Positions 1 through 64,000 of a stretch of 64,000 nucleotides of DNA are shown here, piece after piece. Each line of letters opens with the position of its first letter. The first letter of the stretch is position 1. A program made the position numbers and the translations under genes. The DNA is taken from IMG/VR virus record IMGVR_UViG_3300027917_000018, positions 1 through 64,000 of that record, one strand, 5' to 3'. The DNA comes from a virus. The notes beneath the pieces were generated by a model, which saw nothing but the letters and a program-made list of their open reading frames with translations, was not told the origin of the DNA and did not search any database.

Positions 1-2
1 GC

Positions 3-614
3 GCTCCCACACGCGGCGATGCCATTCCCAAGATCAAGTACTCGATGGAAAGCCGTCCCAAGGTTCAAGCGGGCGAACTTCCGAAAGAGCTGGTCGAAGG
101 CGTGGCACCCCAGCATAAGGCGCTGCTCGCAGGTTTGAAGGCCCAAGCATCTCAGGCTGCCGAAAGTGCGGATTTGTCGGCCAAGGCCGCCGAAAGCGCT
201 GTTCAGGCCCAGCTTGGCGATGAGGGTGTTCGCGAGTTCAGGCAGGAGAAGAAGACCCTCAAGAAAGTCGCCAAAAAGGTCGACACCAAGGTCGCCAAGC
301 CCGAGCCAACGCCGCCTGCCGCTGCTGTGGCTGAAGTTGCTGCTCCCGCCCAGGAGGAACAAGGTTTACCGGAGCCCGATCTTGGCGAGTCGCCGATCGT
401 CGGTGGTCTAGGCGATGAGGAGGCTGAAACGCAGGAGCCGCCGCTGCCGCCCGCCGCGAAGAAAAAGCGAGCCTCGAAGCCGAAAAAGAAAGTCCGGTGT
501 GAGGACTGCGGCCAGGAGTTCGACTACCCGGCGTGGTTGAAGCGCCACGTTCTGCGCCACCACCCCGAACGTTTACAGGCAGCCGCACCGCCCGCCGCCA
601 AGACAGCTCCGTAG
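3..614 (+). CDS. Zinc-finger protein, probably cut by the left edge
   Basis: The frame is open from base 3, and the codons before the first ATG (45) read as ordinary protein, so the gene probably begins outside the window; from ATG 45 it would have 189 residues. Counting from that ATG, it has an Ala/Glu/Lys-rich helical part, then a Pro/Ala/Glu linker, then a basic stretch and one C2H2-type finger near residues 151-175 (C-x2-C, then His-x3-His-His). Its role is unknown; a single finger after a basic tract suggests nucleic-acid binding. Small zinc-finger proteins recur at 21664 and 31247. It is followed closely by two more plus-strand genes. Confidence 0.7.
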   Translation, partial: APTRGDAIPKIKYSMESRPKVQAGELPKELVEGVAPQHKALLAGLKAQASQAAESADLSAKAAESAVQAQLGDEGVREFRQEKKTLKKVAKKVDTKVAKPEPTPPAAAVAEVAAPAQEEQGLPEPDLGESPIVGGLGDEEAETQEPPLPPAAKKKRASKPKKKVRCEDCGQEFDYPAWLKRHVLRHHPERLQAAAPPAAKTAP

Positions 615-624
615 ATACGGAGCT

Positions 625-840
625 ATGACCTACCGCGAAGCGTATTCCCTGCTGGAGCTTTTCGTTCAGCGCTGCTCCAGGCGCGCCCTTGCTGATCCAT
701 GCAACGCTAGAGCCTGGGAACGCGCAGCGCACATGGAATTGGAATTGGTGCGCCAGGAGGCCCTTAAAGAGGTTCCGCAGAGCCACAAGCCTCCAAAAAG
801 CGTGGACGACGAGGCGAATTCACAGGTTGGAGGTAGTTAA
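625..840 (+). CDS. Hypothetical protein, 71 residues
   Basis: A short gene 10 bases after the previous stop. The product is predicted helical and mixed-charge, with no recognised motif. It ends in Ser-stop (AGT TAA), and that stop is embedded in the TAGTTA promoter-like element of the next gene. No function is proposed. Confidence 0.6.
   Translation: MTYREAYSLLELFVQRCSRRALADPCNARAWERAAHMELELVRQEALKEVPQSHKPPKSVDDEANSQVGGS
834..839 (+). promoter_or_regulatory. TAGTTA start-proximal element (putative phage promoter)
   Basis: TAGTTA lies 4 bases before ATG 844, in the context GGTAGTTAAGGC. It overlaps the stop codon of the preceding gene. It belongs to a set of about 14 such sites (see findings). 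Confidence 0.45.
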
Positions 841-843
841 GGC

Positions 844-1617
844 ATGAGCTATTTCGGCCCAAGCAGTATCGCTTCTGATCCGGTCACGACGAGTGCCGAC
901 TCGCCGGATTCGCTGCCGATGTCCGGCTTCACGCAGGATCAGCTGGCCGACTACATTTTTCGCCAGTTGGGCGCTCCGACGTGGAACGTGGAACTGACCA
1001 AGCAACAGGTGCTTGATGGGATCAACGACGCCATGCGTCTGTTGAGTCAGTGGTGCCCGAGCTTTCAGGTGGCCCAATTCATCCTCGTGCGGGGCCAGTT
1101 CAAGTACCTGGAAAACGTAAACGTCGAACAGGGCGTGATCGACGTTCAGTTTGTCGAGCCCAATCCGGTGCCGACGGAGATTTTCTACGGAAACCTGATT
1201 AACCCGGCACCGCTGTTCAGACTTGGCCTCGACGAATACGACATTTTCCTCCGGTGGCGCAAGACCTGGCAGCGCGTGACGAGCGTGCGCCCCGACTGGT
1301 TCTACGATGAGGTCCGTCGGACGCTTTACATCCACAACCCAATCGAGCGGTACCAAGCCGCTGTTTTCTACTACGGTAACTGGACGGACATCTCGAAGGT
1401 GCCGTCGCATTACGCCCAGTGGCTCAAGGACTACGCCCTGGAGGCGTCGCGCTTCTTGCTGGGTGAGGTCTGGATGAAGTTCTCCGGGGCTATTCCGGGG
1501 CCGCTTCAAAATCTCCAGCTCGACCAGGCCAAACGGAATCTGGCGGCGGAACGCCTCAAGGAGCTGCGCGAGCAGATCAAGGGAATGCAGCGCGCCGCGC
1601 CGATCATGATTGATTAG
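844..1617 (+). CDS. Putative virion protein (head completion/neck type)
   Basis: A 257-residue protein. The N-terminal 25 residues are Ser/Asp/Pro-rich and look flexible. Then comes a helical part with the pattern Q-L-x-x-Y-I-x-R-x-L-G-A-P followed by V-E-L-T, which I associate with small structural proteins of large T4-like phages. The middle is aromatic-rich and the last 40 residues are a charged helix. I infer a neck or head-tail connector role; this is family resemblance, not proof. Its 3' end overlaps the convergent tubulin-like gene by 4 bases. Confidence 0.5.
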   Translation: MSYFGPSSIASDPVTTSADSPDSLPMSGFTQDQLADYIFRQLGAPTWNVELTKQQVLDGINDAMRLLSQWCPSFQVAQFILVRGQFKYLENVNVEQGVIDVQFVEPNPVPTEIFYGNLINPAPLFRLGLDEYDIFLRWRKTWQRVTSVRPDWFYDEVRRTLYIHNPIERYQAAVFYYGNWTDISKVPSHYAQWLKDYALEASRFLLGEVWMKFSGAIPGPLQNLQLDQAKRNLAAERLKELREQIKGMQRAAPIMID

Positions 1618-2924
1618 TGCTCGCCGAGCACCGGGCCAATACCTGGCTTCTCGTTTACCAGCACGTCGCCAAGCCGCCGAAGCTCCTCCAGCTTTTCTTC
1701 AGGCGAGTTCAAGCCTCCGATCGCCGTATAGACGACCATTGCCTCCTTGGAGCCGCTGTAAATGCCCCGGTGAACCATGCTGCCAGGCTTCAAGAGCCGT
1801 GTCAGCTGGTCGAACGCCTGGTCCAGGTGCTCGTGCGGGACCGAGCCGAGAATGGTGCGGCTGGCAATCACCACCGCTGCGCCGAGCGATCCGCTGCGCA
1901 GGTCCACGCCGCCGGAAAGGATGTTCTGCTTGAGATTTTCCCGGAGCGCGAAGCTGATCGCGGCAGCTTCCATCCATTTGGCGACCGGGGTGGCCCCAAA
2001 GACGATCATGCCGCTGTCCAGAATGGTTTTGAAGTCGTTCGGATCAAACGCCGTGTAGGACGACGCCTGCATGCAGACCGTGTTGAACAGATCGAACAGC
2101 GAACAGATGCTCATGTTGGCCCGCTGCCAAAACGGGTCGATGGCCAGGCCGGGGTACAGGGCACTGATGCGCTCGTTGTCGACCACGATCAGCGGCGAAA
2201 CGTAGCCTTTATCCACCAGCTCGCGCAGTTCGCGCAGGACCCAGTAGGCATTGGCGTTGACGCGCTTGCCTTCGGTGACTTTGGGCAGGGCCAGGACGAC
2301 GCCAACTTTGTCACTTGCGCACTTGTTGGCGATCTGAAGCTCGCGGGCGACGTGGACAAGCCCGACGACTGATCCCGCTCCAGTGCCGCCACCGGCTCCG
2401 GCGCAGATGACGGTTCGGTCATAAACCGGCCCGAAGCATCGGCGCATGAAGTCCAGCACATCCTCGCGCCGATCATGGAATATCTTGGCCGCAGCGGTGG
2501 GGTCCTTACCTGCGCCGCCGTCGCCGATCGCCATTTTATTGGGCTCCGGTAGCTTCAGGGTTGTTAGGTCCTGCTTGGCCGTGTTGATTGCGCAAACGCG
2601 CCGGTAACCAAGCTGGTAAAAGGTCTGCGCCAGGCGTGATCCGCCTTGGCCCGCGCCGATAAAGGCGAACCGGAAAGCGGTTTTCTTGCCATCGGCAATC
2701 TCGACGCGTTCCTGGATTTCCGGCATTGGAATGTCCGGCATCTCCACATCATAGGCGGCGTCAACGGGCTCCGGCTGGGCCGTATCCTCGACCGCAGGGG
2801 CGGGCTCTTGGACCGCTTCTTGAGTCTCTGGAGCGGACGCAGTGATTTCGGCAGTCTGCGGAGCCGTTGTTCCAGGGGCGGGAGCCGGATGCGGCATCGC
2901 TTCAATTTTCTTCTCTTCGCTCAT
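1614..2924 (-). CDS. Tubulin/FtsZ-superfamily GTPase
   Basis: A 436-residue protein. Residues 1-80 are a Pro/Ala/Glu-rich acidic extension. The GTPase core follows: a glycine loop GAGQGG (90-95), an N-T-A-K-Q-D-L segment (114-120) at the place of the FtsZ NTDxQAL loop, the tubulin signature GGGTGAG (178-184), and a T7-like synergy loop near 293-303 (DPNDFKTILD) with acidic residues available for GTP hydrolysis in a filament. Phage tubulins such as PhuZ centre or transport phage DNA; TubZ segregates plasmids. The role here is inferred to be cytoskeletal. It is the last gene of a leftward block with a HAD phosphatase and two small genes. The long N-terminal tail is unusual. PhuZ versus FtsZ/TubZ type cannot be decided by eye. 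Confidence 0.85.
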   Translation of the reverse strand: MSEEKKIEAMPHPAPAPGTTAPQTAEITASAPETQEAVQEPAPAVEDTAQPEPVDAAYDVEMPDIPMPEIQERVEIADGKKTAFRFAFIGAGQGGSRLAQTFYQLGYRRVCAINTAKQDLTTLKLPEPNKMAIGDGGAGKDPTAAAKIFHDRREDVLDFMRRCFGPVYDRTVICAGAGGGTGAGSVVGLVHVARELQIANKCASDKVGVVLALPKVTEGKRVNANAYWVLRELRELVDKGYVSPLIVVDNERISALYPGLAIDPFWQRANMSICSLFDLFNTVCMQASSYTAFDPNDFKTILDSGMIVFGATPVAKWMEAAAISFALRENLKQNILSGGVDLRSGSLGAAVVIASRTILGSVPHEHLDQAFDQLTRLLKPGSMVHRGIYSGSKEAMVVYTAIGGLNSPEEKLEELRRLGDVLVNEKPGIGPVLGEH

Positions 2925-2926
2925 AA

Positions 2927-3292
2927 TCAGTTCGTTTCTCCGGTGTCTTTTATGACCTCAACGGCTCGGTCGTCCCAAAGTTCGGTCATGCCGGGGTCCT
3001 TCTCGTTGGTGACCTCCAGGTCGCCGAGACCGTGCTTCTTGAGCCACGCTTTGATCGGCGCAAGGTTCTTCTTTTCGGAGGCTCGCGCCGTGAAAATCTT
3101 TACCGTCTTTCCGGCCTTGCGCCAACGGCGTATGCGTTCGGCCATCTTGGCTACCGGCGGCCCGATCTTTTCAGGATCAAAAGTCCCTTTCACCGTTTTG
3201 GCCAGCGTGCCATCCAAATCGACGCCGATCCACGGCTCGATCTTTTTCTCTAGCAAATCACTGGCTAGTCGATAGCTCTCTTCGTAACGCAT
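2927..3292 (-). CDS. HAD-superfamily phosphatase
   Basis: A 121-residue protein if started at the ATG at 3292. A longer frame exists upstream but its extra residues overlap the next gene and look non-coding. HAD motif I is visible as V-D-L-D-G-T near residues 24-29, motif II as the F-T-A-R strand, and a late acidic motif as W-D-D-R-A near the C-terminus. Family members dephosphorylate nucleotides, sugars or DNA ends; the substrate here is unknown. CGTAAAC lies just before the start codon. The gene sits 2 bases ahead of the tubulin-like gene, so they are probably co-transcribed. Confidence 0.75.
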   Translation of the reverse strand: MRYEESYRLASDLLEKKIEPWIGVDLDGTLAKTVKGTFDPEKIGPPVAKMAERIRRWRKAGKTVKIFTARASEKKNLAPIKAWLKKHGLGDLEVTNEKDPGMTELWDDRAVEVIKDTGETN

Positions 3293-3297
3293 TTTGT

Positions 3298-3576
3298 TTA
3301 CGTTTTTAAGTCGCAAGCCACCAGCCGCGCCGTCCGGTCTTCCGGCAGGACAAAAACGGCCAGACTGCGAACCTCGGCGTCGACGTTGGTCGCTTCGGTC
3401 TCGTCGATTTCCCTGCATTCCACAGGGATGTCCTGCCAGATCGGGCGCAGGCTACGCTTGACCGCCAGAGCCAGTGCCGCCAGCGGCGTCACGACTATCC
3501 GAGCTGGTCTGCGCTTGTGCTTCGCCTCGAACTGGTTCAGCAACTGGCTGAGCACCTTCTCCGCTGTTTGATTCAT
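3298..3576 (-). CDS. Hypothetical protein, 92 residues
   Basis: A small protein with an N-terminal amphipathic helix, a basic middle and a hydrophobic strand near the end. No motif is recognised. Its first 125 bases overlap, in another frame, the 3' part of the neighbouring minus-strand gene that starts at 3736. Spacing to the HAD gene (5 bases) fits one operon. Confidence 0.55.
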   Translation of the reverse strand: MNQTAEKVLSQLLNQFEAKHKRRPARIVVTPLAALALAVKRSLRPIWQDIPVECREIDETEATNVDAEVRSLAVFVLPEDRTARLVACDLKT

Positions 3577-3736
3577 GTCTGGTGGCCATCAGCTCGTCGG
3601 CGTGCTTAAGCAGATGGCCGGTCAAAGCTAAATACTCTTGGAGCAGCCCCGCCATGCCGATAAGCGGCGAGACCTGGCTGCTGAGCTGGGCCGCCTTGAG
3701 CTTCAAGGCCATGTGGGTTTGTTGCGTTTTGTCCAT
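3452..3736 (-). CDS. Small hypothetical protein with unusual overlap
   Basis: A 94-residue frame and the first gene of the leftward block. Residues 1-52 look like a helical protein rich in Leu, Lys and Gln. The last 40 residues are Gly/Ser/Ala/Gln-rich, overlap the next gene by 125 bases and look like frame shadow. Either the two genes really overlap, or a frameshift joins the helical start to the next frame. Divergent from the glycosyltransferase at 3756. Confidence 0.45.
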   Translation of the reverse strand: MDKTQQTHMALKLKAAQLSSQVSPLIGMAGLLQEYLALTGHLLKHADELMATRHESNSGEGAQPVAEPVRGEAQAQTSSDSRDAAGGTGSGGQA

Positions 3737-3755
3737 TTCCGTTCTTTAGAACCGT

Positions 3756-5309
3756 ATGTCGCCAACTTTTTCGCTGATCTACACGAGCGTCCGGCCACAG
3801 ATGATTGGACCTATCCTCGCCACCTGGGTCGAACGCTGCGCCAACAAGGAAGCCATCGAAATCATTCTGACCGTCGACGGTCCAGATGAAGGCTCCAAAG
3901 CGGTGGCCGCCGACCTGGCCACCAAAATGCCCATGCTGCGCTGGTTTGAGCAGCCCGAGGGGCCGTTCAACTGCGTCAAGGGCTGGAACCTGGCAGCCTC
4001 GAAAGCCACCGGCAAAGTGTTCGTCCAGGTGACCGACGACATGATGCCGCCGCAGCACTGGGACGAGGAACTGCTGAAGCTTAAGCCCGAAGGGTGGATT
4101 GACGGCGAGTTCGCCGTTCACGTGGAGGACGGCTATGTCCACGACCTCATGGTCTTAGCTATCATCACCCGCAAGCGCTACGAGCGGTTCGGTTACTTCT
4201 TCTACCCGGATTACGAGAGCATGTTTTGCGACACCGAGCTGACCACAGTCGCCTACCGGGACAAGGTGGTCATCAACGCCAAGCACCTGCTCTTCGAGCA
4301 CATGCACCCGGACGCGCAAAAGCGTAAACGGGACAAGGTTGATCTGGTCCACGCGTCCAAGGAGCGCTGGGTGCGCGGCGAGACGCTTTTCAACCACCGC
4401 CGGGAACGCAATTTTCCAATCGATGTGGGACCCCAGGCGGACAAGACAGCCAAGCCGGTAGGCTACAAGTTTTGCGTTTACACTCAGGCCACCCGCGACG
4501 ATTTCTGCCTACTGGAGGTCGGCAAGCGCATGATGGAGGAAGGCGTCAACGATTTCTTCTTCAGTATTCCAGACGAGTACTGGGCGGGCCGCCCGACGCC
4601 GGAAGAAAACATGTCGCAGGTCGAGCAGGTTGCCCAGCAGTTGCGGCAGCTCGGGGCCAACGTGCGCACCATGCGCCATCCAGTCAGGAAGTACCGCTGG
4701 CCCGGCGACAGCCGGATTACAGTTGAGACCCGCGTGCGCAATGACGCTCTGGCTGAGATTCGTCGGGCAGGATTCGAGCATGTGCTGATCGTCGATGGGG
4801 ACGAGCTGTGGAAGCGCGGCACCCTGAACTACGTTAGAAAGGTTCTCGATGAGTGGCATCCGCTTTCCATCAACTGCCTCATGATCCCCGTCGTGGGCCT
4901 GCCAGGTTACCCCATCGACGGGGCTACCGATGTGGCCGTGATCTACCTTAACTCAAAGGTTCCCTTCAAGGAATGCCGCACGCCCCACGGTGATCAGTTT
5001 CGGCTGCAAATGCCACAGGTTGTCCACTTTACCGGCACCAGAAAGACGATGGAGGAAACGATCCAGAAGCATCTGGACAGCGGCCACTACGACGATCCCG
5101 AGTACGATTTCGACTACTGGATCAAAAACGTCCTGCCCAACATTAAGCCTGGCTATCGTCACACGTTCCCGGACGGCCAGGTCGGCATCCACATGTTCAA
5201 GCGCTATCAAATCTGGCCTTCTGTTCGGCACTGGATGCCGGAAGAGGTCACGCAGTTGCCGCAGGCGCTTCATCCCTATCTCGGTATCGAGCAGCCTGCG
5301 ACCCCGTGA
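3756..5309 (+). CDS. Two-domain GT2-like glycosyltransferase
   Basis: A 517-residue protein. The N-terminal half (about 1-215) looks like a GT-A fold: a beta-alpha start, T-V-D-G-P-D-E, then V-T-D-D-M near residue 94, the likely metal- and nucleotide-sugar-binding acidic motif. A second GT-A-like domain starts near residue 235 and has L-I-V-D-G-D-E-L-W near 346. Two catalytic-type domains in one chain could add two sugars in turn. The acceptor is unknown (virion protein, modified DNA base or host surface). A GT9-like enzyme follows. Starts at ATG 3756 in a 19-base divergent gap. Confidence 0.7.
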   Translation: MSPTFSLIYTSVRPQMIGPILATWVERCANKEAIEIILTVDGPDEGSKAVAADLATKMPMLRWFEQPEGPFNCVKGWNLAASKATGKVFVQVTDDMMPPQHWDEELLKLKPEGWIDGEFAVHVEDGYVHDLMVLAIITRKRYERFGYFFYPDYESMFCDTELTTVAYRDKVVINAKHLLFEHMHPDAQKRKRDKVDLVHASKERWVRGETLFNHRRERNFPIDVGPQADKTAKPVGYKFCVYTQATRDDFCLLEVGKRMMEEGVNDFFFSIPDEYWAGRPTPEENMSQVEQVAQQLRQLGANVRTMRHPVRKYRWPGDSRITVETRVRNDALAEIRRAGFEHVLIVDGDELWKRGTLNYVRKVLDEWHPLSINCLMIPVVGLPGYPIDGATDVAVIYLNSKVPFKECRTPHGDQFRLQMPQVVHFTGTRKTMEETIQKHLDSGHYDDPEYDFDYWIKNVLPNIKPGYRHTFPDGQVGIHMFKRYQIWPSVRHWMPEEVTQLPQALHPYLGIEQPATP

Positions 5310-5310
5310 G

Positions 5311-5640
5311 ATGCTTCGGCCAAAATACCCGAATCGGAGAACTTACCGGCCCAACTTCCCGCTGGCCAAGGCCGACGAGGAGCTGCGGCTTTTGCACGGG
5401 ACAATTACGGGCCGCGACGCAGAGCAGGCAATCCTGGACTATCTGCGTGAGCACCTGGGCGAACCCATCTTGTCGTGGAAGGTCTGCTACGAGCTATGCG
5501 TAAGCCGCCGACCTTTGATTCGCAAAGAGCAGGTTTTCTACCGGAGGCAGATGACGCGGCTGATAGCCGAACGGAAGGTGGTGAGGTACCACCGGGGCCG
5601 TTTCCGGGACAAAGTCAGGATTTCTGAGGCTTGGGTTTAG
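5311..5640 (+). CDS. Hypothetical protein, possible winged-helix fold
   Basis: A 109-residue basic protein starting at ATG 5311, one base after the previous stop. It is rich in Arg and Tyr at both ends, with a central helix-turn-helix-like stretch (about 38-90) followed by a strand-like basic end. This resembles a small winged helix, but I cannot name a family. It lies between two glycosyltransferases. Confidence 0.55.
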   Translation: MLRPKYPNRRTYRPNFPLAKADEELRLLHGTITGRDAEQAILDYLREHLGEPILSWKVCYELCVSRRPLIRKEQVFYRRQMTRLIAERKVVRYHRGRFRDKVRISEAWV

Positions 5641-5642
5641 CT

Positions 5643-6902
5643 ATGCAATCGATTCAAAACACACAATGGCAGGTGGCGACGTTCAATGCGCCCGTCGTTT
5701 TCAACCGCGACCGCGAGGAAACCTGGTTCATGAACCCGGTTCGCCGCTACGTCTTCAACGGGCACCACCTTGCCAAGCTACAAGAGCACATCGAAACGGT
5801 CTCCGATATACGCGGTTGCGCGGACTATAGACCGCTCCAGGCGGGTGCGGCGTTGAACGGCAGGCGTATTTTCGTCGAGCGTTTTCGGGATCGCGGAATT
5901 GGCGATCTGCTCTTTTTGACCGGCCCGTTATCCTTGATGCAGCACCTGAGCGGCGGTACGGCCAAGTTTCACGTCTACGCTTTTGCGGATCGCGGCCAGG
6001 TGCTTCAGCACAGCCCGTTTTTAGAGCACGGCACGGTGTTTGTTGGCCCCACGCACTACGACGACTTCAGGCATTATGCCTATCAGTGGCTCGTGGACAG
6101 CGCCACCGAGTCCTGCCAAGAAGGCGATCAGCACAACGTCTACGACGCGCTTTATGCTCAACTCGGAATGGACCCAAATAGGATCGAGCCGCGCTGGAAG
6201 CGGCCCGTAATGTCCATTCACCCCAGCGAGCTGGACGGTCTGAACCAATTCTTCTTTCGGCGCTGGCTTGACCGGCATATTGACCTACGGACTAGCGGCT
6301 ATTACGTCGTTGCTCCGTTTACCCATTCACCGATGCGCCTGCCCGGCTATCAGTTCTGGCAGACCGTGATCAAGGACCTGAGTCAAAGGCGGCCCGTAAT
6401 CGTGATCGGCAACCCCAAGGCCGGTATTCCACACATGGACATGGACCCAGCGGACTTTGTGGCCAGCCTCGATGAAATGGGCGAAAACGTAATCAACCTC
6501 ATCCCCGAAGACGTGAGCCCGACGCTCCGGTTCGTTTGCGTTTTGATCGCAAGCGCCAACTGCGTTGTTTGCCCGGATACCGGCCCGTTATACATCGCGC
6601 AGGCCAATCGGACGCCAGCCATCAGCATTTGGGGTCCACACGATCCACGCGTGCGCATCGGATACGACCAGGACTACATGGATTTGGCCATTTGGAAGCC
6701 CGATTCGTGCCTGTACGCGCCCTGTTTTTGTTTCGGATCGTTCCCCGAGCGAAAGTGCCCCGAGGGCGGCGGACAAAAAATCTGCGAGGTCATCAAGGCA
6801 GTCTCACCGAACGACGTTCTAGCTCTGTTGGAAAGGGTCGAGTTTCGCCACCCGAGGCAAATCGGCGTTTTGAAACCGCGACAACCTGAAAACGAGTCAT
6901 GA
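5643..6902 (+). CDS. GT9-family glycosyltransferase (heptosyltransferase-like)
   Basis: A 419-residue protein from ATG 5643, two bases after the previous stop. The N-terminal half has the start G-I-G-D-L seen in GT9 enzymes. The C-terminal half has C-P-D-T-G-P-L-Y-I-A-Q-A then W-G-P-H, the donor-binding pattern of ADP-heptose:LPS heptosyltransferases, and a Cys-rich loop with C-P-E-G-G-G-Q near the end. GT9 enzymes use nucleoside-diphosphate sugars to build surface glycans. A second GT9-like domain is found in the fusion at 53246. Two copies of CGGCCCGTTA and two of CGGCCCGTAA lie inside this gene. Confidence 0.75.
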   Translation: MQSIQNTQWQVATFNAPVVFNRDREETWFMNPVRRYVFNGHHLAKLQEHIETVSDIRGCADYRPLQAGAALNGRRIFVERFRDRGIGDLLFLTGPLSLMQHLSGGTAKFHVYAFADRGQVLQHSPFLEHGTVFVGPTHYDDFRHYAYQWLVDSATESCQEGDQHNVYDALYAQLGMDPNRIEPRWKRPVMSIHPSELDGLNQFFFRRWLDRHIDLRTSGYYVVAPFTHSPMRLPGYQFWQTVIKDLSQRRPVIVIGNPKAGIPHMDMDPADFVASLDEMGENVINLIPEDVSPTLRFVCVLIASANCVVCPDTGPLYIAQANRTPAISIWGPHDPRVRIGYDQDYMDLAIWKPDSCLYAPCFCFGSFPERKCPEGGGQKICEVIKAVSPNDVLALLERVEFRHPRQIGVLKPRQPENES

Positions 6903-7354
6903 GCAGAAGACAAGGCCGCACCATACCGCACACACCGGTCATCAAGATCGGCAACGTGACCGTCGACGTGGAGTACTGGCTGACGCTGGAATACCGCGAC
7001 ATCGGCGACGCCTCCGTGGACCTGCCATCGGTAATTGAGTGGTTCAATTACCAACACCAGGTCCATTTGGAGGAAAAGATGCAGACTGAGGGTGAACTGG
7101 CCAGGGCCAAGGCCGAAGCCTACTTCGCCCTCAAGGACGGCGAGTTCGTCCGCCGTGGCTACGGCCAGAAGCCCACGGAGGCTTCGTTGGACCACGCCGT
7201 TGAGCTGGACGATAAAGTCATGCGCCTTCGGGACAGGGTGGCCACGTTAACAGGTTGGGTTGATCGCTTCAGGAACATCCAAAAAAGTCTCCAGTTCAAG
7301 TTGGAGCTTGTCCGTTCTAACGAAGCGACACGCCGGAAAATCCTGGATAACTAG
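6899..7354 (+). CDS. UvsY-like recombination mediator (putative)
   Basis: A 151-residue charged helical protein (T4 UvsY has 137). The central part has an A-K-A-E-A-Y-F segment, then R-R-G-Y-G, then a long heptad-like helix ending in a basic region, an arrangement like that of UvsY, which loads UvsX recombinase on gp32-coated single strands. Sequence similarity alone is weak. The call rests largely on context: the next two genes encode gp32-like and UvsX-like proteins. Overlaps the GT9 gene by 4 bases (ATGA). Confidence 0.55.
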   Translation: MSRRQGRTIPHTPVIKIGNVTVDVEYWLTLEYRDIGDASVDLPSVIEWFNYQHQVHLEEKMQTEGELARAKAEAYFALKDGEFVRRGYGQKPTEASLDHAVELDDKVMRLRDRVATLTGWVDRFRNIQKSLQFKLELVRSNEATRRKILDN

Positions 7355-7389
7355 CGACGACCGGCCCGTAACAACGAAACAACGGACCT

Positions 7390-8883
7390 ATGAGCAAAAT
7401 CATCACAGCAGCAGACGACATTGAGAGGTTTCTCGATAGCGAGAAGGACTTCTCGGACAAGCTGACCGGAACCAAGGCGCTCCGCGTCAAACTCGAAGAA
7501 AACGGGGACGCATGGCTTGTGCGTTTCCTTCCAGTAGCCCTGGGCAAGAGCGGGCGCTGGTACATCCGCACAGCCAAGCATTGGTTTCGCCGCCGACCCG
7601 TTGTGTGCCCAAGGCACATGCCGGAAGATTTCGGCGGCGATCCGAACGCTGAGTGCCCGGTGTGCGATTTGTCCTCCGAGCTTCGGGACGAAACGCACGA
7701 GGAGCTGAACAACATCGGCTTCGAGATTCGGCCCACCCTCGCCTACCTGACGTACTGCTTGGTTTACAAAACCGAGACCCGGCGGGGTGGCATTCGGGAG
7801 ATGCGCCCGGAGGACATCCTGGTGCCGTGGGAATTTCAGCTCTACAAGGGCACCTTCGACGAGCTGAGCGACTATTATCGCCGTGGACGGACCGAATCCA
7901 GACCGCTCAGTGTTTTGGACCTCAAGCGCGGCAACGACTTTTGGGCCACCAAAACCAAGAAAGGCATCCGCCTCGACAAGGACGATCCAGGCCCTGCTTT
8001 CGCCAAAGACGTGTTTGAGGAGGCCATCAACGCTGTCTTCAGCGCGATCAAGGAGCCCAGGATCAAGCTGGACCCGCTGAAGGCACTGGAAACCTTTGCC
8101 CGCAAGTGCCGAGCGGAAGCCTACGGCGAGGGCGAACCGGAAAGCAGAACCCGCCGGGCTGGCCGTGCCTCCGGTTACGACGAAACGGACGAGGACGAGG
8201 GCAAGGGTCGTCACGGACGAGGTCGCCGGGGCGACGATGATGACGACGATCGTGGCAGCTCGCGTGGCCGCCATGACGACGAAGAGCGGTCGTCCAGGCG
8301 CTCGCGGGACGAGGAAGAGCCCGAAGACAGGGGTTCACGCCGCAGCCGACAGCGCGAGGAAGAGCCCGAAGACAGGGGTTCACGCCGCAGCCGACGGGAT
8401 GACGACGATCGTGGCAGCTCGCGTGGCCGCTCCGATTACCGAGCCGAAGACGACGAACCCCGTGGCCGTGGCCGTCGGGAAGACGATGACCGCCAGGAGC
8501 GTTCCAGCCGCCGAAGCCGTGAAGACGACGATCAGGTGCCTGGAGCGGAGGTTCCTCCAAAGACCGCTGAATCGGTTCGTTCCGGTAAAACGGCCAGGTC
8601 GGTCCGTGGGGAAGACGATGTTAACGAGGAAGAAGATAGCGGCGTGACCGAAGAGGACAAGGATCAGGCTCCGCCGCGCCGTGGTAAAATTCAAGGCGAC
8701 GAAGAGCCGCCGGAGGACGATCGCCGCGAGTCGGAAGGTGAGGCGGAAGAAGGCGCTGAACGTGACGAAGGCCAGGAAGACCAGGAAGACCGCCGCAGCA
8801 GTTCGGCAGGGTCCGTTGGTGGGCGCAGCGGAAGCCGTGGCAGCTCGCTTAAGGACCGTATCCGCCGAGTAACCAGGCACTAA
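7390..8883 (+). CDS. gp32-like single-stranded-DNA-binding protein with a very long disordered tail
   Basis: A 497-residue protein. Residues 1-250 form the folded part, with a zinc site C73-x2-H76 and C89-P-V-C92 that matches the layout of T4 gp32 (His-Cys-Cys-Cys with CPVC). Residues about 250-497 are low-complexity Asp/Glu/Arg/Ser/Gly, full of R-S-R, D-D-D-D and S-S-R repeats, far longer than the short acidic gp32 tail that recruits replication partners. The DNA of the tail contains tandem repeats (8242-8430), suggesting recent expansion. It coats ssDNA for replication and recombination. It lies between UvsY-like and UvsX-like genes. Confidence 0.8.
   Translation: MSKIITAADDIERFLDSEKDFSDKLTGTKALRVKLEENGDAWLVRFLPVALGKSGRWYIRTAKHWFRRRPVVCPRHMPEDFGGDPNAECPVCDLSSELRDETHEELNNIGFEIRPTLAYLTYCLVYKTETRRGGIREMRPEDILVPWEFQLYKGTFDELSDYYRRGRTESRPLSVLDLKRGNDFWATKTKKGIRLDKDDPGPAFAKDVFEEAINAVFSAIKEPRIKLDPLKALETFARKCRAEAYGEGEPESRTRRAGRASGYDETDEDEGKGRHGRGRRGDDDDDDRGSSRGRHDDEERSSRRSRDEEEPEDRGSRRSRQREEEPEDRGSRRSRRDDDDRGSSRGRSDYRAEDDEPRGRGRREDDDRQERSSRRSREDDDQVPGAEVPPKTAESVRSGKTARSVRGEDDVNEEEDSGVTEEDKDQAPPRRGKIQGDEEPPEDDRRESEGEAEEGAERDEGQEDQEDRRSSSAGSVGGRSGSRGSSLKDRIRRVTRH
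8242..8430 (+). repeat. Direct repeats inside the SSB tail
   Basis: A 40-base unit occurs at 8311-8350 and 8356-8395 (period 45), and a 30-base unit at 8242-8271 and again at 8401-8430. All are in frame and encode E-E-P-E-D-R-G-S-R-R-S-R or D-D-R-G-S-S-R-G-R blocks. They look like duplication-driven growth of the disordered tail. Confidence 0.85.
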
Positions 8884-8901
8884 CCCTCAACCGACCGTCC
8901 T

Positions 8902-10311
8902 ATGGGCAAGGCCAAGATCAAGAGCACGAACCGCGACCTTCAGGGCCGGATTCTCACGGCGCTCAATCACATGCGGCCCAAAAAGGCCGACAAGGGAACC
9001 TTCATCGTAGGCCGGTCGACCGAAGAATCACCAACCAAGGTCCGTTATCTGGTGACGACGGGCATCCGCGCCTTCGATGATCGCGTGGGCGGGATGCCCG
9101 TTGGCAAAACCATTGAGCTGATCGGTATGCCGCAGAGCGGCAAGACGAACATGGCTGTGCGCACGTGCGTCCGGGCGCAGATGGGCCACATTTACGAGCG
9201 CGTCGAGGACGACGGCGGCAAGATCACGCTCAAGAAGCTCAAGCCGGGCACTTATGACGTGACCACAATGTACTACGACAACGAAGGGTCGCTGTCAGAC
9301 TTCGATAAGCGCCGGGTTGACGGTGTCCTCATGGACGGCCTGATCATTCCCTGCGACACGGTCGAGCTGCTCTGGAAGACGATGGATAGGGTCATTGTCG
9401 AGGTTGACAAGGAGGAAGAGGAAACCGGTCGGCTCCAAATCTTGATCGTTGTCATCGACACTGTCGGCATCATGAGTACGGCGATGGAGATGGAGAAGGA
9501 ATTCGGCAAGATCGACTACCCACGCGTGCCCAAGCAGCTCAAGGACGGCTTCAAGCGTATGACGGGCAAGATGATGCGGGAAAACGTCCTGCTCATTGGC
9601 TTGAACCATGTCAGCAAGAAGCTGGTTCAGGGCTACAAGCGCGGACCCGGTATGAAGGGCTGGGAATACCAGCAGCCCGGCGGCCTGGCCTTCAGCTACT
9701 GCTCCTTCCATCAGGTCTATTTTGAGACGCTCCAGGTCAAATATCGGCTCGCTAAACGGGGCAGCCCCGACGGGTACCTGGTCTATTTCTGCGCCATGAA
9801 AAACCGGATCATGCCGCCTCTCCGGGAATGTCGTATGGCGCTGCTGTTCACAGTGAAAAACGGGGAAACCCAGGAAATACTTCGGGAGGGCGGCTTTAAC
9901 GACGAGCTTTCGATTCTGGAGGCCCTGATCTACGACAAGGCCGCCGAGATTAAAAAGGACGGCACCGGGATTGTGTTCAGGTTTTCCGCGTTTGGCGTCG
10001 AGACAACCACGTTCTCTAAGGGTGAGTCAACGCCCAGTCTTGAAGAGCAGGATGAAAACGACGACGATGATGGTGGCACTTCGCGTAAACGAAAATCGTC
10101 CAAGCCGGACGCCCGGCCTCGGCGGCTTTTCAATCCGCGCATTTCGACTCGTGGTGAGTGGCACGACTTTTACGCCGAGCACAAGGCTGACCTCGATGCG
10201 CTCTACGACCGGGCGACACAGGCGGCGACCTGCGGCGACCTCATGCCCAGCAAGGGCGCGTTTCCAGAGGACGAGGACGAGGCCGATGAGGACAACGAAC
10301 TAGAGCCATGA
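8902..10311 (+). CDS. uvsX: UvsX/RecA-like recombinase
   Basis: A 469-residue protein. Walker A is GMPQSGKT at 75-82 and a Walker B-like strand ends in D186 (I-V-V-I-D-T). The Q-P-G-G-L-A-F-S-Y segment around 255 matches the DNA-binding L2 area of UvsX-type proteins. The C-terminal 110 residues add an acidic D/E-rich linker, a basic patch and a final acidic end, giving a longer chain than T4 UvsX (391). It performs strand exchange in recombination-dependent replication with the two preceding proteins. The next gene overlaps by 4 bases. Confidence 0.85.
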   Translation: MGKAKIKSTNRDLQGRILTALNHMRPKKADKGTFIVGRSTEESPTKVRYLVTTGIRAFDDRVGGMPVGKTIELIGMPQSGKTNMAVRTCVRAQMGHIYERVEDDGGKITLKKLKPGTYDVTTMYYDNEGSLSDFDKRRVDGVLMDGLIIPCDTVELLWKTMDRVIVEVDKEEEETGRLQILIVVIDTVGIMSTAMEMEKEFGKIDYPRVPKQLKDGFKRMTGKMMRENVLLIGLNHVSKKLVQGYKRGPGMKGWEYQQPGGLAFSYCSFHQVYFETLQVKYRLAKRGSPDGYLVYFCAMKNRIMPPLRECRMALLFTVKNGETQEILREGGFNDELSILEALIYDKAAEIKKDGTGIVFRFSAFGVETTTFSKGESTPSLEEQDENDDDDGGTSRKRKSSKPDARPRRLFNPRISTRGEWHDFYAEHKADLDALYDRATQAATCGDLMPSKGAFPEDEDEADEDNELEP

Positions 10312-10850
10312 GCATTGAGTACTACGGCGATCGAGAGATTGATCAGGTCTTTGCGGACCTGTTGGCCCGTCATCCTGATTTGCGCCTGCTGTACGAGGCG
10401 GATGTTGTTTTTCGGATTTGCGCGGTCAGGAAAATCAACAAGGACGAGGAGCCCGTGCCACTGCGCGGTCCGGTTATCAGGGTCAAACGCATTTCCAAAG
10501 AGGACCGTCCGTTCATCGAGGGCCACTACAAGGTCTACGTGGATGCCTGCCGGTGGGAGCAAGCCAACGAGGAGCAACGGGAGGCACTGGTTCACTACGC
10601 GCTTTGTAGCGTCGGGGTCGAGCAGACCAAGTCCGGGATCAAGCTGGTCAAAGTCCAGCCCGATGTCTTGGTCTACCAGCGGAACGTGAGCTGGTACGGC
10701 CCCTACGAGGAGCCGCTGGTCACGCTGCGCAATAATCTTCAATCCGGCAAGAAAGGGCTGGTGCTTTCGGGCGCTCCTGTCCAACCCGTCGAACAGGAAG
10801 ATAGCGACAAAAAACCGGCGAAAAAGTCGCGCCGAAAAACCAGTGAATAG
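10308..10850 (+). CDS. Degenerate phage metallopeptidase-like protein
   Basis: A 180-residue protein. The layout, with a strand-rich N-terminal half, then E-E-Q-R-E-A-L-V-H-Y-A-L-C, a short loop, and a C-terminal W-Y-G-P segment, resembles the putative phage metallopeptidase family, where the helix normally carries H-E-x-x-H. Here residues 96-100 are H-Y-A-L-C: the catalytic Glu and second His are missing, so hydrolysis is unlikely and a binding or structural role is inferred. The last 30 residues are a Lys/Arg/Glu tail. Overlaps the recombinase gene (ATGA). Confidence 0.6.
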   Translation: MSIEYYGDREIDQVFADLLARHPDLRLLYEADVVFRICAVRKINKDEEPVPLRGPVIRVKRISKEDRPFIEGHYKVYVDACRWEQANEEQREALVHYALCSVGVEQTKSGIKLVKVQPDVLVYQRNVSWYGPYEEPLVTLRNNLQSGKKGLVLSGAPVQPVEQEDSDKKPAKKSRRKTSE

Positions 10851-10864
10851 CCGGTGAACAATTT

Positions 10865-10894
10865 TTGATTCAATTTGGTTTGCCAGAGTAAAAA
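10865..10894 (+). promoter_or_regulatory. Possible host-type promoter
   Basis: TTGATT (10865-10870), an 18-base spacer and TAAAAA (10889-10894) lie in an AT-rich gap ahead of the gene at 10946. GTTTACG follows at 10896. Only the sequence match supports this. Confidence 0.35.
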
Positions 10895-10909
10895 AGTTTA
10901 CGATCATGT

Positions 10910-10934
10910 CCACACCGTCAGATCGGCGGTGTGG
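10910..10934 (+). terminator. Hairpin in front of the 10946 gene (terminator or leader element)
   Basis: CCACACCG (10910-10917) pairs perfectly with CGGTGTGG (10927-10934) around a 9-base loop. No clean U-run follows, and the ATG is 11 bases downstream, so it may instead control translation of the next gene or act as an attenuator. Confidence 0.5.
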
Positions 10935-10945
10935 GTTTCCGCTTT

Positions 10946-11875
10946 ATGGCTAAGAAGGAATCTTCAGGTCCGGTTAGCGCGCTAAAAACGCCCTCGATAG
11001 GGCGCTACAACCGCATTCTTTCAATCCTGGGATCGCAGCCAGCCTTCAAGGACCGGCTGGGACCGTGCGATCACGAGGTTGCCAAGCGGACAGGAGGGAC
11101 CGTGGTGTACCCGCGTGGCGTGGTCGCCGTAGCCGACGCGATTCACGTCCAGGGCTACGACTCGCACACTGCTCCGCCGCCGTTGGTCCTGAACATTGCC
11201 GGTGAAGTCCTGAAGAAGATCAAATACGGCACCAAAAAGCCGGAAGCCAAAGCCGTAGACGCGCCAAAGAAGCCGCCACGAATCAGGGCAGCCAAGCCCG
11301 AACCCAAGCCCAAGGCCGAGCCTGAGCCTGCAAAGCCTGAATCCAAGCCTGAGCCCAAGCCTGAAGCTAAAGTAGAGGAACCAAAGCCCGCCGCACCAGC
11401 CACAGAAGCGCCAAAACGAAGGCGGAAGAAGGCTGAAACGCCAGCTCCCGTTGCCGCCAAAGAAGACGTTCCCGCAGCGCCACCGGCACCACCAGCTGCC
11501 GAAAAACCCAAGCGTGTCAGAGCCAAGGCTGCGGCTGGAGAGCCGCCACGGCGCAAAGCTGTCCGGCCTCCAGATACGGAGGCCAAGAGGGCGTTGGAGA
11601 GAGCCGCTGAGGCCGCCAAAGGCCAGGAACCGGCCAAGGTGCCGGATGACGAACGGGTGCCTTACTATTACCCGTTTACGGTCTGCCTTTCGCTGATGCT
11701 GACCACGCTGAACATCCTGGAACTTTCGGACACTGAGGCCGGGAACGATTCCCGAAAGAAGAAAGTGACCGAATTGGTAGGCGAGCTGAACAAGCTCAAG
11801 GCCCGGCCCGTCCTGTTGCCCGCAGACATGAAGCCCTATCTTGAGCATGCCGAAAGCGCCCAGCAAAAAGCCTAG
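10946..11875 (+). CDS. Hypothetical protein with a long Pro/Lys/Glu/Ala linker
   Basis: A 309-residue protein from ATG 10946. Residues 1-95 look folded. About 96-235 is a low-complexity linker of K-P-E-P repeats and basic clusters (R-R-R-K-K). The final 75 residues form a helical domain. Such a chain could tether two partners or DNA. It overlaps the sigma-like gene by 29 bases, so they are probably co-expressed. No family is recognised. Confidence 0.6.
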   Translation: MAKKESSGPVSALKTPSIGRYNRILSILGSQPAFKDRLGPCDHEVAKRTGGTVVYPRGVVAVADAIHVQGYDSHTAPPPLVLNIAGEVLKKIKYGTKKPEAKAVDAPKKPPRIRAAKPEPKPKAEPEPAKPESKPEPKPEAKVEEPKPAAPATEAPKRRRKKAETPAPVAAKEDVPAAPPAPPAAEKPKRVRAKAAAGEPPRRKAVRPPDTEAKRALERAAEAAKGQEPAKVPDDERVPYYYPFTVCLSLMLTTLNILELSDTEAGNDSRKKKVTELVGELNKLKARPVLLPADMKPYLEHAESAQQKA

Positions 11876-12866
11876 TCCTCCGAAGGGCCAGCATATTTTC
11901 GCTGATGACGAGCTGCATCAACTTGCGCTCCGTTGGAAGGAATTGAACGCCCAGGCCCGCCACGACGAGGCGATGCTCGTCCTGGAGCAGATCATCAAGG
12001 GCTCGACTCAAATGTTCGAGCGGTTTGCCCAACACGAGAAGTACCACAACACGGTTGACCTGGACACCTTGGTCAGCGCCGCGCAGGAGAAAGTCGTGAA
12101 GTGGCTGCTGCGCTGGGACCCGCGTCGTGGCAAACTGTTTACGTGGTTCAGCAAGTGCGCCAAGCACGCCTTTCTGAGCGAGCTGGTTAAGGTCAACAAC
12201 TACCGCAGGCGCTTCCACGCGACTTCCGACAATCTGGAGACTTTCGTGGGTGTTGAGGACCACGAGGTTGACCGCCACGACATGAGCCAGATGGTCCGCG
12301 AAAAGCTCTCCCAGCTCACATGCCGATGGGGCAATCCACAAGAGATTGGCGCGATCCGCTACTTCATCGACTGTATTGTGGAGGACACCGACAAGCGGGA
12401 CCGTAACGCCATGATCCGGGCCGTCGTTTACGCCTGGGGCGTCAGTTGGGATCAGGCCAAATACTTTCATCGGTGGGCGCTGGCAGAACTGCGATCGGCC
12501 TTTTTCGACTGTATCCGCTTCCCTATCACAGAGGAGGAGCTGTTCATGCTCCGCCATGCCTACAGCGACGCCGTCGACCTGGTGCCCATTATTGGCTGGG
12601 AAAGGTGGAAACAAGCTTGCGTGCGCCACGGTGGATCGAGGATAAAGTTTCCTCCGATCGCCGCCATCATTCGGGCCAAGCAGGATTACAAGATGAGCCT
12701 GGAGATTGCCCGGAGCGACAACGACCCTGATAGTATTGCCAGGATCGCGGCCCGGCACAAGCGCACGGCCAAGTCCGCCAGCGACACCTACGAGGAAATG
12801 ACGGAAAGCTTGAAGCGCGAGCACGCTGGAAGGCACCACATTTACGGTGAACACGAGCACGCTTGA
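11847..12866 (+). CDS. Sigma-70-family-like factor (gp55-type, putative late sigma)
   Basis: A 339-residue protein from ATG 11847. Residues about 60-125 carry the sigma region 2 pattern: D-L-D-T-L-V-S-A-A-Q-E-K-V at the start, R-W-D-P-R-R-G-K-L-F-T-W-F in the middle, then a helix leading to a basic Y-R-R-R-F end. Region 2 binds the beta-prime coiled coil of RNA polymerase and the -10 element. The rest is helical without a clear region 4, as in T4 gp55. It is the best candidate reader of the TAGTTA elements. A second sigma-like gene overlaps its end. Confidence 0.6.
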   Translation: MPKAPSKKPSPPKGQHIFADDELHQLALRWKELNAQARHDEAMLVLEQIIKGSTQMFERFAQHEKYHNTVDLDTLVSAAQEKVVKWLLRWDPRRGKLFTWFSKCAKHAFLSELVKVNNYRRRFHATSDNLETFVGVEDHEVDRHDMSQMVREKLSQLTCRWGNPQEIGAIRYFIDCIVEDTDKRDRNAMIRAVVYAWGVSWDQAKYFHRWALAELRSAFFDCIRFPITEEELFMLRHAYSDAVDLVPIIGWERWKQACVRHGGSRIKFPPIAAIIRAKQDYKMSLEIARSDNDPDSIARIAARHKRTAKSASDTYEEMTESLKREHAGRHHIYGEHEHA

Positions 12867-14283
12867 TTACCTGACGCTGCCCAGGGCTTACCTGAGCGCG
12901 GTCATTAGCCTGCGGGTGGACTTTTACCCTGGTCCGCCTGTGAAGGTCGCTCTTCGTCTTGAAGACATGCAATCCGACCTGGACCGCATGATTGCCAGCG
13001 CTGCGACGCATTTTGTCGATCAGAGCTGCGTGATGCTTCACCGGGACGAGCTGGAGGCCGAGGGCCGCATGGCCATCCGCAATGTCCTGATCAAAGACTG
13101 GCTAACACGGGCCAGGAACCGCGTCGAATTCTTCAAGATCGCCAAGACGGCGGTCATGAACCGCATCCGTAGTCTGGTTCAACAACACCGATTCACGCAA
13201 AAGCGCACAGGGCGCAAGCCGCCGAACCGCAACGAGCCGCTGAGCTGGGAAAGCCACCGGCCCAACGAAGTCAGCCTGGACGACCCTGACGCACATTTGC
13301 AGGTTGGGGAGGCTTACACCGAGGCTGAAATCGACGCGGTCGAACTGGAGAAGGAAATTCGTTTACGCTTGGAGGGCCTACCACTTTTTGTGTTCGACGC
13401 AATGCTAGAGCTGCCGCTTACCGCCTTGAAGCTTGCGGAGCTGGACGCCTACCGTGGCCGCAGGGCGCAGCGGTGCCGCATACGGATCACGGAGCAGAAC
13501 ATAGCGGAAGCCCTGCAAATTCCCGTCGAACTGTATAGGAAAGCTGTTCTTCAGGTACAAAATGTTACGCGTCAAGTCCGCAGCATGAATCCTGAATTGC
13601 AAGATTACGAATTTACGGTCGAGCACCTTTCCTCCGTGTTCGGCGTCCAGGTGCCAAAGTCGATGCCCACCATGTTGGTCCGGCGTTTGTTTACGATTGC
13701 CGCTTGGAACCAGGTCGAAAAGGTTACCCCGGAGGTATCCGACAAACTGGAGATGATTGGGGCCAAAGTGCCGAAGTGGAATGGTTCCACTGTGAGCTGC
13801 TTCGGCATCCTCTACAACGAGGGCAACAAGACCTGCGAGAGCTGTGGCGTCAAGGAAAGCTGCGCCAGCGAGGCTGCCAATGCGGGTTTGGGCACCATCG
13901 TTTACAGCCACCGTGCCCTGGGCGCACGAGCACAGCGCACAGCTTACATCTTGCCCAATGCCCAAGCCCGAAGCGAGCCGCCGGTTACCTCAAGCTGGCG
14001 TGATTCGGAAATTGCCGATTACCTTCACCGAAACTTTGCCAGGGTCAGCCACCAGAGCGAGACTTACTACCGCCCGAAGGATTTCAAGGATAAGTCCAAG
14101 CTCCTTTTCTGCATCGGAGCGCGCACCATTCCATTTCGTTTACGTTTTTGCAATCCCAGCCAAAAGCTGCGCCCTCGGTTGGAAAAGCGGGGCCGGATGT
14201 ATTACGCCCCTGCCTCGGGTTCGGCTGAGGAGGTCATCGCATTGATCGACGAGCACGTTCGCAACGCTTATGCCGTCCACTGA
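12847..14283 (+). CDS. Second sigma-like/transcription protein with a Cys cluster
   Basis: A 478-residue protein with a GTG start at 12847, overlapping the previous gene by 20 bases; an ATG at 12967 is an alternative. Residues about 57-120 again look like sigma region 2 (H-R-D-E-L-E-A-E-G start, a helix ending N-R-I-R-S-L-V-Q-Q-H-R). The centre is helical with R-I-T-E-Q-N-I-A-E-A-L, like a helix-turn-helix. A cluster C-E-S-C-x5-C near 330 could bind metal. I infer a role in phage transcription, perhaps a divergent sigma or co-activator. Three CGTTTACG-type sites lie within it. Confidence 0.5.
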   Translation: MNTSTLDYLTLPRAYLSAVISLRVDFYPGPPVKVALRLEDMQSDLDRMIASAATHFVDQSCVMLHRDELEAEGRMAIRNVLIKDWLTRARNRVEFFKIAKTAVMNRIRSLVQQHRFTQKRTGRKPPNRNEPLSWESHRPNEVSLDDPDAHLQVGEAYTEAEIDAVELEKEIRLRLEGLPLFVFDAMLELPLTALKLAELDAYRGRRAQRCRIRITEQNIAEALQIPVELYRKAVLQVQNVTRQVRSMNPELQDYEFTVEHLSSVFGVQVPKSMPTMLVRRLFTIAAWNQVEKVTPEVSDKLEMIGAKVPKWNGSTVSCFGILYNEGNKTCESCGVKESCASEAANAGLGTIVYSHRALGARAQRTAYILPNAQARSEPPVTSSWRDSEIADYLHRNFARVSHQSETYYRPKDFKDKSKLLFCIGARTIPFRLRFCNPSQKLRPRLEKRGRMYYAPASGSAEEVIALIDEHVRNAYAVH

Positions 14284-14644
14284 CATCCATGCCGATAAGA
14301 AGGCCGACACGGTTGTTGCCGAGCCGGTCATGACCCAGTGGCAGGCCCTGCGCCAGGTCGGCTGGGTCCAGCCAATCGATTTCATCATCCTATTTCTGGT
14401 TTTCATGGTCGCACTGACCATGATCTTCTGGTCGATTTTTGCGGAGCCGACCGGCGTTCAACTGATGACCTGTGCCATCATCGGATTCGCCATTTGCCAG
14501 CTCTGGATGATTTTGCTCGTTTACCGCTGCATGCACTTTGTTCTCACCATACAAGCCTACCTGAACAACCTTCCCTACGAGGCCGCCAGGATCGCGATGG
14601 CCGGAATGACCGGCAAGCCGATGGAGCCTCCCACACGACGATGA
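14270..14644 (+). CDS. Small membrane protein with two transmembrane helices
   Basis: A 124-residue protein. Hydrophobic segments at about 38-58 and 65-88 should span the membrane as a hairpin, with a charged N-terminus and a short basic C-terminus. Size and topology would suit a holin or other inner-membrane protein, but no lysozyme is adjacent, so the role stays open. Overlaps both neighbours (14 and 4 bases). Confidence 0.6.
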   Translation: MPSTDIHADKKADTVVAEPVMTQWQALRQVGWVQPIDFIILFLVFMVALTMIFWSIFAEPTGVQLMTCAIIGFAICQLWMILLVYRCMHFVLTIQAYLNNLPYEAARIAMAGMTGKPMEPPTRR

Positions 14645-14931
14645 AGAAAACGCTCACCCGCGAGGACGCCGCCCTGGAAATCTCCCAACGCGTGGGCTGC
14701 GCGATCACGCTCGCCCGGCGCTTTCTGGATACGAGCATCGACGTGATGAGTGACGCGCTCCTGGCAGGACGCAAGGTCGAATTCCGCAATTTTGGCGTTT
14801 TTCGTGTGGTGAAGCGAAAGCCTCGCGTGGGCCGCAACCCCAAGGAGCCGGAGGCCGGGCGCATTGAAATCCCGTCCAAGCTGGGAATCAAGTTCAAGAC
14901 CAGTCCCCACCTGGAAAAGAAGCTCAAATGA
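14641..14931 (+). CDS. HU/IHF-family DNA-binding protein
   Basis: A 96-residue protein from ATG 14641 (usual HU length about 90). It has the N-terminal helical half, then V-E-F-R-N-F-G-V-F and a beta-arm R-x-G-R-N-P-K, matching the HU consensus RNPxT arm that bends DNA. It could compact phage DNA or assist recombination and transcription. ATGA overlap with the membrane-protein gene. Confidence 0.9.
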   Translation: MKKTLTREDAALEISQRVGCAITLARRFLDTSIDVMSDALLAGRKVEFRNFGVFRVVKRKPRVGRNPKEPEAGRIEIPSKLGIKFKTSPHLEKKLK

Positions 14932-15821
14932 CCAGCGCGATTGCCATTCTGACCTACCGCAGACTGCCGGTCCTGGCCAAGATGTTCGAGGGCCTGTTGG
15001 CGCACTGCAAGGACTATCCGATCGCTGTTTTCGAGGATTTCGGGCGCACGGACGGCACGGCCCGTTGGCTGGCCGGGGACGCTAAGCCGGAATCGAGGGA
15101 AGACCTGTTGGCTACCTACTGCCGCATGCCCTGGGGCGAAGCCTTCCTGGGCACCGAGAACCTGGGTGTGGCCAGCAATTCCAACCGGGCGCTTCGCTGG
15201 TTCGAGGAAGGCGGCTGGGACCATCTGTGCCTCTGCAACGACGATCTTGAGGTCCTGGGCGACTTCCCGGCTTTTTATGCCAAGGCTCATCAGGAGCTGG
15301 GCATCAATTTCTTTTGCTTCAATGATTTTTGGGAATGGCCCACGCATCGTTGGGCGCTGTGCCGGTCACGCGGCTATCGTTTACGAATTTTTCGCCAAAT
15401 GACCGGCATCATGTGCTCGGTCACGCGAAAGGCTTTCAACGAGGTCGGGTACTTCGACGCCAGGTTCGGCAAGTTCGGCCAAGAGCACTGCGATTGGACC
15501 AATCGTTTTCGATTTACGGGAAACATCCGGCTCGACGGCGTCGATCAGCCGTGCGTCGACGTGGAACCCACCAACCCGGACGGATCAGCGGGGCAAGCTG
15601 TCCTCAAACACCAGGAATGCCCCACTTGTGTCATCGGCGACGAGCGCGCCCGCGCTGACCAGGAAGCTTTGGAGGCACTAAGGGAGGTTGCCAAGGGCTA
15701 TAATACCGAGTCCAACTACAAGCCGTTCGCCCTGCGCTCGCCGCGCTTTGTCGGAGGTTTTCTCAATCAGGGAATCCCGACCGAGCAACTCAAGGGTTAT
15801 CGAACGGTCACGTGTAGTTAG
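14928..15821 (+). CDS. GT2-family glycosyltransferase
   Basis: A 297-residue protein. The start A-I-A-I-L-T-Y-R-R is the classic GT-A opening, followed by an E-N-L-G-V-A-S-N-S-N-R-A-L motif (nucleotide and ribose side) and C-N-D-D-L near residue 103 as the metal-binding acidic motif. It transfers a sugar from a nucleotide donor to an unknown acceptor. It sits between the HU-like gene and the head block, away from the two other glycosyltransferase clusters. ATGA overlap with HU. CGTTTACG at 15378 uses the Leu codon TTA. Confidence 0.8.
   Translation: MTSAIAILTYRRLPVLAKMFEGLLAHCKDYPIAVFEDFGRTDGTARWLAGDAKPESREDLLATYCRMPWGEAFLGTENLGVASNSNRALRWFEEGGWDHLCLCNDDLEVLGDFPAFYAKAHQELGINFFCFNDFWEWPTHRWALCRSRGYRLRIFRQMTGIMCSVTRKAFNEVGYFDARFGKFGQEHCDWTNRFRFTGNIRLDGVDQPCVDVEPTNPDGSAGQAVLKHQECPTCVIGDERARADQEALEALREVAKGYNTESNYKPFALRSPRFVGGFLNQGIPTEQLKGYRTVTCS
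15815..15820 (+). promoter_or_regulatory. TAGTTA element
   Basis: TAGTTA lies 7 bases before ATG 15828, at the start of the head block. It overlaps the TAG stop of the glycosyltransferase gene. Confidence 0.4.
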
Positions 15822-15827
15822 GACAGC

Positions 15828-16250
15828 ATGAACAAAAGCGCCATTGTAGCCAAGCTCCTCGGCGAGGCGGAAGCTGCGGCAATCGACGTTCCGGCTGAGC
15901 AGGCCGCCGAAGCGGGCTCAAAAACCAGCCCCAATGTGGACGCCTTGGCCGCAAGCTGGAAACAGGGAAACCGCCAGGCCGTGGCGATCCGCGTGCTGGA
16001 CGCTTTGGATTCGTACGAAGATTTCGTGCGCTTGCTCTTTCGGCTGGGCGAAACCGACGGTGTAGAGCTGGGCGCGATCATGGATGAGTTGACCAGCGAA
16101 GAGGTCAGCCCGCACGAGTTTGATGAGTACTCGGATGAGATGGCCGTGCGCATGAAGAACCGGCCCACACCGGATACGCCCGGCGTCATGGGCGCGGCAG
16201 AAAGCCTGAATCCAACCCAAATCTGGCTCAAGCGCCTCAAAGCACGATGA
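15828..16250 (+). CDS. Hypothetical acidic protein of the head block
   Basis: A 140-residue acidic, helical protein ending in a short basic helix. No motif is recognised. Position at the head of the protease-scaffold-capsid block, behind a TAGTTA element, suggests a prohead core or other head-assembly part; this is inference from context only. Confidence 0.55.
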   Translation: MNKSAIVAKLLGEAEAAAIDVPAEQAAEAGSKTSPNVDALAASWKQGNRQAVAIRVLDALDSYEDFVRLLFRLGETDGVELGAIMDELTSEEVSPHEFDEYSDEMAVRMKNRPTPDTPGVMGAAESLNPTQIWLKRLKAR

Positions 16251-16945
16251 ATTCCCTGGTCGCCAGAATGACGGGTATCAAGGAAAACGTGCCGGTGCCC
16301 GTGGCCGCCAAGCGGAGCGCCAATCCCCGCGAACAGGACCGTGACGAGCGCCGTTCCCGGCAGCTGCGCACTGCGGCGGCGATCATAGGTGTTCGGGAGG
16401 CCGAGGGCCAGGCCATCATCCCGGACGACGCGGAGGAGATTGAGGCCACCGTGGGGACCACTGGCTTGAAGATCAAGGACCAGAGCGCGCCCCAGGAGCC
16501 CGAGAAGGAGCCCGGCGTGCCCACGGACCAGGCGGAAACGGACGAGCCCGAGGAGGTCATCACGCCCAAGGACATTTTGGTGGCTCCTGACGTAACGCCG
16601 GAATTGTTTACGCCAATCGATTCAAGCGAGGTTCCCGAGCCCAAGGGAGCCGAGAAGAAGCCTGAGCCTGCTCCGGCACCACCCAAGCCCGAACCGCAAC
16701 CCGAGACCAGGCCGACCATCGATCCGTTGGAGGTTCTGCTGGGCCGCCGGACCACGAGCCGACCGGCAGACACAGTGCCGCCGGAAACCCCAGTCTCAGT
16801 CGAGTCCATCCAGTCTACCGTAAACGTAAGCCTCGGTGTCAGCGCCGCTCCCGGTGACCTTCTCGGTAGGGGCGTGCCGATGCCTGACCCCACACCGGGC
16901 CAGCCGTCCAAGATCGTCGAGGCTTTCCGGGATTACGTGCGGTGA
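16247..16945 (+). CDS. Proline/glutamate-rich head-block protein
   Basis: A 232-residue protein. The N-terminal 60 residues are basic. Residues 80-180 are a Pro/Glu/Lys-rich disordered region, and the C-terminus is short and hydrophilic. No domain is recognised. The composition resembles prohead core or scaffold-associated proteins, and it is translationally coupled to its neighbours (4-base overlaps on both sides). Confidence 0.55.
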   Translation: MNSLVARMTGIKENVPVPVAAKRSANPREQDRDERRSRQLRTAAAIIGVREAEGQAIIPDDAEEIEATVGTTGLKIKDQSAPQEPEKEPGVPTDQAETDEPEEVITPKDILVAPDVTPELFTPIDSSEVPEPKGAEKKPEPAPAPPKPEPQPETRPTIDPLEVLLGRRTTSRPADTVPPETPVSVESIQSTVNVSLGVSAAPGDLLGRGVPMPDPTPGQPSKIVEAFRDYVR

Positions 16946-17211
16946 GCGACTTCATCCAAGGCCAGGAGCTGCGCGTTCGGATCACCCGTCAGCCCTTCCT
17001 GGACGAGTTTACGCTCCATCTTCCCAACGGGCATACCGAGGAGCTGATGCCGGACGAGGCGCGTCAGTGGTTCAAGGACCACGGCGTCGACGATGATGAA
17101 GGCATGGAAAAGGTGCTGGACGAGTGCTGGAACTTCTACGAATCGGTCCTGATTATCGACGCCTACCGTGAGCCTGTGAAGCCCTTTCCAGGGTATCAGC
17201 CCAACGTGTAA
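16942..17211 (+). CDS. Hypothetical protein, 89 residues
   Basis: Starts at GTG 16942, overlapping the previous stop (GTGA). A compact acidic alpha/beta-looking protein with many aromatic residues (W-F, W-N-F-Y). No family is recognised. It is the last gene before the protease-scaffold gene. Confidence 0.55.
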   Translation: MSDFIQGQELRVRITRQPFLDEFTLHLPNGHTEELMPDEARQWFKDHGVDDDEGMEKVLDECWNFYESVLIIDAYREPVKPFPGYQPNV

Positions 17212-17333
17212 ACGTTTGCGGCAATACAGGGGTCGATATTGGATTTCCGTCTTTTGAGGCGCAAAACGTTTGCGCAAACACTTTGGATTTCGCGCCCGCG
17301 TGGTTACCGACAGGCAACGTCTTGTCGTAAACC
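17212..17333. promoter_or_regulatory. Intergenic region with palindromes before the protease gene
   Basis: The 122-base gap contains AAACGTTTGCG at 17210-17220 and a related AACGTTTGCGCAAAC around 17267-17281, which includes the perfect palindrome GTTTGCGCAAAC. GGATTTC occurs twice (near 17240 and 17284). CGTAAAC (17326-17332) ends one base before ATG 17334. It is probably a control region; no clear -35/-10 pair is visible. Confidence 0.4.
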
Positions 17334-18998
17334 ATGCAGCAACTATTAGAAGGCACACGAGGGGCGGTCCCCTTCATTGTCGACCGCTCGAAACCGTGGG
17401 TCACAGAAGATCATCAGGGATCGCTGGGCACACGTATTCCAGGACGATTTTCCATTTGCGATTGCGTTAACGGCAACAAGCGCCGTTACCCGAAGCGCGT
17501 GTGGGAGAAAAACTTGGCCGAAGGGAGCCCGCTGCGACAAGCGATTGCCCGAAATGCTGCCTTTGGGCTCCTGGAGCACCCCTCCAACGGCCAAGTATCC
17601 CACCTTTCCCCAATCTGCATCCTCGTGACCGACGCCAAAATGGTCGAGGTCAAAGGTGAGGAGGGCAGGCCCATCACCGAAGTCCACGGTGAAATCACCA
17701 TTTTGAACACGCCGGAAGGCCAGCGCCTGCGGGCGCTGATTGAGGCGGGCTACAACCCGCTGGTCTCCAGCCGTGGATTCGGAACCGTCGTCCAGGCCAC
17801 CGATGGCGTCGACGAAGTTCAGGAAGATTACGTTTGTGAAGGCTGGGATGTGGTCATGAAGCCGTCCTTCGAGAAAGCGGAGGTATGGGCGCATGGCGAG
17901 GCCCAGGAGTCCAAGAAAGAGGCCAGTAAGCCCCAGGAAGAGGCCAAGAAACCCGAGGCCAAGAAACCCGAGGCTGAACTGGTCGTGACCGAGGACCGCA
18001 AACCAACAGATGTGAGGGAGACGGCAGCTCCTTCCCAGGTGGCAGCAGCCGAAGCTGCTGGCAGCGCTAAACCTCAACTGACCGAACAAGCTATGGACAT
18101 CAAAGACATCAAGACCCGAATCGGTGCTCTGCGCGCCGCCTCGGTGCCGAAGGAACCACAACGGTTCGCCGAAGGGATGGCTGAGATGGCCGATCTGCAC
18201 CAGGAGATTGCCAACTACGTCGCCGAGGACACGAAGCGTTCGTGGCAGGGCACGCAGCTCCATGAGCAGGTCAAGGCCATTGAGACCACCTGGAGCGAAT
18301 CCGCGCAGGCCCCGGCCCGGCAGGCGAGCAAGCTCACGGAGGACTATACCAAAGTTCTCCGGGTGACCAAGGCGCTCGGTGAGTCGGCTGTGAGCCTCAA
18401 GAAAAAGCTGAGCGAAGCGCTCAAGCAGCGAGGCGAAGCCGCCGAACTTATCGAGGAGCTGACTGAACGCGGCCAGGGCTGGGTAGCCCTCGCTGAAAAA
18501 CGCAAGGAGCTGATCGAAGAGCTGGAGTACAAGCTCAACGTGGCCTGTGAGGCGCTCGACATCGTTGCCGAGACCTATTGGGCCGACATGACCGACCTCG
18601 GTCGGCGTGTGATCACCCTTGAATTCGGCGAAAAGGCCCAGGCCGAAGACATTCAAAAGGCGCTCAAGGAAGCCAAGATGCCGAAGGACATCGTGGCGAT
18701 CCGCGAGAAACTGGAGCCTCAAAAAGAGGCTAAGGAAGGTGAAAAGGAAGAGGAGGACGAGGACGAGAAGAAGGAAGAGATGAAGGAAGAGTCCAAGTCT
18801 GACGAAACCAAAACCGCCGCCGAAAAACAACAGGAAGCCAAGGACGACAAAAAGGAGTCCAAGGTGCCTGTGACGGAGAAGAAAGAATCTGAGAGCGAAA
18901 CTCCGCCCTCGCTCGAAGAACGTGTGCTGGTTCCGAGTGTCCGTACGATCGATGAGTCGGTCGATATGGTCCGTCGGCTGTCAGCATCCGCCAAGTAA
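17334..18998 (+). CDS. Prohead protease fused to scaffold (gp21-gp22-like)
   Basis: A 554-residue protein. Residues 1-185 match the T4 gp21 prohead protease plan: G-L-L-E-H-P with H82, then V-S-S-R-G with Ser145/146, giving the His/Ser pair of this serine protease. Residues 186-248 are an E/K/P linker. A likely self-cleavage site L-T-E (249-251, consensus Leu/Ile-x-Glu) precedes Met254, and 255-554 is a long coiled coil ending in a K/E-rich tract, typical of a scaffold core. Met254 (18093) could also be an internal start. It acts inside the prohead; the capsid gene follows directly. Confidence 0.8.
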   Translation: MQQLLEGTRGAVPFIVDRSKPWVTEDHQGSLGTRIPGRFSICDCVNGNKRRYPKRVWEKNLAEGSPLRQAIARNAAFGLLEHPSNGQVSHLSPICILVTDAKMVEVKGEEGRPITEVHGEITILNTPEGQRLRALIEAGYNPLVSSRGFGTVVQATDGVDEVQEDYVCEGWDVVMKPSFEKAEVWAHGEAQESKKEASKPQEEAKKPEAKKPEAELVVTEDRKPTDVRETAAPSQVAAAEAAGSAKPQLTEQAMDIKDIKTRIGALRAASVPKEPQRFAEGMAEMADLHQEIANYVAEDTKRSWQGTQLHEQVKAIETTWSESAQAPARQASKLTEDYTKVLRVTKALGESAVSLKKKLSEALKQRGEAAELIEELTERGQGWVALAEKRKELIEELEYKLNVACEALDIVAETYWADMTDLGRRVITLEFGEKAQAEDIQKALKEAKMPKDIVAIREKLEPQKEAKEGEKEEEDEDEKKEEMKEESKSDETKTAAEKQQEAKDDKKESKVPVTEKKESESETPPSLEERVLVPSVRTIDESVDMVRRLSASAK

Positions 18999-19040
18999 CC
19001 AAGTAAGCGGAAAAGAGAAACCTCAAACTCAGTTACACGT

Positions 19041-20498
19041 ATGGTACTAACAAGCAATGGAAGACCGGTACTTGCGTCGAACGGCGGACATCTCAGCCGA
19101 TTCACCGAAGTACTGGAATGGGGCCACCATTTGGCGAATACGCCGATTGGTGTGCCGAAAGGATCGCCACGGGGCCTTTGGGAAGCCAAAGGTTGGAAGG
19201 AATTCGTGGAACACATGCCGGAGCACAAGCGCGCTCTCACAGCCATCATGCTGGAGAACTGCCGCAGCCGCTTCGGTCAACTGGACGAGGTCACCAGGAC
19301 CACTTCGCTCGGCACGTTCGACAAGTGGATTTTCCCGGTGATCGCGAACATGTCCGAGAACGACGTGATCGACCAGCTGGTTGCGCTGCAACCGATGGCG
19401 GGTCCGGTCAGCCAGATCGTTTACATGGACATCGTGACGGGTCGTCGGAAGGGCCGCACCCCTGCCGGAGCGCCGATGTGGCGTGCTCTCCAGGGCGCTG
19501 TGGACCGCGATGACGACGCCGACGAGTACGTCCAGGACGAGACCGGCACGGCCACCAACAACGGTGGCAATGCCGCGATCACCCTGGAATGGACGCCTCT
19601 CCGCGCTGGAACGCTGTCTGGCACCGCCAACGCGGTCGCCATTCAGGACGACGGCAATGGCAACATCATCGACGCTGGTGGGACCTCGATCGGGACCATC
19701 AACTACGTGACGGGTGCCATTTCCATCACCGGTTACGGGGCCGCCACCTACACCCTGAGCTACGCCTTCAACTCGGAAGGCAACATCAACATCATGGACT
19801 ACGAGCTGAAGCTCAGCTCGACGCCCGTGACGGCGAAGGTGATGAAGCTCAAGGCAGTGTGGTCGGAAGAGGCCGATCAGAACCTTCAGTCGATGTACAA
19901 CATCAAGGCTGAGCCGGTTCTGTTGAACGCCTTGACCAACGCGCTCCAATACCAGAAGCACCGCCAGGTCATCTTCGATCTGCGTGCGCGTGCGGACGCT
20001 GGCTTCGTGAGTTGGGATGCACTGGCCCCGGCTGGTGTGAATTACCAAACCCACAAGTTCTCCATCATCGATGCGTTCGAGACCAGCTCGAACTTTATCT
20101 TTGGCGCGACGAACATGGTCGCGGGCAACTGGCTGCTCCTGGGCCTCCAGGCGGCAACCGTGGTTTGCACGCTGCCTCAGTTCGTGTCGAAGAACAACCG
20201 GACCCAAATGCAGGGGATCACCTACCTGGGTGACCTCGGCAACAAGAAGGTCTTCGCCGATCCTCACTACCCGAACAACGAATGGCTGGTCGGCCACAAG
20301 GGCGATCAGTTCCTGACGACCGGGTACGTGCTGGCTGAGTATCAGAAGCTCTACACCACGCCGGACATCGTCCTGCCTGACTTCCTCCACCAGCGGGGTT
20401 TTGCGACCTCGTTCGCCCGGAAGGTCGTCAACAGCAAGATGTACTGCCGAGGCTTGGTGCTGAACTCGCCAGTTGCGTTCGGCCAGACCATCGGCTAA
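19041..20498 (+). CDS. Major capsid protein (gp23-like)
   Basis: A 485-residue protein. It has the gp23 pattern F-P-V-I-A-N-M-S-E-N then V-A-L-Q-P-M-A-G-P near residues 95-125, and later L-K-A-V-W-S-E-E-A-D-Q with a following helix, like the spine-helix segment of HK97-fold T4 capsids. Residues about 165-255 hold a beta-rich insertion with D-G-N-G-N and T-I-N-Y-V-T-G, probably a surface domain. F-T-E and V-L-E near residues 21-26 resemble protease sites for removal of the N-terminal peptide. It forms the icosahedral shell. A strong terminator follows. Confidence 0.88.
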   Translation: MVLTSNGRPVLASNGGHLSRFTEVLEWGHHLANTPIGVPKGSPRGLWEAKGWKEFVEHMPEHKRALTAIMLENCRSRFGQLDEVTRTTSLGTFDKWIFPVIANMSENDVIDQLVALQPMAGPVSQIVYMDIVTGRRKGRTPAGAPMWRALQGAVDRDDDADEYVQDETGTATNNGGNAAITLEWTPLRAGTLSGTANAVAIQDDGNGNIIDAGGTSIGTINYVTGAISITGYGAATYTLSYAFNSEGNINIMDYELKLSSTPVTAKVMKLKAVWSEEADQNLQSMYNIKAEPVLLNALTNALQYQKHRQVIFDLRARADAGFVSWDALAPAGVNYQTHKFSIIDAFETSSNFIFGATNMVAGNWLLLGLQAATVVCTLPQFVSKNNRTQMQGITYLGDLGNKKVFADPHYPNNEWLVGHKGDQFLTTGYVLAEYQKLYTTPDIVLPDFLHQRGFATSFARKVVNSKMYCRGLVLNSPVAFGQTIG

Positions 20499-20520
20499 GC
20501 CTGAACTAGGCTGATAATCA

Positions 20521-20550
20521 AAGGCCCCGAGGAGCGATCCTCGGGGCCTT
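20521..20550 (+). terminator. Strong terminator after the capsid gene
   Basis: AAGGCCCCGAGGA pairs with TCCTCGGGGCCTT around a 4-base loop, 13 perfect pairs, 22 bases after the capsid stop. The flanking A and T tracts let it work in both directions. Confidence 0.9.
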
Positions 20551-20572
20551 GTTGCTGTACAGGACGCTGACT

Positions 20573-20615
20573 GTTAAAGATTGTTGTTGACAGCTAAGGT
20601 GTTCAGGTCTAGCTT
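20573..20615 (+). promoter_or_regulatory. Host-type promoter P1 (early set)
   Basis: An upstream GTTAAAGATTGTTG block is followed by TTGACA (20587-20592), 17 bases, and TAGCTT (20610-20615). ATG 20622 is 7 bases after the -10, so the mRNA is predicted leaderless. It is near-identical to P2 and P3. Confidence 0.7.
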
Positions 20616-20621
20616 TGTGCT

Positions 20622-21014
20622 ATGGTTGAGCCACATCTTATAGCCTACGCGCTCGCACTACTGGCCGTTCTGTTCGTTACCAGCGGCTTTTGGGCCGGAC
20701 CGCAGATATTTCTCACAGCGTCGCGTGCCTTGATGGTCATTGTGCCTTGCCTTGTTCTCCTCTCCATCGTCTTGGTGGTGCTCGCGGCGAAGACGGGCAA
20801 TGGCTGGAGCATTTTTATGTGCTCCGGCCCTCTGATGGGGTTCGTGATCGCTTTTCTGAATCCTGCCAATAGGGAACCCTGGGTCGGTGCCGTCAAACAG
20901 GTCAAGCGCCTCGACACCAAGACCCCTTGGGGAGCCTCCATCGCCGTGACCTCCGGCCTTTTCGTTATTGGGCTCATTTTGGGCTTTTGCAGGTGGGTGG
21001 GCCTCATTTCTTAA
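20622..21014 (+). CDS. Four-helix membrane protein, probable early gene
   Basis: A 130-residue protein with four hydrophobic segments at about 6-26, 30-56, 60-82 and 104-128. No family is recognised. It is the first gene under promoter P1 after the capsid terminator, which suggests expression soon after infection and a role at the host membrane, for example superinfection exclusion. The role is inference. Confidence 0.6.
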   Translation: MVEPHLIAYALALLAVLFVTSGFWAGPQIFLTASRALMVIVPCLVLLSIVLVVLAAKTGNGWSIFMCSGPLMGFVIAFLNPANREPWVGAVKQVKRLDTKTPWGASIAVTSGLFVIGLILGFCRWVGLIS

Positions 21015-21052
21015 AGAATTTTGTTGACGGCTAAGCGCCTTGGGTCCATATT
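21011..21052 (+). promoter_or_regulatory. Host-type promoter P2 (early set)
   Basis: TTAAAGAATTTTG, then TTGACG (21024-21029), 17 bases, CATATT (21047-21052). ATG 21062 lies 9 bases after the -10, so the 5' leader is absent or very short. The first 20 bases are identical to P3. Confidence 0.75.
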
Positions 21053-21061
21053 TGTATCGCT

Positions 21062-21667
21062 ATGACGATGCAAACCTACGACGCCGCCGGAAACCCAGTC
21101 GGGCCGGATTCTGTCTTCTGCGCCAATTGCGGGCAGCACATCAAGAACATCACCTACTTCCGGGGCAAGCCCTACGGCCCCGAGTGCATCAAGTACATGA
21201 CCGGGGAGGCTCTGGAGAACTGGGTCGTCCGGCATGGGCACATCGACGAGGAGGCGACAGCCCGTCGAAAGGCCGACCGCGAGGCCCAGCAGGCTGCCTA
21301 CGACGCCGCAGCCGCCAAGGCCAGGGCTGACCGCCAGGCGCGCTGGGAAAGCCGCAAATGGCTCGTGGACGCGATTTGGCCCAAAGACCAGTGGCGCGAG
21401 CTTCCTGACGAGGCCGGATTTCGGCGCTGGATCATGCCGGACAACGCGTTCCTCATGTACAACCGGCAGCACGATGACTTCAGCGCCAATGGCTGGAGCG
21501 CCTTTCTGATTAGCCGCGTGCTCAACGACGCCAGCTTCGATGGATGGCTCTGCGACAAGTTGGCCGACTTCATCGCCAAGAAGGAAGGCCGTCGCAACAG
21601 CAAGGCTTACACGCGCCGCTATGACGAACTGATGGAGAGGCTGGAGCAGGAAGGGGTGGCGGCGTGA
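21062..21667 (+). CDS. Zinc-ribbon-like protein, probable early gene
   Basis: A 201-residue protein. An N-terminal C-A-N-C-G-Q-H and a later P-E-C make a likely metal site in the first 45 residues. A long Ala/Arg/Lys helix (about 60-100) follows, then a Trp-rich C-terminal domain. No function is known. Its own promoter P2 drives it, and the next gene overlaps by 4 bases. Confidence 0.6.
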   Translation: MTMQTYDAAGNPVGPDSVFCANCGQHIKNITYFRGKPYGPECIKYMTGEALENWVVRHGHIDEEATARRKADREAQQAAYDAAAAKARADRQARWESRKWLVDAIWPKDQWRELPDEAGFRRWIMPDNAFLMYNRQHDDFSANGWSAFLISRVLNDASFDGWLCDKLADFIAKKEGRRNSKAYTRRYDELMERLEQEGVAA

Positions 21668-21864
21668 ACACGGCGGTATGCCCATTCTGCAACTGGACAG
21701 CCAAGGCGACTGGCGTCTGGAGGCAGCATTACGCGGCTCGCGAACACATGGCCAAGGAGCACCCGGATCGCTTTGCCGACCTGGAGCACTGTGAAAACGC
21801 TGTCCGGCTGGAAATCAGCCGCCTCATTCGGCATTACGGCCAAGCGGCGAGCCGACGCTATTAA
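21664..21864 (+). CDS. Small C2H2 zinc-finger protein
   Basis: A 66-residue protein starting at GTG 21664 (GTGA overlap). C-P-F-C, then a 17-residue spacer to a His-rich helix with H-x5-H-x4-H, gives a likely zinc finger. DNA or protein binding is inferred. Second gene of the P2 transcript. Confidence 0.6.
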   Translation: MNTAVCPFCNWTAKATGVWRQHYAAREHMAKEHPDRFADLEHCENAVRLEISRLIRHYGQAASRRY

Positions 21865-21902
21865 AGAATTTTGTTGACGGACAAAGCGTTCAAGCCCATA
21901 TT
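21861..21902 (+). promoter_or_regulatory. Host-type promoter P3 (early set)
   Basis: TTAAAGAATTTTG, TTGACG (21874-21879), 17 bases, CATATT (21897-21902). ATG 21909 is 7 bases after the -10, as in P1. Confidence 0.75.
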
Positions 21903-21908
21903 GCTGCC

Positions 21909-22154
21909 ATGAATCTGACTGTCATTGAATCCCCGTTTAAGACCTTGCCTGCTGGGACCAAGGTCGCCCTTATCAATTTCGCGCAGACCAACGACATCTG
22001 CATCCACGCGCCCGAGGATTTTGCCGAGCTGGGCATCCTCCAGGCCGCCACGGTTCAGTTCAACACCAACATCGGGCGCGGTGGCCGGGCCACGACGCGC
22101 ATCCACATCAACGGATTCCTGAACCGAAAGCGCGGTACGCTCGTGGTCGAATGA
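21909..22154 (+). CDS. Small hypothetical protein, probable early gene
   Basis: An 81-residue beta-rich protein with a basic Arg-rich stretch near residues 57-75 (G-R-G-G-R-A-T-T-R). It may bind nucleic acid, but no family is recognised. Driven by promoter P3 with a predicted leaderless start. Its stop overlaps the first base of the structured leader of the next gene. Confidence 0.6.
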   Translation: MNLTVIESPFKTLPAGTKVALINFAQTNDICIHAPEDFAELGILQAATVQFNTNIGRGGRATTRIHINGFLNRKRGTLVVE

Positions 22155-22229
22155 CTTTGCTACGCGCCCGACTGACCGGGCGTGGGCATCAACCCCGCTA
22201 GGCCGACGGAGAAATCGGCCAACCAAAGT
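22154..22229 (+). ncRNA. Structured leader RNA before the DUF932 gene (cloverleaf-like)
   Basis: ACTTTG (22154-22159) pairs with CAAAGT (22224-22229) and encloses three hairpins: CGCCCG/CGGGCG (22065+100 offset: 22165-22170 with 22177-22182), a short GGG/CCC (22184-22186 with 22193-22195 or 22194-22196), and GGCCGA/TCGGCC (22201-22206 with 22215-22220). The outer stem ends 3 bases before ATG 22233. It looks like a cis-acting regulator. It lacks tRNA hallmarks such as the T-loop. Confidence 0.5.
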
Positions 22230-22232
22230 AAC

Positions 22233-23447
22233 ATGAATACACAGCAAGAAACCAAGGTCGCCGAGTTCAACAACGCATGGAAGGGCAGGGGCAGCCTGCG
22301 CAACCTCGTGGACGAGCTTAAGCGCCAGAAAGACACCCGGTTCGACTTTGTGTCGGACCTACGCCACCTGAACGTTCAGGAGGGCACGAACTGCCTGCTC
22401 CTGGGGCCGCAGACGCCCGAGGCGGGCGAGTGGCTGCCGGATGGACCCATCCCGTTCAACGCCAAAGCCGCCGGGCAGCTCGGCGACAAGTGCGATCCCA
22501 AGATTCCCCGGAAGTTCTTCGACGCGATGCTGGAGAAACGTGCCGGGCGGCTGGTGCAACTGATCAACGGCCTCCACACTGATAACCCCTCCAAGCGGCT
22601 TGTGCGCTGCCTCGACGGCAAAGTCCGGGCGTGGCTTTCGGACAGCTACCGCATTCTCGATAACTTCGACCTCGCGTTTACGTGCATGGACGCCGCCCAG
22701 CGGGTGGAAGCCCAGGTTCTGGAAGCAAATCTGTCGGACACGCACATGCGCATCAAATTCACCACCCAAAGCGTGTGGGACAAGGTGGACATCACTCAGC
22801 GCAGCGGCCCGCAAGGCGGCTGGTTTGCCGGGGCACTCGGCAACCGCGACCTTCAGGGGCAGACCATTCTCGGGGCCACGATCCGCGACGAGCTGCCCGG
22901 AGGTCCTGGCACCGTTCATCCCATCGTTACGGTCGGCAATTCCGAGACCGGCCACGGCGGGCTCCACGTCCGTATCGGCATCCTTATGGGCATCTGTTTC
23001 AATGTCGCCACGCTGGAGGACGTGATCACCCAAATCCACCTGGGCGAACGCATGGAAGAAGGCATTTTCTCCCAGGACACCATCGCCACCGACAGCAAGG
23101 CCATCATGATGAAGGCCCGCGATGCCGTGCTGGCAGCCTTCGACCAGGAGAAATTCAAGGCGATGGTCGCCAAGGCCAAGAAGGCGCAATCGGACACGAT
23201 TGACAAGCCCAGCGCCGCCGTGGATCACCTGATCGAGGCCAGCGACATCAACCAGGAACACAAGGAAGCCCTGTTGGAGTACTTCCTCAAGGATTACGAC
23301 CAGACCCGTTTCGGGCTGGCCCAGGCCGTCAGCCGCCTGGCGCAGGACATTGAGGACCCCGATGCGGCCCACGAGATGGAGCGGATCGCGGGCAACGTCA
23401 TCAAGAACCCGTCCCTGGCCAAGGTGGAAGAGCTTGTCAGCGCCTAA
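22233..23447 (+). CDS. DUF932 family phage/plasmid protein
   Basis: A 404-residue protein from ATG 22233; an earlier in-frame GTG at 22182 lies inside the structured leader and is unlikely. Features of DUF932 are V-R-C-L-D-G-K-V-R-A-W-L-S-D-S-Y-R near residues 120-140 and the H-P-I-V-T-V-G-N-S-E-T-G block near 225-240. DUF932 proteins are common on plasmids and large phages; their function is not established. The C-terminal third is helical and acidic. Last gene of the probable early cluster, closed by a terminator. Confidence 0.8.
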   Translation: MNTQQETKVAEFNNAWKGRGSLRNLVDELKRQKDTRFDFVSDLRHLNVQEGTNCLLLGPQTPEAGEWLPDGPIPFNAKAAGQLGDKCDPKIPRKFFDAMLEKRAGRLVQLINGLHTDNPSKRLVRCLDGKVRAWLSDSYRILDNFDLAFTCMDAAQRVEAQVLEANLSDTHMRIKFTTQSVWDKVDITQRSGPQGGWFAGALGNRDLQGQTILGATIRDELPGGPGTVHPIVTVGNSETGHGGLHVRIGILMGICFNVATLEDVITQIHLGERMEEGIFSQDTIATDSKAIMMKARDAVLAAFDQEKFKAMVAKAKKAQSDTIDKPSAAVDHLIEASDINQEHKEALLEYFLKDYDQTRFGLAQAVSRLAQDIEDPDAAHEMERIAGNVIKNPSLAKVEELVSA

Positions 23448-23468
23448 CGGCGCACGTCATAGCGACAA

Positions 23469-23500
23469 GGGGCTGGTTCCCGAGAGGGGCCAGCCTTTTT
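23469..23500 (+). terminator. Terminator after the DUF932 gene
   Basis: GGCTGG (23471-23476) pairs with CCAGCC (23490-23495), with an inner CCC/GGG stem and GAGA loop, followed by TTTTT. It separates the plus-strand cluster from the convergent minus-strand block. Confidence 0.85.
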
Positions 23501-23783
23501 AATTGCAGGAAGGGCACGTAGCGGCTCGGCGACCGCCCCTGCCGCGCTTTCTCTGGCAGTGCCGGAGCGCGTTGACAGCCATCTGGAGGACCTCCGCGTC
23601 GTCGGTGAAGCACAGGGCGTCCGAGCGCTTGCGGGCAAAGTACATGCCCGGCGAAAATTCGTCTTCGGTGCCTTCGGGGCCAGGCGGCGTCGGCGGCGTC
23701 GGGACCAGCGGCAGGAAGTAGTCCGCGTAGTACTTCGCCGGGAAGTACTTTTGGAACCATCTGCTGATCTGCTGGCCTGCCAT
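23499..23783 (-). CDS. Hypothetical protein ending in a Cys pair
   Basis: A 94-residue protein. An aromatic-rich N-terminus (W-F-Q-K-Y-F, Y-Y-A-D-Y-F) is followed by a Pro/Thr-rich linker, a short alpha-beta part and a basic end finishing with C-P-S-C. It overlaps the upstream gene start by one base. It is the last gene of a leftward structural block; possibly a small virion or assembly protein. Confidence 0.55.
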   Translation of the reverse strand: MAGQQISRWFQKYFPAKYYADYFLPLVPTPPTPPGPEGTEDEFSPGMYFARKRSDALCFTDDAEVLQMAVNALRHCQRKRGRGGRRAATCPSCN

Positions 23784-24418
23784 TATGGTGTTGCGTTGAG
23801 CGTGACCGTAAGCCGTTCCTGGTCAGTCGGGTCGATGTCCGATGTGACCCTGGACACCGTGCCGGTGGAGACTTGCAGGAATTGCACCTGGTCTCCAATA
23901 ACTACCGATTTGCCCAGCTGAACGGCGGCGATCAGCCGGTAGAGGGCCTCGGCGCTGTAGCCTGCGTCGATGATGTGGCTCCAAACGGCTTGGCTGATCT
24001 GAGCGATGTTCAGGTCCGTCAAGGCCCCGCTGGTCTCGATGGCGCTCGGGAGCGTGGATGTTCGGCGCTCCACGGCGATGCTGAAACAGGGGTCCATCAG
24101 GGTGTAGTCCATGATGGGGTCGCCCGCGAACTCCGGGAAGATGTTGCCTGCCAGAATCAGCTTCGAGGAATGGTAAAGCGTAATTGGTGCAATCCTCCAA
24201 CCATTGATGAGAAAAAAGGTGGCCCCGACGTATTCGCCACCACCGATCGGCTCGCCGCCGATGTTGCTGAAGGCCGCAACCCACTTGGAATTGTCGCCGG
24301 TTAGCACCCATTCCTTCCAACGGGAATAGAGCCATTGAACATCGACCGTCAGTGTGGTCTCGCCAGACTCAAACTGAACGATGATGTTCTTCTCATTCCC
24401 ATCGAAGGTCAGGATCAT
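23783..24418 (-). CDS. Putative virion structural protein
   Basis: A 211-residue beta-rich protein. It reads like a fibre- or baseplate-associated protein: W-x-x-W-K-E-W-V near residues 30-37, G-G-E-Y-V-G-A-T-F-F-L-I-N-G-W-R strands, and a C-terminal beta part. The phrase-like pattern of short strands is common in proteins encoded next to tail fibres. No exact family. It follows the 542-residue structural gene by 2 bases. Confidence 0.5.
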   Translation of the reverse strand: MILTFDGNEKNIIVQFESGETTLTVDVQWLYSRWKEWVLTGDNSKWVAAFSNIGGEPIGGGEYVGATFFLINGWRIAPITLYHSSKLILAGNIFPEFAGDPIMDYTLMDPCFSIAVERRTSTLPSAIETSGALTDLNIAQISQAVWSHIIDAGYSAEALYRLIAAVQLGKSVVIGDQVQFLQVSTGTVSRVTSDIDPTDQERLTVTLNATP

Positions 24419-24420
24419 CG

Positions 24421-26049
24421 CTACGGGTTCAGGTATTGCCGGTCGATCACTTGAAAGACCGGCACGATTTGGTTTGTGGTTGCACTGTAATTCTCAATCG
24501 ACGTGTTTTGATAGGCCAAACAGATGATGCGGATGTCCACAGCCTCGCCGCTGGGCAGGCTGAATGTGTGCTCGCCGGTCGTCACGTCTTCGGCCCCGGT
24601 TCCAGGAACTTCGTCGGTCGTCCCATAGTAGAACACGCGAATCTCGGTATGATTTTGCAGGCCGGTCAGGGTGATGTTGACCGAGGACACAAAGATGATG
24701 AGCGCGCCGTTGGACCGGTAGGACGGCGTGGACATGCCGGTCAGGTTGACGGTGACGGTTCCGGTGGTTCTCAGGAATTTAAGGGCGGCGTCGTCGGTGT
24801 TGTTTGACCCGTTGTAGTTGGCGAACGTAATTTCATTCAGGGTCAAATTTGTTCCAGTGTCCGTGCCGAAGGCAATGGCGTGGCAGTTGTTAACCCCGGT
24901 GAGCCCCTTGCTGAAGTACATTTCGTCCAGAAGGCCGTTTGGATCGATGGTACCGGTCCAAAACAAGGCCGCCGTGTCAGTGGCAACCTGGGAGGCTACG
25001 ACCTCGCACCCGGTCAGGTCGGCTCCACGCGGGGTAATCGTGCCGCAGCGCTGAAACAAGGTATTCGTGACTGTGGAGTTTGGGTTGAATGCGAACGTGT
25101 CCCATCGGATGAACTGACAGGCGTCAATGTTTACGTTCGCGTCCTCCAGCACCGCGAGTTTGCCCTTATTGACGGTGCTGATCGGCGAATTACCGTCCCA
25201 AATCGAGTTGAAAATGATGTTGCTCCAGTTGATCCACGAGTTTGGATTTTGAATCTGAATCTGCGTGAAATTCGCACCAACGCGAGGGCAGTCGTCGAGC
25301 GTGATCTGCCTGTCTGCGTCGCTGAAATTGACGATGGTGCCGTAGCCGAGCGTAATCAGCCCCTTCCAAAGGTAGCCGCCACCCTGCTCACGGAACAGGC
25401 CCCAGCGGTTGGACTGCTGGTCATTTTGCAGGGCCATGCCGTCGAAAGTGGCGTAACCGTTGGTTTCGTCGCCTCCCCAAACGCGGTATTGACCGCGACC
25501 CCACCGGGCCGCGTCAGCAGCGAAGGGATTTCCTTTGCTGATGCCTGTGGTCGTGGAAGCCGCAAGCCCAGCGTACTGGTAATTGCCAGCTGTTGGTGTG
25601 CCGACCGTACCGTCGGCGGTCACCCTGGGGTCGACGGCGACATTTTTCCATCCGCCGTACGGGTTGGGCGGGTAGTCCTCACCGCCCGAGAGAAAGTACC
25701 TGAAAGCTCCACGGCTATTGCCTGCGACAACCATCTGGCCTGGGAAGGCGGAAGAAGTGCCCGCTACGTCGTCTAGGGCGTTGGGCGCAGCCCAATACTG
25801 CCAAATGAATATGGCACCGTCTGTTGGCAGCGCTGGATTCGTCCCCGCATTGGCGATAAGGGTGCATTTGCCGGTCTTGGTCATCGTCGATGACATGCAG
25901 CCCGCACCCTGGATGTAGTAGTCCGTCTCGATCGACAGCGTCTGCGGAACGCCATCGTCCCAGTTACCGTCCGTGGACTCGTCCCAGTTCGTCGTGGCCT
26001 CGGCGAGGTCGAACGTGCTTAGGTCAGTCTGGTAGGTTGGGGCTCCCAT
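24421..26049 (-). CDS. Large beta-rich virion protein (tail/fibre-associated)
   Basis: A 542-residue protein, poor in Lys and Glu and rich in Asn, Thr, Gly and aromatic residues, with repeated short strands in the middle that suggest a beta-helix or beta-sandwich. The N-terminus holds several W-D-E-S-T-D-G-N-W-D-D-G-like stretches. No enzyme motif is visible. Probably a tail-surface or receptor-side protein. Its 5' end overlaps the upstream gene by 31 bases. Confidence 0.6.
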   Translation of the reverse strand: MGAPTYQTDLSTFDLAEATTNWDESTDGNWDDGVPQTLSIETDYYIQGAGCMSSTMTKTGKCTLIANAGTNPALPTDGAIFIWQYWAAPNALDDVAGTSSAFPGQMVVAGNSRGAFRYFLSGGEDYPPNPYGGWKNVAVDPRVTADGTVGTPTAGNYQYAGLAASTTTGISKGNPFAADAARWGRGQYRVWGGDETNGYATFDGMALQNDQQSNRWGLFREQGGGYLWKGLITLGYGTIVNFSDADRQITLDDCPRVGANFTQIQIQNPNSWINWSNIIFNSIWDGNSPISTVNKGKLAVLEDANVNIDACQFIRWDTFAFNPNSTVTNTLFQRCGTITPRGADLTGCEVVASQVATDTAALFWTGTIDPNGLLDEMYFSKGLTGVNNCHAIAFGTDTGTNLTLNEITFANYNGSNNTDDAALKFLRTTGTVTVNLTGMSTPSYRSNGALIIFVSSVNITLTGLQNHTEIRVFYYGTTDEVPGTGAEDVTTGEHTFSLPSGEAVDIRIICLAYQNTSIENYSATTNQIVPVFQVIDRQYLNP

Positions 26050-26489
26050 TGTCTTTCCTTGTTCAGAGCCGCTCCAAGAGCGTTAAAAACCTCCTGCGGC
26101 GTCCTGCCTCGGCTGGACAGCAGCACGTGCTTGGCGCTTCCGATGCCAATGACGCAATCAATGCCGTTTCGGAGCATCGACCGAATAAGATCGCTGGCTA
26201 AGCCCATCTTCCAGGCCGACGGAGTCGTGGGGTCGACTAGGCCGATGGCCGTCTGTTCGTCGACGTACTCAAAAACGACCCCACTTCGGTCGGGCCGGAG
26301 GTCGTCGGGGAAGTCCTGGCGGCGCAGCCACAGGCAGGTGTATTCCGCGCATGCGGCAGGGCGGTAAGACTCGTGCCAGATGCGGCAGCTTGTCCGCGTA
26401 CAGTGCTCGCACCAGTCTCCGGCCTTCTTACCGAGCGCAGCTACCGGGACAAGTTTGCAGCATAGGGCACATGGTCCGCACTGGCGCAT
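26019..26489 (-). CDS. YkgJ-like Cys-cluster (zinc/iron chelating) protein
   Basis: A 156-residue protein. The N-terminal C-G-P-C-A-L-C-C (Cys4, 7, 10, 11) and further Cys residues up to about residue 50 (C-E-H-C, C-R-I, A-C-A-E-Y-T-C) match the arrangement of the YkgJ/UPF0153 putative zinc- or iron-chelating family. A mixed alpha/beta C-terminal part follows. Its purpose among structural genes is unclear; a modifying or metal-delivering role is possible. Confidence 0.65.
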   Translation of the reverse strand: MRQCGPCALCCKLVPVAALGKKAGDWCEHCTRTSCRIWHESYRPAACAEYTCLWLRRQDFPDDLRPDRSGVVFEYVDEQTAIGLVDPTTPSAWKMGLASDLIRSMLRNGIDCVIGIGSAKHVLLSSRGRTPQEVFNALGAALNKERQWEPQPTRLT

Positions 26490-26504
26490 CGCTTAGGGCA
26501 ACTA

Positions 26505-28406
26505 TTACGGATTGGCATAGTTACGTTCAAGCGGCGCGATCAAGGAAACGCTGTTCGTAACCGCCCGAGCGATCGTGCTCGTGGCCCGGACATACTGGCT
26601 GGTGTTTAACCCGATGGCAACCGCCGTAATCGGCGCATCCAGCGGCGGCGTCCGGCCACCCTGAATGTTGCCGTCATAGTTAAACGACCGCTGAATCGAG
26701 GTCTGCCCGCCAACCGTTCCTGTCATGTCGACGCTCACGTTGTCCTGAACGAGGATCGCGGAGGTCGAATTGAACGGGTTGTAATAGAGCGTCACCGAGG
26801 GGCCGGGGCCTTCGTTGGTGAAGAACTCGTCACCGCTGTCCGCCTTTTTGACCCACACGCTGCCCGAATAGCCCTGGCCCTGGGCCTCGTACATCCCGTT
26901 GTTGTTCGTGCCGACGAACCCGCTGACCAAAAACTGCTCGAACGGGCTGATTTCCGACAGGTCGGTTACGGTGCCGTAGCTGGTCAGCGTGCCGTAGAGT
27001 GATCCGGCGCTGGTCATGGCCAGGTCGGTGCCGGTGACCGAATGGGTGTAGGTGAACCAGACCCAGTAGGTGGAGGCCGTGTCGTTGACGACGTTCGCGC
27101 CGAAGTTGATCGTCAGCGCGGCCACGTACGGATAGGTCCTTGAAACGCCGCCGTTGTCGTAGAATTCCAGCCGGTTCGTGTCCGAAGCCTGGAAGCCCTC
27201 GATGATGACGCCCGAACCGCCGCCGTTGGGGTTGGTCGGAATGCCGCCGCCGCAGATCAGTGTGTCACCGACAAAAAGCAGCAGCTCGTCGGCAATCTTA
27301 CCGATGACCGTTTGGTCCGTGGAGTCGATGTCGCTGTTCTGGCGCAGGAGGTACTGGACCTTCGTGTAAATCTCCTCGGCGCTCGCCGTAATCGGCGTGG
27401 CTCGTTGGAGCGTAAACGAAACGTTTGTGTCGCCCGTGAATGGGCCACCGGAGATGTTGACCGTCGTGCCAGTGGCCGTTGTGATCGTGTAGATGCCCTT
27501 GTCGACGCCTTCATGGACTGTCAGGGTGCCGCCGTCGTAGGTCGTGGCGGGGATGCCGCCTTCTGCTGACGTAAGCGTCGTGCCCGAGGTCGTGCCGTCG
27601 ACGCCAGACATCGTGCCCGCGTCGATGACGATGCCGAAGTTTCGGCCCACGCCTGGCGTGTCCACGTCCCGCGTAAACGCCTGGTCGAAGTACCGAATGA
27701 GGATTTGCGTGTACGGGGTCGTCGTGGACACGGTGGCGTCATCATCGGTGATCTGGAGGTCGGTGCCCGTCGATAGCGGGAACCGGTACGCCTGCGGGGC
27801 AAGAGACGTAACACCGATGTCCGACAGTGTGGACGATCCGTAAAGCTGCGCGTACTCACGGACGTAGATCGTAAACACCGTTCGGTAGTCGAAGTCAGGC
27901 GATCCGTCACCGTTGTCGTCCCGGTAGGTCTGAACGGCCTGGTTAACCTGGCCGGTCAACTGCGTGTTGGTCGCGCCCACGCCCTGGTTGTAGTAGAGCT
28001 GATCGTCGGTCTCGATCGTGCCCAGGCCGATGATACCGGCCCATTGCTGGGTGAAGTTGCCTGCTGTATTTCGGACCGACCAGCCTGCGTCACGGAGAAG
28101 GTAGCGCCCCGCATCGTCGTACATGTCCCAGCCGTCCACGAACTCGAAGGACTCATCCGTAATCGGGACAAGCGGGAATGGGAAAGCCGCCAGGTTTTTG
28201 CTGTTCGGGTCGTTCTTCCATTCCTCCTTCAGGAAGGAATACAGGGCCTTCAGCGTGACACCATTTTCGTTTTGAACGCCTGAACTCGACAGATTGCCCG
28301 TCACTGTGAGCCGAATGGTCTTGTCGTTTACATTGACGAAGACCTCGGTCGTGCCGGTATATGTCGCCTCATCATTCAGATCGTCGGGATCAATGATTTT
28401 TGCCAT
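26505..28406 (-). CDS. Large virion structural protein
   Basis: A 633-residue protein rich in Thr, Gly, Asn, Asp and Tyr. Residues 1-70 contain a K-T-I-R-L-T-V-T-G-N-L start followed by L-K-A-L-Y-S-F-L-K-E-E-W, and the rest is dominated by short beta strands. This organisation is common in tail or baseplate proteins of large phages. CGTAAACG lies 10 bases before its ATG (28417-28424), one of several starts with this motif. Confidence 0.6.
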   Translation of the reverse strand: MAKIIDPDDLNDEATYTGTTEVFVNVNDKTIRLTVTGNLSSSGVQNENGVTLKALYSFLKEEWKNDPNSKNLAAFPFPLVPITDESFEFVDGWDMYDDAGRYLLRDAGWSVRNTAGNFTQQWAGIIGLGTIETDDQLYYNQGVGATNTQLTGQVNQAVQTYRDDNGDGSPDFDYRTVFTIYVREYAQLYGSSTLSDIGVTSLAPQAYRFPLSTGTDLQITDDDATVSTTTPYTQILIRYFDQAFTRDVDTPGVGRNFGIVIDAGTMSGVDGTTSGTTLTSAEGGIPATTYDGGTLTVHEGVDKGIYTITTATGTTVNISGGPFTGDTNVSFTLQRATPITASAEEIYTKVQYLLRQNSDIDSTDQTVIGKIADELLLFVGDTLICGGGIPTNPNGGGSGVIIEGFQASDTNRLEFYDNGGVSRTYPYVAALTINFGANVVNDTASTYWVWFTYTHSVTGTDLAMTSAGSLYGTLTSYGTVTDLSEISPFEQFLVSGFVGTNNNGMYEAQGQGYSGSVWVKKADSGDEFFTNEGPGPSVTLYYNPFNSTSAILVQDNVSVDMTGTVGGQTSIQRSFNYDGNIQGGRTPPLDAPITAVAIGLNTSQYVRATSTIARAVTNSVSLIAPLERNYANP

Positions 28407-28426
28407 AGCTCAAATTCGTTTACGGG

Positions 28427-28756
28427 TTACAGCTCTTGCACTAACATGTCCGAGATGAGGCCCTGGTCGTTACGCTTCACCGTGAAGCGGTATTGAGACT
28501 TCCCCTGGTTCATCACGAAATTGTCCTGGATGTGTGGCCTGCCGTCCGGCGGGCCTGTTTCGTCCGATTTCTCGGGCTTTTCAGGCCGCTCCGAAGACAT
28601 TTGCTGCAAAACCTGGGCGACCAGCGCCTTCAAATCCTGCGGCGGAGACCCCGGCTGCCCGGCTTCCTCCCCGTTGAACACGATGACCGTGCCTTCCTGG
28701 AGCGAAGCCGCCCGGCGCGGGACCATACTGTCCAGCAACGTTCGTGCTCTCGACAT
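28427..28756 (-). CDS. Hypothetical protein, 109 residues
   Basis: The first gene of the leftward structural block. A basic N-terminus, a Pro/Gly/Glu-rich disordered centre, and a beta-looking C-terminus (Q-Y-R-F-T-V-K-R-N-D). It may be a small virion or assembly protein. A TAGTTA element stands 6 bases before the ATG. Confidence 0.6.
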   Translation of the reverse strand: MSRARTLLDSMVPRRAASLQEGTVIVFNGEEAGQPGSPPQDLKALVAQVLQQMSSERPEKPEKSDETGPPDGRPHIQDNFVMNQGKSQYRFTVKRNDQGLISDMLVQEL

Positions 28757-28762
28757 ACGCCT

Positions 28763-28768
28763 TAACTA
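28763..28768 (-). promoter_or_regulatory. TAGTTA element, minus strand
   Basis: On the minus strand GCGTAGTTAAGGCGT precedes the ATG at 28756, with 6 bases between hexamer and start. It opens the leftward structural block. Confidence 0.5.
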
Positions 28769-28803
28769 CGCGTGCCGCTGGGTGATCCCGTTCTTACCGA
28801 CGT

Positions 28804-29064
28804 ATGCGAATCGTCAAATACCGCAAGAGCAGCGACGGACCCTGGCAGCGTGGCATCCTTCACGGCTTCCTGGCCTCGGGTGGAACAACGGTCACCGCGA
28901 TCGTCGAGCAAATCGAGGGTCCCAACAAAAGCATGTGCGACACCTGCGCTGTCACCCTGGAGACTTTCGGCTTCGAGCAGGGGACCGAGGACTTCATCCG
29001 GGAGCAGCAGATGGCTCGGGCTCGGATGATGGGCGGGCCGGGCGGCCCGATCATTCCGGGTTAA
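28804..29064 (+). CDS. Hypothetical protein, 86 residues
   Basis: A small protein with a beta-rich N-terminal half, a central C-D-T-C pair and a Gly/Pro/Met-rich C-terminus. The paired Cys may bind metal. It is a lone rightward gene between a divergent start region and a terminator. Confidence 0.55.
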   Translation: MRIVKYRKSSDGPWQRGILHGFLASGGTTVTAIVEQIEGPNKSMCDTCAVTLETFGFEQGTEDFIREQQMARARMMGGPGGPIIPG

Positions 29065-29086
29065 TTTGCTCCGTTATCGGAGCAAA
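29065..29086. terminator. Terminator hairpin
   Basis: TTTGCTCCG (29065-29073) pairs with CGGAGCAAA (29078-29086) around TTAT. It ends the 28804 gene and marks the left edge of the AT-rich methyltransferase island. Confidence 0.7.
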
Positions 29087-29165
29087 ATTGGGCAGACCTC
29101 CACAGGCGTTCACAAAAATTCCATTATTTGTTTGACTGGTCAAGCCAAAAAAGTAAACGTGAGGC

Positions 29166-29912
29166 GTGATCAAGCTGTTCCACGGCAATTATGCCGACAA
29201 GATCGATGGACGTTTCGATCTGATATTGGTCATGCCGCCGTGGAACATGCCGGGTCGCAAAATAAATGTAGGAGACCGCGCTTACTTTGACGGTTTACCG
29301 GAGTCGTCTTACGAGCTGAGCCAAGTAGCTCTTTGTGTGTGGTGCCACGCACACCTGGTTAAAGGTGGACAGGTCGTTTATCACCATCAAAATAGGCGTG
29401 TGCGTGGCCGCTTGATCAGCCCGCTTGCGTGGCTGAGTGCTAAAGAGCGCCACCGACTTGTGGTTCAAGAGGAAGTCGTCATCGCAAAGGGCAATTCCAA
29501 CAATTACGGTAAACATTTTCTTTTGCCCACGACGGAGCGCCTCTGGGTACTGCGCAGAATTGAGGATAGCCCTTCCGACTGCTACAGCGAGGCAAAGCCT
29601 GACGCTCTCTCAGAGCGCTGCGGTAACAGCACGCACGATCTTTGGCGTTTTAGTGGCCGAATCCACGGTGCCCCGCACAGCGCTGTGATGCTACCCGAAA
29701 TGGCCTACAGAATAATTCAGAAATGGAGCAGGCCAGGTGCTTTGGTCTGTGATCCTTACCTTGGCACCGGTACCACCATGCTTGCGGCACACCAACTGGG
29801 CCGATCCTTCGTGGGCGCAGAAATTAAGCTGGCTTTCTTCAAAATCGCTCAAAGATCGCTAGAAAAACTAAACCGAACCTATGCGCACCAAAGTAACCGT
29901 CACAAAAGTTAA
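29166..29912 (+). CDS. Beta-class DNA methyltransferase with an MPPW catalytic motif
   Basis: A 248-residue protein, GTG start at 29166. The catalytic motif IV (normally D/N/S-P-P-Y/W) is M23-P-P-W26, after the strand F-D-L-I-L-V. The AdoMet motif I, D-P-Y-L-G-T-G-T-T (196-204), comes near the C-terminus with V-G-A-E after it. This IV-before-I order is the beta class of N4-cytosine or N6-adenine methyltransferases. Met in place of Asp/Ser is unusual and may change specificity or inactivate the enzyme. The DNA is visibly richer in A+T than its neighbours. It overlaps the next gene by 32 bases. Confidence 0.8.
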   Translation: MIKLFHGNYADKIDGRFDLILVMPPWNMPGRKINVGDRAYFDGLPESSYELSQVALCVWCHAHLVKGGQVVYHHQNRRVRGRLISPLAWLSAKERHRLVVQEEVVIAKGNSNNYGKHFLLPTTERLWVLRRIEDSPSDCYSEAKPDALSERCGNSTHDLWRFSGRIHGAPHSAVMLPEMAYRIIQKWSRPGALVCDPYLGTGTTMLAAHQLGRSFVGAEIKLAFFKIAQRSLEKLNRTYAHQSNRHKS

Positions 29913-31266
29913 GGACCTTGCCTCCGAAATAAGAATTCCAGCGTTCAAAGACGTTTCCTATGAAATGCTTAAGCGCTTTCCTGGAGTCCGTCCGCTGTTG
30001 GTCGCCGTTGGCAAGCCGAAGGTTATGCACGCGACGTACCATCGAGGGCAATATGAATTTGGGGTATGGCTTACGGCGGAAATGGCAAAGGCGCTGGGCG
30101 AGGCCGAGCGCTACGTGCCCAGGGACAAACAAAAAGGCGACTTTCTAAAACAACGAACCAAGGAATTTTCCAAAATACAGGTCGATGGCGGTGGTAAGCC
30201 TGGTTTGGGAGAGGCGCTGGTGACCACTGAGGGAAAAATCGTGGAAAAGAACCACTGGATTCAGGCCATCGGCGATTCAAAAGTTGCACAGTTCATCAGA
30301 TTCAGAGTTGGTGTGAGCCCGGATTTGGAAGGCCCCAGCGGTAACAACAGGGCGCGGCACATCAGGCTCAGGTTGGCTCTTGACGGAAAACCGGTGCTGT
30401 GCAGCGTCCGCGAATGGCCTTATGTTTCAGGGTACTATCGTCACTACTGTTTGGTCCGCAATGCGGTCGATACGGCGTACGCAAAGTTCTTGGTTGCTAA
30501 CCGGCCTTTAATTAACTGGGTTGATGGCTACCTTCCTACCGTTATCAATCGAGAGGCCATGAAGACAGCGCTTTTCGTTGCGGTACAAACTATGGGCAAA
30601 GATAAGATGCTTCCATTTCTGAAAGCACTCAAAAACAAGGATATTTCGACTCCGTGGGTGGCCGAGTACTTGCAAATACCCGTCCTCGCTAGAGGTAAAG
30701 AAAGGGACGCTGTTTGGGAAATGTCCCAAAGTTTCTTGATCGGTATGCGGGACGGCAAAAGACCCAGCACAAAAATCGTGTCCTCCCGTAGATGGGACAA
30801 AACAGTGGGAGAGTCGGTCGTTGAAGACCAGTTGCACGACCAGAACGACGTGGCCGTCGTTCGCAGGGCGCTTGGCGTCACCAGAGAACAGGCGAAACGC
30901 CTTGTTGGCTACGCCAGGTCTTGTGATGACTTTGAGGCCGCCTTAAAGCATTTGCGGGGAATACCGAAGCAGGAGCTTGTGTTTTTGATCGGTGAGGCCA
31001 AGCGCCTTGCTCGGTCTATGACTACCTTCAGCTTGCGGGCCGCCCTTCGTTTCGTGATCGGACATTACAATGACAAATACTTATCCTACATGCTTGGAGG
31101 GATCACTCACGCGATGTTGGTGGATAGCTGGAATGCTGTCCGCAACGACAGCTCGCGAAGATCGTTGACCCCGTTGGAACAGCTTAGCTTCGATCTGCCG
31201 TGGTTGGAAACTTACTATCAGGAATCCGTAGCCAAAATCAAAGCCTATGAAAAAATCTCGCGTTAA
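29881..31266 (+). CDS. Unknown 461-residue protein paired with the methyltransferase
   Basis: A basic, mostly helical protein with a few strand segments in the first third. I see no Walker, PD-(D/E)xK, HNH or GIY-YIG motif that I can defend. Segments such as V-V-R-R-A-L-G-V-T-R-E-Q-A-K-R-L-V near residue 320 resemble a helix-turn-helix. It overlaps the methyltransferase gene by 32 bases and shares its lower G+C, so the two were probably acquired together. A nuclease, specificity or DNA-binding partner is possible, but no function is assigned. Confidence 0.65.
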   Translation: MRTKVTVTKVKDLASEIRIPAFKDVSYEMLKRFPGVRPLLVAVGKPKVMHATYHRGQYEFGVWLTAEMAKALGEAERYVPRDKQKGDFLKQRTKEFSKIQVDGGGKPGLGEALVTTEGKIVEKNHWIQAIGDSKVAQFIRFRVGVSPDLEGPSGNNRARHIRLRLALDGKPVLCSVREWPYVSGYYRHYCLVRNAVDTAYAKFLVANRPLINWVDGYLPTVINREAMKTALFVAVQTMGKDKMLPFLKALKNKDISTPWVAEYLQIPVLARGKERDAVWEMSQSFLIGMRDGKRPSTKIVSSRRWDKTVGESVVEDQLHDQNDVAVVRRALGVTREQAKRLVGYARSCDDFEAALKHLRGIPKQELVFLIGEAKRLARSMTTFSLRAALRFVIGHYNDKYLSYMLGGITHAMLVDSWNAVRNDSSRRSLTPLEQLSFDLPWLETYYQESVAKIKAYEKISR

Positions 31267-31402
31267 AGTCACAGGGCCTAAAAAGCAGTTTGGCCCTACC
31301 GAGCCTAGAAGGTGCCCGATCGACGGTCAGCTGTTTGCGTCGCCAGCACAAAAAGACGAACACATGCGAAAAGCGCACGGCTTTAAGCGGGAGCGGGTTT
31401 AA
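31247..31402 (+). CDS. Mini zinc-finger-like protein, 51 residues
   Basis: ATG 31247 to TAA 31402, overlapping the previous gene by 20 bases. Lys-rich N-terminus, then C-P-I-D-G-Q-L-F and H-M-R-K-A-H-G: a C2H2-like finger in which the second Cys is replaced by Asp. It is the third gene of the methyltransferase island and ends just before a terminator. Confidence 0.6.
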   Translation: MKKSRVKVTGPKKQFGPTEPRRCPIDGQLFASPAQKDEHMRKAHGFKRERV

Positions 31403-31436
31403 TCACCCCGTCGAGCAGAACGACATCGGACCGAAA

Positions 31437-31470
31437 ACAAAAGCCCCGCCCAAGCGCTGGCGGGGCTTTT
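31437..31470. terminator. Bidirectional terminator, right edge of the island
   Basis: AAAAGCCCCGCC pairs with GGCGGGGCTTTT around a short loop, with T and A tracts on the two sides. Confidence 0.9.
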
Positions 31471-31519
31471 GAGTTGAGCGGCTAAACGCGGTGTGTATTT
31501 AGGCAAATGCGATAAGCGT

Positions 31520-31873
31520 ATGCCTGTATCCATCAGAAAACTCGACGGAAAGTACCGGGTCAGCACGCCCGGAGGCGTCAAGGCCCGCAGCACTACCAAA
31601 AAGAAGGCAGAACGCCAGGCTACCCTCCTGCGCGCCATCGACCACGGCTGGGAGCCCACCGGGGAACCGGCCCGTGAATCGGTTGAGGACGCCGGGGCGC
31701 GCCTGGCCAAGCTGATTCTGGACGGGGACAACGCGCCGGTCGACGAGCCACTGGAGCGATCCTTCGTGGAGCCGACCAAGTTTGGGGCCAAGGGGCTGAC
31801 CTCGCCGGAAGGGAAAACGGCGGGCAAGTTCCGCACGCCGCGCAACTGGAAAGTCGGCCACGCCATGAAGTGA
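31520..31873 (+). CDS. Small basic phage protein (conserved hypothetical)
   Basis: A 117-residue protein from ATG 31520; nine earlier in-frame codons reach a TTG-type start but look non-coding. The N-terminal part K-L-D-G-K-Y-R-V-S-T-P-G-G-V-K-A followed by T-T-K-K-K-A-E-R-Q belongs to a small, widespread phage family of unknown function. The rest is linker-like and basic. Overlaps the next gene by one base. Confidence 0.65.
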   Translation: MPVSIRKLDGKYRVSTPGGVKARSTTKKKAERQATLLRAIDHGWEPTGEPARESVEDAGARLAKLILDGDNAPVDEPLERSFVEPTKFGAKGLTSPEGKTAGKFRTPRNWKVGHAMK

Positions 31874-32205
31874 TGCCCAGCCCGGAGGCCATCGTTCTCG
31901 CCAGCCAAGTCCTGGAAATGGACTCGGTGAGGCGTTTTCTGGCCAAGCACGACATCTGGCGCACGCGGGAGCTGAAGGTCATTCCCGACCAGGTCTACCA
32001 GGGCTACTACAAGATTCCTCTGCTGGATCGCCGAGGCGAAGGCTGGTACAATCTGTTCCGGCCCCAAAAGAACCCCAAGGCCGAGTTGAAAAAGCGGCTT
32101 CAGCACCTGGTCCAGAATCGGCGGGGCTACCAGCCAGGCGACATTTTCCTGAGCCCTTGGGGCCGTTTTCTCGTGACCGACGTTCTTGGTATTAAGGAAA
32201 TCTAG
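31873..32205 (+). CDS. Hypothetical protein, 110 residues
   Basis: Starts at ATG 31873 in a TGATG overlap. An alpha/beta protein with several aromatic residues (W-Y-N-L-F-R). It is immediately upstream of the tape measure gene, a place often used for tail assembly factors, but no similarity is recognised. Confidence 0.55.
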   Translation: MPSPEAIVLASQVLEMDSVRRFLAKHDIWRTRELKVIPDQVYQGYYKIPLLDRRGEGWYNLFRPQKNPKAELKKRLQHLVQNRRGYQPGDIFLSPWGRFLVTDVLGIKEI

Positions 32206-32208
32206 CCA

Positions 32209-34524
32209 ATGGCAGCACCAGTACCAGCCGGAGCCGGACCGATTGGTGGAGCCACCGCCGGGCTGAGCGGCCTGGCCAGCGCCGCTACCCAGGTCGGCCA
32301 GTCGGCCAATCAAGCACAGCAGGACATCGAGAGCCTCAATGCCTCGCTTTTTTCGCTTGGCAGGATTGCGGTCGCCGGAGGTCTCTTCAAGCTGGGCGAA
32401 GCGCTCGTGGGGTACGCCAAAGACTACCTGATTTTTGGCCAAAGACAGGCGCGGGCGCTCCAGGAACAGCTTGTTGAACAGCGGCAGCAGGCGGCGCTCA
32501 TGGAGCTTCAAGCTCAGTCCGCCCGCGATATTTTGGAGGCCCTAAGCCAGCTTCCCGGCATTGGAGTCGAGCAAGTTGCCGCGCAGCAAGAGCTGGTACA
32601 GCAAGCCGAGCAGCTGGCGGAGAGCACGAGGAAGTCCGCTGAATTTGCTGAGTTCAAATTGGAGGCGCATCAGCGCCTGCGAGGCCCACTGACCTTGCTC
32701 ACCACTACGGCAGGAATCCTCCTCGGCACGTACAGGTCCTTGCTGGATTACGCCGTTGCGTTGAACAAGAGTCTGGAGCAGGCCAATACCTCCTACCGGG
32801 TTCGCAATGAGATTCTCACGCGGGGCATGGAAGTCATGCGGCGGTCCGGCGTTGCCCAGGGCGAGGTCGCCGAGGCGGCGCGGGCCTTGGTCAATTACCG
32901 CCTGGAGGAGAGCGGCAGCCTCGGCACCAACCTGGATTTGATGACGAAGATGAACGTCGCCTTGGGCGTTCACTACGAGACCAGCGCCAAGGTCGCTACC
33001 GTTTACGAAAGAACGCTCGGGCGGGGCGTGCAGATGGTGGCTGACACCGTCGCCCGGATCGCCGCCAATACGGCCATCGCCGCCGAGAAGGCCGCCGATT
33101 ACGCCTTCCACGTGGCCAGGGCAGTGCGGCTTCTTGGTCCGGGCATGCGGATGGAAAGCGAACGGATCACGGAAGTCATCGCGAACTTGGCTGGCCGCAT
33201 TCAGGAGCTTGGCGGCGACTCCGAAACCGTCCTGAACCTGTTCCAGCAGATGACCTCTGGCACCGGCATGGGGCTTTGGCTCCGGGGTCGCGCCGGGGTC
33301 ACCGCTGCCGAACTGGGCACAGCGGGCGGTGCTGAGGCGGGATTGAGGGGTGTGGCGCGGGCAATCCGCGAGCTGGTTACGGCGGACCCTGAGAGGCAGA
33401 CCGAACTGTACCTGTTCCAGCTGACCGCTGCTGGCGAGGCGTTCGGCATGACCGCGCACCAAATTCGTGACTTGTTGGACGCAGTCGATGCCTTAAACAA
33501 GCCGCTTTCGCAACAAGCCACGTTGGAGAAGGCGTTTCGGGAGCAGCAGGCGCAAACGGCCAAGTCCGTTGAGCAGCTTCGGAATGCCTGGAGAGCCCTG
33601 ATCAATCAGGCTTTCATGCCAATCTATCCGGTTATCCGATCGATCATTGACGCCGTTACGGGCCTCCTGCGGGAGCTGACCGGCCATCCTGGAGCGCTCA
33701 AGCTTGCGATGGTGGGATTGACGGCAGCTGCCCTCGGAGCGGGCGTTGCCGTCGTTAATCTGACCAGGGCTCTCGTAGGCTTGATGACCCAAACAACGTT
33801 CGGCCAAGGTGCTCTGGCAGCGGCTAGGGGAACTGTTGGAGGCCGCCTGGCTGTGGGCGGTCTTGGCTGGTTGGCCACCGCCATTCGGGTCTCTGCGCCG
33901 TACGTTTTGCCGCTGATCGGCGGGTATCTGATTGGCAGCATTTTTCGCGAGTCGCTTATCCAGTGGCCGATCTTCAAGCAGTTCGACAAGCTTACGGAAC
34001 TCGTTGCGCGCTGGTATTACGGCTGGAAGGAAACCGCCACACCCAGCTATACCCCGACTCAAAGACTCGGAGCAAAAAGCGGTATTGGTCTCTTGACGGA
34101 GGCGGCGATGGCTGGAGTCAAAGGTGATGTCGAAGCTCTTCGGGCCAGGTATTACGAGGCGACGAAGATTGGCGTTGATCCGACCAAAGGCGCGGCTTGG
34201 ATCGAAGCCGTCATGCCAAAAATGATGGCTGGGTATCAGCAACAGGAGCGCCTGAGTCGGCTGTCTCTGCCCAGCGCGGAGTCGGTCGCGGCTGAGAACC
34301 GCATCGTGGAAGGCTTCAAGCGGGCTTTGGCGGAAGTCGCTGGAGACGAACTGAAGAGCATTGGCGCACGAGGTCAAAAGAGCTTCGAGCTGAACCAGAA
34401 AATGTTGAGGTTACGGCAGGAGGGCGAGGGCCTGTACGACAAAGAGCTGTTTGAAAACACATTCAGGGAACTTGGCACGGGCGCTGGCGTAGGCTCATAC
34501 TCAGTGCCCGGCTTTGGAATTTAG
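32209..34524 (+). CDS. Tail tape measure protein
   Basis: A 771-residue protein, mostly alpha-helical, Ala/Gln/Leu-rich, with a long coiled-coil part (about 75-200) and hydrophobic segments near 155-175, 485-530 and 560-590. These are typical of tape measures, which set tail length and pass into the host membrane. It lies just before a tail-hub-like gene. It is short for a tape measure; if the usual relation of about 1.5 angstrom per residue holds, the tail would be near 115 nm (inference). Confidence 0.7.
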   Translation: MAAPVPAGAGPIGGATAGLSGLASAATQVGQSANQAQQDIESLNASLFSLGRIAVAGGLFKLGEALVGYAKDYLIFGQRQARALQEQLVEQRQQAALMELQAQSARDILEALSQLPGIGVEQVAAQQELVQQAEQLAESTRKSAEFAEFKLEAHQRLRGPLTLLTTTAGILLGTYRSLLDYAVALNKSLEQANTSYRVRNEILTRGMEVMRRSGVAQGEVAEAARALVNYRLEESGSLGTNLDLMTKMNVALGVHYETSAKVATVYERTLGRGVQMVADTVARIAANTAIAAEKAADYAFHVARAVRLLGPGMRMESERITEVIANLAGRIQELGGDSETVLNLFQQMTSGTGMGLWLRGRAGVTAAELGTAGGAEAGLRGVARAIRELVTADPERQTELYLFQLTAAGEAFGMTAHQIRDLLDAVDALNKPLSQQATLEKAFREQQAQTAKSVEQLRNAWRALINQAFMPIYPVIRSIIDAVTGLLRELTGHPGALKLAMVGLTAAALGAGVAVVNLTRALVGLMTQTTFGQGALAAARGTVGGRLAVGGLGWLATAIRVSAPYVLPLIGGYLIGSIFRESLIQWPIFKQFDKLTELVARWYYGWKETATPSYTPTQRLGAKSGIGLLTEAAMAGVKGDVEALRARYYEATKIGVDPTKGAAWIEAVMPKMMAGYQQQERLSRLSLPSAESVAAENRIVEGFKRALAEVAGDELKSIGARGQKSFELNQKMLRLRQEGEGLYDKELFENTFRELGTGAGVGSYSVPGFGI

Positions 34525-34527
34525 CGT

Positions 34528-35337
34528 ATGCCGCAAAGTGTCAGACGCCAAAAGAGCTACCCGTACATCGGGCGCTTGATCGTCCTGGAGGGGCCGGGCG
34601 ACAAGCCGCTTTTGGACGGCAACTACACTGGCGAGTACACGTCGGCGGTGCAGATCAATTTTCCGGCGATGCCGGACACCATCGAGCTGGCGCGCCGGGC
34701 CAATTACACGGTGCGCACGAGCCCGGCCTTCCCGGACGGCATCCACCAATACATGGGCACGGAGGTTCTGAACATTCCGATCAGCTTCGAGTTGCACCAT
34801 GCCGATCGTGAGTACTGTCCAAAGGGTCCCTACACGCTGCTGCAACTTGCGGCGGAGCTGGAGTCCCTGATTCTGCCGTTCGGTAGCGACGCGATCCAGA
34901 CCGAGGTTGGCGAAACCTTCCAGTCCGAAAGGACCAACGCCGCCGTTAATCAGAGTGCGGCCCAACCCACTCAGGAACTGGGTGGCAACGTTATCAACGG
35001 CGAGTCGCTGTACCCGCCGCCGGTTTGCTACCTCCAGCTCATGCTGACCGAGTCGACGGGGCCGGGCATCGCCTGTCGCGGCTACGTTAACGACATCAAT
35101 GTCAAGCTTCACGGACCTTACATGCGCGGGCCGGGGATGGCGTTCAATTTGCCCACCAAAGGCACGTTCAGCTTCACCTTCGTTCACAATCCCGGCCACC
35201 AGAACGCCTTTCCGGCGTCCCGTTACAGCACGGTCTCAGTCAAGCAGGCGTACGCGCAGACGGTGCGCCGGAGGCTCTTCAACACGGTCGGGATTCAGAA
35301 TCCTGCGAACTACAAGGGCTTCAACGAAAGCCCTTAG
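34528..35337 (+). CDS. Putative tail hub/baseplate adaptor protein
   Basis: A 269-residue beta-rich protein. The pattern I-N-F-P-A-M-P-D-T-I-E-L then I-P-I-S-F-E-L near residues 45-90 recalls tail-terminal adaptor proteins of contractile tails. It follows the tape measure by 3 bases, consistent with a place at the tail tip. No peptidoglycan-binding motif is visible. It ends tail to tail with the SbcC-like gene (4-base overlap). Confidence 0.55.
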   Translation: MPQSVRRQKSYPYIGRLIVLEGPGDKPLLDGNYTGEYTSAVQINFPAMPDTIELARRANYTVRTSPAFPDGIHQYMGTEVLNIPISFELHHADREYCPKGPYTLLQLAAELESLILPFGSDAIQTEVGETFQSERTNAAVNQSAAQPTQELGGNVINGESLYPPPVCYLQLMLTESTGPGIACRGYVNDINVKLHGPYMRGPGMAFNLPTKGTFSFTFVHNPGHQNAFPASRYSTVSVKQAYAQTVRRRLFNTVGIQNPANYKGFNESP

Positions 35338-37280
35338 CGCTCCCATCGGTAGGTCGTGCCGTCTTTACCCTTCGTGGCCACAAGAATGTGGTCGGCGTAG
35401 CTCGCGGCTTCGGGGTTGTGCGTCACCAGGAAGATGACGGTTCCCGTGCGGTTTGCTGTTTCCCGGAGGTAGCTGAAGATGGCCCGCCGGACCACGTCGT
35501 CGTGGTTGGCCCCAACCTCATCGTACCACCGATAGCCGATCCTGGAGGCCGTGTTGCCGACCTCGGCCAGAGTCTCCGCCACGATCAGGTTGATGAGGCT
35601 GGCCTCGCCCTTACTGCTGCCCTCGGCTCGGCGGCAGCCTAGCTTGTTGGTCACACTGATAACCAGTTCGGCTTTTTCCTTGCCCGAAGCCAAGGCTCGG
35701 GTCGTCGAGTACCCGACTTGAAGCAGGCCGCCGGTCATCGCGTTGCTGATCCGCCTGGCAGTCTCGTTGAGCGGCCCGATAGCGTCCCGGAGGATCATGT
35801 TTGGAATGCCGGTCGGCCCGAAAGCCTCTTGCCAGTAGCCGACGACGCCCACCAGCTGTTCGGACTCGGTGACCTGCTGGGCGATCTTCTGGACGGCCTG
35901 TTCTGCTTTGGCTTTCGCCTCGATCTTCTCGCTCAAAACTGCCTTGGCCTTTTCGACTGCCGAGTCGCTGATGGGAGCCTCCGCCGTGGCCAGGTCGCGG
36001 GTCGCCGCCACCATCTCGTTGTGGGACCGCCGCTGGGCGTTTTCGAGGTCCTCGTAATCCTCGCTGAGCTGGGTAACGGGAGCTTGGTCACGGAGCGTCT
36101 CCCAGCGCTCTTCAGATTCGTTTACGGATTTCTCCGCCGAGGCTTTTGTCGTATCCTCGAAGTCCTTGGCTTTCGACCTAGCCGCTTCGAGCTTCTTCGT
36201 TGCCTTCTCAACGGCTGCTTCCTGGGCGGTGATGGCTTTTGAGCTGTGACCCTTGTCCCAGGGCTTGCCGCAGGTCGGACAGTTTTTGGGCGTGTCCTGC
36301 ATTTCCCGAAGCTTTCGCTCCTCAGTGTCCAGCGCCTGGCGAGCGAGCTTTCGGTCGGCCATCAGTTCGGCGAACTTGGCCTCGGCCTGCCGGAGCGCTT
36401 CGCGGCGTTCGCGGACTTCTGTTTCCAGCTTCTTTTCGGCGTCCGCGTTTTTGGCGGTGTTGACCTCAATCTGCTTTTTGAGCTTGGCCATCTGGCCGTC
36501 GCGCTTTTCGGCTTCGGCCTTGATCCGGGCGACGCGATCCTTGGCGGCTTTGACCCTGGCTTTCTGCTCAGCGAGCGCAGTTTCGTAAACGGTCTCGGCT
36601 CTCTCCACGGCCTGGGTGGCGGTTTGGACGTTGTAGTCGGCGGTCTCCAATTCGGCGTGCTTGCGTTCCAGGTCCTCCCGGTCGGAGCTTAGCTCCCTTT
36701 TGCATTGGGTAAGGCGGCTGGTGAGTTTCTGGTGGTATTGCGTCCACGGTGGCTGCATCAGGGCGGTCATGAGCAGCTCAACCGCGCTTTTCTGGCCGAG
36801 ATTGCCGAATTTGAGTTGGTCGCCGTCCAGGTGAACGGTCCACCCCGCAAGGTCAGTTGAGACAGTCAGCAGCCTTTCGAGGTCGGTCCTGGTGCTGTTG
36901 ATGCGGTCGCGCCAGACCTGCTCGCCGTCGTAGGTGAACCGGAGTGCCTCGCCGGTCGGGCTCAAGCTGGGGTCTTTGTAGCCCATCTCCACAAGCAACG
37001 GCTTTTTGGCGTGGATACATTCCAGGGAAACCAAGGTGTCGCCCTTGTCATCCCGGCTGTAATGGCCAAGATGGGCAAAGCGGCCAGGCACGCCGAGCAG
37101 GCATCGACTGATGGCTTCGCCCAATGCGGTTTTCCCCGCCCCGATGGACTTGAATCGCCCGTGGGCCGCGACGTTGGAACCTTGCACCAAAACCAGCCCG
37201 CGATCGGGGAACTGAAGCGCGGCCTCTTGGACTGTTTGCCAATTTCGGATCGTGATGGCCTTCAGCTTAGTCTGCGGCAT
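35334..37280 (-). CDS. SbcC/Rad50/gp46-like ATPase
   Basis: A 648-residue protein from the ATG at 37280; an upstream extension overlaps another gene and was dropped. Walker A-like G-A-G-K-T (47-51) is followed by a globular part, a long coiled coil (about 185-330) with the zinc hook C-P-T-C (334-337), a second coiled coil, and an ABC-signature-like S-S-K-G-E-A-S-L-I near 545. T4 gp46 with gp47 resects ends for recombination. The partner nuclease (SbcD/gp47) is not in the window. It starts back to back with the PDZ gene, 24 bases apart. Confidence 0.85.
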   Translation of the reverse strand: MPQTKLKAITIRNWQTVQEAALQFPDRGLVLVQGSNVAAHGRFKSIGAGKTALGEAISRCLLGVPGRFAHLGHYSRDDKGDTLVSLECIHAKKPLLVEMGYKDPSLSPTGEALRFTYDGEQVWRDRINSTRTDLERLLTVSTDLAGWTVHLDGDQLKFGNLGQKSAVELLMTALMQPPWTQYHQKLTSRLTQCKRELSSDREDLERKHAELETADYNVQTATQAVERAETVYETALAEQKARVKAAKDRVARIKAEAEKRDGQMAKLKKQIEVNTAKNADAEKKLETEVRERREALRQAEAKFAELMADRKLARQALDTEERKLREMQDTPKNCPTCGKPWDKGHSSKAITAQEAAVEKATKKLEAARSKAKDFEDTTKASAEKSVNESEERWETLRDQAPVTQLSEDYEDLENAQRRSHNEMVAATRDLATAEAPISDSAVEKAKAVLSEKIEAKAKAEQAVQKIAQQVTESEQLVGVVGYWQEAFGPTGIPNMILRDAIGPLNETARRISNAMTGGLLQVGYSTTRALASGKEKAELVISVTNKLGCRRAEGSSKGEASLINLIVAETLAEVGNTASRIGYRWYDEVGANHDDVVRRAIFSYLRETANRTGTVIFLVTHNPEAASYADHILVATKGKDGTTYRWER

Positions 37281-37293
37281 ACTGCGTAGAACG

Positions 37294-37299
37294 TAGTTA
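37294..37299 (+). promoter_or_regulatory. TAGTTA element
   Basis: ACGTAGTTAAGGCG precedes ATG 37305 with 5 bases between hexamer and start. It lies in a 24-base divergent gap. Confidence 0.5.
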
Positions 37300-37304
37300 A
37301 GGCG

Positions 37305-38060
37305 ATGCGCGAAGCGGTTTTGCTTGCCAACATGCTCCTGGAGGCCAAGGCGGCGATGGTCCTGTACGGGCCGAAGCTGCCTGAGAACGGTCTTTACTTC
37401 CACGCCGACAGCGACCAGGCGCTTTCGGACAAAATGACGGCCTCGCTGCGCCCGCTCGTCCGGGGCCTGCCCGAAAAGGCTGACTTGGACACGCTCTTGC
37501 GGGTCCTGCAACAGTCTGGTTATCAGGCGATTTCCCGTGGCGTGGCCGGAGCAAAGGCAAAGCGGACCACGGCGCGAACTTACGGCCAGGGCATGCAGGT
37601 GACGCCGCGCTCCGCTCAATTGCTTGGGATCAAATCAGCCAGCGCAGTCCGATCCGTAAGCGATCCGTTCGGTCGCGCTGAGAAGACAACCGCAGGCCGC
37701 GTGCTTAAAGGCGCGGTCGCGGGCGAGAAGCCGGGGCGCAGACTGGTTCCAGGTTACGTCGGGTTTACGGCGATGACCAATCAAGGTCCCACGCCGGGAA
37801 TTCGCATCAGCGACGTGGAGGCCAACAGCCCGGCCCGTGACGGCAGGATTCGCCGGGGCGACATTATCACCGCCGGTCGAACCACAGAAGCGGGAAAAGC
37901 CAGTGCCTGGCAGGATATTCGCAGCATGGACGGCTACATGCGTTTCATCAGAACCTGGAAGGCAGGCCAGGGTGTTCAGTTCAAGTACGCACGCGGGGAC
38001 CGGGACGGAGAAACCCAGGTCATCTACCCCGTGCCGCCGGAAAGGGGTCAGACGTTGTAG
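37305..38060 (+). CDS. PDZ-domain protein
   Basis: A 251-residue protein. The N-terminal 150 residues are helical then basic and linker-like. The C-terminal 90 residues show a PDZ fold: G-I-R-I-S-D-V-E-A-N-S-P-A-R-D-G and I-R-R-G-D-I-I-T-A-G, the signature of bacterial PDZ domains that bind C-terminal peptides. No protease domain is attached, which is rare for a phage. It could recruit a cleaved or tagged protein. It begins a rightward unit behind a TAGTTA element. Confidence 0.7.
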   Translation: MREAVLLANMLLEAKAAMVLYGPKLPENGLYFHADSDQALSDKMTASLRPLVRGLPEKADLDTLLRVLQQSGYQAISRGVAGAKAKRTTARTYGQGMQVTPRSAQLLGIKSASAVRSVSDPFGRAEKTTAGRVLKGAVAGEKPGRRLVPGYVGFTAMTNQGPTPGIRISDVEANSPARDGRIRRGDIITAGRTTEAGKASAWQDIRSMDGYMRFIRTWKAGQGVQFKYARGDRDGETQVIYPVPPERGQTL

Positions 38061-38063
38061 GCC

Positions 38064-39230
38064 ATGTACCTCTACCTTTCCGAAAGACTCACGTTTGATC
38101 AGTTGTTTCGGGCCTCGGAGCCCAAGCGGATCAAGCGCAGCAGCACGGTCCGGGGACCGCCGCTCCAGATCACCGCCTACAGCGATCAGGTCTGGCATTC
38201 CTTCAATTTCAAGGCACACCCCAGCACAACCGGGCTGCGGCATCACGGCTACATTCGCTTTTACCGGCCACGGCAGGGGCAGTCGATGCCACTTCAGCAC
38301 GTGCCGTGTATGGTGGATTGCACGTGCCCGGATTTCCGGTACCGCTGGGCGTGGGTTTTGAAACAGCGGAAAAGCTCGATGGTGGGAACCACGAGCATGA
38401 ACCAGGCGCTGAATCTTCCGCCGGACAAAACCAATCCAAGGCGGCGAATCGGATTGTGTAAACATATTCTCGCCGCCCGCGATTACATCTACGGCATGCT
38501 TTCCGCGTTTCCCGGCGGTGAGAAAGACCCAGGCGAGACGCTGGTTCAATTGGTTCGCTACGGCCAGGGCCGGTGGGAGGACTTCCCCGCGCAGACCGCT
38601 CGCGCCAAGGAGCGTGAGGCATGGTTCAAGGCTGCCAAGCAGGCAAGAAATGCAGGGCTTCCCGTCCCGCCAGGCCCGCCAGAGCCTTATCGAATGCGCC
38701 TGGGGCCTGGAATTCTACCGGCAGCTGGAGAGGAAAACCCACCGGCACCGGAGAAAATTCCTGAACCCAAGAAAGGCGGCCCGGTGCTGCCCAAGCGGGG
38801 CAGGCCAACAACGGAACCGGGGCGAGCACGCGCCGAGCGACCAAAGCGTCCGGGTCGTCCAGGCCGTCCGGCCCGAGGAGAAAGTCGTGAAGTAGACTCG
38901 GCAAGTGTAGATAGAATGAACGGACCAAATTTGACGCGTATGAAACTGACTGAGGCCATCAAGATCGTCGAGGATGCCGCTGTGGATTTGCCACCGAGCG
39001 AGCCGCCCGTGAGCGATACCGCCGTTGGAGCCGACACGCAAGGCAACGTCGTCGTTCAGCTGCTGACCGACATCAAGGACTTGATGGGCCAGCTGGTCGA
39101 CCTCGAAGCGGGCGAGGAAGCGGCTGAAGGTGGAGAGGACCTGGAGACCGCTGTCGAGGTTCCCGAACCCGATGTCGAAGGCGAAGAGGATTTGGCGGCA
39201 CCTGCTGCCCGCCCTATGCCGCCCGAATAA
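38064..39230 (+). CDS. SWIM zinc-finger protein with a Pro-rich tail
   Basis: A 388-residue protein. C86-T-C88 and L-C132-K-H134 make a SWIM-type C-x-C-xn-C-x-H finger. Residues about 190-285 are Pro/Arg/Gly-rich and disordered, and the last 100 are acidic. SWIM domains bind DNA or proteins and are common in phage-plasmid ATPases, but no ATPase is fused here. It follows the PDZ gene by 3 bases. Confidence 0.65.
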   Translation: MYLYLSERLTFDQLFRASEPKRIKRSSTVRGPPLQITAYSDQVWHSFNFKAHPSTTGLRHHGYIRFYRPRQGQSMPLQHVPCMVDCTCPDFRYRWAWVLKQRKSSMVGTTSMNQALNLPPDKTNPRRRIGLCKHILAARDYIYGMLSAFPGGEKDPGETLVQLVRYGQGRWEDFPAQTARAKEREAWFKAAKQARNAGLPVPPGPPEPYRMRLGPGILPAAGEENPPAPEKIPEPKKGGPVLPKRGRPTTEPGRARAERPKRPGRPGRPARGESREVDSASVDRMNGPNLTRMKLTEAIKIVEDAAVDLPPSEPPVSDTAVGADTQGNVVVQLLTDIKDLMGQLVDLEAGEEAAEGGEDLETAVEVPEPDVEGEEDLAAPAARPMPPE

Positions 39231-39257
39231 CCGGACGTAAACGAAGCTGAACTTGTT

Positions 39258-39707
39258 ATGATCTACCCTGGCGAATACCCGCAGCCGTTGCTGCGCACGA
39301 CCAATGTCAAGTGCCCCGTCGTGGCGGGTTACGTCACGGCGCGTCTTCAGGTTCAGGGCGCTCCGGGCACGATTGCAGTATCTGGCTATGCGGACAACAC
39401 AGTGATGGTACTGGCGCAGTCCGCTGGCTCAAACTGTCAGTTCCGACTTCAGCAGACCAACGACTACACTTCGGGACCGTGGGAATGGCTTGGTGTGGCC
39501 CAGGCTCTCGTTCCAGGCGGACAAAAGACCTATACGGTCACCCCGAGGCAGAAGTACATTGAGGTCAAGGGCCTGGCTGGAACGGGAGCTGTGAACTTCC
39601 AGCTCAGCAGCCGCTTGAAATGGGATGTTCTTGGCTTCGACAAGACCGATCCGTTCTATCCGCCATTCCTCTGGAACGCGAAGACCCCGACTACGTCTGC
39701 GGTTTAA
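39258..39707 (+). CDS. Small beta-rich virion protein
   Basis: A 149-residue beta protein with Q-F-R-L-Q-Q-T-N-D and P-G-G-Q-K-T-Y-T-V-T strands and no charge clusters. It resembles the protein at 47566 in length and style and may be a decoration or tail-surface protein. CGTAAACG (39236-39243) stands 14 bases before the ATG. Its end overlaps the convergent hub gene by 17 bases. Confidence 0.5.
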   Translation: MIYPGEYPQPLLRTTNVKCPVVAGYVTARLQVQGAPGTIAVSGYADNTVMVLAQSAGSNCQFRLQQTNDYTSGPWEWLGVAQALVPGGQKTYTVTPRQKYIEVKGLAGTGAVNFQLSSRLKWDVLGFDKTDPFYPPFLWNAKTPTTSAV

Positions 39708-41013
39708 TGGCCTTGTTCGGGTCCTGGACCGTGAGGTAAACCCCACCGGTAAGGCTGCGGCCTTTGCTCCGAGTCAATGCGGAGTCTTGCGCGGCCTTCA
39801 GATTCAGCGGAACGCCCTGAGCTTTCTGTTCGCTTTGGAGGGCTTGTACACCCAGGGAGGCTAGCTCCGGCGCTACGCTGGGCTTGCTGTTGAACTCGCC
39901 CCGGCGCAAAATGTAAACGGAATAGATTGCGCCACGCCGAATCAGATGTTCCGCTTGGGTCACCAGGTAAACGCCGCCCCAGGTGCTGGAAACTTGCTCC
40001 TTGGGATTGATCGTGACCCGCAGGAAATCTCCGGCCCGAACTGGCGGCAGTTTCTCCACTGATAGCTTTATCTCGAAACACTCCATCCTGGAGGCTTCGT
40101 AGGCGTTCTGCGCGAAATTCTCCGGCTCCTCGGGCCGGTTGGCTCCCAGGTGCCACATGATGTTGCGCTGGCCGCCCGCGATCCGGTCAATGCGATGAAC
40201 GTTGTCGGCCAGGCGAAGGGCAAGGTCCGGGTCGCTGTTGATTTCCTTCTGAACTCCGCTGTAGGGATCGTACATGACCAGCCGCGTTCCAGCCGCCCCG
40301 GTGTTGACCTGATGCTGGCTGCGGTCGATCTGAACCAGCTTCATGCCGCCGCTGGAATTGTAAACGATGTCCAGCAAGCTGGCCTGGTACTCAGGGCTGT
40401 GAAAATGTACGACGTTGTCCCGAGCGAAGAACAAATAGTTTCCCCGGCCTTTGGCGCTGCGGGCCATGCGCACCAGGCGCTCCCGGATAAAGTCGTGGTC
40501 GGACTGGTAGCTTTGAATCCAAAGTCCGTCGCCCGTGGTCGGCTCAACCACCGCGTCCTGGTCGCCCAGCATGCGCTGAACAATCTGGCTGACAGTGCCC
40601 CGGTGGGCCACGGTTTTGTTGCCTCTGTCCGCCAGCCCCAGGATGCCCTTGGTCTCGATAACAATGAAATGGCCTGCGCCCGAACCGATACCCTCCTGCT
40701 TGGCGCGAAAAGTGTAAACGAAATGAAGCTGCCAGGGCAGCCAGCGAACATCGTCGCCCGATCCGAAGCCCAGTCTCCACCGAATCAAGGGCGTTCCGTT
40801 GGCCTGGTTCAGAGCCAGGACGGCGTCCACGTAATCCGGGGTTGACGTGCGCAGTGTGAACTTCGTGACCGCCTCGTCGTGGACGCTTTCGTGGATCGTC
40901 GCGTCCTCCAGCCGGACGACGTTGGCGTACAGGGGAAAAGTGCGCGTTTCGATCTTCAGCTCGAACTGGAGCTGGGCGTATCCCTCTAGCGGTTGTGAGA
41001 TGTCGACCGGCAC
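39691..41013 (-). CDS. Baseplate hub protein (gp27/VgrG-like)
   Basis: A 440-residue protein, GTG start at 41013. It has the two-barrel hub plan: an N-terminal barrel with F-T-L-R-T, a middle with W-R-L-G-F-G-S-G and R-G-T-V-S-Q-I-V-Q-R-M-L, a long strand-loop region, and a late barrel with A-G-D-F-L-R-V-T. These match gp27/gpD-type hubs, which form the trimer holding the spike. A TAGTTA element lies 4 bases upstream. Confidence 0.65.
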   Translation of the reverse strand: MPVDISQPLEGYAQLQFELKIETRTFPLYANVVRLEDATIHESVHDEAVTKFTLRTSTPDYVDAVLALNQANGTPLIRWRLGFGSGDDVRWLPWQLHFVYTFRAKQEGIGSGAGHFIVIETKGILGLADRGNKTVAHRGTVSQIVQRMLGDQDAVVEPTTGDGLWIQSYQSDHDFIRERLVRMARSAKGRGNYLFFARDNVVHFHSPEYQASLLDIVYNSSGGMKLVQIDRSQHQVNTGAAGTRLVMYDPYSGVQKEINSDPDLALRLADNVHRIDRIAGGQRNIMWHLGANRPEEPENFAQNAYEASRMECFEIKLSVEKLPPVRAGDFLRVTINPKEQVSSTWGGVYLVTQAEHLIRRGAIYSVYILRRGEFNSKPSVAPELASLGVQALQSEQKAQGVPLNLKAAQDSALTRSKGRSLTGGVYLTVQDPNKAIKPQT

Positions 41014-41017
41014 AACT

Positions 41018-41023
41018 TAACTA
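41018..41023 (-). promoter_or_regulatory. TAGTTA element, minus strand
   Basis: Minus-strand GATAGTTAAGTT, 4 bases before the GTG at 41013. Confidence 0.45.
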
Positions 41024-41323
41024 TCAAACCTCGTCGACGGCGGCAAAGTAGCGCTCCAGAGCGTCTTCCACGGCCTGTTCCAGAACCACGCTATGAAGCT
41101 CGATTGCGCAGTCTTCCGGCTCATCGAGGGCCTCGTGGAGCTGCCGGACGGTTTGCGGCGTGTCCAGGAGCAATTCACACTGGCGGGGATTGAGCAAAAT
41201 CCCCTCAGCGTCTTCCGCCAGATAGACTTTCATCCAGCTGTCCTCCAGGGTCACCACGCTGGAGTCGAGCGTCTCGGACTCCAGGTCATCCAGTAGTTGG
41301 ATCAGTGCGCTGGGCTTCTTCAT
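41024..41323 (-). CDS. Hypothetical acidic protein, 99 residues
   Basis: Started at ATG 41323; a longer frame overlaps the divergent gene. An acidic helical-rich protein with a strand in the middle. It sits just ahead of the hub gene in the same direction and may be a small assembly chaperone; this is inference. Confidence 0.5.
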   Translation of the reverse strand: MKKPSALIQLLDDLESETLDSSVVTLEDSWMKVYLAEDAEGILLNPRQCELLLDTPQTVRQLHEALDEPEDCAIELHSVVLEQAVEDALERYFAAVDEV

Positions 41324-41330
41324 CTTGTTG

Positions 41331-41336
41331 TAGTTA
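41331..41336 (+). promoter_or_regulatory. TAGTTA element
   Basis: TTGTAGTTACCTTGA precedes ATG 41343 with 6 bases between hexamer and start. Confidence 0.45.
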
Positions 41337-41342
41337 CCTTGA

Positions 41343-41894
41343 ATGCTTTTTACTGAGCGAAAAGAGTTCCTGTACGATCCGGCGCTGTTCAGGCGGGCGG
41401 ACACTCAGACGGCCCTGAAATTCCACAGGGAACACACTGTCGCTTTTGCGCCACGGCCTTATCCCAAGTTTTTCGAGGCGGACCATCGGTCTCAAAAGAT
41501 CGACCATCTCTGGCACATGCCATTGGACAACAGAACGGTTTTCAGCCGAGTCCTGGATATTCCGTGCCTGAATAGCCACGAGCGGCCTCGGTGGAGCCAA
41601 ACCAAAGTCGGCCTCTACGCACAGAGAAACGACCGTTTCACGCTGTCCAACCTGATCCTCCAGGAGCTGGACTATTTCCCGGAGCGCGGGGACCAGGTTT
41701 ATTACAACGGTTACCGGTACATGATCGTGGACGTGGTACTGGAGCCCCAGGGCTATTGGCAGCAGACCAACGTCTGGCTGGGCCTGGCCGTTGTCTGCAT
41801 CATCCCGCCGGATGGGGATGCCCGCCCAGTGACCAATCCCGGCGAAGCCGTGCCCTCTGAGCTGTATCAAACCCGGCCATTGCCTGAAGCCTGA
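41343..41894 (+). CDS. Putative tail completion/connector protein
   Basis: A 183-residue protein, rich in aromatic residues, with a Y-Y-N-G-Y-R-Y-M-I-V-D-V-V-L strand near 120-135. The layout resembles small connector or completion proteins in large phages. It starts the rightward tail block that leads to sheath and tube. Assignment from context and style only. Confidence 0.45.
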   Translation: MLFTERKEFLYDPALFRRADTQTALKFHREHTVAFAPRPYPKFFEADHRSQKIDHLWHMPLDNRTVFSRVLDIPCLNSHERPRWSQTKVGLYAQRNDRFTLSNLILQELDYFPERGDQVYYNGYRYMIVDVVLEPQGYWQQTNVWLGLAVVCIIPPDGDARPVTNPGEAVPSELYQTRPLPEA

Positions 41895-42232
41895 TGTGGG
41901 AAAACTTGATCACCGATGAGGTCAGCCGGGCCGGAACTTCCGTTCTTGGAGATGCCTTGACGCCACCGGCTCGGGAGGCCGTGGCCCGCAATCTCTATGA
42001 CTGGCTGGTCCGGGCACCGAAGGCCAGCGTCGACAACTTGGAGGCCAGGCTGGAGCAAATGCGTAAACGAATTGACGCAATGACCGCTGGCTTGGTTGTC
42101 GGTTTGGACAACGGCGAACTCGTAGTTACTGCGACGGGCGACGCCGAGACGGTGTTGCGAATGTTTGAGCTGGGGACGGACTGGTTTCCGCCAGCTCCTG
42201 TAGAAGACATGATCTTTGCCGTGCTGGCGTAA
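41894..42232 (+). CDS. Hypothetical protein, 112 residues
   Basis: TGATG overlap with the previous gene. A helical N-terminal two thirds and a beta-rich, hydrophobic end (D-M-I-F-A-V-L-A). No family is recognised; position suggests a tail protein. Confidence 0.5.
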   Translation: MWENLITDEVSRAGTSVLGDALTPPAREAVARNLYDWLVRAPKASVDNLEARLEQMRKRIDAMTAGLVVGLDNGELVVTATGDAETVLRMFELGTDWFPPAPVEDMIFAVLA

Positions 42233-42234
42233 CG

Positions 42235-42240
42235 TAATTA
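42235..42240 (+). promoter_or_regulatory. TAATTA element (TAGTTA variant)
   Basis: CGTAATTAAGAGCGT precedes ATG 42248 with 7 bases between hexamer and start. Confidence 0.4.
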
Positions 42241-42247
42241 AGAGCGT

Positions 42248-42511
42248 ATGAACACCGAGCGAATCAAGAAGCTGATCGACGAGTGCGATGGCAGCCCCGA
42301 TGGGATCAAGACCACCGCCAATCGCATTCTGGCTGAGGATACGACCATCAAAGTCGGCGACGTTGTCGGGGTTGTCTCCGAGGACGAGTCGATGGGCATG
42401 GTCGGAAAAGGCAAGGTCCAGAGCTTCAGCGACGACAAGGCTTACGCCAACGTCGCTTTTGACGACGGACGCGTTGTTCCGATCCTCACCAACGGCTTGT
42501 ACAAGGTCTAA
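42248..42511 (+). CDS. Small protein with an SH3/KOW-like beta part
   Basis: An 87-residue protein. The helical start is followed by T-T-I-K-V-G-D-V-V-G-V-V-S-E-D and further strands, like a small beta-barrel. Function unknown. A hairpin terminator follows. Confidence 0.55.
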   Translation: MNTERIKKLIDECDGSPDGIKTTANRILAEDTTIKVGDVVGVVSEDESMGMVGKGKVQSFSDDKAYANVAFDDGRVVPILTNGLYKV

Positions 42512-42543
42512 TCCTAGCCGTAGCGCCCGCCGTCCGCTTTTGC

Positions 42544-42571
42544 AGCCGGTCGTCGCCTGGCGACCGGCTTT
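42544..42571 (+). terminator. Terminator hairpin
   Basis: AGCCGGTCG (42544-42552) pairs with CGACCGGCT (42561-42569) around an 8-base loop, followed by TT. Confidence 0.75.
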
Positions 42572-42596
42572 CCATTTCCTTCATCCAGCCTGTCCG

Positions 42597-42602
42597 TAGT
42601 TA
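42597..42602 (+). promoter_or_regulatory. TAGTTA element
   Basis: CCGTAGTTAAGGCGGT precedes ATG 42610, 7 bases between hexamer and start, directly after a terminator. Confidence 0.55.
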
Positions 42603-42609
42603 AGGCGGT

Positions 42610-44010
42610 ATGCCGCTTAACACGAATGACGGCAGGCTGGAACTTCCGACCGGCAAGGTTGACATCACCAGCATGCGCTACCACGAATTGTGGTTGCAGC
42701 GCTGGCTGTACCAGAGGTTTTTCGTGCGGGAAGGCTACCCGGTGCCGGTCGTTTTCGCCACCCCGATGGACGCCTTTGGCATGTTCAGCAGGCTGTGGCG
42801 GGACGACGCCAACCCGTTTGCCTATCTTCTGGCGCTCAAGGACGAAAACGGCACCCCGCTCTACCAGCCCTACCCGTCCCCGCTTCGGTATCCCCTGCTT
42901 TCGGTGACGCGAAAGAACATCAAATACCGGACGTACCAGAACTTTTCGATTCACCAGTGGCGGCACATCAACTATCCGACGATCAGCGATGCTGGCGAAG
43001 CCCTGGAGGGTAAGGAGCAACAAGGCGTCGACTTGACTCAGTGCGACCTGGGCAACGTGACCACGGCCCGCATGCCGATGGCCTTCGACTACCGGTTCCA
43101 GCTCGACCATTTCTGCATGCGGCCCGATACGCAGGCTTTTTACATCGAGCGCCTGCTGCGGCAGTTCTGGCGAACGGGCGGAACGCTCCAGACGTGGATG
43201 ACGATTGATTACCCAGGCTGGGGTGAGCAGTACGTGCGAATGTACCTGGAAGGGGATGTGATCGACCACCCGGCTCCCGAGGAAACGGAGGGCAAGGCCG
43301 TCGAATTCAGAACCACCGTAAACCTCGTGATCGAGGGCTTCAGCGTGGATACCGACTTCCAGGTGAAGCCGACGCTTTGGTACTACGTCTTTAATGCTGC
43401 GTCCCCGCAGGACCTTGAGGCTCTGAATTTGCCCGTCGGCAAGGTTGACATGAGGCCGGTGGCTGAAAATCCGGTCCTCGAAGACCGGGCCGACGAACTG
43501 CCTTCAGCCGGAACCTGCAAGGAGGAAGGAGTGATCGAGGCGTACACCGCCGCCGGGACACAGTGGGTTTATTTCGGCGACCCAGGTGTCCAGGTCGTTC
43601 CGCCCGACAACGTCTTTGGCCCGAACAACGACCCAGCCAGTTATCCGACCGACGCCCAGTTCCATCCCAGCGCCTGGTCTTACGGCATCGCCTCTACTGT
43701 GGCCTTTGGCACGCCGACTATCGACTACGGACCGCCGGTCGCGGCTACAAACGTAAACGGAACATTGGCTGTCGGGCCGAGCATCGATGTGAGCTGGGAC
43801 GATAACGCAGTGGGTGAGTACAGCTACAACGTCCTGCGGCAGACCAACGGCGCGGGCGGATTTTTCGGCATCGACAGCGTTCCGGCGGACTCGGTGGCGT
43901 ACAACGATCCGAGCGTCTCCGGCGGCAACTTTTACGAGTATGTGATCCAGACGGTGGGCGGTGGCGGTACGACGGATTCGGTTTCCAGCGGCACGATAGC
44001 TGTGCCGTGA
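42610..44010 (+). CDS. Virion structural protein with a fibronectin-III-like end
   Basis: A 466-residue protein. The first 330 residues form an aromatic-rich fold of unknown family. The last 95 residues read as a fibronectin-III/Ig-like domain: S-I-D-V-S-W-D-D-N, Y-S-Y-N-V-L-R, then F-Y-E-Y-V-I-Q-T-V-G. Such domains often sit on the virion surface. It precedes the sheath gene and has its own TAGTTA element. Two CGTAAAC sites lie within it. Confidence 0.6.
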   Translation: MPLNTNDGRLELPTGKVDITSMRYHELWLQRWLYQRFFVREGYPVPVVFATPMDAFGMFSRLWRDDANPFAYLLALKDENGTPLYQPYPSPLRYPLLSVTRKNIKYRTYQNFSIHQWRHINYPTISDAGEALEGKEQQGVDLTQCDLGNVTTARMPMAFDYRFQLDHFCMRPDTQAFYIERLLRQFWRTGGTLQTWMTIDYPGWGEQYVRMYLEGDVIDHPAPEETEGKAVEFRTTVNLVIEGFSVDTDFQVKPTLWYYVFNAASPQDLEALNLPVGKVDMRPVAENPVLEDRADELPSAGTCKEEGVIEAYTAAGTQWVYFGDPGVQVVPPDNVFGPNNDPASYPTDAQFHPSAWSYGIASTVAFGTPTIDYGPPVAATNVNGTLAVGPSIDVSWDDNAVGEYSYNVLRQTNGAGGFFGIDSVPADSVAYNDPSVSGGNFYEYVIQTVGGGGTTDSVSSGTIAVP

Positions 44011-44019
44011 GGAGCACTG

Positions 44020-44025
44020 TAGTTA
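44020..44025 (+). promoter_or_regulatory. TAGTTA element
   Basis: CTGTAGTTAAGGCTGA precedes ATG 44033, 7 bases between hexamer and start. It revealed the short gene at 44033. Confidence 0.45.
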
Positions 44026-44032
44026 AGGCTGA

Positions 44033-44200
44033 ATGTGTGTTGGACGTTTCGATGAATGGCGCGCCATTGCTAACGGTGAGAATCGCGGCGGAGCGGTTGC
44101 AGTCGCGCAAGCTGGGCTGCCCTCCGCAAGGCGGCAAAAAGCCCCGAGCATTGATTCGTTTACGCCGAAAGCAGATTCCGACGCGCCCGACGCAACGTAG
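44033..44200 (+). CDS. Short hypothetical gene behind a TAGTTA element
   Basis: ATG 44033 to TAG 44200, 55 residues. It reads as a plausible small Ala/Arg/Asp protein, while the alternative overlapping frame (44007-44204) is basic and shadow-like. Its stop codon overlaps the TAGTTA element of the sheath gene. No function is proposed. Confidence 0.4.
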   Translation: MCVGRFDEWRAIANGENRGGAVAVAQAGLPSARRQKAPSIDSFTPKADSDAPDAT

Positions 44201-44203
44201 TTA
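44198..44203 (+). promoter_or_regulatory. TAGTTA element before the sheath gene
   Basis: ACGTAGTTAAAGCG, 15 bases before ATG 44219; the longest gap in the set. Confidence 0.4.
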
Positions 44204-44218
44204 AAGCGAGAAACGAGT

Positions 44219-46429
44219 ATGGCAACGATTCGCACGAAAACATTTCCGGGCGTCTATACGCAAATCATCGACCGGAGCTATCTGCTACCGCAGACAAGCC
44301 GGTTCCGTGGCGGCCTGATTGGCGTGGCGCGTAAAGGCCCGTTTGACACGCCAACCTCAGTGCGGTCGCTCCAGGAATTCCAGCGGCTGTTTGGCCAACC
44401 TCTGGTTGGGAACTATTTCCTGGCCAATGCGGTCGCCATTCTGTCCGACCTCACGGACGGCATGAAGGTGGTCCGTGTCGGGTTCCGGTCCGACAGCCTG
44501 CCGGGTGCGACCTTCACGGCTTCGGCGCTTTCCGTCACTGGGACGGTTACGCCCTACGCCAAGGGGTCGGTGCTCGATCCGGCGCTGTGGAGCGGGGACG
44601 TTTACGTCACCGTCAAGCAGGCTGGGCTGGCGCAGACTGTCAACCAGGTTGTGACCTCGGTCGGCAGCATCGGCCCGGACAGCGCCCTGGTTTCGTTTAC
44701 GGACGCCGACGCCATCAAGGCTCTCTACACCAACGCGACGGTCGAGTACTCGATCGGCAACCCGCACGCCAACGAGGCTCAGGGCCTGCTTTACGCCTAC
44801 ACCTACGGCTCCAACAGCGGCGATCCGTGGGATGCCCCGCTTTACACGGGCTCCTACGTGGTGACCTGCTCGGGCGATAAGGGCGACTACGAGATTCAGC
44901 TGACCCACCCGAGCACCTATTCGCTTTTCGCCGTTGGTGACCTGCTCAAGATCAGCCAAACCGGCAAGAACGACACCCAGGAAGTCAGGGTCAAGCAGGC
45001 GCTCCCCGATGGGCGCGTGTTGCTGGAAACCACCGATTTGCCGGGCAAGGGCTACCAAGCCCTGGCGCTTCAGGACAGCTACACGGCTGCCTACGTTTAC
45101 CGGAAAACCGGCTCCATCTCCTACATCAACCTTGAGGCGGCTTCGGCGGGTGACTGGGCCAACAGTGGCGACATCACCGCCGGGCTCTTCGTTAAGGTGC
45201 GCCCCGGCGGCAAGGCCAACACCAAGAAGTTCGAGGTTTACGAGGACGGGGCCTTGGTCGAGACCATCGACAACCTCTACAACGGCAGCGGCACCAATTC
45301 GTGGTCGGGCCGGATCAACGGCAACAGCCAGTACATCAGCGTCGTCAGCGTGGCCACGTCCGGGACGATGAATTACCTCCCGGCCAATTACAGCTATGGC
45401 TACGAGGCCGGGGCCTATCTGATCAACTCCGGGTACAACAACTCGGGCGGCAGCTTCAGTGAAGGCTACAACGGCGAGGCCGCCACGGCGGAGGACTTCA
45501 TTGGACGCTACGACCCGACGACGGATCGGTACACCGGCATCCAGTCCTTCATCGATACGCCCGAGGCGCGGGTCGACATCATGTGCTGCCCCGGCATCAC
45601 CGACGGCGGAAGCTACGATCCGCTCGGCGGCGACACCAGCGGCCTCCACCGCCGGATGTATGAAGTCTGCAACCGGATCAATGCCCTGGCCATCATCGAC
45701 GTTCCTCCGGCGCTCAATGCTCGGCAGGCCATCGACTGGCACAATGGCGATGGCCTCTACAGCGGGCGTGGCCGGATCGACAGCTACAACATCAGCTGTT
45801 TCTGGAACTGGTTCACCATTTCCGACCCGTTCACCGGGGAGGACAAGACGGTGCCGCCCACCTTGGGCGCTCTGCGATGTTTGGCCTTCACGTTCGACCG
45901 CGACAAGCCGTGGTATGTGGCGGCGGGCGACCAGCGCGGCATCATCCCCGAGGCCAAGTACGTCGAGTTCGAGCACGTGTCCGACGACACCAAGCAGTCG
46001 ATGTACGGCAACGGGCAGTCCATCAACGGCATCTTCCTCGATCGGGGACAGATCAAGCTGTGGGGCGAGCGGACGATGCAGGTGGCCGAGAGCAAGCTCT
46101 CCGTCAACCACAACGTTATCCTCGTCAACTATGTGGTCTACAACCTGTCGGAGATTGGCCGCCGGTTCATCTTCGAGCCCAACGATCCCGAGCTGCTGGT
46201 GCGGGTCCGCCTGGCCTTCGCCCAGTTCCTCGACAACGTCAAGACGGAGCGCGGCATCGAGGAATACGTGCTGGTCATTGACGACACCAACAACTCGGCG
46301 GACACGCGGAACCGCCGCGAGGTCATTGTTGACCTGGCTATTGTCCCGACCGATTCGGTCGAGCGCATCTACATCACCGCCACGGTGCGCGAAAGCGGCG
46401 CGGTGCTTGATGAACTGAACGCTGAGTAA
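44219..46429 (+). CDS. Tail sheath protein (gp18-like)
   Basis: A 736-residue protein. It opens with the sheath start K-T-F-P-G-V-Y-T-Q-I-I-D-R-S, contains the long variable middle with G-D-W-A-N and Y-S-Y-G segments, and ends with the conserved C-terminal domain: I-K-L-W-G-E-R-T-M near 615-625 and A-F-A-Q-F-L, then V-R-E-S-G. These match T4 gp18-type sheaths (659 residues in T4), which contract to drive the tube into the cell. Tube and tail genes follow. Confidence 0.9.
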   Translation: MATIRTKTFPGVYTQIIDRSYLLPQTSRFRGGLIGVARKGPFDTPTSVRSLQEFQRLFGQPLVGNYFLANAVAILSDLTDGMKVVRVGFRSDSLPGATFTASALSVTGTVTPYAKGSVLDPALWSGDVYVTVKQAGLAQTVNQVVTSVGSIGPDSALVSFTDADAIKALYTNATVEYSIGNPHANEAQGLLYAYTYGSNSGDPWDAPLYTGSYVVTCSGDKGDYEIQLTHPSTYSLFAVGDLLKISQTGKNDTQEVRVKQALPDGRVLLETTDLPGKGYQALALQDSYTAAYVYRKTGSISYINLEAASAGDWANSGDITAGLFVKVRPGGKANTKKFEVYEDGALVETIDNLYNGSGTNSWSGRINGNSQYISVVSVATSGTMNYLPANYSYGYEAGAYLINSGYNNSGGSFSEGYNGEAATAEDFIGRYDPTTDRYTGIQSFIDTPEARVDIMCCPGITDGGSYDPLGGDTSGLHRRMYEVCNRINALAIIDVPPALNARQAIDWHNGDGLYSGRGRIDSYNISCFWNWFTISDPFTGEDKTVPPTLGALRCLAFTFDRDKPWYVAAGDQRGIIPEAKYVEFEHVSDDTKQSMYGNGQSINGIFLDRGQIKLWGERTMQVAESKLSVNHNVILVNYVVYNLSEIGRRFIFEPNDPELLVRVRLAFAQFLDNVKTERGIEEYVLVIDDTNNSADTRNRREVIVDLAIVPTDSVERIYITATVRESGAVLDELNAE

Positions 46430-46450
46430 ACCAAACAGTCCTAACGTTTT

Positions 46451-47056
46451 ATGGCAAGGCTACGTTACAAAAACACGTTCGCGTCGCAGAATTCGCGACT
46501 CGACCTCCAGCGTGTTGACCTTTTCAAGATCACCCTGGAGCTGCCCACCGCGCTCGGCCTTCCGTGGGACGAGCACGTTGAATTTGCCGTCGAGAAGTTC
46601 CCATTCCCTGACCGGAACAAGGAACTCATCGCCGTCAAGTACATGCAGCAAACCAACCAGATGCTTGGTGCCGACTCGAACAGCGGGCCGGTCGACATCC
46701 CGGTGCGGTATGCCTTCGCCCAGCGCACTGCCGAGGCGCTGGAGAAGTGGTTCTGGCTCATTGCCAACCCGCTCACGGGCGGCGTCGGTCTGACCAGCGA
46801 GGTCAAGTGTATGGGCTTCATGCGCTGGCTGATCCCCAACATGCGCAAGCAGATCGCCGACATCCGCAGCCAGGCTATCCCTGGTGAGGACACGATGCGG
46901 GACGGAGCCACCTACGTCCTGGAAGGCTGCCTGATCCGTGGCCTGAAGTTCATCGACGCGGACATGACGACCAGCAACTACGTCAACCTGCAATTCGGCC
47001 TGTCAGTTGACCGTTGGTATCCCGAAAACATTGAGGCACTCCAGCAAACCTATTGA
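46451..47056 (+). CDS. Tail tube protein (gp19-like)
   Basis: A 201-residue protein immediately after the sheath. It has the small beta-barrel plan of gp19: F-A-V-E-K-F-P-F-P-D-R near residue 45, P-V-R-Y-A-F-A-Q-R-T-A-E-A-L-E-K-W-F near 85, and a C-terminal strand. T4 gp19 is 163 residues. It stacks as hexamer rings inside the sheath. The next gene overlaps by one base (TGATG). Confidence 0.85.
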   Translation: MARLRYKNTFASQNSRLDLQRVDLFKITLELPTALGLPWDEHVEFAVEKFPFPDRNKELIAVKYMQQTNQMLGADSNSGPVDIPVRYAFAQRTAEALEKWFWLIANPLTGGVGLTSEVKCMGFMRWLIPNMRKQIADIRSQAIPGEDTMRDGATYVLEGCLIRGLKFIDADMTTSNYVNLQFGLSVDRWYPENIEALQQTY

Positions 47057-47553
47057 TGCGCCCCTCTGGCCTAGTCAGTGTCACTCGGATTGTCGACGGT
47101 TTCGGGCGGGAGATTCCCCTCGAAGCCGCGATCCGTTATGGGTGGATCAGCCCCGAGCACCTGGCCGACACGCCAAACCTTTTTGTCGACCAGGGACGCC
47201 AGCTGCTGGCCTATTGCTTCGCGTTTCGCAGCCCGATCGAGAATTACACCTGCTCCAAGTTCGGCGTCGGCACAGGCACCACGGCGGCCAAGGTGACCGA
47301 TGTCGGCCTGGAAGCCCCGGTGGCGCTCTCCTCGGGCAATTACACCGCTGCGGTGGACAGCGTGGACTTCCTGACGGCCTTTGTGGTCCGGGTGGCCTTT
47401 ACGCTCGGCTTAGCCGACGCCAATGGCAGCCTGATCACCGAGATGGGGCTTTTCAGCGGGAACGATTCCTTGATGGCACGGCGCGTCAGGACCGTGGGCA
47501 TCAACAAGACGAGCGACTTTGCTCCAACCCTGACGTGGCGAATCCGATTTTAA
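47056..47553 (+). CDS. Tail-associated beta protein
   Basis: A 165-residue protein from ATG 47056. It has the pattern F-G-V-G-T-G-T-T and L-I-T-E-M-G-L-F-S-G-N, the latter reminiscent of tail-fibre or collar proteins (E-x-G-L-F). No enzyme motif. Its place after the tube suggests a tail-surface or tip component. Confidence 0.55.
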   Translation: MRPSGLVSVTRIVDGFGREIPLEAAIRYGWISPEHLADTPNLFVDQGRQLLAYCFAFRSPIENYTCSKFGVGTGTTAAKVTDVGLEAPVALSSGNYTAAVDSVDFLTAFVVRVAFTLGLADANGSLITEMGLFSGNDSLMARRVRTVGINKTSDFAPTLTWRIRF

Positions 47554-47565
47554 CCCCTTGCGATT

Positions 47566-47919
47566 ATGGTAATTCACTGCACTGACGGCCAGGTGGTAGG
47601 CGAGACTGAAAGCACACTTTTCAACGTGCTCCAGCAAGGCCCGGTCTCCATGATGGTCATTATCAAGAATTCGGGCGTGAACACCATGAACTACCGGTTC
47701 CAGGAGTACAACGGAACCGCGTGGGTCGACCTCGGGGCCTCGGGGACGGACTATTACAACACGCTGAGTGCCAGCCAGGTCCGCTCCTTCAAGGTCACGT
47801 CCAATTACCCGCAGGTGCAGATGGTTGGCAATGCGTCCGGTGGTGCGTTCATCGACTTCTCAGTGACCCGCTACTATAACCGGGCCGCAGGCGGGAGCAT
47901 TCCTATCCTCGCGCTGTAG
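47566..47919 (+). CDS. Small virion protein
   Basis: A 117-residue beta-rich protein with M-N-Y-R-F-Q-E-Y-N-G-T-A-W-V-D-L-G, a phrase common in small decoration or tail proteins; similar in style to the protein at 39258. Overlaps the convergent exonuclease gene by 17 bases. Confidence 0.55.
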   Translation: MVIHCTDGQVVGETESTLFNVLQQGPVSMMVIIKNSGVNTMNYRFQEYNGTAWVDLGASGTDYYNTLSASQVRSFKVTSNYPQVQMVGNASGGAFIDFSVTRYYNRAAGGSIPILAL

Positions 47920-48802
47920 GCACGTCCTCCTCGTCGTCCTCGACCATCCGGCTGCGGCTGTGTTCCCGCAGCCGGTAGCTTCGGTAGATCGGCATGTAAG
48001 TGCCGTACAAGTCCTGCCAGTCCTCCAGCAGTTTCGGATCGCCAAGTTGGAGCGGTCTCGGCTCCGGCACATCTACCTCCATGTGGAGCAAGGTTCGATC
48101 GAGGCAGTCCGTGAATTGAAGATGGAGGGAATGAGGCAGTTGCGCCAGGATGGCTTCAAAGGCCGCCTCAAAGCTCATGTCCTCGGTGACCTTCTCGAAG
48201 AGCTTCTTCACTTTGACCGGCCCGTAGCCGTAGAGACCGGAGATGGCATCGGTCTTGTCGCCGAGAATGGCCAGAGCGATGGCCAGCTGGCTGGGATGCT
48301 TAATATGCCACTTGTTATTGATGGCCCGGCTGGTTAGCAGTGACTTTTGGTTGAGGCAGAAAAACTGGACGCGACCGCCCTGGAGCTGTTGCAAGTCTTT
48401 GTCGCCGGACGCGACAAAGATGATGTCAGCCTTACTTTTGTAAACGGCGCTGCACACGACATCGTCGCCTTCGCAGCGGTTGGCCACCGCGTTGGCTGTA
48501 TCGAGGACAGCTTCCAGCATACCCATGACGATTTCGCGGGTCTCGTGATAATTGCTTGGCTTGGGGTCCCTGCCCTTGTCCGAAATGCCCTGGCCGCCTT
48601 CGCCGTCCCAGGCAAACAGCGTTCTGTCGATCCGCTCACCCAGCCGGTCGCTTAAGGGATCGATCAAGCTCAGCGCCGTGGCCATGCAGGCTTTCATCGC
48701 GTCGGCGGGCCTGGCCATCTTGCTCCCGGAGCGCTGGGCGTACGCCACGGCGTAGTAGGCCCTGGCGTAGAGGCTGTTGCCATCCACGATGAGGTCGGTC
48801 AT
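47903..48802 (-). CDS. 5'-3' exonuclease / flap endonuclease (T4 RNase H-like)
   Basis: A 299-residue protein. V-D-G-N-S-L-Y-A-R at residues 6-14 gives the first metal Asp. C-E-G-D-D-V near 108-113 and S-G-D-K-D-L near 130 add the acidic cluster, and G-D-K-T-D-A-I-S-G-L-Y-G-Y-G near 180 is the FEN helix-hairpin-helix region. It removes RNA primers and flaps. Oddly it lies in a tail block, just after the gp26-like frameshift gene (ATGA overlap with the extension). Confidence 0.85.
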   Translation of the reverse strand: MTDLIVDGNSLYARAYYAVAYAQRSGSKMARPADAMKACMATALSLIDPLSDRLGERIDRTLFAWDGEGGQGISDKGRDPKPSNYHETREIVMGMLEAVLDTANAVANRCEGDDVVCSAVYKSKADIIFVASGDKDLQQLQGGRVQFFCLNQKSLLTSRAINNKWHIKHPSQLAIALAILGDKTDAISGLYGYGPVKVKKLFEKVTEDMSFEAAFEAILAQLPHSLHLQFTDCLDRTLLHMEVDVPEPRPLQLGDPKLLEDWQDLYGTYMPIYRSYRLREHSRSRMVEDDEEDVPTARG

Positions 48803-48948
48803 AGTTCGTCTTCCACTTCAGGAGGAAGAACCGGGCTCCCCTCGTCCTGTTTGAGCCGCTCAACGGACATCTCCGTGAAGAGGTCCAGGACCCAGTCGGG
48901 AGCTTTGGAAAGGTCGCAAGTAAAGCCGCGTCGCAGCCAGCAAAGGTC
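48799..48948 (-). CDS. Frameshift-extended part of the gp26-like gene (49 residues)
   Basis: In the frame +1 to the gp26-like gene, reading from GAC (48948-48946) gives 49 codons ending at TGA 48801-48799. It has no usable start codon of its own: the frame runs back only to a TAG at 49012-49014, with no ATG, GTG or TTG in the readable part. The stop overlaps the exonuclease ATG (ATGA). The peptide has protein-like texture, with W-L-R-R-G-F-T and D-W-V-L-D-L-F. It is expected as a fusion of 320 residues. Confidence 0.6.
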   Translation of the reverse strand, partial: DLCWLRRGFTCDLSKAPDWVLDLFTEMSVERLKQDEGSPVLPPEVEDEL

Positions 48949-48952
48949 AAAG
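48946..48952 (-). promoter_or_regulatory. RF2-type +1 frameshift site CTT-TGA-C
   Basis: On the minus strand the gene ends AAG AGT CTT TGA C. This is the same heptamer as the programmed +1 site of prfB (CUU UGA C). Slipping one base continues into the open frame above. An AGGTGG lies 8 bases before CTT, a possible but non-ideal stimulating Shine-Dalgarno. Confidence 0.6.
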
Positions 48953-49762
48953 ACTCTTTGCCACCTGTTTTGTAAACGTTCCGACGCGGCCCGAACGAAA
49001 AAATTCGGTCCCTATATTCAGCGGCCACCGGTAGACTTGCTTGCAATTCACGCACTGCTGCTGGAGGTCCAGCTCAAGATGGGGCGTGATGTCGTTTTCT
49101 TGGTCCTCCAGGAACTTGGCATCCTTGGGCGGCAGCGCTGTGTACCACGCTACCAATTCCTGCATGTTGTCGGGCCGCTCGCCTCCCACGGTCTCGACCA
49201 TCGTCACGATCCGGGCGACCGAATCCGGGCAGAGTTTCTTGGACTCAGGGGTTCGGCCAAGGATGTTGATTTCGTCCCCGATCAGGAGCGGACGGATTGT
49301 TAGCGTGTCGCCGACGACCGGAAGCGTGATGCTTTCGTGCCCCGGATAGCCGGGAGGCTTCTTGCCCATCGGCACCAGTTCGTCGGGCACGATGATCTTG
49401 TCTTCCTCCTCGTGATTGCAGTAGGGGCAGGAGGCCACGTAGAAGATTTCGCAGTCGGTTTGGATGGACCGGGAAACCATCAGCACGGTCAGCACGTCCC
49501 CTGAGACGAACCGTTCCAGCGGGCAGCCATTGAGGTTGCAGACCTTCTCCAGGAGCCTGAAGAGGATCGCCTCGTTCTCCATCCCGGCCTCGCGGCGCGC
49601 CTCTTGCAGCCAGGTGTCGATTTGATAATCCCAGGGGTAAACCGTGATTTCTCCGTTGGGGAACGCCTCCGGGCAGCTGTAGCCGCCGCTCAGAAGCGCG
49701 ATCTTTTTAGCGAACTTTTCCCGGCGCGGGGTCAAGTCCTTCAGGTTCGTCTTGATAGCCAT
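48947..49762 (-). CDS. gp26/gp51-like baseplate or tail-assembly protein
   Basis: A 271-residue protein. It has a C-P-Y-C-N-H pair near 113-118 and a C-V-N-C-K pair near 245-249, a likely zinc site, and the overall plan of the T4-type base plate/hub assembly family (gp26/gp51-like). In other tailed phages the equivalent gene before the tape measure makes a frameshift chaperone pair. Here the end carries a CTT-TGA-C site and a continuing frame. It follows the spike gene by 13 bases. Confidence 0.65.
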   Translation of the reverse strand: MAIKTNLKDLTPRREKFAKKIALLSGGYSCPEAFPNGEITVYPWDYQIDTWLQEARREAGMENEAILFRLLEKVCNLNGCPLERFVSGDVLTVLMVSRSIQTDCEIFYVASCPYCNHEEEDKIIVPDELVPMGKKPPGYPGHESITLPVVGDTLTIRPLLIGDEINILGRTPESKKLCPDSVARIVTMVETVGGERPDNMQELVAWYTALPPKDAKFLEDQENDITPHLELDLQQQCVNCKQVYRWPLNIGTEFFRSGRVGTFTKQVAKSL

Positions 49763-49775
49763 ACAGGGAAGAACG

Positions 49776-50774
49776 TTATTCCACGAAGACCTTCTGCGAG
49801 ATGAGCTGGGCGGACTGCGGCTGGATCACGGTTGGTGGCACCTGCGGCGGACTGGTTGGCGTCCCTGGCGTGGCGCTGGTGTGAGTATGCGTGCCCAGCC
49901 ACGCCAGAAGTGAGGCAACCCAGGTCGTGAATTGGATGCCCTTGACGGCGGGCTCGACTGCCGATTCGCTGCCGATCCGTAAAAGCGGGGCCGTGGCGAC
50001 GAAGCTGCTCTGCGCCGTCAAATTGATCTGGTTGGCGGTGACCTCAAAATTGTTTACGAAAGTCGCGCTCAAACCCGAGTCGCCGCTGGCGATCACGTCG
50101 CCCACGAAGTCCAGGTTCGTGTTGCCTGCGATCGTCATATCCAGATCGCCGCTCATGGTCTCCACCCGGATGCTGTTGGCCTGGATGTTCAGCTCCAAGC
50201 CGATTTGCATGTAGAAGTCCTCCAGGATATTCAACAGGCCACCTTGGGTTTCGTCGTTCAGCTCCAAAAACTGTCCGCTTTGCGTGATAAGCTGGAGGTA
50301 GCCGTCGGAGCCAGCACTTGTGGCGTCCAGAGCAAAAAGCCGGTAACCCTTGGAGGTTGTCAGGACGATGCTGCCGGAGGTCCATTCGACCGTGTGGCCG
50401 TAACGGGTCAGAGCGGAGCGCTTGGGCTTGCCTTGGCTCGGACCGACGGCTTCGTACTGGTGAAGCGGAAAATCCTCGTTGGCGGTCGTCGTTTGCATGA
50501 ACCAGGCCCACACCGGCTTTTCCGGTTCGCCGTCGAGGAACTGTACGGCGACCTGGTCACCTGGCTCCGGTAGCCAATCCATGCCGCCGCTTTGCTGAGA
50601 CTGCCCGGCGGGCAGGCCCAAGGGGATCGCCCACGGCAAGTCATCAAGCGGGACCTGGCCGACTGCGCTGCCAAGAATGCCGTAAACGTGCGGTACGCGC
50701 ACTTTAACGCGGCCCAGCTTCTCCGGGTCGTTGACCGCTTCGACCTTTCCAACGTAAATGCCGTTGAGATTCAT
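49776..50774 (-). CDS. Baseplate spike protein (gp5-like)
   Basis: A 332-residue protein from the ATG at 50774. The N-terminal domain is the gp5 OB-fold: Y-V-G-K-V-E-A-V-N-D-P-E-K-L-G-R-V-K-V-R-V then Y-G-I. It is followed by W-I-P-like strands, and a repeat-rich beta-prism (S-I-R-V-E, N-I-Q-A) characteristic of membrane-piercing spikes. No lysozyme domain is present, unlike T4 gp5. The C-terminus has H-T-H-T followed by Pro-rich residues, similar to metal-binding spike tips. Confidence 0.75.
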   Translation of the reverse strand: MNLNGIYVGKVEAVNDPEKLGRVKVRVPHVYGILGSAVGQVPLDDLPWAIPLGLPAGQSQQSGGMDWLPEPGDQVAVQFLDGEPEKPVWAWFMQTTTANEDFPLHQYEAVGPSQGKPKRSALTRYGHTVEWTSGSIVLTTSKGYRLFALDATSAGSDGYLQLITQSGQFLELNDETQGGLLNILEDFYMQIGLELNIQANSIRVETMSGDLDMTIAGNTNLDFVGDVIASGDSGLSATFVNNFEVTANQINLTAQSSFVATAPLLRIGSESAVEPAVKGIQFTTWVASLLAWLGTHTHTSATPGTPTSPPQVPPTVIQPQSAQLISQKVFVE

Positions 50775-50785
50775 CGTTCTCAGTG

Positions 50786-50791
50786 TAACTA
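50786..50791 (-). promoter_or_regulatory. TAGTTA element, minus strand
   Basis: Minus-strand GCTAGTTACACTG, 11 bases before ATG 50774. Confidence 0.35.
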
Positions 50792-50806
50792 GCTTGGGAG
50801 CGCCGA

Positions 50807-50812
50807 TACTTA
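50807..50812 (+). promoter_or_regulatory. TACTTA element (TAGTTA variant)
   Basis: GATACTTAAGGT, 4 bases before ATG 50817; divergent partner of the previous site. Confidence 0.4.
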
Positions 50813-50816
50813 AGGT

Positions 50817-51590
50817 ATGCCGTTCATCCGGGACACCTTGAACCAATGGGGCCGCCGTGGCGGGGAAAATCCCCAGCGAAACGACCTTTGGCAGGTCGAT
50901 CTTAGCTCCGTGGTCGTGGGCATCAATCTAGCCTTCGAGACTGAGTTTCGCATCGTGCCGAAATGGTACCCGGCATCCATTAGAATTCCTGAGCCAAAGG
51001 TCAAGGCGGAGGCCACGCGCCGGGACAGCCGGTCCTACATGATGCCGAGCTGGGACGAGCCCTTTGACCCGATCATGCTCAATTTCCTGGTCGACGACGG
51101 CGGCTATCGTACTAAGCAGAACACGGCTGTCACGCCCTACAGCGAGATTTACGCAATTCTGGATGCCTGGCGGCGCATGGTGCGCTCTGGTCGTGGCTCG
51201 GTGGGTGCGGAAAGTGAGCCGCTCCGGCTCAACGAGAACTATCAGCAGCCTTTCCTGTTTCCGATTTACCTTTGGACGGCACGGGGCGTGCGCCCGGTGA
51301 ACGCTCTGGCCGCCGCGTACAGCCGGGCTGCGGCTACGTCGCCGCTGGGCGATCCGGCCACCATGTTTCCGGGCTCGACCTCCGCCGCCATCGCCAACAA
51401 GTACGCGACGCTTTCGACCGATAAATTCAGCGCGTCCATGCAGCGTGCGATGGAGACCTCGGGCATTTACATCCTGGAAAGCTGCTGGCTAGGAGGTTTC
51501 AAGCTCGCCGAGCTGAGTTACCGGGGCAGTGATGTCCTTACCTGCGAGGCCACCATTCACACCGCCAACGTCTTGCAACAAATCCCGTGA
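50817..51590 (+). CDS. Tail tube-like or tube-initiator protein
   Basis: A 257-residue protein. It opens with a helix-turn then a beta-rich core, and has W-Y-P-A-S-I-R-I-P and E-S-C-W-L-G-G-F-K-L strands similar in tone to the gp19-like protein at 46451. In T4, gp48 and gp54 are tube-fold proteins at the baseplate. I infer a tube-initiator role near the hub. Next gene overlaps by 4 bases. Confidence 0.55.
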   Translation: MPFIRDTLNQWGRRGGENPQRNDLWQVDLSSVVVGINLAFETEFRIVPKWYPASIRIPEPKVKAEATRRDSRSYMMPSWDEPFDPIMLNFLVDDGGYRTKQNTAVTPYSEIYAILDAWRRMVRSGRGSVGAESEPLRLNENYQQPFLFPIYLWTARGVRPVNALAAAYSRAAATSPLGDPATMFPGSTSAAIANKYATLSTDKFSASMQRAMETSGIYILESCWLGGFKLAELSYRGSDVLTCEATIHTANVLQQIP

Positions 51591-52711
51591 GCGACCAAGC
51601 AACAGTCCTGCGCCAGATGAGGCCGCCCTACGCGGGCAACGCCAAAATCGTTTACGGCTTTCGCCGCTCCGTTCCTAAAAACTTCGGCTATACGCTGGAG
51701 ATTCCGGTGGGTGGCAACGTCATCGCCCCGGCTGACGGCTCCGTCGAGCTTATTCAGCCGAGTTCGGTCGGATGGCGCTATACCAGTCCTGCGTTAAAGG
51801 GAGGCGCGATCCTGATTCGCATTAACCACGGCTACGGGGTCAAAACCTACATTCACGGCGTTGCCAATCCCAGCGTCGGCTACGGCCAGGTGACGCGGGG
51901 ACAGGTGCTCGGAACCTCGGCTTATGGCGAGGTCTTTTTTGCCGTCGAAGTCTTTGGTTCCATGACCAACCCGTCGCGGGTCAACAGTTTCTTCGCGCCG
52001 CGCAGCGGCAATCTTTACGCGGGTCAGTCCGCGACCATTCGGCAGGCTCCGAACGTGGGCACCTGGTTTGTCTCGGCGCTATCCCAAGTCTGGTACAACG
52101 GCCTTCGTTATTTTACCACGCCCCAACCGTTTTTCGTAAACGTGGATTTCAACGGCGGAGGTTCCAAAGCAGGGCTAGCGGCGGTGGGCTACGCGGAAAC
52201 CGATTACTGGAACGTGCTGGTGCCCTTGGCGGGGCCTTTTGGCTACGCCTCCTACACCACGGACTGCGGCCCGACAGCCTATACCTGGACGGCGGAGCCC
52301 AGCGTCCCGCTGCTGGATTACCGAGGCAAGCCCTCGAAGGTTAGCCTGCGGCGCGTTATCGAGGACAATTTCTATGGCTCCAGCGCTGAATTCGACCCGA
52401 TGCTTAGCACCTACTACGGTGGCTGGAGCGGCAGCACGCCTCGCCAGCAGTGGTACGACATTCGGGGCTTAGCGCCGGGGTCGTACGACATCTACGTTTA
52501 CGCCAATCAGAAAAGTGGCTCGTACACTTCGATCATTTCGATGGCAGTGGCTGGCAGCCTTCCCACGACAAAAGTGCCGCTCAGCACGACTCAGGCTGCT
52601 TGGATTGAGGATTACAATTACGTCAAGTTCACCAAGACCCTGGGTGTCGGCGACTACTTGACCTTTGAGGTCTTAGGCTACATAGGCGGCCTGCAAATCA
52701 CGCGTTCTTAA
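51587..52711 (+). CDS. M23 (LytM)-like protein with lost catalytic residues
   Basis: A 374-residue protein, GTG start 51587. Residues 20-125 follow the M23 peptidase pattern: F-G-Y-T-L-E-I-P-V-G-G then I-A-P-A-D-G-S-V, H81-G-Y-G and Y-I-H90, then T-R-G-Q-V-L-G-T. The first H-x(n)-D pair is not visible (N-F-G-Y-T-L-E stands there), so zinc binding is likely lost and the domain may only bind peptidoglycan. The remaining 250 residues are beta-rich, as in a tail-tip protein. Confidence 0.6.
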   Translation: MSDQATVLRQMRPPYAGNAKIVYGFRRSVPKNFGYTLEIPVGGNVIAPADGSVELIQPSSVGWRYTSPALKGGAILIRINHGYGVKTYIHGVANPSVGYGQVTRGQVLGTSAYGEVFFAVEVFGSMTNPSRVNSFFAPRSGNLYAGQSATIRQAPNVGTWFVSALSQVWYNGLRYFTTPQPFFVNVDFNGGGSKAGLAAVGYAETDYWNVLVPLAGPFGYASYTTDCGPTAYTWTAEPSVPLLDYRGKPSKVSLRRVIEDNFYGSSAEFDPMLSTYYGGWSGSTPRQQWYDIRGLAPGSYDIYVYANQKSGSYTSIISMAVAGSLPTTKVPLSTTQAAWIEDYNYVKFTKTLGVGDYLTFEVLGYIGGLQITRS

Positions 52712-52715
52712 CAGC

Positions 52716-53249
52716 GTGCGCGTGCCTTGGCCTCAATATCCACTGGTTTCTGGCTTGTTGGCGATCACCCGCCCGGATCGATTGGCTTTCGGTCGGGCCA
52801 CGCTAATGAGCTTCATGGCTCAAGACTGGCCGTGCCTGGAAGCAGTGGTATTCAACACGACCGATAGGAAGCTCAACCCGCCACGGGGCATCAGGGAAAT
52901 ACGGCTTAGAGCGATGCCACAGGCTCAGATGCTTGGCCTCTGTCGCCACAACGCCGACGGCCAGTATTGCGTGGTTCTGGAAGACGATACTTGGTACGGC
53001 CAGGGGCTCGTCACGACGCTGATGGAGCACGCGGAGCAGGACGCCTTGGTGCTCCTGCGGCGCAAGGTTCGTTATTCGGTCCAGGAGCAGCGTGGGTACT
53101 TGGTCGAGGACGACAGCATTGTGTGCCCGCTGTTTCCAAGGGTCCACCCAGCACCCTATGGTCCAAAGCTGTCGGAGATGGCCGCTCAGTTTCAGTACGT
53201 TCGGCACGCCGATGGCCCGGTTGACCTGATGGTGAAGTTCACGCGATGA
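52716..53249 (+). CDS. Small GT-A-like glycosyltransferase
   Basis: A 177-residue protein, GTG start at 52716. L-E-D-D-T-W-Y near 89-95 is a DxD-type motif, and the early A-I-T-R-P-D-R with F-M-A-Q-D-W-P resembles short GT2-like enzymes. It opens the sugar-modification island and overlaps the fused enzyme by 4 bases. Activity is inferred. Confidence 0.6.
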   Translation: MRVPWPQYPLVSGLLAITRPDRLAFGRATLMSFMAQDWPCLEAVVFNTTDRKLNPPRGIREIRLRAMPQAQMLGLCRHNADGQYCVVLEDDTWYGQGLVTTLMEHAEQDALVLLRRKVRYSVQEQRGYLVEDDSIVCPLFPRVHPAPYGPKLSEMAAQFQYVRHADGPVDLMVKFTR

Positions 53250-54979
53250 AAGCTCTGGAAAAGGCAGTGCGCGAGTGGTCTTCGATCAAAGGCTACGCTC
53301 CTGAGCGCTTCGACCCCTTCAGCGTGGATACCGGCATCAAGGTTTACGATCGGAATAGGCCGCGCAGGTTTTACCACAGCGGCGACATCGGCGACATCAT
53401 CTATGCTTTGCCCACCATGCGGGCCTTGGGCGGAGGAGAGCTGGTCCTGGGGCCGCAAATGCGCCAGGATGTGCGGGCCACGGTTCGGGCGGCAATGACC
53501 GAGAAAATGGCCGCGATGCTCCGTCCGCTGCTGCAATTGCAGAGCTACGTCAAGTGGGTGGCCTTCGCGCCCGCAATGCCGGAAGTGGACGTTGACCTGA
53601 ACAAGTTCCGCGAGGAGCTGGTAGTCGACAGCGCCGCCTTCCGGCGCACAGGCCGTCTGCTGAATCTCGCCGAGGCACACTTGAAGCGCTTCCGGCTGGA
53701 TTTGCGCGAATGCCAAAAACCGTGGCTGGTTGTCGACCGGGCGGTGGCCATTAAAGACCGGCCCGTAATTCTGCACCGCTCGCCCCGGTGGCGGAATTCG
53801 GATTTTCCTTGGCAGGACGTGCTCGAAAAATACGGATCGCAGGCACTCTTTGTCGGACTGCGAAGCGAGTACGACGACTTCGTGTCCGACTGGGGCGCTG
53901 ACCTGCCGTTCTACCAAATCAGCGACTTTCTGGACATGGCCAGGCTGATCGCCGGGTCCGAGCTGTTCATCGGTAACCAGAGTTTTCCATACGCCCTAGC
54001 TGAGGGCATGAAGAAGACTTCGCTGCTCGAAGTATGGCCGGATGGTCCGAACTGTCTGTTTCAGAGGCCCAACGCCAACTACGGCCTGGGCAAAAACGTT
54101 TACATTCCAAACCTCAAGTTCAGTATGGTCGAAGAAAAGCTGACTGAATGCCCGATGTGCGGCACTGCCGACGCTGTCCCCGTCAGGCGGAGCGCGGACA
54201 TCGTTTCCTGCAACAGCTGCAATCTCGTTTACCTGCGAACTCGCATGAGCGCCGACAGCATGGAGGAGCACTATCAGCGGTACGCTGACGGCACATCTCA
54301 CATGCGGCTGCCTGAGCGGATCGAGGAAGTCCGCACGTCCGGCTTGCGTCGGGAGTACTTCATGCAAGAGCTTCTGGAGCACGTCAAATCCGGCGCGTTA
54401 CTGGACATCGGGAGCGGGTGGGGTGCCTGGCTGTCCAACGCCAGGGCCAAGGGCTTTTCGGTGCGCGGTGTCGAAATATGCCGTAAAATGGCCGATTTCG
54501 CCTGTTCGGTCCTCGGCGTTCCCACTATGACTCGGCAGCTTGAAGACTGCGGCTTCGCCAACGCCGACTTTGACGTGGTCACGGCGATTCACTCGCTGGA
54601 ACACCTGCCCTACCCGAAAACGGCGTGGGAGACTGTGCGCCGCATTCTTCGTCCGGGCGGTTTCTTCTGCGGCATCGTTCCCAACTTCGAGTCATTGTGC
54701 TCCAGAGCACAGAAGGAGGGATGGATGTGGCTGGACCCGAACATGCACTACGTCCACTATACCGAAAACACCCTGCGGCAGTGCTTGGAACGCTTCGGGT
54801 TCCAGCCAATTCGCATTTACACCGCGACCGGTGACTTTGATCCGGGCCAGGTCGCCAAAGTGGTCTCAGCCAGCTCACAAGTACCGATCGGCGAAGAGGA
54901 GATGAAAAGCCGCATTGAGGCAGTCTGCGCCAGCGGCGAGGGAGAGGAATTACGATGGTTTGCACAAAAGAAGAGCTGA
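53246..54979 (+). CDS. GT9-like domain fused to a SAM methyltransferase
   Basis: A 577-residue fusion. Residues 1-295 have the GT9 start H-S-G-D-I-G-D-I-I-Y and a second half with I-A-G-S-E-L-F-I-G-N-Q-S-F-P. Residues 300-330 are a zinc ribbon (C-P-M-C 302-305, C-N-S-C 322-325). Residues 375-500 are a class I methyltransferase: L-L-D-I-G-S-G-W-G (385-393) and F-D-V-V-T-A-I-H-S-L-E-H-L motifs. The zinc-ribbon/methyltransferase pair resembles sugar methyltransferases. It may add a methylated sugar in one step. Next gene overlaps by 25 bases. Confidence 0.75.
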   Translation: MKALEKAVREWSSIKGYAPERFDPFSVDTGIKVYDRNRPRRFYHSGDIGDIIYALPTMRALGGGELVLGPQMRQDVRATVRAAMTEKMAAMLRPLLQLQSYVKWVAFAPAMPEVDVDLNKFREELVVDSAAFRRTGRLLNLAEAHLKRFRLDLRECQKPWLVVDRAVAIKDRPVILHRSPRWRNSDFPWQDVLEKYGSQALFVGLRSEYDDFVSDWGADLPFYQISDFLDMARLIAGSELFIGNQSFPYALAEGMKKTSLLEVWPDGPNCLFQRPNANYGLGKNVYIPNLKFSMVEEKLTECPMCGTADAVPVRRSADIVSCNSCNLVYLRTRMSADSMEEHYQRYADGTSHMRLPERIEEVRTSGLRREYFMQELLEHVKSGALLDIGSGWGAWLSNARAKGFSVRGVEICRKMADFACSVLGVPTMTRQLEDCGFANADFDVVTAIHSLEHLPYPKTAWETVRRILRPGGFFCGIVPNFESLCSRAQKEGWMWLDPNMHYVHYTENTLRQCLERFGFQPIRIYTATGDFDPGQVAKVVSASSQVPIGEEEMKSRIEAVCASGEGEELRWFAQKKS

Positions 54980-55857
54980 AAAAGATCGCTGTGGCCATTC
55001 CGTCCTATCGGAGGCCCGAATTCCTGAAGCGATGTATCGCCGCTGTAGCCGCCATGCCGGAGGTCCAGGCAGGCGTCCCGGTCTTCCTGCTGGCTGACGG
55101 CGGCTTGGAATCGCAACGAGAGCGCTGTATGGCCGCTTTTCTGGCGGAGTACGTGCCCGACAGGACCGTGATCTGCCGCACGGATCGCCACCGGCAGCCT
55201 CGGAATATGATCCTTGGTAAGCAAGAGCTGTTTAGCAGGGGCTTTGAGTGGGTGGCGATCATCGAAGAAGATGTCGTTGTTCACCAGCATTGGCTGGCGC
55301 TCATGCTTTCGCTACATCGGTGGGCGGACGAGAACTTTGACAACTGCGGCATGGTTGGGAGCAGCATTGTGGACGACGCCAACGACCCAGCCTGGGTTTC
55401 GGATGCTGGTCAGTCCATTTGCAATCATCTGATTTCAAAGCGCGCTTGGACCCGGATATGGCCGATGCTCTGCGATTACCTGGATCGCGTGCCTGAAAGC
55501 GAGGAACGCGACGACCCGCGTGTGATTCAGGTCCAGCGTTGGTTCAATGAGCAGGCCGCCAGAATTCCCGCAGGCGGGCCGCGCAGCATTCCTCACCACT
55601 GGCGGTCGGAGCCCAAAGACTTCTACTTAGCGGAATCGGTGCCCGCCAGCCAGGATGCTGCGCACGATCTGGCCCTTCGTGTAAACGGCATGGCTAGGCT
55701 TGTTTGCGACGCCAATCGGGCCGTGCATATCGGCAGCTATGGCGAGCACACAACGCAGAACGAGAAGTACGATCAAACCTTAAAAGGCTGGCCTGAAGAT
55801 GCCGACCGAACCTCATTTGTCTTGCGGAGGAAAAGGCCCGCTCCCGCCGTGGCGTGA
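54955..55857 (+). CDS. GT2-family glycosyltransferase
   Basis: A 300-residue protein. K-I-A-V-A-I-P-S-Y-R-R-P opens the GT-A fold, followed by L-A-D-G-G and, near residue 101, I-I-E-E-D-V-V as the metal/donor site. It probably extends the glycan made by its neighbours. A purine-rich GAGGAA sits 7 bases before its ATG, one of few good Shine-Dalgarno sites in the window. Confidence 0.75.
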   Translation: MVCTKEELKKIAVAIPSYRRPEFLKRCIAAVAAMPEVQAGVPVFLLADGGLESQRERCMAAFLAEYVPDRTVICRTDRHRQPRNMILGKQELFSRGFEWVAIIEEDVVVHQHWLALMLSLHRWADENFDNCGMVGSSIVDDANDPAWVSDAGQSICNHLISKRAWTRIWPMLCDYLDRVPESEERDDPRVIQVQRWFNEQAARIPAGGPRSIPHHWRSEPKDFYLAESVPASQDAAHDLALRVNGMARLVCDANRAVHIGSYGEHTTQNEKYDQTLKGWPEDADRTSFVLRRKRPAPAVA

Positions 55858-55876
55858 CAGCCTGTGGTTCAAAGCC

Positions 55877-56440
55877 ATGATCCAGGTTTTGACGGACGGG
55901 CCGCGCCATTCGCTGGTAAACCCGAGCCGCCTGTGGATTCTGGCCGAAGCATGCTCTTTGGTTCGGGGCCTTGTCGGCTGTGCCGTTGAATTTGGTGTTT
56001 ACCGGGGAGGCTCGGCCTGGTTCCTACGAAATGTGCTGCCATCCGACGTGGTTCTCCATCTGTACGATAGTTTTCAGGGCCTGCCAAAGCCATCGCCCCA
56101 CGACGGGTTTCACGAGGGCGATTTCGGGGACACGTCCCTCGATCAGATCAACGACTTGGCGCAAAAGCCCAACGTGGTAATTCATACTGGCGTGTGGAGC
56201 GCCGACGTGGAGGTCCCTGAATCGGTTTGTTTTGCCCATCTGGACTGCGACATTTACCCAAGCGCCAAGGATGCGCTCGCCGCCCTTTGGCCGAAGATGC
56301 TGCCCGGCGGACTGATTGTCTGCGACGACTACGGTTTTCCGAATTGCCAGGGCGTTTACAAAGCTGTAAACGAATTTATCGCCAGCTACGGTGTCCGCCC
56401 CATGCGGCTTGAAACAGGCCAATGCCTGCTGTTCCGATGA
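55877..56440 (+). CDS. TylF-like (macrocin O-) methyltransferase
   Basis: A 187-residue protein from ATG 55877; an earlier ATG at 55799 would overlap the previous gene by 59 bases. A-V-E-F-G-V-Y-R-G-G-S-A near 36-47 is SAM motif I, then L-Y-D-S-F-Q-G-L-P, and A-H-L-D-C-D-I-Y with G-G-L-I-V-C-D-D-Y, all TylF hallmarks (metal-dependent sugar O-methylation). It likely methylates a sugar of the island product. A paralogue lies at 57335. Confidence 0.8.
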   Translation: MIQVLTDGPRHSLVNPSRLWILAEACSLVRGLVGCAVEFGVYRGGSAWFLRNVLPSDVVLHLYDSFQGLPKPSPHDGFHEGDFGDTSLDQINDLAQKPNVVIHTGVWSADVEVPESVCFAHLDCDIYPSAKDALAALWPKMLPGGLIVCDDYGFPNCQGVYKAVNEFIASYGVRPMRLETGQCLLFR

Positions 56441-57366
56441 AAAGGCAAAAGATCGATGATCGGTTTCCAAGCAAAGTGATGTACAGGACGCATCCGTGCG
56501 TTTTTGAGCGCTCAATCGCGCCCGAGCCTGGAACCGCGTGGGCGGTGCGGGGACCCAGGCGGCTGATGACTTACCGCGTAGAGCTTGAGCCCCTGAACCA
56601 GCGCAGCTCGACGTGCCTGTGTCCTCTCGACGATAACTGGACGCCCATGTACCATTTGGAGCACCACCTGGATTTCGGTCTTCCGCGCAATGAACAGCGC
56701 ATGGCCATCGAGGAGGACTGCCGGTTGTTCAATTTTTGCGGCAGGGTTTGGTTCAACATCACCAACCGCAACGATACGTTCCTGGGCGAGCTGGATTGGC
56801 AGGCCCACGACCCGAAGGTGGTCGGCTGCGGCATTCTCGCGTTTCCGTTTGAGGTCGGCAGCACGGAAAAGAACTGGATGTTCTTTGAACAGGGTGGCCT
56901 GCTCTACGGGGTCAGATGGGTTCACGCCCACGTCGTTCATCGGATTTACCCCGACTTCCAGAAAGGTCACGCGGTTAGCGAGCCTATCGTCCACGAATAC
57001 CGGCTGGACTGGCCGCATGGCCGTCCCCACGGCGGCACGTCGCCAGTTGCGATCGGCGACGAGTACCTCAGCCTTTTTCAGTCCAGCAAGCTCGCTGCGG
57101 TAAATGGCCGCAAAGACTACTACGTTGGCGTTTACGCTTTTGAGGCCAAGCCACCTTTTAGGGTTACGCGTGTGCCAAAAGAGCCTTTGATTTCTCCGCT
57201 GACCTGGCCCGAACATTCTGTCGGGTTCAATGGGCACAACACTTTCTTTCCGTTGGGCCTTGCACGAGAGAACGACACCTGGAGGGTCAGTCTTGGGGAT
57301 GACCGCGCCATGTGGCTGCTCGAATACAGCACCGATGAACTCCTCGACGCAACCAAACCTGTTTGA
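56437..57366 (+). CDS. GH130-like five-bladed propeller protein
   Basis: A 309-residue protein, ATG 56437 (ATGA overlap). The second half has G-G-T-S-P-V-A-I-G-D-E-Y-L-S, then Y-Y-V-G-V-Y-A-F-E-A-K-P-P-F and a final F-N-G-H-N-T-F-F-P-L-G, matching the blade pattern of GH130 mannoside phosphorylases and relatives. It could cut or phosphorolyse a mannose-containing glycan or bind it. The acidic catalytic residue cannot be fixed by eye. Confidence 0.6.
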   Translation: MKRQKIDDRFPSKVMYRTHPCVFERSIAPEPGTAWAVRGPRRLMTYRVELEPLNQRSSTCLCPLDDNWTPMYHLEHHLDFGLPRNEQRMAIEEDCRLFNFCGRVWFNITNRNDTFLGELDWQAHDPKVVGCGILAFPFEVGSTEKNWMFFEQGGLLYGVRWVHAHVVHRIYPDFQKGHAVSEPIVHEYRLDWPHGRPHGGTSPVAIGDEYLSLFQSSKLAAVNGRKDYYVGVYAFEAKPPFRVTRVPKEPLISPLTWPEHSVGFNGHNTFFPLGLARENDTWRVSLGDDRAMWLLEYSTDELLDATKPV

Positions 57367-57958
57367 GCTGATGGAGCAGACGATGGGAATGCTCTGCTTT
57401 CCCAGGGCCACCCATCTGGCGCATTACCTTCTTCAGACGGCCACGGTTCCAGGAGCGGTGGCTGAATTTGGCTGCCACCAGGGCCGTACGGCGGCCTTTA
57501 TGACGGCTCTGACCAAGAAGCACGTTTACGTTTACGATAGCTTTGCCGGGCTGCCGCCACCGTCGGAGCATGACAGGCCATCGGAGGTCTTCCACGAGGG
57601 CGCGATGGCTATAAGCCCGCAAGAGCTGGTAGACCTATTCAAGAGACTCGGGCTGCGCACACCGATCATTGAGCCCGGCTTCTTCAAGGACCTCCAGCCC
57701 CACCAGTTGCCCAAGGAAATCGCTTTTGCCCACTTGGACGGCGACTTCTACGAAAGCATTGCGGGGCCGCTGTACGTGGTCTGGCCGAGGCTGTCGCCCG
57801 GAGGCTACATCGTGGTCGACGATTGGGACTGGGACCAGCTACCGGGCGTCACGGACGCGGTCAAGGCGTGGTCGAAAGATATAGGGATCAAGCCGGAGGT
57901 TCAGTACGGCACGGACGGGGCAGGATGCCACCAGGCGGTGCTGCACAAACCTAGTTAG
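57335..57958 (+). CDS. Second TylF-like methyltransferase
   Basis: A 207-residue protein from ATG 57335 (32-base overlap); ATG 57371 is an alternative. V-A-E-F-G-C-H-Q-G-R-T-A is SAM motif I, then V-Y-D-S-F-A-G-L-P, A-H-L-D-G-D-F-Y and G-G-Y-I-V-V-D-D-W, parallel to the 55877 protein, so the two are paralogues in a tandem with the propeller between. CGTTTACGTTTACG (57523-57536) is the only overlapping pair of the octamer. Last gene of the island; overlaps the convergent gene by 8 bases. Confidence 0.8.
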   Translation: MNSSTQPNLFELMEQTMGMLCFPRATHLAHYLLQTATVPGAVAEFGCHQGRTAAFMTALTKKHVYVYDSFAGLPPPSEHDRPSEVFHEGAMAISPQELVDLFKRLGLRTPIIEPGFFKDLQPHQLPKEIAFAHLDGDFYESIAGPLYVVWPRLSPGGYIVVDDWDWDQLPGVTDAVKAWSKDIGIKPEVQYGTDGAGCHQAVLHKPS

Positions 57959-58145
57959 GGACCGGTACGGCCTTAAGCTGAACCGGTTCAGGCTCGGCGG
58001 GCTTTGATTCGGCAAGGTGCTTCATCACGTCCACGCTAACCTGAGCTGTCCGGTCCTCGACCAGCTGCTGGCCCGATTCCTCGACCGGGCGCGTTTCGGG
58101 CTCGAACTGACGGGCCAGGTCGATATGCTCATGTAGGCGACTCAT
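57951..58145 (-). CDS. Small hypothetical protein, 64 residues
   Basis: A short acidic helical protein with a Pro/Glu/Val-rich end. It is a single leftward gene between the sugar island and the primase gene and has a TAGTTA element. Confidence 0.5.
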   Translation of the reverse strand: MSRLHEHIDLARQFEPETRPVEESGQQLVEDRTAQVSVDVMKHLAESKPAEPEPVQLKAVPVPN

Positions 58146-58151
58146 CGTTCT

Positions 58152-58157
58152 TAACTA
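58152..58157 (-). promoter_or_regulatory. TAGTTA element, minus strand
   Basis: Minus-strand CGTAGTTAAGAACG, 6 bases before ATG 58145. The divergent primase start at 58160 is 2 bases away. Confidence 0.45.
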
Positions 58158-58159
58158 CG

Positions 58160-59221
58160 ATGACTGGCGATCAGCTACGCGAAACGGTCGAGCAGCTCTT
58201 TCAGCCGGTGCCGCACCGCAGCACCGCGACGGAGCTGGCTTTCGTCTGCCCGCAGCCCGGATGCACGGATTCTTCCGGCCACCGATCCGTTAACCTGAAG
58301 ACCGGCCAGACCAACTGCTGGATTTGCGGGGTCGGCGGCGATTTTGTGCGCTGGGCACAGCGGCTTGGCTACGCGGTCACGGAGGAACACCGGGTTACCA
58401 AGCCGATGGAGGAGGCTGAGTTCGACCGCATCAGCCGGACTCCGGTCAATGACTTGCCGGTGGTCACCAATATCAAACTGCCGAAGGGTTTCAGGCTTTG
58501 CCGGGACTACCCGAACAGCGTTTACACGGAATTCATCGCCGAAATGGCCGAGCGCAAGGGACTGAAAATCGATGACCTCATGTCCGTGAGTGTGGGCTTT
58601 ACGAAGACCGATCCGTTATGGGAGCCTTACGCGATCTTCCCCAGTTTCGAGTATGACAAGGTCGTTTACTATCAAGGCCGGACCTATGTCGACGAGCCCG
58701 ACCAGAAAACCAAGAAGTTCCCCAGCCGCCGGGAAGTTCCCTACAGCGCCAAGTACTGGGTCTACGGCATTGACGAACTGCGCGCCGAGCGGCCCGAGAC
58801 CGTGCTGGTCATGGAATCCATTTTGAACGTGCTGACCATGCGGCGGTTCATGCGCCGTCACAAAATCAAAGGCGTCGGTACAGCCTGTGTTTTCAGCCAC
58901 AGCATCAGCGAGCCGCAGGCCACCAAACTCAGGCAGCTGGAATTCCTGAAGGAGGTTGTGCTTCTATTCGACCACGACGCGACTCGTCGCGGCTGGCAGA
59001 AATCGCCCAGGCTCGGCAACAAGTTCAACCTGACGATCGCGGACATGCCGCCTGGCCCCGGCGGCGAGAAGAATGACCCGAACGACGATCCAGAGGGTGC
59101 GTGGCGGGCTTTTGAAAAGCGCGAGCACGTGAATACTGTTTTGGCTGCTGGTGCCGACATGTTCGATTTCGACCGGGAACCGCTGGACGCTGATTCGTTT
59201 ACGCGCCGACGCCGTTCTTAG
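58160..59221 (+). CDS. DNA primase (zinc and TOPRIM domains)
   Basis: A 353-residue protein. A zinc-binding domain C30, C35, H41, C53, C56 is at the N-terminus. After a middle domain, V-L-V-M-E-S near 215 (TOPRIM Glu) and V-L-L-F-D-H-D-A-T near 268-276 (TOPRIM DxD) give the metal site. The layout fits DnaG/gp61-type primases, which make RNA primers for lagging strands. Length is close to T4 gp61 (342). CGTTTACG at 59206 sits near the 3' end. Confidence 0.85.
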   Translation: MTGDQLRETVEQLFQPVPHRSTATELAFVCPQPGCTDSSGHRSVNLKTGQTNCWICGVGGDFVRWAQRLGYAVTEEHRVTKPMEEAEFDRISRTPVNDLPVVTNIKLPKGFRLCRDYPNSVYTEFIAEMAERKGLKIDDLMSVSVGFTKTDPLWEPYAIFPSFEYDKVVYYQGRTYVDEPDQKTKKFPSRREVPYSAKYWVYGIDELRAERPETVLVMESILNVLTMRRFMRRHKIKGVGTACVFSHSISEPQATKLRQLEFLKEVVLLFDHDATRRGWQKSPRLGNKFNLTIADMPPGPGGEKNDPNDDPEGAWRAFEKREHVNTVLAAGADMFDFDREPLDADSFTRRRRS

Positions 59222-59225
59222 GGGC

Positions 59226-59849
59226 ATGAAGCAAATCAAAGCGCTGTTTGGCAACCGTCTTGCCGTTCAACTGGCCGAAGAGGAATACGAGGGGCTGATT
59301 GTGACCGCTCCGACCGCGATGCGGATGCACGTGCTGGCCAAAGTCATTGCCAAGGGGCCGGAGGTCAAAGGCATTGAGGTCGGCGACATCGTGTTTTACC
59401 AGAAGGTGATTCACCCGTTCGGGAACGCGCAAACTGACCCGTTCGGTGACGCCAAGCGCTACGACCTTAATGGAACGCCCACTTTCATCGAGATGGCCGG
59501 TGACATGATCGCCAAACTCACGGCGCAAAAGGTCAAATTGGAGCATTTTCAGGCCATCGGGGATTGGTGCCTCTGCCGTAAGAAAGTGATCGAACCGAGC
59601 AAGCTGATCGTTGTGCCCGACACCGCCGAGGCTACGAACCAGGACATCATGGTCGAGTTCCACGTGGAACAAGTTGGTGAGTCGGTAAACATGGACTTGC
59701 CGCATGGGGCGGAGCTGATTCTGGACCGGGGACGCGCCAACCCGCTACAAATCGAGCGCGAGGACTTCGTCTACGTCCACAAGAACTTCATCCTGGGCGT
59801 TCTTGGGTATCCGACGGACACAACAGAGCCTGAAGCGACCGGTAGTTAG
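59226..59849 (+). CDS. Double-domain GroES-like co-chaperonin (gp31-like)
   Basis: A 207-residue protein from ATG 59226. Residues 1-65 read as a GroES barrel: L-F-G-N-R-L-A-V-Q-L, a mobile-loop-like segment, V-I-A-K-G-P-E-V then V-G-D-I-V-F-Y. Residues about 110-195 repeat the pattern (A-I-G-D-W-C-L-C-R-K-K-V, E-D-F-V-Y-V-H). T4 gp31 is a single domain of 111 residues that adapts GroEL for capsid folding. A fused pair may form a hexamer-to-heptamer mismatch cap or a trimer of pairs (inference). Confidence 0.65.
   Translation: MKQIKALFGNRLAVQLAEEEYEGLIVTAPTAMRMHVLAKVIAKGPEVKGIEVGDIVFYQKVIHPFGNAQTDPFGDAKRYDLNGTPTFIEMAGDMIAKLTAQKVKLEHFQAIGDWCLCRKKVIEPSKLIVVPDTAEATNQDIMVEFHVEQVGESVNMDLPHGAELILDRGRANPLQIEREDFVYVHKNFILGVLGYPTDTTEPEATGS
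59843..59848 (+). promoter_or_regulatory. TAGTTA element
   Basis: CGGTAGTTAGGAC, 4 bases before GTG 59853. It overlaps the TAG stop of the co-chaperonin gene. Confidence 0.4.
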
Positions 59850-59852
59850 GAC

Positions 59853-62800
59853 GTGGTAACGCTCACGCTTAACGGCGCTCCAGCACCAACAAGCTACGCT
59901 CTAGGGTCCGTTTACACGCTTCTGGCGCTGGTTGACGCGCAGGAGCCGCTTTCGGTTGAATGGTCGGTTGCCCGCCAGGGCGAGCCGCCCATCGCCGGTA
60001 CCGGTCCCATTCGTTTTGAGCCGGTCGCCGCCGAGACTCACTATCTTCACGTCGCTGCCGTTGGCCAGGACGGTGTCCTCCAGCAAACCGTTTTCCAGCT
60101 TCAGGTCGTCGCTGCCGGGGCTTCTGCCATGTCGCCCACGATCCAGTGGTCGACGACCAGCCCCGCCATCCGCCAGACAGTTGTGGCAACCATTTCGGCG
60201 GCCAATCCCAGCACTGGGTCACGGCGTCCGCCGCGCAACATCGCCTGGACAGTCTACCTGAATGGCACACCCATCCTGGGCGGTGAGGGAGCCCAAACCG
60301 GCTTTCCGATCCTCTATCCTGGCGTTTACCGGCTCGTGGCAACGCTTGTGGACGAGGGAGGCAATTCGGCCACGGCGGACAGCTCGATCGTGGTTCCGGG
60401 TGGTTTTGAGCTTCAGACCGCCGTTGTGCCAAAACAGCCCACTGGGACTCTGTACTACTTGGGCAGCGTTTATTCTGCCACGGTCGAGGGCTACGCACAG
60501 CTGGCCACCGAGCTGCCTTACCTTGTCATTAGCGCCAACAGCGCGGTCCACCTGCTGCCGGGCACGACGCATGTCATCGCCGAAGTTGAGGAAGGCGGCG
60601 TTGTTCAAGATGAAGTCGTGCTCAGGTCCAGGCTGGGAAACTGGTCCCTGGTTGGCGGCCCAGGCGGCTTGACCACTGAGTCCCTGTTTTACGATTACGT
60701 CCCGGCAGTGCCGCTGCCCGCCCCGCACGACCGCCTGTTCCGCTACACGCTCGACCAATGGAAAGTGGGCGGCACTTCCGTTTCCGACTATCGGTTTCGG
60801 GTCCGGTTCAAGTGCTACCGCGAGGGCCAGAAGCTTTACGAGTACAGCGCCTGCCCGTACGCCAACTACCCAGGCGGTGAGGCGCTTCGCGAAAAGCGGA
60901 TGGTGGCGTTGATCACGAACGTCGATTTCAGGCTGGATGCCGAAAGCCCGGACAACCGCCTCGGTTCGACGGACACGATCACGTACACGACACCCAATCA
61001 GATCACGCTGGAAGGCAACTTTACGCCGGACGGTGCGCCCTACGGTGTCGCCTACCGCGAGGAAGACCACGGGTTCACGGCGCAGAACATCATCGCCAAC
61101 TACGAGGCCGCCGGGCACCCGGACATCAAAACCCACGCTGTTTACGGAATACCGGGCGTCCGGCCCGCCCTGCTGGACTTCACACAGCCTGGCCTGCCAA
61201 GGATCATTCAGTACGCCAAGCGCTTGCACGGTAAGCTGGTGGTCTACATGGCGGGCGGAGGCGTGTCCTACGACACGGTCATTTGGGCTCGAATTTATAC
61301 CGGCAAGTCGCCGGGTTACCAGGTGGTCCGTCTGCGCTGCGCCGACGTGCTCTACAATGGCTCCTTGGAGCGCTACGTGAAAGTTGCCGAAGCGGACATT
61401 GACCTCAGCGACTTCGAGTTCGGCAAAGTCGGCTTGGCCATTGATTTGACGCTGGATGAGGCCGAGGCGCACACGACGCCCTACTATCGCACCGAGGATA
61501 CCGACGATGCTTGGGAGACGGAGGAGGGCGGCTTTTTCTGGCAAGTGGAAGAGTCGGGCACCGACGTAAATTACCAGCCGCCTGAAATTGCGCCGGAAAG
61601 GGTCTACGCGACCTCGGGCAGCCAGGCCGTTCACTACGAGGGAGCCTGCTACTATAGGCCGGTTCCCGTGGCGGTCTTCGACGGCACCCACGCCGTCGCG
61701 GGCACAGTCATCGAGAGCTGTGCCGATCCCGTTTGCGGCGACCGTGGCGTTTACTGCTACACCGACGGAACGAATTTTGCCCAAGTCATTCAGCCGCTGG
61801 ATCACCCCGCGCCCTACTTGGCGTTTGCCAGCGACCAGGCTCATTGTTGGTACGACCCGTACTTCGTTGCCATTGCCGGGGACGGGACCGTGGCGATCAA
61901 CGAGCCCTACCTGCCGTATTCGGGGACAAGCGGCTGCGGCATAGGTTACGCTTACGCCAGCTGCGGATCACTCGCCGCCATCGCCGTCATTTACCCGGCG
62001 GCGGCCTCACCACACAGCTTTGTGGCCTACGGCAGCAACTGCTACGCGCTGAGTGGCAGCGTCGCGGACCTGCGCCCTTACGAGACTGTGGCTTTGGTGG
62101 CGGACGTGACTGCCGTAGCGAGCTGCGATGACGTAGCCTGTACGGGCAGCGATGCCTCGGGTGACTCGGCCTGGTACCTCGACCAGCACGGCCAGCGGGT
62201 CCAGGTCTACTTCCCGCATTTGAATCAGGGAATTCCCAGCTACGGGGCGGCACAGGAGAGGATGAGCCCCGGCTATGGGAGGACGCCGCCGGGCCGCCTC
62301 TACTACAATTCCTGGGCGCAGCCGATCTGGCCCATAATGACGGCGCAGGAGGCCGCCACGGTGGACTTCGTAATGACCCCGCTGGGCTGGACCCGGAAGC
62401 TTTACGTGCGCCGTGGCACTACCGTTACCGAGTACTCTTATGGCCTTGGCACGGTGCGCAAACGCATCGATTTGCAAGCCGGGGACCACGTCTTTCTTCA
62501 GTTCGGCTCCAGGTCGACCAATCTGGAAGGCTACGTGGACTACGCCAAGCGCGTAACGCTGCCCGCGTATTACGACAGCGCAGTCTTGGACACCGGTACG
62601 GCCTCCTCAATCAGGGCTCTTGGCTTCTGCGGCTTCTCCCAGGTCGAGGATTACGTTTTCTTCGGCACGCTGCCGGTAGAAACCGCCATGTCCCTGCCCA
62701 ATCCCGACAGTATCGTCACTGTCACTGGAAGCGGAGCGGAGGAGCAGCTTCTCGTCAGAACTTTTGCCTACGGCGATCGGTACTACCCGCTGTCCTGGCC

Positions 62801-63269
62801 AGCTTACGGCGGCGAGGTCCTCAACATGCCCGTGACCTTCAAATTTTACGCCGGGCGGAACATCGCGGGGCGGCATGGTGAAATGGATGTCTGGCTCGAC
62901 CTGGATCAGAGCCTTCCCGGATTCCTCAAAGTCTCGCGCTATCACGTTTTGACCGCCGATGCGGGCCAATATCGCGTCACGGCGCAAATAGGCGACATCA
63001 ACCGGCGCGGTTTGCGAGTTTCCTCCAGCACCGAGGCGAATGAGCTGCTCTTGCCGCGTGTCTACGCAACGACAGAAGGGCAAACGATCGTGGTCGTTGG
63101 CGGTGGCACCGAGATTTACCACGATGGAAATGTTTACGCCGTAGTTGGAACTGACACAGGCATCTCGACCCAAGTCTACACAGCTCAGAGCGTATTTAGT
63201 GGTGGTGCCTGGACCACTGCGGATGGTTCGGCGTGGCTGACATCAGGAACGTTGCCTTGGCTCTCATGA
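59853..63269 (+). CDS. Giant beta-rich fibre/adhesin-like virion protein
   Basis: An 1138-residue protein, GTG start 59853. At least two Ig/PKD-like modules occupy residues 1-190 (W-S-V-A-R, I-A-W-T-V-Y-L-N-G). The centre has repeated cysteines (for example C-A-D-P-V-C-G-D-R-G-V-Y-C-Y, D-D-V-A-C-T-G-S-D) unusual for a cytoplasmically assembled protein. The end contains A-W-L-T-S-G-T-L-P-W-L, echoed in the next gene. It is probably a tail fibre or receptor-binding protein. Confidence 0.7.
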   Translation: MVTLTLNGAPAPTSYALGSVYTLLALVDAQEPLSVEWSVARQGEPPIAGTGPIRFEPVAAETHYLHVAAVGQDGVLQQTVFQLQVVAAGASAMSPTIQWSTTSPAIRQTVVATISAANPSTGSRRPPRNIAWTVYLNGTPILGGEGAQTGFPILYPGVYRLVATLVDEGGNSATADSSIVVPGGFELQTAVVPKQPTGTLYYLGSVYSATVEGYAQLATELPYLVISANSAVHLLPGTTHVIAEVEEGGVVQDEVVLRSRLGNWSLVGGPGGLTTESLFYDYVPAVPLPAPHDRLFRYTLDQWKVGGTSVSDYRFRVRFKCYREGQKLYEYSACPYANYPGGEALREKRMVALITNVDFRLDAESPDNRLGSTDTITYTTPNQITLEGNFTPDGAPYGVAYREEDHGFTAQNIIANYEAAGHPDIKTHAVYGIPGVRPALLDFTQPGLPRIIQYAKRLHGKLVVYMAGGGVSYDTVIWARIYTGKSPGYQVVRLRCADVLYNGSLERYVKVAEADIDLSDFEFGKVGLAIDLTLDEAEAHTTPYYRTEDTDDAWETEEGGFFWQVEESGTDVNYQPPEIAPERVYATSGSQAVHYEGACYYRPVPVAVFDGTHAVAGTVIESCADPVCGDRGVYCYTDGTNFAQVIQPLDHPAPYLAFASDQAHCWYDPYFVAIAGDGTVAINEPYLPYSGTSGCGIGYAYASCGSLAAIAVIYPAAASPHSFVAYGSNCYALSGSVADLRPYETVALVADVTAVASCDDVACTGSDASGDSAWYLDQHGQRVQVYFPHLNQGIPSYGAAQERMSPGYGRTPPGRLYYNSWAQPIWPIMTAQEAATVDFVMTPLGWTRKLYVRRGTTVTEYSYGLGTVRKRIDLQAGDHVFLQFGSRSTNLEGYVDYAKRVTLPAYYDSAVLDTGTASSIRALGFCGFSQVEDYVFFGTLPVETAMSLPNPDSIVTVTGSGAEEQLLVRTFAYGDRYYPLSWPAYGGEVLNMPVTFKFYAGRNIAGRHGEMDVWLDLDQSLPGFLKVSRYHVLTADAGQYRVTAQIGDINRRGLRVSSSTEANELLLPRVYATTEGQTIVVVGGGTEIYHDGNVYAVVGTDTGISTQVYTAQSVFSGGAWTTADGSAWLTSGTLPWLS

Positions 63270-63424
63270 AACGACGAAGCTTCTTCCAACTTCTGGCGGC
63301 AGGCTTTGCGCTCCTCGTAAAAGGGTGCGTGATGCCGCCAATTCAGCCCTATAAAAACGCCTGGCTGACCGAGAACGGCGAGCCCTGGCTCACCGAGGAT
63401 GGTAAACCCTGGCTGATTGAATAG
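63266..63424 (+). CDS. Small protein with a Tat/lipoprotein-like N-terminus and Trp repeats
   Basis: A 52-residue protein, ATG 63266 overlapping the previous stop. K-R-R-S-F-F-Q-L-L-A-A-G-F-A-L-L resembles a twin-arginine signal, with a later V-K-G-C that is a poor lipobox. Three copies of a W-L-T-E-[ND]-G-x-P-like unit follow. If exported it would be odd for a fibre cluster. It may instead be a tail-fibre tip with a fortuitous signal-like helix. Confidence 0.5.
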   Translation: MKRRSFFQLLAAGFALLVKGCVMPPIQPYKNAWLTENGEPWLTEDGKPWLIE

Positions 63425-63432
63425 GAAACGCT

Positions 63433-64000
63433 ATGCCAAAAGTCTCTCAATTTGACGTGGTGACCTCTGTGTCACCGATCGACGATTATGTGCCAATCAT
63501 CGAGCTAACCGGCACTGCCCCGGACACCTACCGCCAGCGCAAGGTTCTCAAGGGCAATTTGTACGGATCGGCAGTCACGTACACCAGCACGGGCAATTAC
63601 TACCCGGACGACGGTGTGGGATTCATCAACATCAATCAAGCCACCGGCTCGGACCAGATCGACGTTCACCTTCCTCTAATTCCGCCGGGTAACACGATCG
63701 CGATTTACGTTCAAAACATCACGTTGATCGGCATTGGCTACGTGCGGATTCATGCGCCAAGTGGAAAGAAGATCGACAAGGCGGGCACGACTGCGGTGGG
63801 GCGCGACAGTGTTTTGCTACCCAAGGCTTTGGGCGCTGCCTATGGGCCGGTTGTGCTGATGGCGACTCCCAACCAGGACTACGCCTATGCCTCGGCCAAT
63901 GTCGGCAGTGCCGGGATGAACTTCCTGTTTTTTCATAGTAGTAGCGTCAGTTTGCCGAACGGAACGGGTTGGCAGCCCTGGCCCAATTTGGCGGCGGCAA
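63433..64000 (+). CDS. Fibre-like virion protein, cut by the right edge
   Basis: Open from ATG 63433 to the end of the window (189 complete codons), with a good AGGAAA 7 bases before the start. The product is rich in Gly, Thr, Ser, Pro and Tyr with short strands (I-D-V-H-L-P-L-I-P-P-G-N), like a tail-fibre domain. It is 3' truncated by the window. Confidence 0.65.
   Translation, partial: MPKVSQFDVVTSVSPIDDYVPIIELTGTAPDTYRQRKVLKGNLYGSAVTYTSTGNYYPDDGVGFININQATGSDQIDVHLPLIPPGNTIAIYVQNITLIGIGYVRIHAPSGKKIDKAGTTAVGRDSVLLPKALGAAYGPVVLMATPNQDYAYASANVGSAGMNFLFFHSSSVSLPNGTGWQPWPNLAAA

Follow-up and report, generated by a model that had tools for sequence, protein, structure and literature searches.

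The window analysed here is a 64,000-nucleotide stretch taken from the 202,975-bp record of an uncultured jumbo phage of the T4 superfamily, which is apparently lytic. It carries genes for a tail sheath, an HU/IHF-family protein, a tubulin-like protein, an N6/N4 methylase and a gp55-like late sigma factor, the last of which is kept in relatives and belongs to the phage's own transcription system (Table 1). Spread among these genes are exactly 30 copies of the octamer CGTTTACG, 18 on the plus and 12 on the minus strand, between 1116 and 59203, while an order-2 Markov model predicts 2.2. The initial annotation had reported these 30 copies as a strong excess; its count is exact and the excess was understated, since the whole record holds 96 copies (57 plus, 39 minus) against 6.6 expected under the order-2 and 11.9 under the order-3 model, while the same pattern read backwards occurs 11 times. 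With both models the top-ranking 6-, 7- and 8-mers of the genome are GTTTAC, CGTTTAC and CGTTTACG. CGTTTACG is itself a variant of a broader dyad-symmetric motif, YGTTTACR or (Y)GTTTAC(R), with 198 sites in the record, about one per kb. The arms are symmetric and both flanks are constrained (YGT..ACR), with the flank-swapped control RGT..ACY giving 0.5-1.4x in each genome that has more than 2 sites.

Table 1. Copies of the octamer and genes considered in the window
Feature	Position	Strand	Remark
CGTTTACG	1116..1123	-	exact match
CGTTTACG	4323..4330	-	exact match
CGTTTACG	10084..10091	-	exact match
CGTTTACG	11673..11680	+	exact match
CGTTTACG	12425..12432	+	exact match
CGTTTACG	13360..13367	+	in frame CGT TTA CG (phase 0)
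CGTTTACG	14137..14144	+	in frame CGT TTA CG (phase 0)
CGTTTACG	15378..15385	+	in frame CGT TTA CG (phase 0)
CGTTTACG	16819..16826	-	exact match
CGTTTACG	22675..22682	+	exact match
CGTTTACG	27411..27418	-	exact match
CGTTTACG	27672..27679	-	exact match
CGTTTACG	28417..28424	+	intergenic
CGTTTACG	33000..33007	+	exact match
CGTTTACG	36119..36126	+	exact match
CGTTTACG	36584..36591	-	exact match
CGTTTACG	39236..39243	-	intergenic
CGTTTACG	42062..42069	-	exact match
CGTTTACG	43752..43759	-	exact match
CGTTTACG	44157..44164	+	intergenic
CGTTTACG	44599..44606	+	inside tail sheath gene
CGTTTACG	44694..44701	+	inside tail sheath gene
CGTTTACG	50681..50688	-	exact match
CGTTTACG	51649..51656	+	exact match
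CGTTTACG	52135..52142	-	exact match
CGTTTACG	52495..52502	+	exact match
CGTTTACG	57129..57136	+	exact match
CGTTTACG	57523..57530	+	overlaps copy at 57529..57536 (CGTTTACGTTTACG)
CGTTTACG	57529..57536	+	overlaps copy at 57523..57530
CGTTTACG	59196..59203	+	exact match
GTTTAC cores, n=85 (57 = CGTTTAC), motif class of the exact octamers	364..63407		window-wide span
Tubulin-like gene	about 2157-2663	-	PF00091
gp55-like late sigma factor gene	11847..12866	+	phrog_234, E 4.6e-4
HU/IHF-family gene	14641..14931	+	PF00216, E 5.8e-19
N6/N4 methylase	29166-29912

In order to control for coding constraints, synonymous codons were shuffled within genes, which preserves protein and codon usage. The excess survives, with 84 in-gene copies of CGTTTACG against 11.2 +/- 3.3 expected, and 174-176 in-gene YGTTTACR sites against 27-28 (27 +/- 4). 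YGTTTACR is enriched in all five stop-free combinations of phase and strand, by 4.6-28x (sense 28x, 7.6x and 4.6x; antisense 9.6x and 10.8x), the sixth being excluded because it needs an in-frame TAA. The earlier proposal that copies on both strands and in all codon phases reflect selection on DNA, not protein, is therefore strongly supported. A functionless bias in codons, dipeptides or mutation is hardly credible as the source of the motif: the commonest in-gene context is indeed Val-Tyr (GTN TAC), but codon shuffling leaves only 27 of 176 sites, the antisense phases are enriched about 10x and the flank-swapped control stands at 0.9x. These controls refute such a bias, unless a context-specific mutation process acts on both strands. 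Strand bias was likewise rejected by the shuffling and phase tests. As had been noted, the octamer does force the TTA leucine codon at 13360, 14137 and 15378, but the motif holds only 8 of the 97 TTA codons.

Along the genome the sites are randomly spaced, with a coefficient of variation of gaps of 0.98 against 0.99 +/- 0.07 for the null, so that the regions described earlier as sparse lie inside random expectation. Clusters, which would suit cooperative filaments or point to an autoregulated reader gene, were looked for and none was seen. Site density is equal across orphan, clade-only and core genes (enrichment x5.8, x6.6 and x6.4, respectively). A frequency of about one per kb on both strands, in all gene classes including orphans, gives the motif a statistical profile like that of DNA uptake sequences, and it could accordingly be a tag of dispersed loading signals (pac-like or uptake-like), accumulated by drive, through which a terminase or another DNA-handling protein prefers phage over host DNA. 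We consider this quite unlikely, as it does not predict the fixed promoter overlap seen in relatives (see below), the terminase link is only hypothetical, and T4-type packaging requires little sequence specificity. The packaging or origin signal named in the initial annotation is nevertheless possible. The Chi-like role suggested at first is unlikely as well; the site is nearly palindromic, both gene strands are enriched, and there is neither directionality nor a strand effect beyond codon constraint.

The same site was found in 11 of 12 close relatives examined, with lineage-specific centres (YGTATACR, YGTCTACR or YGTTTACR) and the octamer forms TGTATACA, CGTCTACA or TGTTTACA. The exception, G018, is a 64-kb fragment from a near relative and has 7 sites only. 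Most near genomes of at least 100 kb carry about 100-280 sites, and G001 carries 46. Sites turn over rapidly at maintained density: of the aligned G000 sites, just 4-27% are matched in a relative by a site at the corresponding codons. Centres that fall inside avoided restriction sites are missing, with no GTATAC in G000 and neither GTATAC- nor GTCTAC-type sites in G005, G001 and G006. Other centres replace those lost to restriction-site avoidance, which indicates that the centre is flexible while the arms are not. Compensation for the avoided palindrome GTATAC was rejected as far too small a source, since avoidance is expected to have cost about 11 sites whereas some 210 were gained. Eight records, each sampled over 50 kb and one being metagenomic, were compared in a search for cultured T4-superfamily relatives that could serve as laboratory models, and none shows the dispersed motif. 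The literature searched yielded no direct report of the motif or of a comparable excess in jumbo phages.

Restriction-site avoidance is extreme across the clade; dozens of restriction palindromes have almost vanished while one word has been strongly gained, two simultaneous selections in one genome. This avoidance, together with the methylase gene of the window, would fit a motif that is methylated or that shields the genome from a nuclease. We regard a modification-related site as improbable: the three methylase families (PF01555, PF02086 and PF00145) are sporadic and absent from the motif-bearing G019, G002 and G017, and enrichment is not required of a methylation target. The methylases were rejected as a common cause on these grounds, which also speak against the methylation target put forward in the initial annotation.

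The relatives also connect the site with promoters. Among near relatives, part of the intergenic copies lie at a fixed register over the -10 box of TTGACR promoters; of 608 oriented intergenic sites, 55 have TTGAC exactly 13-14 bp upstream, whereas any other distance gives 0-3, and the corresponding profile for in-gene sites is flat. In more distant relatives TGTTTACA is not dispersed and is a T4-type early-promoter -35 box; a -10 box follows it in G014, G011 and G012 (48% vs 2.4% in G014). The -35 box of T4 early promoters is GTTTAC (PMC1524935), the core hexamer of the motif. Most copies here and in near relatives, however, lie in genes and have no -10 partner, and the promoter copies of near relatives cover the -10 box, not the -35. 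No promoter overlap was detected for the sites of the window's phage, where 0% of in-gene GTTTAC have a -10 box 15-19 bp downstream (control 0.3%). The operator part of the explanation proposed below thus rests on the relatives.

Two readings draw on this connection with promoters. Given the T4 box and the -10 box behind TGTTTACA in the far relatives, the copies could be remnant or decoy promoter boxes that fill the genome with polymerase-binding half-promoters. This is distinctly improbable, because in-gene sites of the window's phage lack any flanking signal and pair with a -10 or -35 box no more often than the control; in-gene promoters were rejected for the same reason. Alternatively, a repressor could occupy promoter operators and hundreds of in-gene sites, where it would block RNA polymerase, as at the stoperators of cluster A mycobacteriophages. 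The relatives, in which part of the sites overlap promoters and most do not, show the two-part layout of L5-type phages (PMC6550527), and the motif varies among relatives as stoperators do. This stoperator-like silencing is nonetheless unlikely: the site is 8 bp, symmetric and found in both orientations rather than 13 bp and asymmetric, it lies mostly in genes with core genes equally dense, and integrase and ParB domains are absent, HTH_3 being restricted to two far-clade genomes.

No reader was found, in that none of the DNA-binding genes follows the distribution of the motif across the genomes compared. The initial annotation was right that HU-like and tubulin-like genes are present, but neither role assigned to them extends to the clade. 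PF00216 is absent from the motif-bearing genomes G002, whose motif is among the strongest, and G003, and an unrelated ORF occupies the syntenic place of the HU gene in G002; HU as sole or clade-wide reader is therefore not supported. Tubulin-based partition was rejected since PF00091 occurs in only 4 of 11 genomes and is missing from G002 and G005. Likewise, a ParB/parS centromere (PF02195) and integrase-linked lysogeny (PF00589) each scored 0 of 11 genomes. A small helix-turn-helix protein of G002 has homologues only in G003, G004, G008 and G011, while the near-clade-only genes considered as readers either have no DNA-binding domain that can be recognised, encode acidic or membrane-like proteins, or do not occur in G002.

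We tentatively propose that YGTNTACR, here CGTTTACG, is the recognition site of a putative, probably dimeric, sequence-specific DNA-binding protein acting genome-wide across the clade; genome-wide copies and their variants in close relatives suggest that this predicted protein uses them to recognise the phage genome along its whole length. We infer that such a protein binds the site and is encoded by the phage. The site may originally have been a component of early promoters in the phage, with the putative reader turning into a genome-wide binder in the near clade; about one site per kb would then have been selected, or accumulated by drive, in all gene classes and on both strands. Once bound, the protein could compact the phage genome, silence it or label it as self, much like a nucleoid protein, and promoters whose -10 box is covered by a site would be repressed. 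The best reading is thus an operator-type site that came to serve as a tag across the genome, whether for packing, silencing or self-recognition. The missing reader, the lack of promoter overlap in the window's phage, the random spacing and the 7 sites of G018 count against this proposal. A fuller version is possible but doubtful, namely that this lytic T4-superfamily clade uses a genome-wide self-tag or chromatin code in which symmetric octamers, present about once per kb in every gene class, are read by a dimeric protein of the phage. Sites would turn over fast while their density stays constant, orphan genes included, and each lineage would choose its centre anew to escape host restriction enzymes.

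Dispersed words such as Chi, DNA uptake sequences and stoperators show how a cell or phage distinguishes its own DNA from foreign DNA. In an apparently lytic jumbo phage, a symmetric word at about one per kb, with a conserved scheme and a centre changed per lineage, would point to a novel global DNA-binding protein, and the motif offers a computable handle toward finding it. Nucleoid-protein and parS/NBS/matS-type sites are likewise short, palindromic, read by dimers and spread over the chromosome; they occur at far lower density and their readers are known, whereas here no ParB was found and HU is not clade-wide. DNA uptake sequences of Neisseria and Pasteurellaceae, with about one short word per kb on both strands, coding regions included, and enrichment at the DNA level, are matched by the phage motif in all these respects. 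They are, however, not dyad-symmetric as the phage motif is, and belong to competent bacteria whose reader is an uptake pilin, while no such uptake system is present here. Finally, in the cluster A stoperators of L5 and Bxb1 (PMC6550527), numerous copies of a single protein-type site are likewise scattered over a phage genome, a minority of them at promoters, with a consensus that drifts between relatives as it does here. Stoperators number 20-30 per genome, are 13 bp long, asymmetric and aligned with transcription, and occur in temperate phages (PMC6550527); in contrast, most near genomes of at least 100 kb carry about 100-280 sites of an 8-bp dyad-symmetric word (YGTNNACR), mostly in genes, in two orientations both enriched over codon expectation, and without integrase or ParB.

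A T4-superfamily bacteriophage is identified as the source of the whole record (G000; 202,975 bp, of which the window covers 1-64000) by its predicted genes for a gp23-type major head protein, head maturation protease, UvsX, SbcC-like nuclease subunit, tail sheath, gp20-type portal, DnaB-like helicase and gp55-like late sigma factor. The 30 copies of CGTTTACG that the initial annotation counted in the window were reproduced in number and position, and the record holds 96. Comparison of single-base neighbours showed an invariant core, GTTTAC, with C or T at the first position and G or A at the last; the resulting motif, YGTTTACR, has 198 sites in G000 and its symmetry is broken at the two central bases only. 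No conserved flanks were found around its in-gene sites in G000. GTATAC has zero copies and is one of 29 out of 64 palindromic hexamers absent from the 203 kb (CCCGGG, GGGCCC, CGGCCG and GGATCC are others; expected counts reach 145). RGATCY is also missing from G000, and CCCCC/GGGGG occurs once (237-717 expected). The avoided sets differ between relatives, with CCWGG-type words in G004 and G019 and GTAC-containing words in G014 and G005.

Synonymous codons were permuted gene by gene, leaving protein and codon usage unchanged. Genes contain 176 YGTTTACR sites, compared to 27 +/- 4 after shuffling, while a flank-swapped control is unaffected (26 vs 28). The motif is enriched on both strands and in every phase without a forced stop codon; together, these tests uphold the earlier claim that selection acts on DNA. 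Density and enrichment are the same for core, clade-only and orphan genes, and spacing is random in G000 and more even than random in the relative G002 (CV 0.80 vs 0.99).

Other dispersed words were also observed. In G000, TTACGGATCG has 29 copies (0.5 expected) and ACGGATCG has 73, 63 of them in genes (8.5 after codon shuffling), in all six phases; it also forms short tandem arrays, with copies 15-16 bp apart, and this second word is almost limited to G000. CCCGGC, another genome-specific DNA-level word, exceeds expectation 5-fold across all six phases in the first 120 kb of G004, with 172 in-gene copies (40 after shuffling). At 80-130 kb of Listeria phage LIS04, AAACGTTTATA-type words, possibly a promoter element, are strongly over-represented (AAACGTTT, 22 on the two strands together vs 0.9 expected).

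Positions of features in the window or the record
Feature	Position	Strand	Match
Tubulin-like protein	window about 2157-2663	-	PF00091, E 3e-11
N6/N4 DNA methylase gene	window 29166-29912	+	PF01555, E 4.9e-17
GTAGTTA box	window 834, 15815, 42597, 44200 area, 59843		
TTACGGATCG/ACGGATCG examples	window 27834, 37650, 49973		
TTACGGATCG/ACGGATCG arrays	record near 107.0, 107.8, 137.5 kb		

Relatives were sought via the major head protein (55 IMG/VR loci), and 21 further records were read, wholly or partly; where measured, this protein is 77-81% identical in near relatives and 68-73% in far ones. An in-gene excess of YGT(TT/AT/CT)ACR was found in 11 of 12 near relatives; the twelfth, G018, a 64-kb fragment, has 7 sites. 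The choice of centre is lineage-specific (AT in G002 and G003; AT and CT in G008; CT in G009 and G007; TT in G005, G001 and G006; mixed in G017, G019 and G004), and the missing centres are those lost to restriction-site avoidance. In aligned orthologous genes, a relative has a same-class site at the same codons for 4-27% of G000 sites, often at Val-Tyr codons, so density is maintained while positions change.

In near relatives, TTGAC ends exactly 13-14 bp upstream of 55 of 608 oriented intergenic sites (0-3 at other distances); its distribution upstream of in-gene sites is flat, and G000 has none at 13-14 bp. The layout, TTGACR-N12/13-YGTNTACRtT, often with ATG 8-11 bases further, places the YGTNTACR site over the -10 region. 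In G019 and G002, mostly lineage-specific ORFs and no recognised structural genes follow these promoters. Separately, GTAGTTA, with a start codon 4-15 bases on, stands ahead of the portal, sheath and connector genes, among others, and several of these boxes recur at orthologous positions in the relatives G019 and G002; it is likely a late-promoter box for the gp55-like sigma.

The symmetric octamer, flexible centre, DNA-level selection, gene-class independence and promoter-box overlap in relatives fit a putative reader that is a dimeric DNA-binding protein acting across the genome. That the motif is as dense in orphan genes as in core genes fits a role at the level of the genome (compaction, silencing, packaging or self-recognition) better than gene-by-gene regulation. 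The dispersed sites may act like stoperators, although the testable defining features of these were not found. No gene tracking the motif was found across the examined clade genomes, including those behind the HU-like, partition/tubulin and methylation roles initially suggested. Most near genomes encode an HU-like protein, G002 and G003 being exceptions; 4 of 11 clade genomes have the tubulin-like gene, ParB and integrase domains are in 0 of 11, and methylases are sporadic, with no counterpart of the PF01555 gene found in most near relatives; because several records are fragments, such absences are weak evidence except in near-complete ones.

In far relatives, in-gene copies are near expectation, except for small counts in the G+C-rich G012 (11), G015 (7) and G016 (11). 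There TGTTTACA is mostly intergenic (30 of 36 copies in G011, 30 of 33 in G014, 20 of 25 in G012), and a -10 box lies downstream of 48% of the intergenic copies in G014 (control, 2.4%). This arrangement agrees with that of T4 early promoters, in which GTTTAC serves as the -35 box (PMC1524935).

Follow-up and report, generated by a model that had tools for sequence, protein, structure and literature searches.

A methyltransferase without its catalytic motif and a 461-residue protein in the partner slot: a low-GC phage island best read as a cassette of restriction-modification descent

What are three overlapping genes in a low-GC island of a phage for, when the first encodes a methyltransferase (MTase) that departs from its family at the catalytic motif and the second a 461-aa protein directly behind it? 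The window, i.e., the whole 64,000-nt stretch of DNA that was analysed, comprises bases 1-64000 of a 202,975-base IMG/VR virus record and encodes a T4-like major head protein, a head protease, a contractile tail sheath, and a UvsX-like recombinase. No MCP homologue of at least 60% identity was found in annotated phages. MCP relatives were present in 55 viral contigs, one of them (L034) 100% identical and the other 54 at 64-84% identity; L034 shares one metagenome with L009, where the tape measure protein matches at 100% identity. Elsewhere in the window, the C-terminal half of a 577-aa ORF (53246-54979) has a weak MTase-like match (phrog_4752, E 2.1e-5).

A previous reading of the sequence only, made from the letters and their ORFs, had described three overlapping genes that are poorer in G+C and bracketed by terminators, and this description was borne out, the terminators as predicted hairpins. 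All three ORFs are present on the + strand with intact frames, and positions 29065-31470 form the lowest-GC stretch of 2,406 bases in the entire record, at 52.1% against a mean of 59.8% (sd 1.5). When a simple gene caller was trained on the codon use of native genes, it missed the MTase gene, and the 461-aa gene ranked as one of the least native. Upstream, the island is bounded by a terminator-like hairpin at 29065-29086 (TTTGCTCCG-TTAT-CGGAGCAAA; -16.0 kcal/mol when 29058-29100 of the + strand is folded as RNA), and downstream by a terminator-like hairpin of 13 pairs at 31438-31471 (-25.7 kcal/mol by RNA folding). The island thus shows the pattern used to recognize phage morons, namely foreign composition between (predicted) terminators. 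The single promoter-like match in 26000-34000 lies inside the MTase gene, 1 match against 2.1 expected in a search whose model phage promoters may not follow.

The same reading had considered that the module could be mobile, for which the foreign composition speaks, but the other signs of mobility did not appear. Around the island, neither repeats nor target duplications of at least 9 bases were found, and no empty site was identified; the stretch between the MCP and tape measure genes is too diverged among relatives. Moreover, the island already lacks the palindromes that are avoided by the rest of the genome. Across the whole record, 31 of the 64 kinds of palindromic hexamer have been almost purged, with 29 absent and two occurring once each, i.e., 2 copies against about 1,880-1,900 expected under a second-order Markov model, whereas the remaining 33 kinds are near normal (1573 observed vs. 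1785 expected). RGATCY, CACCTC/GAGGTG, CCCAGA/TCTGGG, and GAGATC/GATCTC are also purged from the record. Within the island, no copy of a purged hexamer occurs, against 15.8 expected from the island's own composition. The island has therefore either been resident for some time or come from a source with a like purge. It did not newly arrive from an unpurged genome, and it has persisted here or in a lineage under similar selection. Site elimination in phages is already known (PMC6286503), and its extent in this record looks extreme. The purge is partly common to related contigs (observed/expected 2/185 in L086, 7/191 in L045, 8/175 in L049, and 10/112 in L036) and is not seen in others from that MCP clade.

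A further proposed mark of the island, the missing octamer CGTTTACG, turned out to be a matter of chance. No 8-mer is commoner in the record than CGTTTACG, which has 96 sites (30 in the window) on both strands and no conserved flanks, and related phages carry 0-3 copies per locus of 13-21 kb. Its absence from the island carries no weight because a 2.4-kb stretch is expected to contain only 1.1 copies, with P(0) = 0.32, and longer gaps between copies exist elsewhere in the record. Depletion of CGTTTACG was rejected as a marker, being not significant.

The first gene of the island (29166..29912, + strand, GTG start) encodes a 248-aa beta-type amino-MTase, as supported by Pfam, an AF2 model, and alignments. 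Residues 18-229 match the whole PF01555 domain (N6_N4_Mtase) with an E-value of 4.9e-17 and 63.1 bits (cut-off 26.7), and the SAM-binding motif I is intact (DPYLGTGTT at residues 196-204, family consensus DPxxGxGTT). Among solved structures, the nearest by sequence is 8s9m, the N4-cytosine MTase of a bdelloid rotifer (phmmer 1.1e-11), which is also the best match by fold to the AF2 model (pLDDT 81.6, 20 aligned sequences), with a Z of 24.2 and 2.7 A over 220 residues. The phage protein thus resembles the rotifer enzyme, and PF01555 enzymes generally, in predicted fold, motif I, and gene size, but differs from it at motif IV. Where relatives have TSPPYN, the phage protein reads VMPPWN (VMPPWNMPG at residues 22-30), so that MPPW departs from the catalytic pattern [DNS]PP[YFW]. 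Alignment with the SPPY of the family thereby confirmed what the sequence-only reading had noticed, a Met in place of the expected catalytic Asp/Asn/Ser. This is no single base error, since going from TSPPY to VMPPW requires three changed codons.

The replacement stands apart among the relatives. All seven aligned relatives have TSPPYN, and in the 39 relatives whose motif IV was printed there are 37 with SPPYN (four of these, L101, L102, L104, and L105, being one identical sequence), one with SPPYY (L130), and one with DPPYS (L115); the 41 listed hits also include L126, for which the segment was not found, and L117, which shows an unrelated PP segment only. The viral relatives were gathered by a scan with two peptide patterns, one of which, I[LF][VT][MS]PP[WY]N, favours SPPY or MPPW, and since this pattern allows S or M as the catalytic residue, the list may contain too few of the other variants. 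Six relatives from annotated phages were found without any such pattern, and the A2 scan of genome contigs returned no relative. MPPWNM was tried as a family signature and rejected, as its 24 viral-contig matches are not relatives of the MTase. Beyond motif IV, the MTase also lacks the conserved W106 (W106I), P176 (P176L), L179, and R231, and overall 7 of 24 conserved positions are altered in it (0-4 in the relatives).

In the rotifer N4CMT, changing SPPY to APPA abolished 4mC (PMC8885841), i.e., SPPY is needed for activity in the nearest characterised relative. Given this precedent and the loss of SPPY together with several other family-conserved residues, the phage MTase has probably lost 4mC activity. 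The alternative is that it is still active despite MPPW, having altered its mechanism or the base it prefers, and serves to protect the phage's DNA; the 461-aa protein would then be either a helper or the restriction enzyme, completing a restriction-modification (R-M) system. The kept fold and SAM motif, the intact frames, and the R-M association of the family would all fit such an enzyme, but the rotifer result and the loss of other conserved residues, e.g., W106I and P176L, argue against it, the variant assayed in the rotifer protein being APPA. We regard continued activity as somewhat unlikely. At the same time, the kept SAM motif, the kept PP, and the open frame argue against simple random decay of the MTase.

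In a tree of 27 MTases, the phage MTase groups with those of L103, L104, L106, L107, and L108 (support 95/92), uncultured phages (L104 being the locus of phage L041) to whose MTases it is 32-38% identical. Its end branch measures 1.5 against 0.30-0.75 for the five, and it departs at 31 of 68 positions conserved within the clade (relatives at 0-5), an excess that is expected in part because it branches outside the other five members. All five relatives have a partner ORF directly behind the MTase gene, overlapping it by 11 to 124 bases in four (with the first possible start assumed for L106) and lying one base behind it in L108. In the island, the 461-aa gene (29881..31266, + strand) takes the same position, overlapping the MTase gene by 32 bases, an MTase gene adjoining or overlapping its partner being the gene order expected of a type II R-M system. 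A more distant MTase relative on the Acinetobacter plasmid pANC7974.2 is likewise followed directly by a partner gene, here an annotated MvaI/BcnI endonuclease.

The clade relatives have intact SPPY, and their partners are of 169-232 aa (L103, L104, L107, and L108) or 302 aa (L106) and dissimilar to the 461-aa protein. In L103, L104, L107, and L108, the order is MTase, partner ORF, second MTase; the second MTases of L103 and L107 match DNA-methylase profiles, and those of L104 and L108 were assigned by reading their similar sequence. In contrast, no second PF01555 MTase was found in the record. The plasmid pair differs in its TSPPYN motif and in its annotated endonuclease, which has no similarity to the 461-aa protein. 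The partners are also mostly unrelated to each other, as the one shared segment, around SLRERW, occurs in L103 and L106 (hhalign E 2.8e-5), and none of the L-locus partners was named by Pfam, PADLOC, NCBIfam, or PHROGs. By our own motif reading, HIDIWVDNKSYDIKSAKK (L107) and ERDIDLVFKFGTRTVFVNCKA (L108) resemble PD-(D/E)XK cores, which would make these partners nuclease-like. The cassettes of L103, L106, L107, and L108, located around 3900-6100 of each and comprising an MTase and a partner ORF with a second MTase in three, are candidate undescribed R-M-type systems.

Phage L041 has an MCP 79% identical to that of the present phage. In L041, the cassette lies about 7.7 kb downstream of the MCP gene, on the opposite strand, compared to about 8.7 kb here, and both cassettes therefore sit in a variable stretch behind the MCP. 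Region 15578-19967 of L041 comprises the genes of the MTase and a 230-aa partner along with a second MTase-like gene; a GHKL-ATPase protein of 679 aa is also encoded there (PF13589, E 6.6e-7). With the 230-aa partner as the query against viral contigs, only the L041 phage itself matched. A search for the three island genes together in other genomes had been suggested as a check on the module; the exact triple was found nowhere else, since the 461-aa gene had no match in any collection searched, so the lack of co-occurrence named beforehand as refuting holds for the triple, but not for the arrangement of MTase plus partner, which recurs. The idea of an R-M-like system accordingly gains support from the relatives' partner ORFs, mostly with a second MTase, and from the MvaI/BcnI pair, while the earlier interpretation as a whole is only partly upheld.

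The stop-free run of 461 codons that encodes the 461-aa protein is far beyond chance, with about 3e-6 such runs expected across a record of this base composition, yet no family match for the protein was found in Pfam, PHROGs, PADLOC, or NCBIfam, and no PDB chain matched better than an E-value of 0.05, the level of a DisA match taken as chance. Homologues were absent from annotated phages and plasmids by tblastn (a Gordonia match at E 0.3 overlaps the terminase gene and was taken as chance), from viral and genome contigs in an octapeptide scan, which reaches close relatives only, and from 20 related phage records. Comparison of single sequences, a weak method, gave no similarity to the relatives' partners or the plasmid endonuclease, and the single-sequence AF2 model (pLDDT 37) is not interpretable. 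A role for the protein is thus suggested by one line of evidence, its position in the partner slot.

The third gene (31247..31402, + strand) overlaps the 461-aa gene by 20 bases and encodes a 51-aa basic protein with a degenerate C2H2-like pattern, C23-x2-D26-x3-F30-x8-H39-x4-H44. It had been called a mini zinc finger, which we could not uphold: C2H2 requires two Cys and two His, the second ligand position is an Asp, and with a single Cys the product is at best a degenerate finger. The full pattern of two Cys and two His is found in two other ORFs of the record, at 498 and 112323.

Another reading is that the island is a decaying remnant, with the MTase losing function after the cassette broke and the 461-aa gene being an unrelated neighbouring cargo ORF. 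The many lost conserved residues, the long branch, the record's lack of another PF01555 MTase, and the lack of a link between the 461-aa gene and known partners would agree with this. On the other hand, the three frames are all intact and overlapping, and the island is free of the avoided palindromes and so has persisted under selection of this kind; we therefore consider decay unlikely.

Our best reading is that the island is a cassette of R-M-type descent with an exchangeable partner directly behind an N4-cytosine-type MTase. In this phage the MTase would have kept its fold and SAM-binding motif, lost the catalytic SPPY, and most likely stopped making 4mC. The intact, overlapping frames suggest that it was kept for something else. 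It may bind SAM and DNA and serve the 461-aa protein as a subunit or regulator. That protein would be an effector acting on host or rival-phage DNA, in the slot that relatives fill with nuclease-like partners. What was observed here comprises the composition, the gene order, the family and predicted fold, the motif loss, and the relatives' partner slot, and the retained MTase serving a 461-aa effector is an account that we favour tentatively, at somewhat less than even chances. Against it stand the absence of a sequence link between the 461-aa protein and the relatives' partners or the plasmid endonuclease, the absence of a second PF01555 MTase, and the fact that the nuclease nature of the partners comes from our motif reading.

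A non-catalytic amino-MTase working with a partner has a precedent in METTL14, the non-catalytic partner of METTL3 in the m6A writer. METTL14 resembles the phage protein, by an analogy from general knowledge, in having an amino-MTase-type domain without the catalytic motif, but METTL3-METTL14 acts on RNA in eukaryotes and includes an active subunit that is a paralogue, whereas the 461-aa partner is no detectable MTase. The same precedent, along with the lost catalytic motif and kept SAM motif, could be taken to favour a pseudo-methyltransferase that by itself, as a regulator or DNA-binding protein, affects the transcription of phage or host, with the other two genes independent of it. The overlapping genes and the recurring partner slot favour joint function instead, and we think a lone regulator very unlikely.

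Returning to the cassette of R-M-type descent, its most far-reaching form is a two-component DNA-targeting system that would have arisen from an R-M cassette within phages. The amino-MTase, catalytically dead but still binding SAM, would be the recognition or regulatory subunit for a new effector family, the 461-aa protein; we put this forward as an improbable proposal. If shown in phages, SAM-binding, non-catalytic descendants of DNA MTases would be an added way of reusing R-M parts, and cassettes of an MTase plus an exchangeable partner indicate where nuclease-like phage proteins that are still undescribed may be found.

Follow-up and report, generated by a model that had tools for sequence, protein, structure and literature searches.

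A conserved jumbo-phage cassette of glycosyltransferase-type, methyltransferase and GH130-like genes and its possible role in virion glycosylation

Results

Gene content of the island

The window analysed here is a stretch of 64,000 nucleotides, corresponding to the first 64 kb of G000, a virus record of 203 kb that is a contractile-tailed jumbo phage. Between its tail and DNA-replication genes, six overlapping ORFs follow one another on the plus strand without gaps from position 52716 to 57958 (Table 1), and all six were found as proposed by the initial annotation. The island is bordered by the gene of an M23-peptidase-like protein, which adjoins the baseplate genes, and by a DNA primase gene. 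Its left half recurs, within a stretch of 11.3 kb at 99.98% identity, on a 22-kb contig from a different IMG/VR record, and therefore is not an accident of assembly. Scans of promoters and terminators revealed nothing beyond chance.

Table 1. Positions, in the window, of the island genes, their flanks and the structural genes used as landmarks.
Feature	Start	End	Strand	Evidence
Head protease	17334
Major head protein	19041
Tail sheath	44219
Baseplate hub/lysozyme	49776
M23-peptidase-like protein (left flank)	51587	52711	+	weak PF01551
Short GT2-type glycosyltransferase, 177 aa	52716	53249	+	weak PF00535
Fusion of GT9-like domain (unproven), zinc ribbon and class I methyltransferase, 577 aa	53246	54979	+
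GT2-type glycosyltransferase, 300 aa	54955	55857	+	Glyco_tranf_2_3
TylF-family O-methyltransferase 1 (TylF1)	55799	56440	+	PF05711, E 2.9e-18
GH130-like five-bladed propeller protein	56422	57366	+	family profile and fold
TylF-family O-methyltransferase 2 (TylF2)	57230	57958	+	PF05711, E 2.8e-26
DNA primase (right flank)	58160	59221	+	phrog_47, E 7.7e-22

Comparison with the related contig L250 indicates that the GH130-like gene probably starts at 56437, with an ATGA overlap, instead of 56422, and that TylF2 probably starts at 57335 and not at 57230, which would leave a 32-bp overlap as in L250. TylF1 may start at 55877.

Both genes annotated as a short glycosyltransferase and as a GT2 gave sub-threshold profile matches in Pfam, namely a weak match to Glycos_transf_2 (E 0.023) for 52716 and a match to Glyco_tranf_2_3 slightly short of the cut-off (E 1.1e-5) for 54955. 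The short gene is backed by a homologue, the second GT2 domain of a 970-aa protein in L182, a contig from a relative of the window phage (30% identity, E 8e-13); this domain matches PF00535 with E 1.1e-9, which lends support to a GT2 type for 52716.

In the fusion protein, residues 375–522 match Methyltransf_23 (Pfam, E 1.9e-21), and the zinc-ribbon cysteines C302, C305, C322 and C325 (CxxC/CxxC) do not differ between the window and L250. Neither profile searches of Pfam, PHROGs and the PDB nor hhalign gave a match, to GT9 or otherwise, for the N-terminal domain of about 300 aa; its resemblance to GT9 is limited to the short motifs GDIGDIIYALP and IAGSELFIGNQS, and its structure model, built from two sequences, reached a pLDDT of 40, too poor for a fold search. 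Thus, of the GT9-methyltransferase fusion initially proposed, the zinc-ribbon methyltransferase half stood and the GT9 half is putative. A relative of the GT9-like domain is part of a longer protein in L252, encoded between capsid and tail genes and next to MT24 and GT2 genes.

The two TylF paralogues, against the curated PF05711 cut-off of 23 bits, scored 66.5 (TylF1) and 92.8 bits (TylF2), which bears out their annotation. Like the TylF/macrocin O-methyltransferases of this family they contain the LDxD and DDY/DDW motifs, and unlike them they are phage-borne and would act on a putative sugar acceptor. TylF2 is 41% identical to the TylF of L011, a more distant relative.

Further sugar genes were observed outside the island. 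At 14928–15821 the window encodes a lone phage-type glycosyltransferase, a short distance ahead of the genes for the head protease and the major head protein, and at 3756–5309 a single protein with a GT2 domain and a GDSL-like lipase/acylhydrolase domain. The count of at least six glycosyltransferase genes in the window, given by the initial annotation, holds only when the unproven GT9-like half-protein is included. More glycosyltransferase or methyltransferase genes are found at about 75 kb, 110 kb and 185–194 kb of the 203-kb record. The last region, beyond the window (about 185.3–194.1 kb; L010:2255-11073), is a second and larger sugar locus, containing FkbM and TylF methyltransferases, Methyltransf_24, GT2 genes, a hexapeptide acyltransferase and a radical SAM gene. 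The analysis supports the initial reading of a compact pathway for glycan modification that includes methyltransferases and a GH130-like propeller, and these further genes support the wealth of sugar genes in this phage.

Conservation of the cassette

As regards conservation, five of the six island genes recur in L250 in the same slot and order, which reads baseplate hub, M23 peptidase, short glycosyltransferase, fusion, GT2, a 161-aa protein, GH130-like, TylF2 and primase. The protein identities are 55% for the short glycosyltransferase, 63% for the fusion, 60% for the GT2, 48% for the GH130-like protein and 58% for TylF2, in comparison with 49–70% for the flank genes. In each shared gene pN (0.25–0.38) is well below pS (0.65–0.80), a sign of purifying selection that is meaningful as direction only, dS being near saturation in this comparison; the GH130-like gene diverges fastest (pN 0.38, pS 0.73). 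Recurrence in order together with pN well below pS excludes that the island is a chance assemblage, and the divergence, no faster than that of the tail and primase genes on either side, makes it an old, selected cassette. A recent acquisition was ruled out by this conservation at flank-like rates and by a codon use that is only mildly atypical (z from -0.3 to -2.8).

In place of TylF1, L250 has the different 161-aa protein, and a homologue of the latter, 74.5% identical, is encoded at 110 kb of G000. In L011 the M23 and primase genes again mark the borders, and the slot contains a GT-like domain joined to a GH130-like one, a GT-B enzyme, a TylF and another glycosyltransferase. It is a stable slot, part of whose content can be exchanged, and the island is a real, conserved glycan cassette.

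The GH130-like protein

The GH130-like protein of the window, searched alone, gave no convincing match in Pfam or PHROGs, including the GH130 profile, and it is the only one of 16 aligned family members that PF04041 does not match. The 16-member profile, searched against the PDB, matched the β-1,2-mannobiose phosphorylase 7fip (E 1.5e-17), Lin0857 (E 1.5e-16) and Uhgb_MS (E about 2e-14). Moreover, an AlphaFold2 model of the window protein (pLDDT 70, pTM 0.76) is most similar to GH130 5b0p (Z 22.6, rmsd 3.2 over 260 residues), and also resembles GT108 (Z 17.8–18.8). The GH130-like propeller first read from the sequence is thus upheld by remote homology, through the profile of its relatives, and by the predicted fold.

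Subsite -1 of Teth514_1789 is formed by Asn28, Asp98 and Asp287 (PMC4264767). In our own mapping through the alignment with 7fip, whose numbering seems shifted by 11, the equivalents are the family motifs FN, E-D-x-R and N-D, and the family keeps all three residues. The window copy retains E98-D99-x-R101 and D294, and D99, which corresponds to the catalytic Asp98 of Teth514_1789, is invariant across all aligned members. The equivalent of Asn28, an Asn in the 15 other cluster representatives, is a Glu (E29) in the window, while the family His (equivalent to H220 and aligned with the His of YHG in 7fip) is a Gln; further changes at family positions are Tyr to Arg, Arg to His and Asn293 to Asp. 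L250 has the loss of Asn, the Tyr-to-Arg and the Asn-to-Asp changes in common with the window and retains the His. Because the subsite -1 Asn is replaced by Glu, we call the window protein GH130-like and not a GH130 member, and the changes of Asn and His mean that its activity may differ.

The family shares the five-bladed propeller, the E-D-x-R motif and the Asp of subsite -1 with the GH130 phosphorylases (Teth514_1788/1789, Lin0857, Uhgb_MS) and with GT108 (Leishmania MTPs). Unlike these enzymes, it is phage-borne, lies in gene clusters that are probably biosynthetic and is fused to glycosyltransferases or methyltransferases in relatives, and its window copy is devoid of the subsite -1 Asn. 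In phosphorylases, phosphate is bound by three basic residues (PMC4599007).

Distribution and neighbourhoods of the family

Searches based on an alignment of two sequences yielded 74 viral loci and, in a first bacterial scan, no matches; a broader alignment found the family in 245 viral contigs, of which 80 were kept, and in 21 bacterial contigs. It was absent from the 50,697 GenBank records of isolate phages searched, and literature searches for GH130 together with bacteriophage returned nothing relevant. Two of the "bacterial" contigs, L087 and L090, look like phage from their scaffold or capsid neighbours; the bacterial relatives include, as judged by eye, polysaccharide loci (e.g. L107 and L098). 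In a tree the viral and bacterial proteins are intermixed, and its well-supported branches require at least three changes of label, phage contigs being among the "bacterial" rows; L250 is the sole well-supported partner of the window protein. The proteins of the Chlamydiota genome bins L093, L094, L095, L097, L099, L100, L101 and L103 form a well-supported clade, and some of them show, by eye, a hydrophobic N-terminus. A structure search of BFVD with the window model returned uncultured Caudovirales, pithoviruses, Indivirus and an Ectocarpus virus, which suggests that GH130-like propellers, as far as predicted structures go, may be widespread in large eukaryotic viruses too.

After grouping at 70% identity into 25 clusters, the GH130-like gene was found within 6 kb of a glycosyltransferase or methyltransferase gene in 21 clusters. 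In 13 clusters it has portal/terminase genes on one side and scaffold/capsid genes on the other, named here from our own seed profiles by gene order and by eye, a count that overstates independence as most of these clusters have one capsid lineage in common. Other lineages show a similar tendency: in L090 the gene directly follows a protease-capsid fusion gene (Pfam), and in L003 and L245 it follows a gene read as scaffold. The window and L250 fit in as well, their cassette being located beside baseplate genes. In L017, L021 and L042 one methyltransferase gene and the GH130-like gene make up a short cassette flanked by portal and scaffold genes.

Fusions were also observed, and Pfam confirmed three of them. 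A GH130-like domain is joined to a GT4-type domain in L084 and to a methyltransferase in L089, and the 970-aa protein mentioned above (L182:6913-9825) combines PG_binding, two GT2 domains and a GH130-like domain. The L182 gene follows homologues of window genes 11841, 12847 and 14270, which is the place taken in the window by the glycosyltransferase at 14928. In L011, L019 and L183 the GH130-like proteins have N-termini that are GT-like by motif only. In contigs of about 130 kb, such as L231 (2770-9549), the gene belongs to a long sugar cluster that also encodes a GT4-type protein of 822 aa and an apparent sugar aminotransferase.

Discussion

The reading that we prefer, to which we give an even chance, is that a vertically kept cassette of jumbo myoviruses builds a short O-methylated glycan, with a virion protein as its likeliest acceptor. 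The GT2-type enzymes would add sugars in the host cytoplasm; the GH130-like propeller would then add or exchange a sugar, probably mannose-like, working in the synthetic direction; finally, the zinc-ribbon and TylF methyltransferases would cap hydroxyls. A virion protein is favoured because GH130-like relatives sit inside the head-gene blocks of many phages, although virion genes are a large share of phage genomes and adjacency to them is weak evidence by itself. Of the three products offered by the initial annotation, the methylated virion glycan is thus the favoured one, remodelling of the host surface keeps some probability, and a hypermodified DNA base found little support.

The cassette could instead alter the surface glycans of the host, O-chain or capsule, during infection, for example to exclude competing phages. 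This we consider unlikely, but the least unlikely of the alternatives. The glycosyltransferase-rich hypervariable region of pelagimyophages is read as modifying the host O-chain (PMC7029224); it resembles the island in that clusters of such genes lie near tail genes in large myophages, and it differs in that the island is a conserved compact slot, and no GH130 is reported in the text as searched. The bacterial relatives in polysaccharide loci also speak for a surface role. Against it, the island encodes no flippase, polymerase or lipid-carrier enzyme and no clear membrane segment (top 19-residue hydropathy 1.69), and the location of relatives in head-assembly blocks agrees better with a virion glycan.

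It is rather improbable that, within a working cassette, the window GH130-like protein takes another donor or is a pseudoenzyme, and so serves in binding or structure. The changes at the family Asn, Tyr, Arg, His and Asn293, shared by L250 except for His, and the fastest divergence in the island are in line with this, while E98-D99-x-R101 and D294 are retained and pN (0.38) stays below pS (0.73).

The closest solved relatives being β-mannoside phosphorylases and hydrolases, the protein might also degrade glycans, either feeding the infected cell or trimming host glycans, with its neighbours as passengers. We hold this to be very unlikely: the loci read contain no degradation partners, and it is mainly because of the repeated fusion and neighbourhood with glycosyltransferases and methyltransferases that the building of a glycan is preferred over its degradation. 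Attachment of the glycan to phage DNA bases, of which phage glycosyltransferase clusters are capable (Pyle 2024, as cited in PMC12619734), is the least probable of all, since a search of the 203-kb record, possibly a fragment, for thymidylate-synthase/hydroxymethylase-type genes (PF00303) gave no match, the control being positive in 9 of 14 genomes.

Glycosylation of virions by way of phage glycosyltransferase genes is reported for mycobacteriophages (Freeman 2023, as cited in PMC12619734). As described there, that system and the island both consist of phage glycosyltransferase genes with a virion-protein target, putative in our case; the island adds methyltransferases and a GH130-like partner. 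Phage glycan cassettes are already known, and what is new is the partner with the propeller fold.

Beyond the preferred reading of this cassette, we tentatively propose, with somewhat less confidence than in the virion glycan itself, that in phages a propeller of the GH130 type has become a dedicated transferase for glycan building, acting together with partners of GT2, GT25 or GT4 type and with methyltransferases in the decoration of capsid or tail proteins. It would be in effect a new glycosyltransferase family, present in many uncultured phage lineages and, going by the structure search, perhaps in giant viruses. If this were true, virion glycosylation would be far commoner among phages in the environment than the small number of cultured cases implies, and a virion-decorating enzyme would have the propeller fold that is known chiefly from mannoside phosphorylases.
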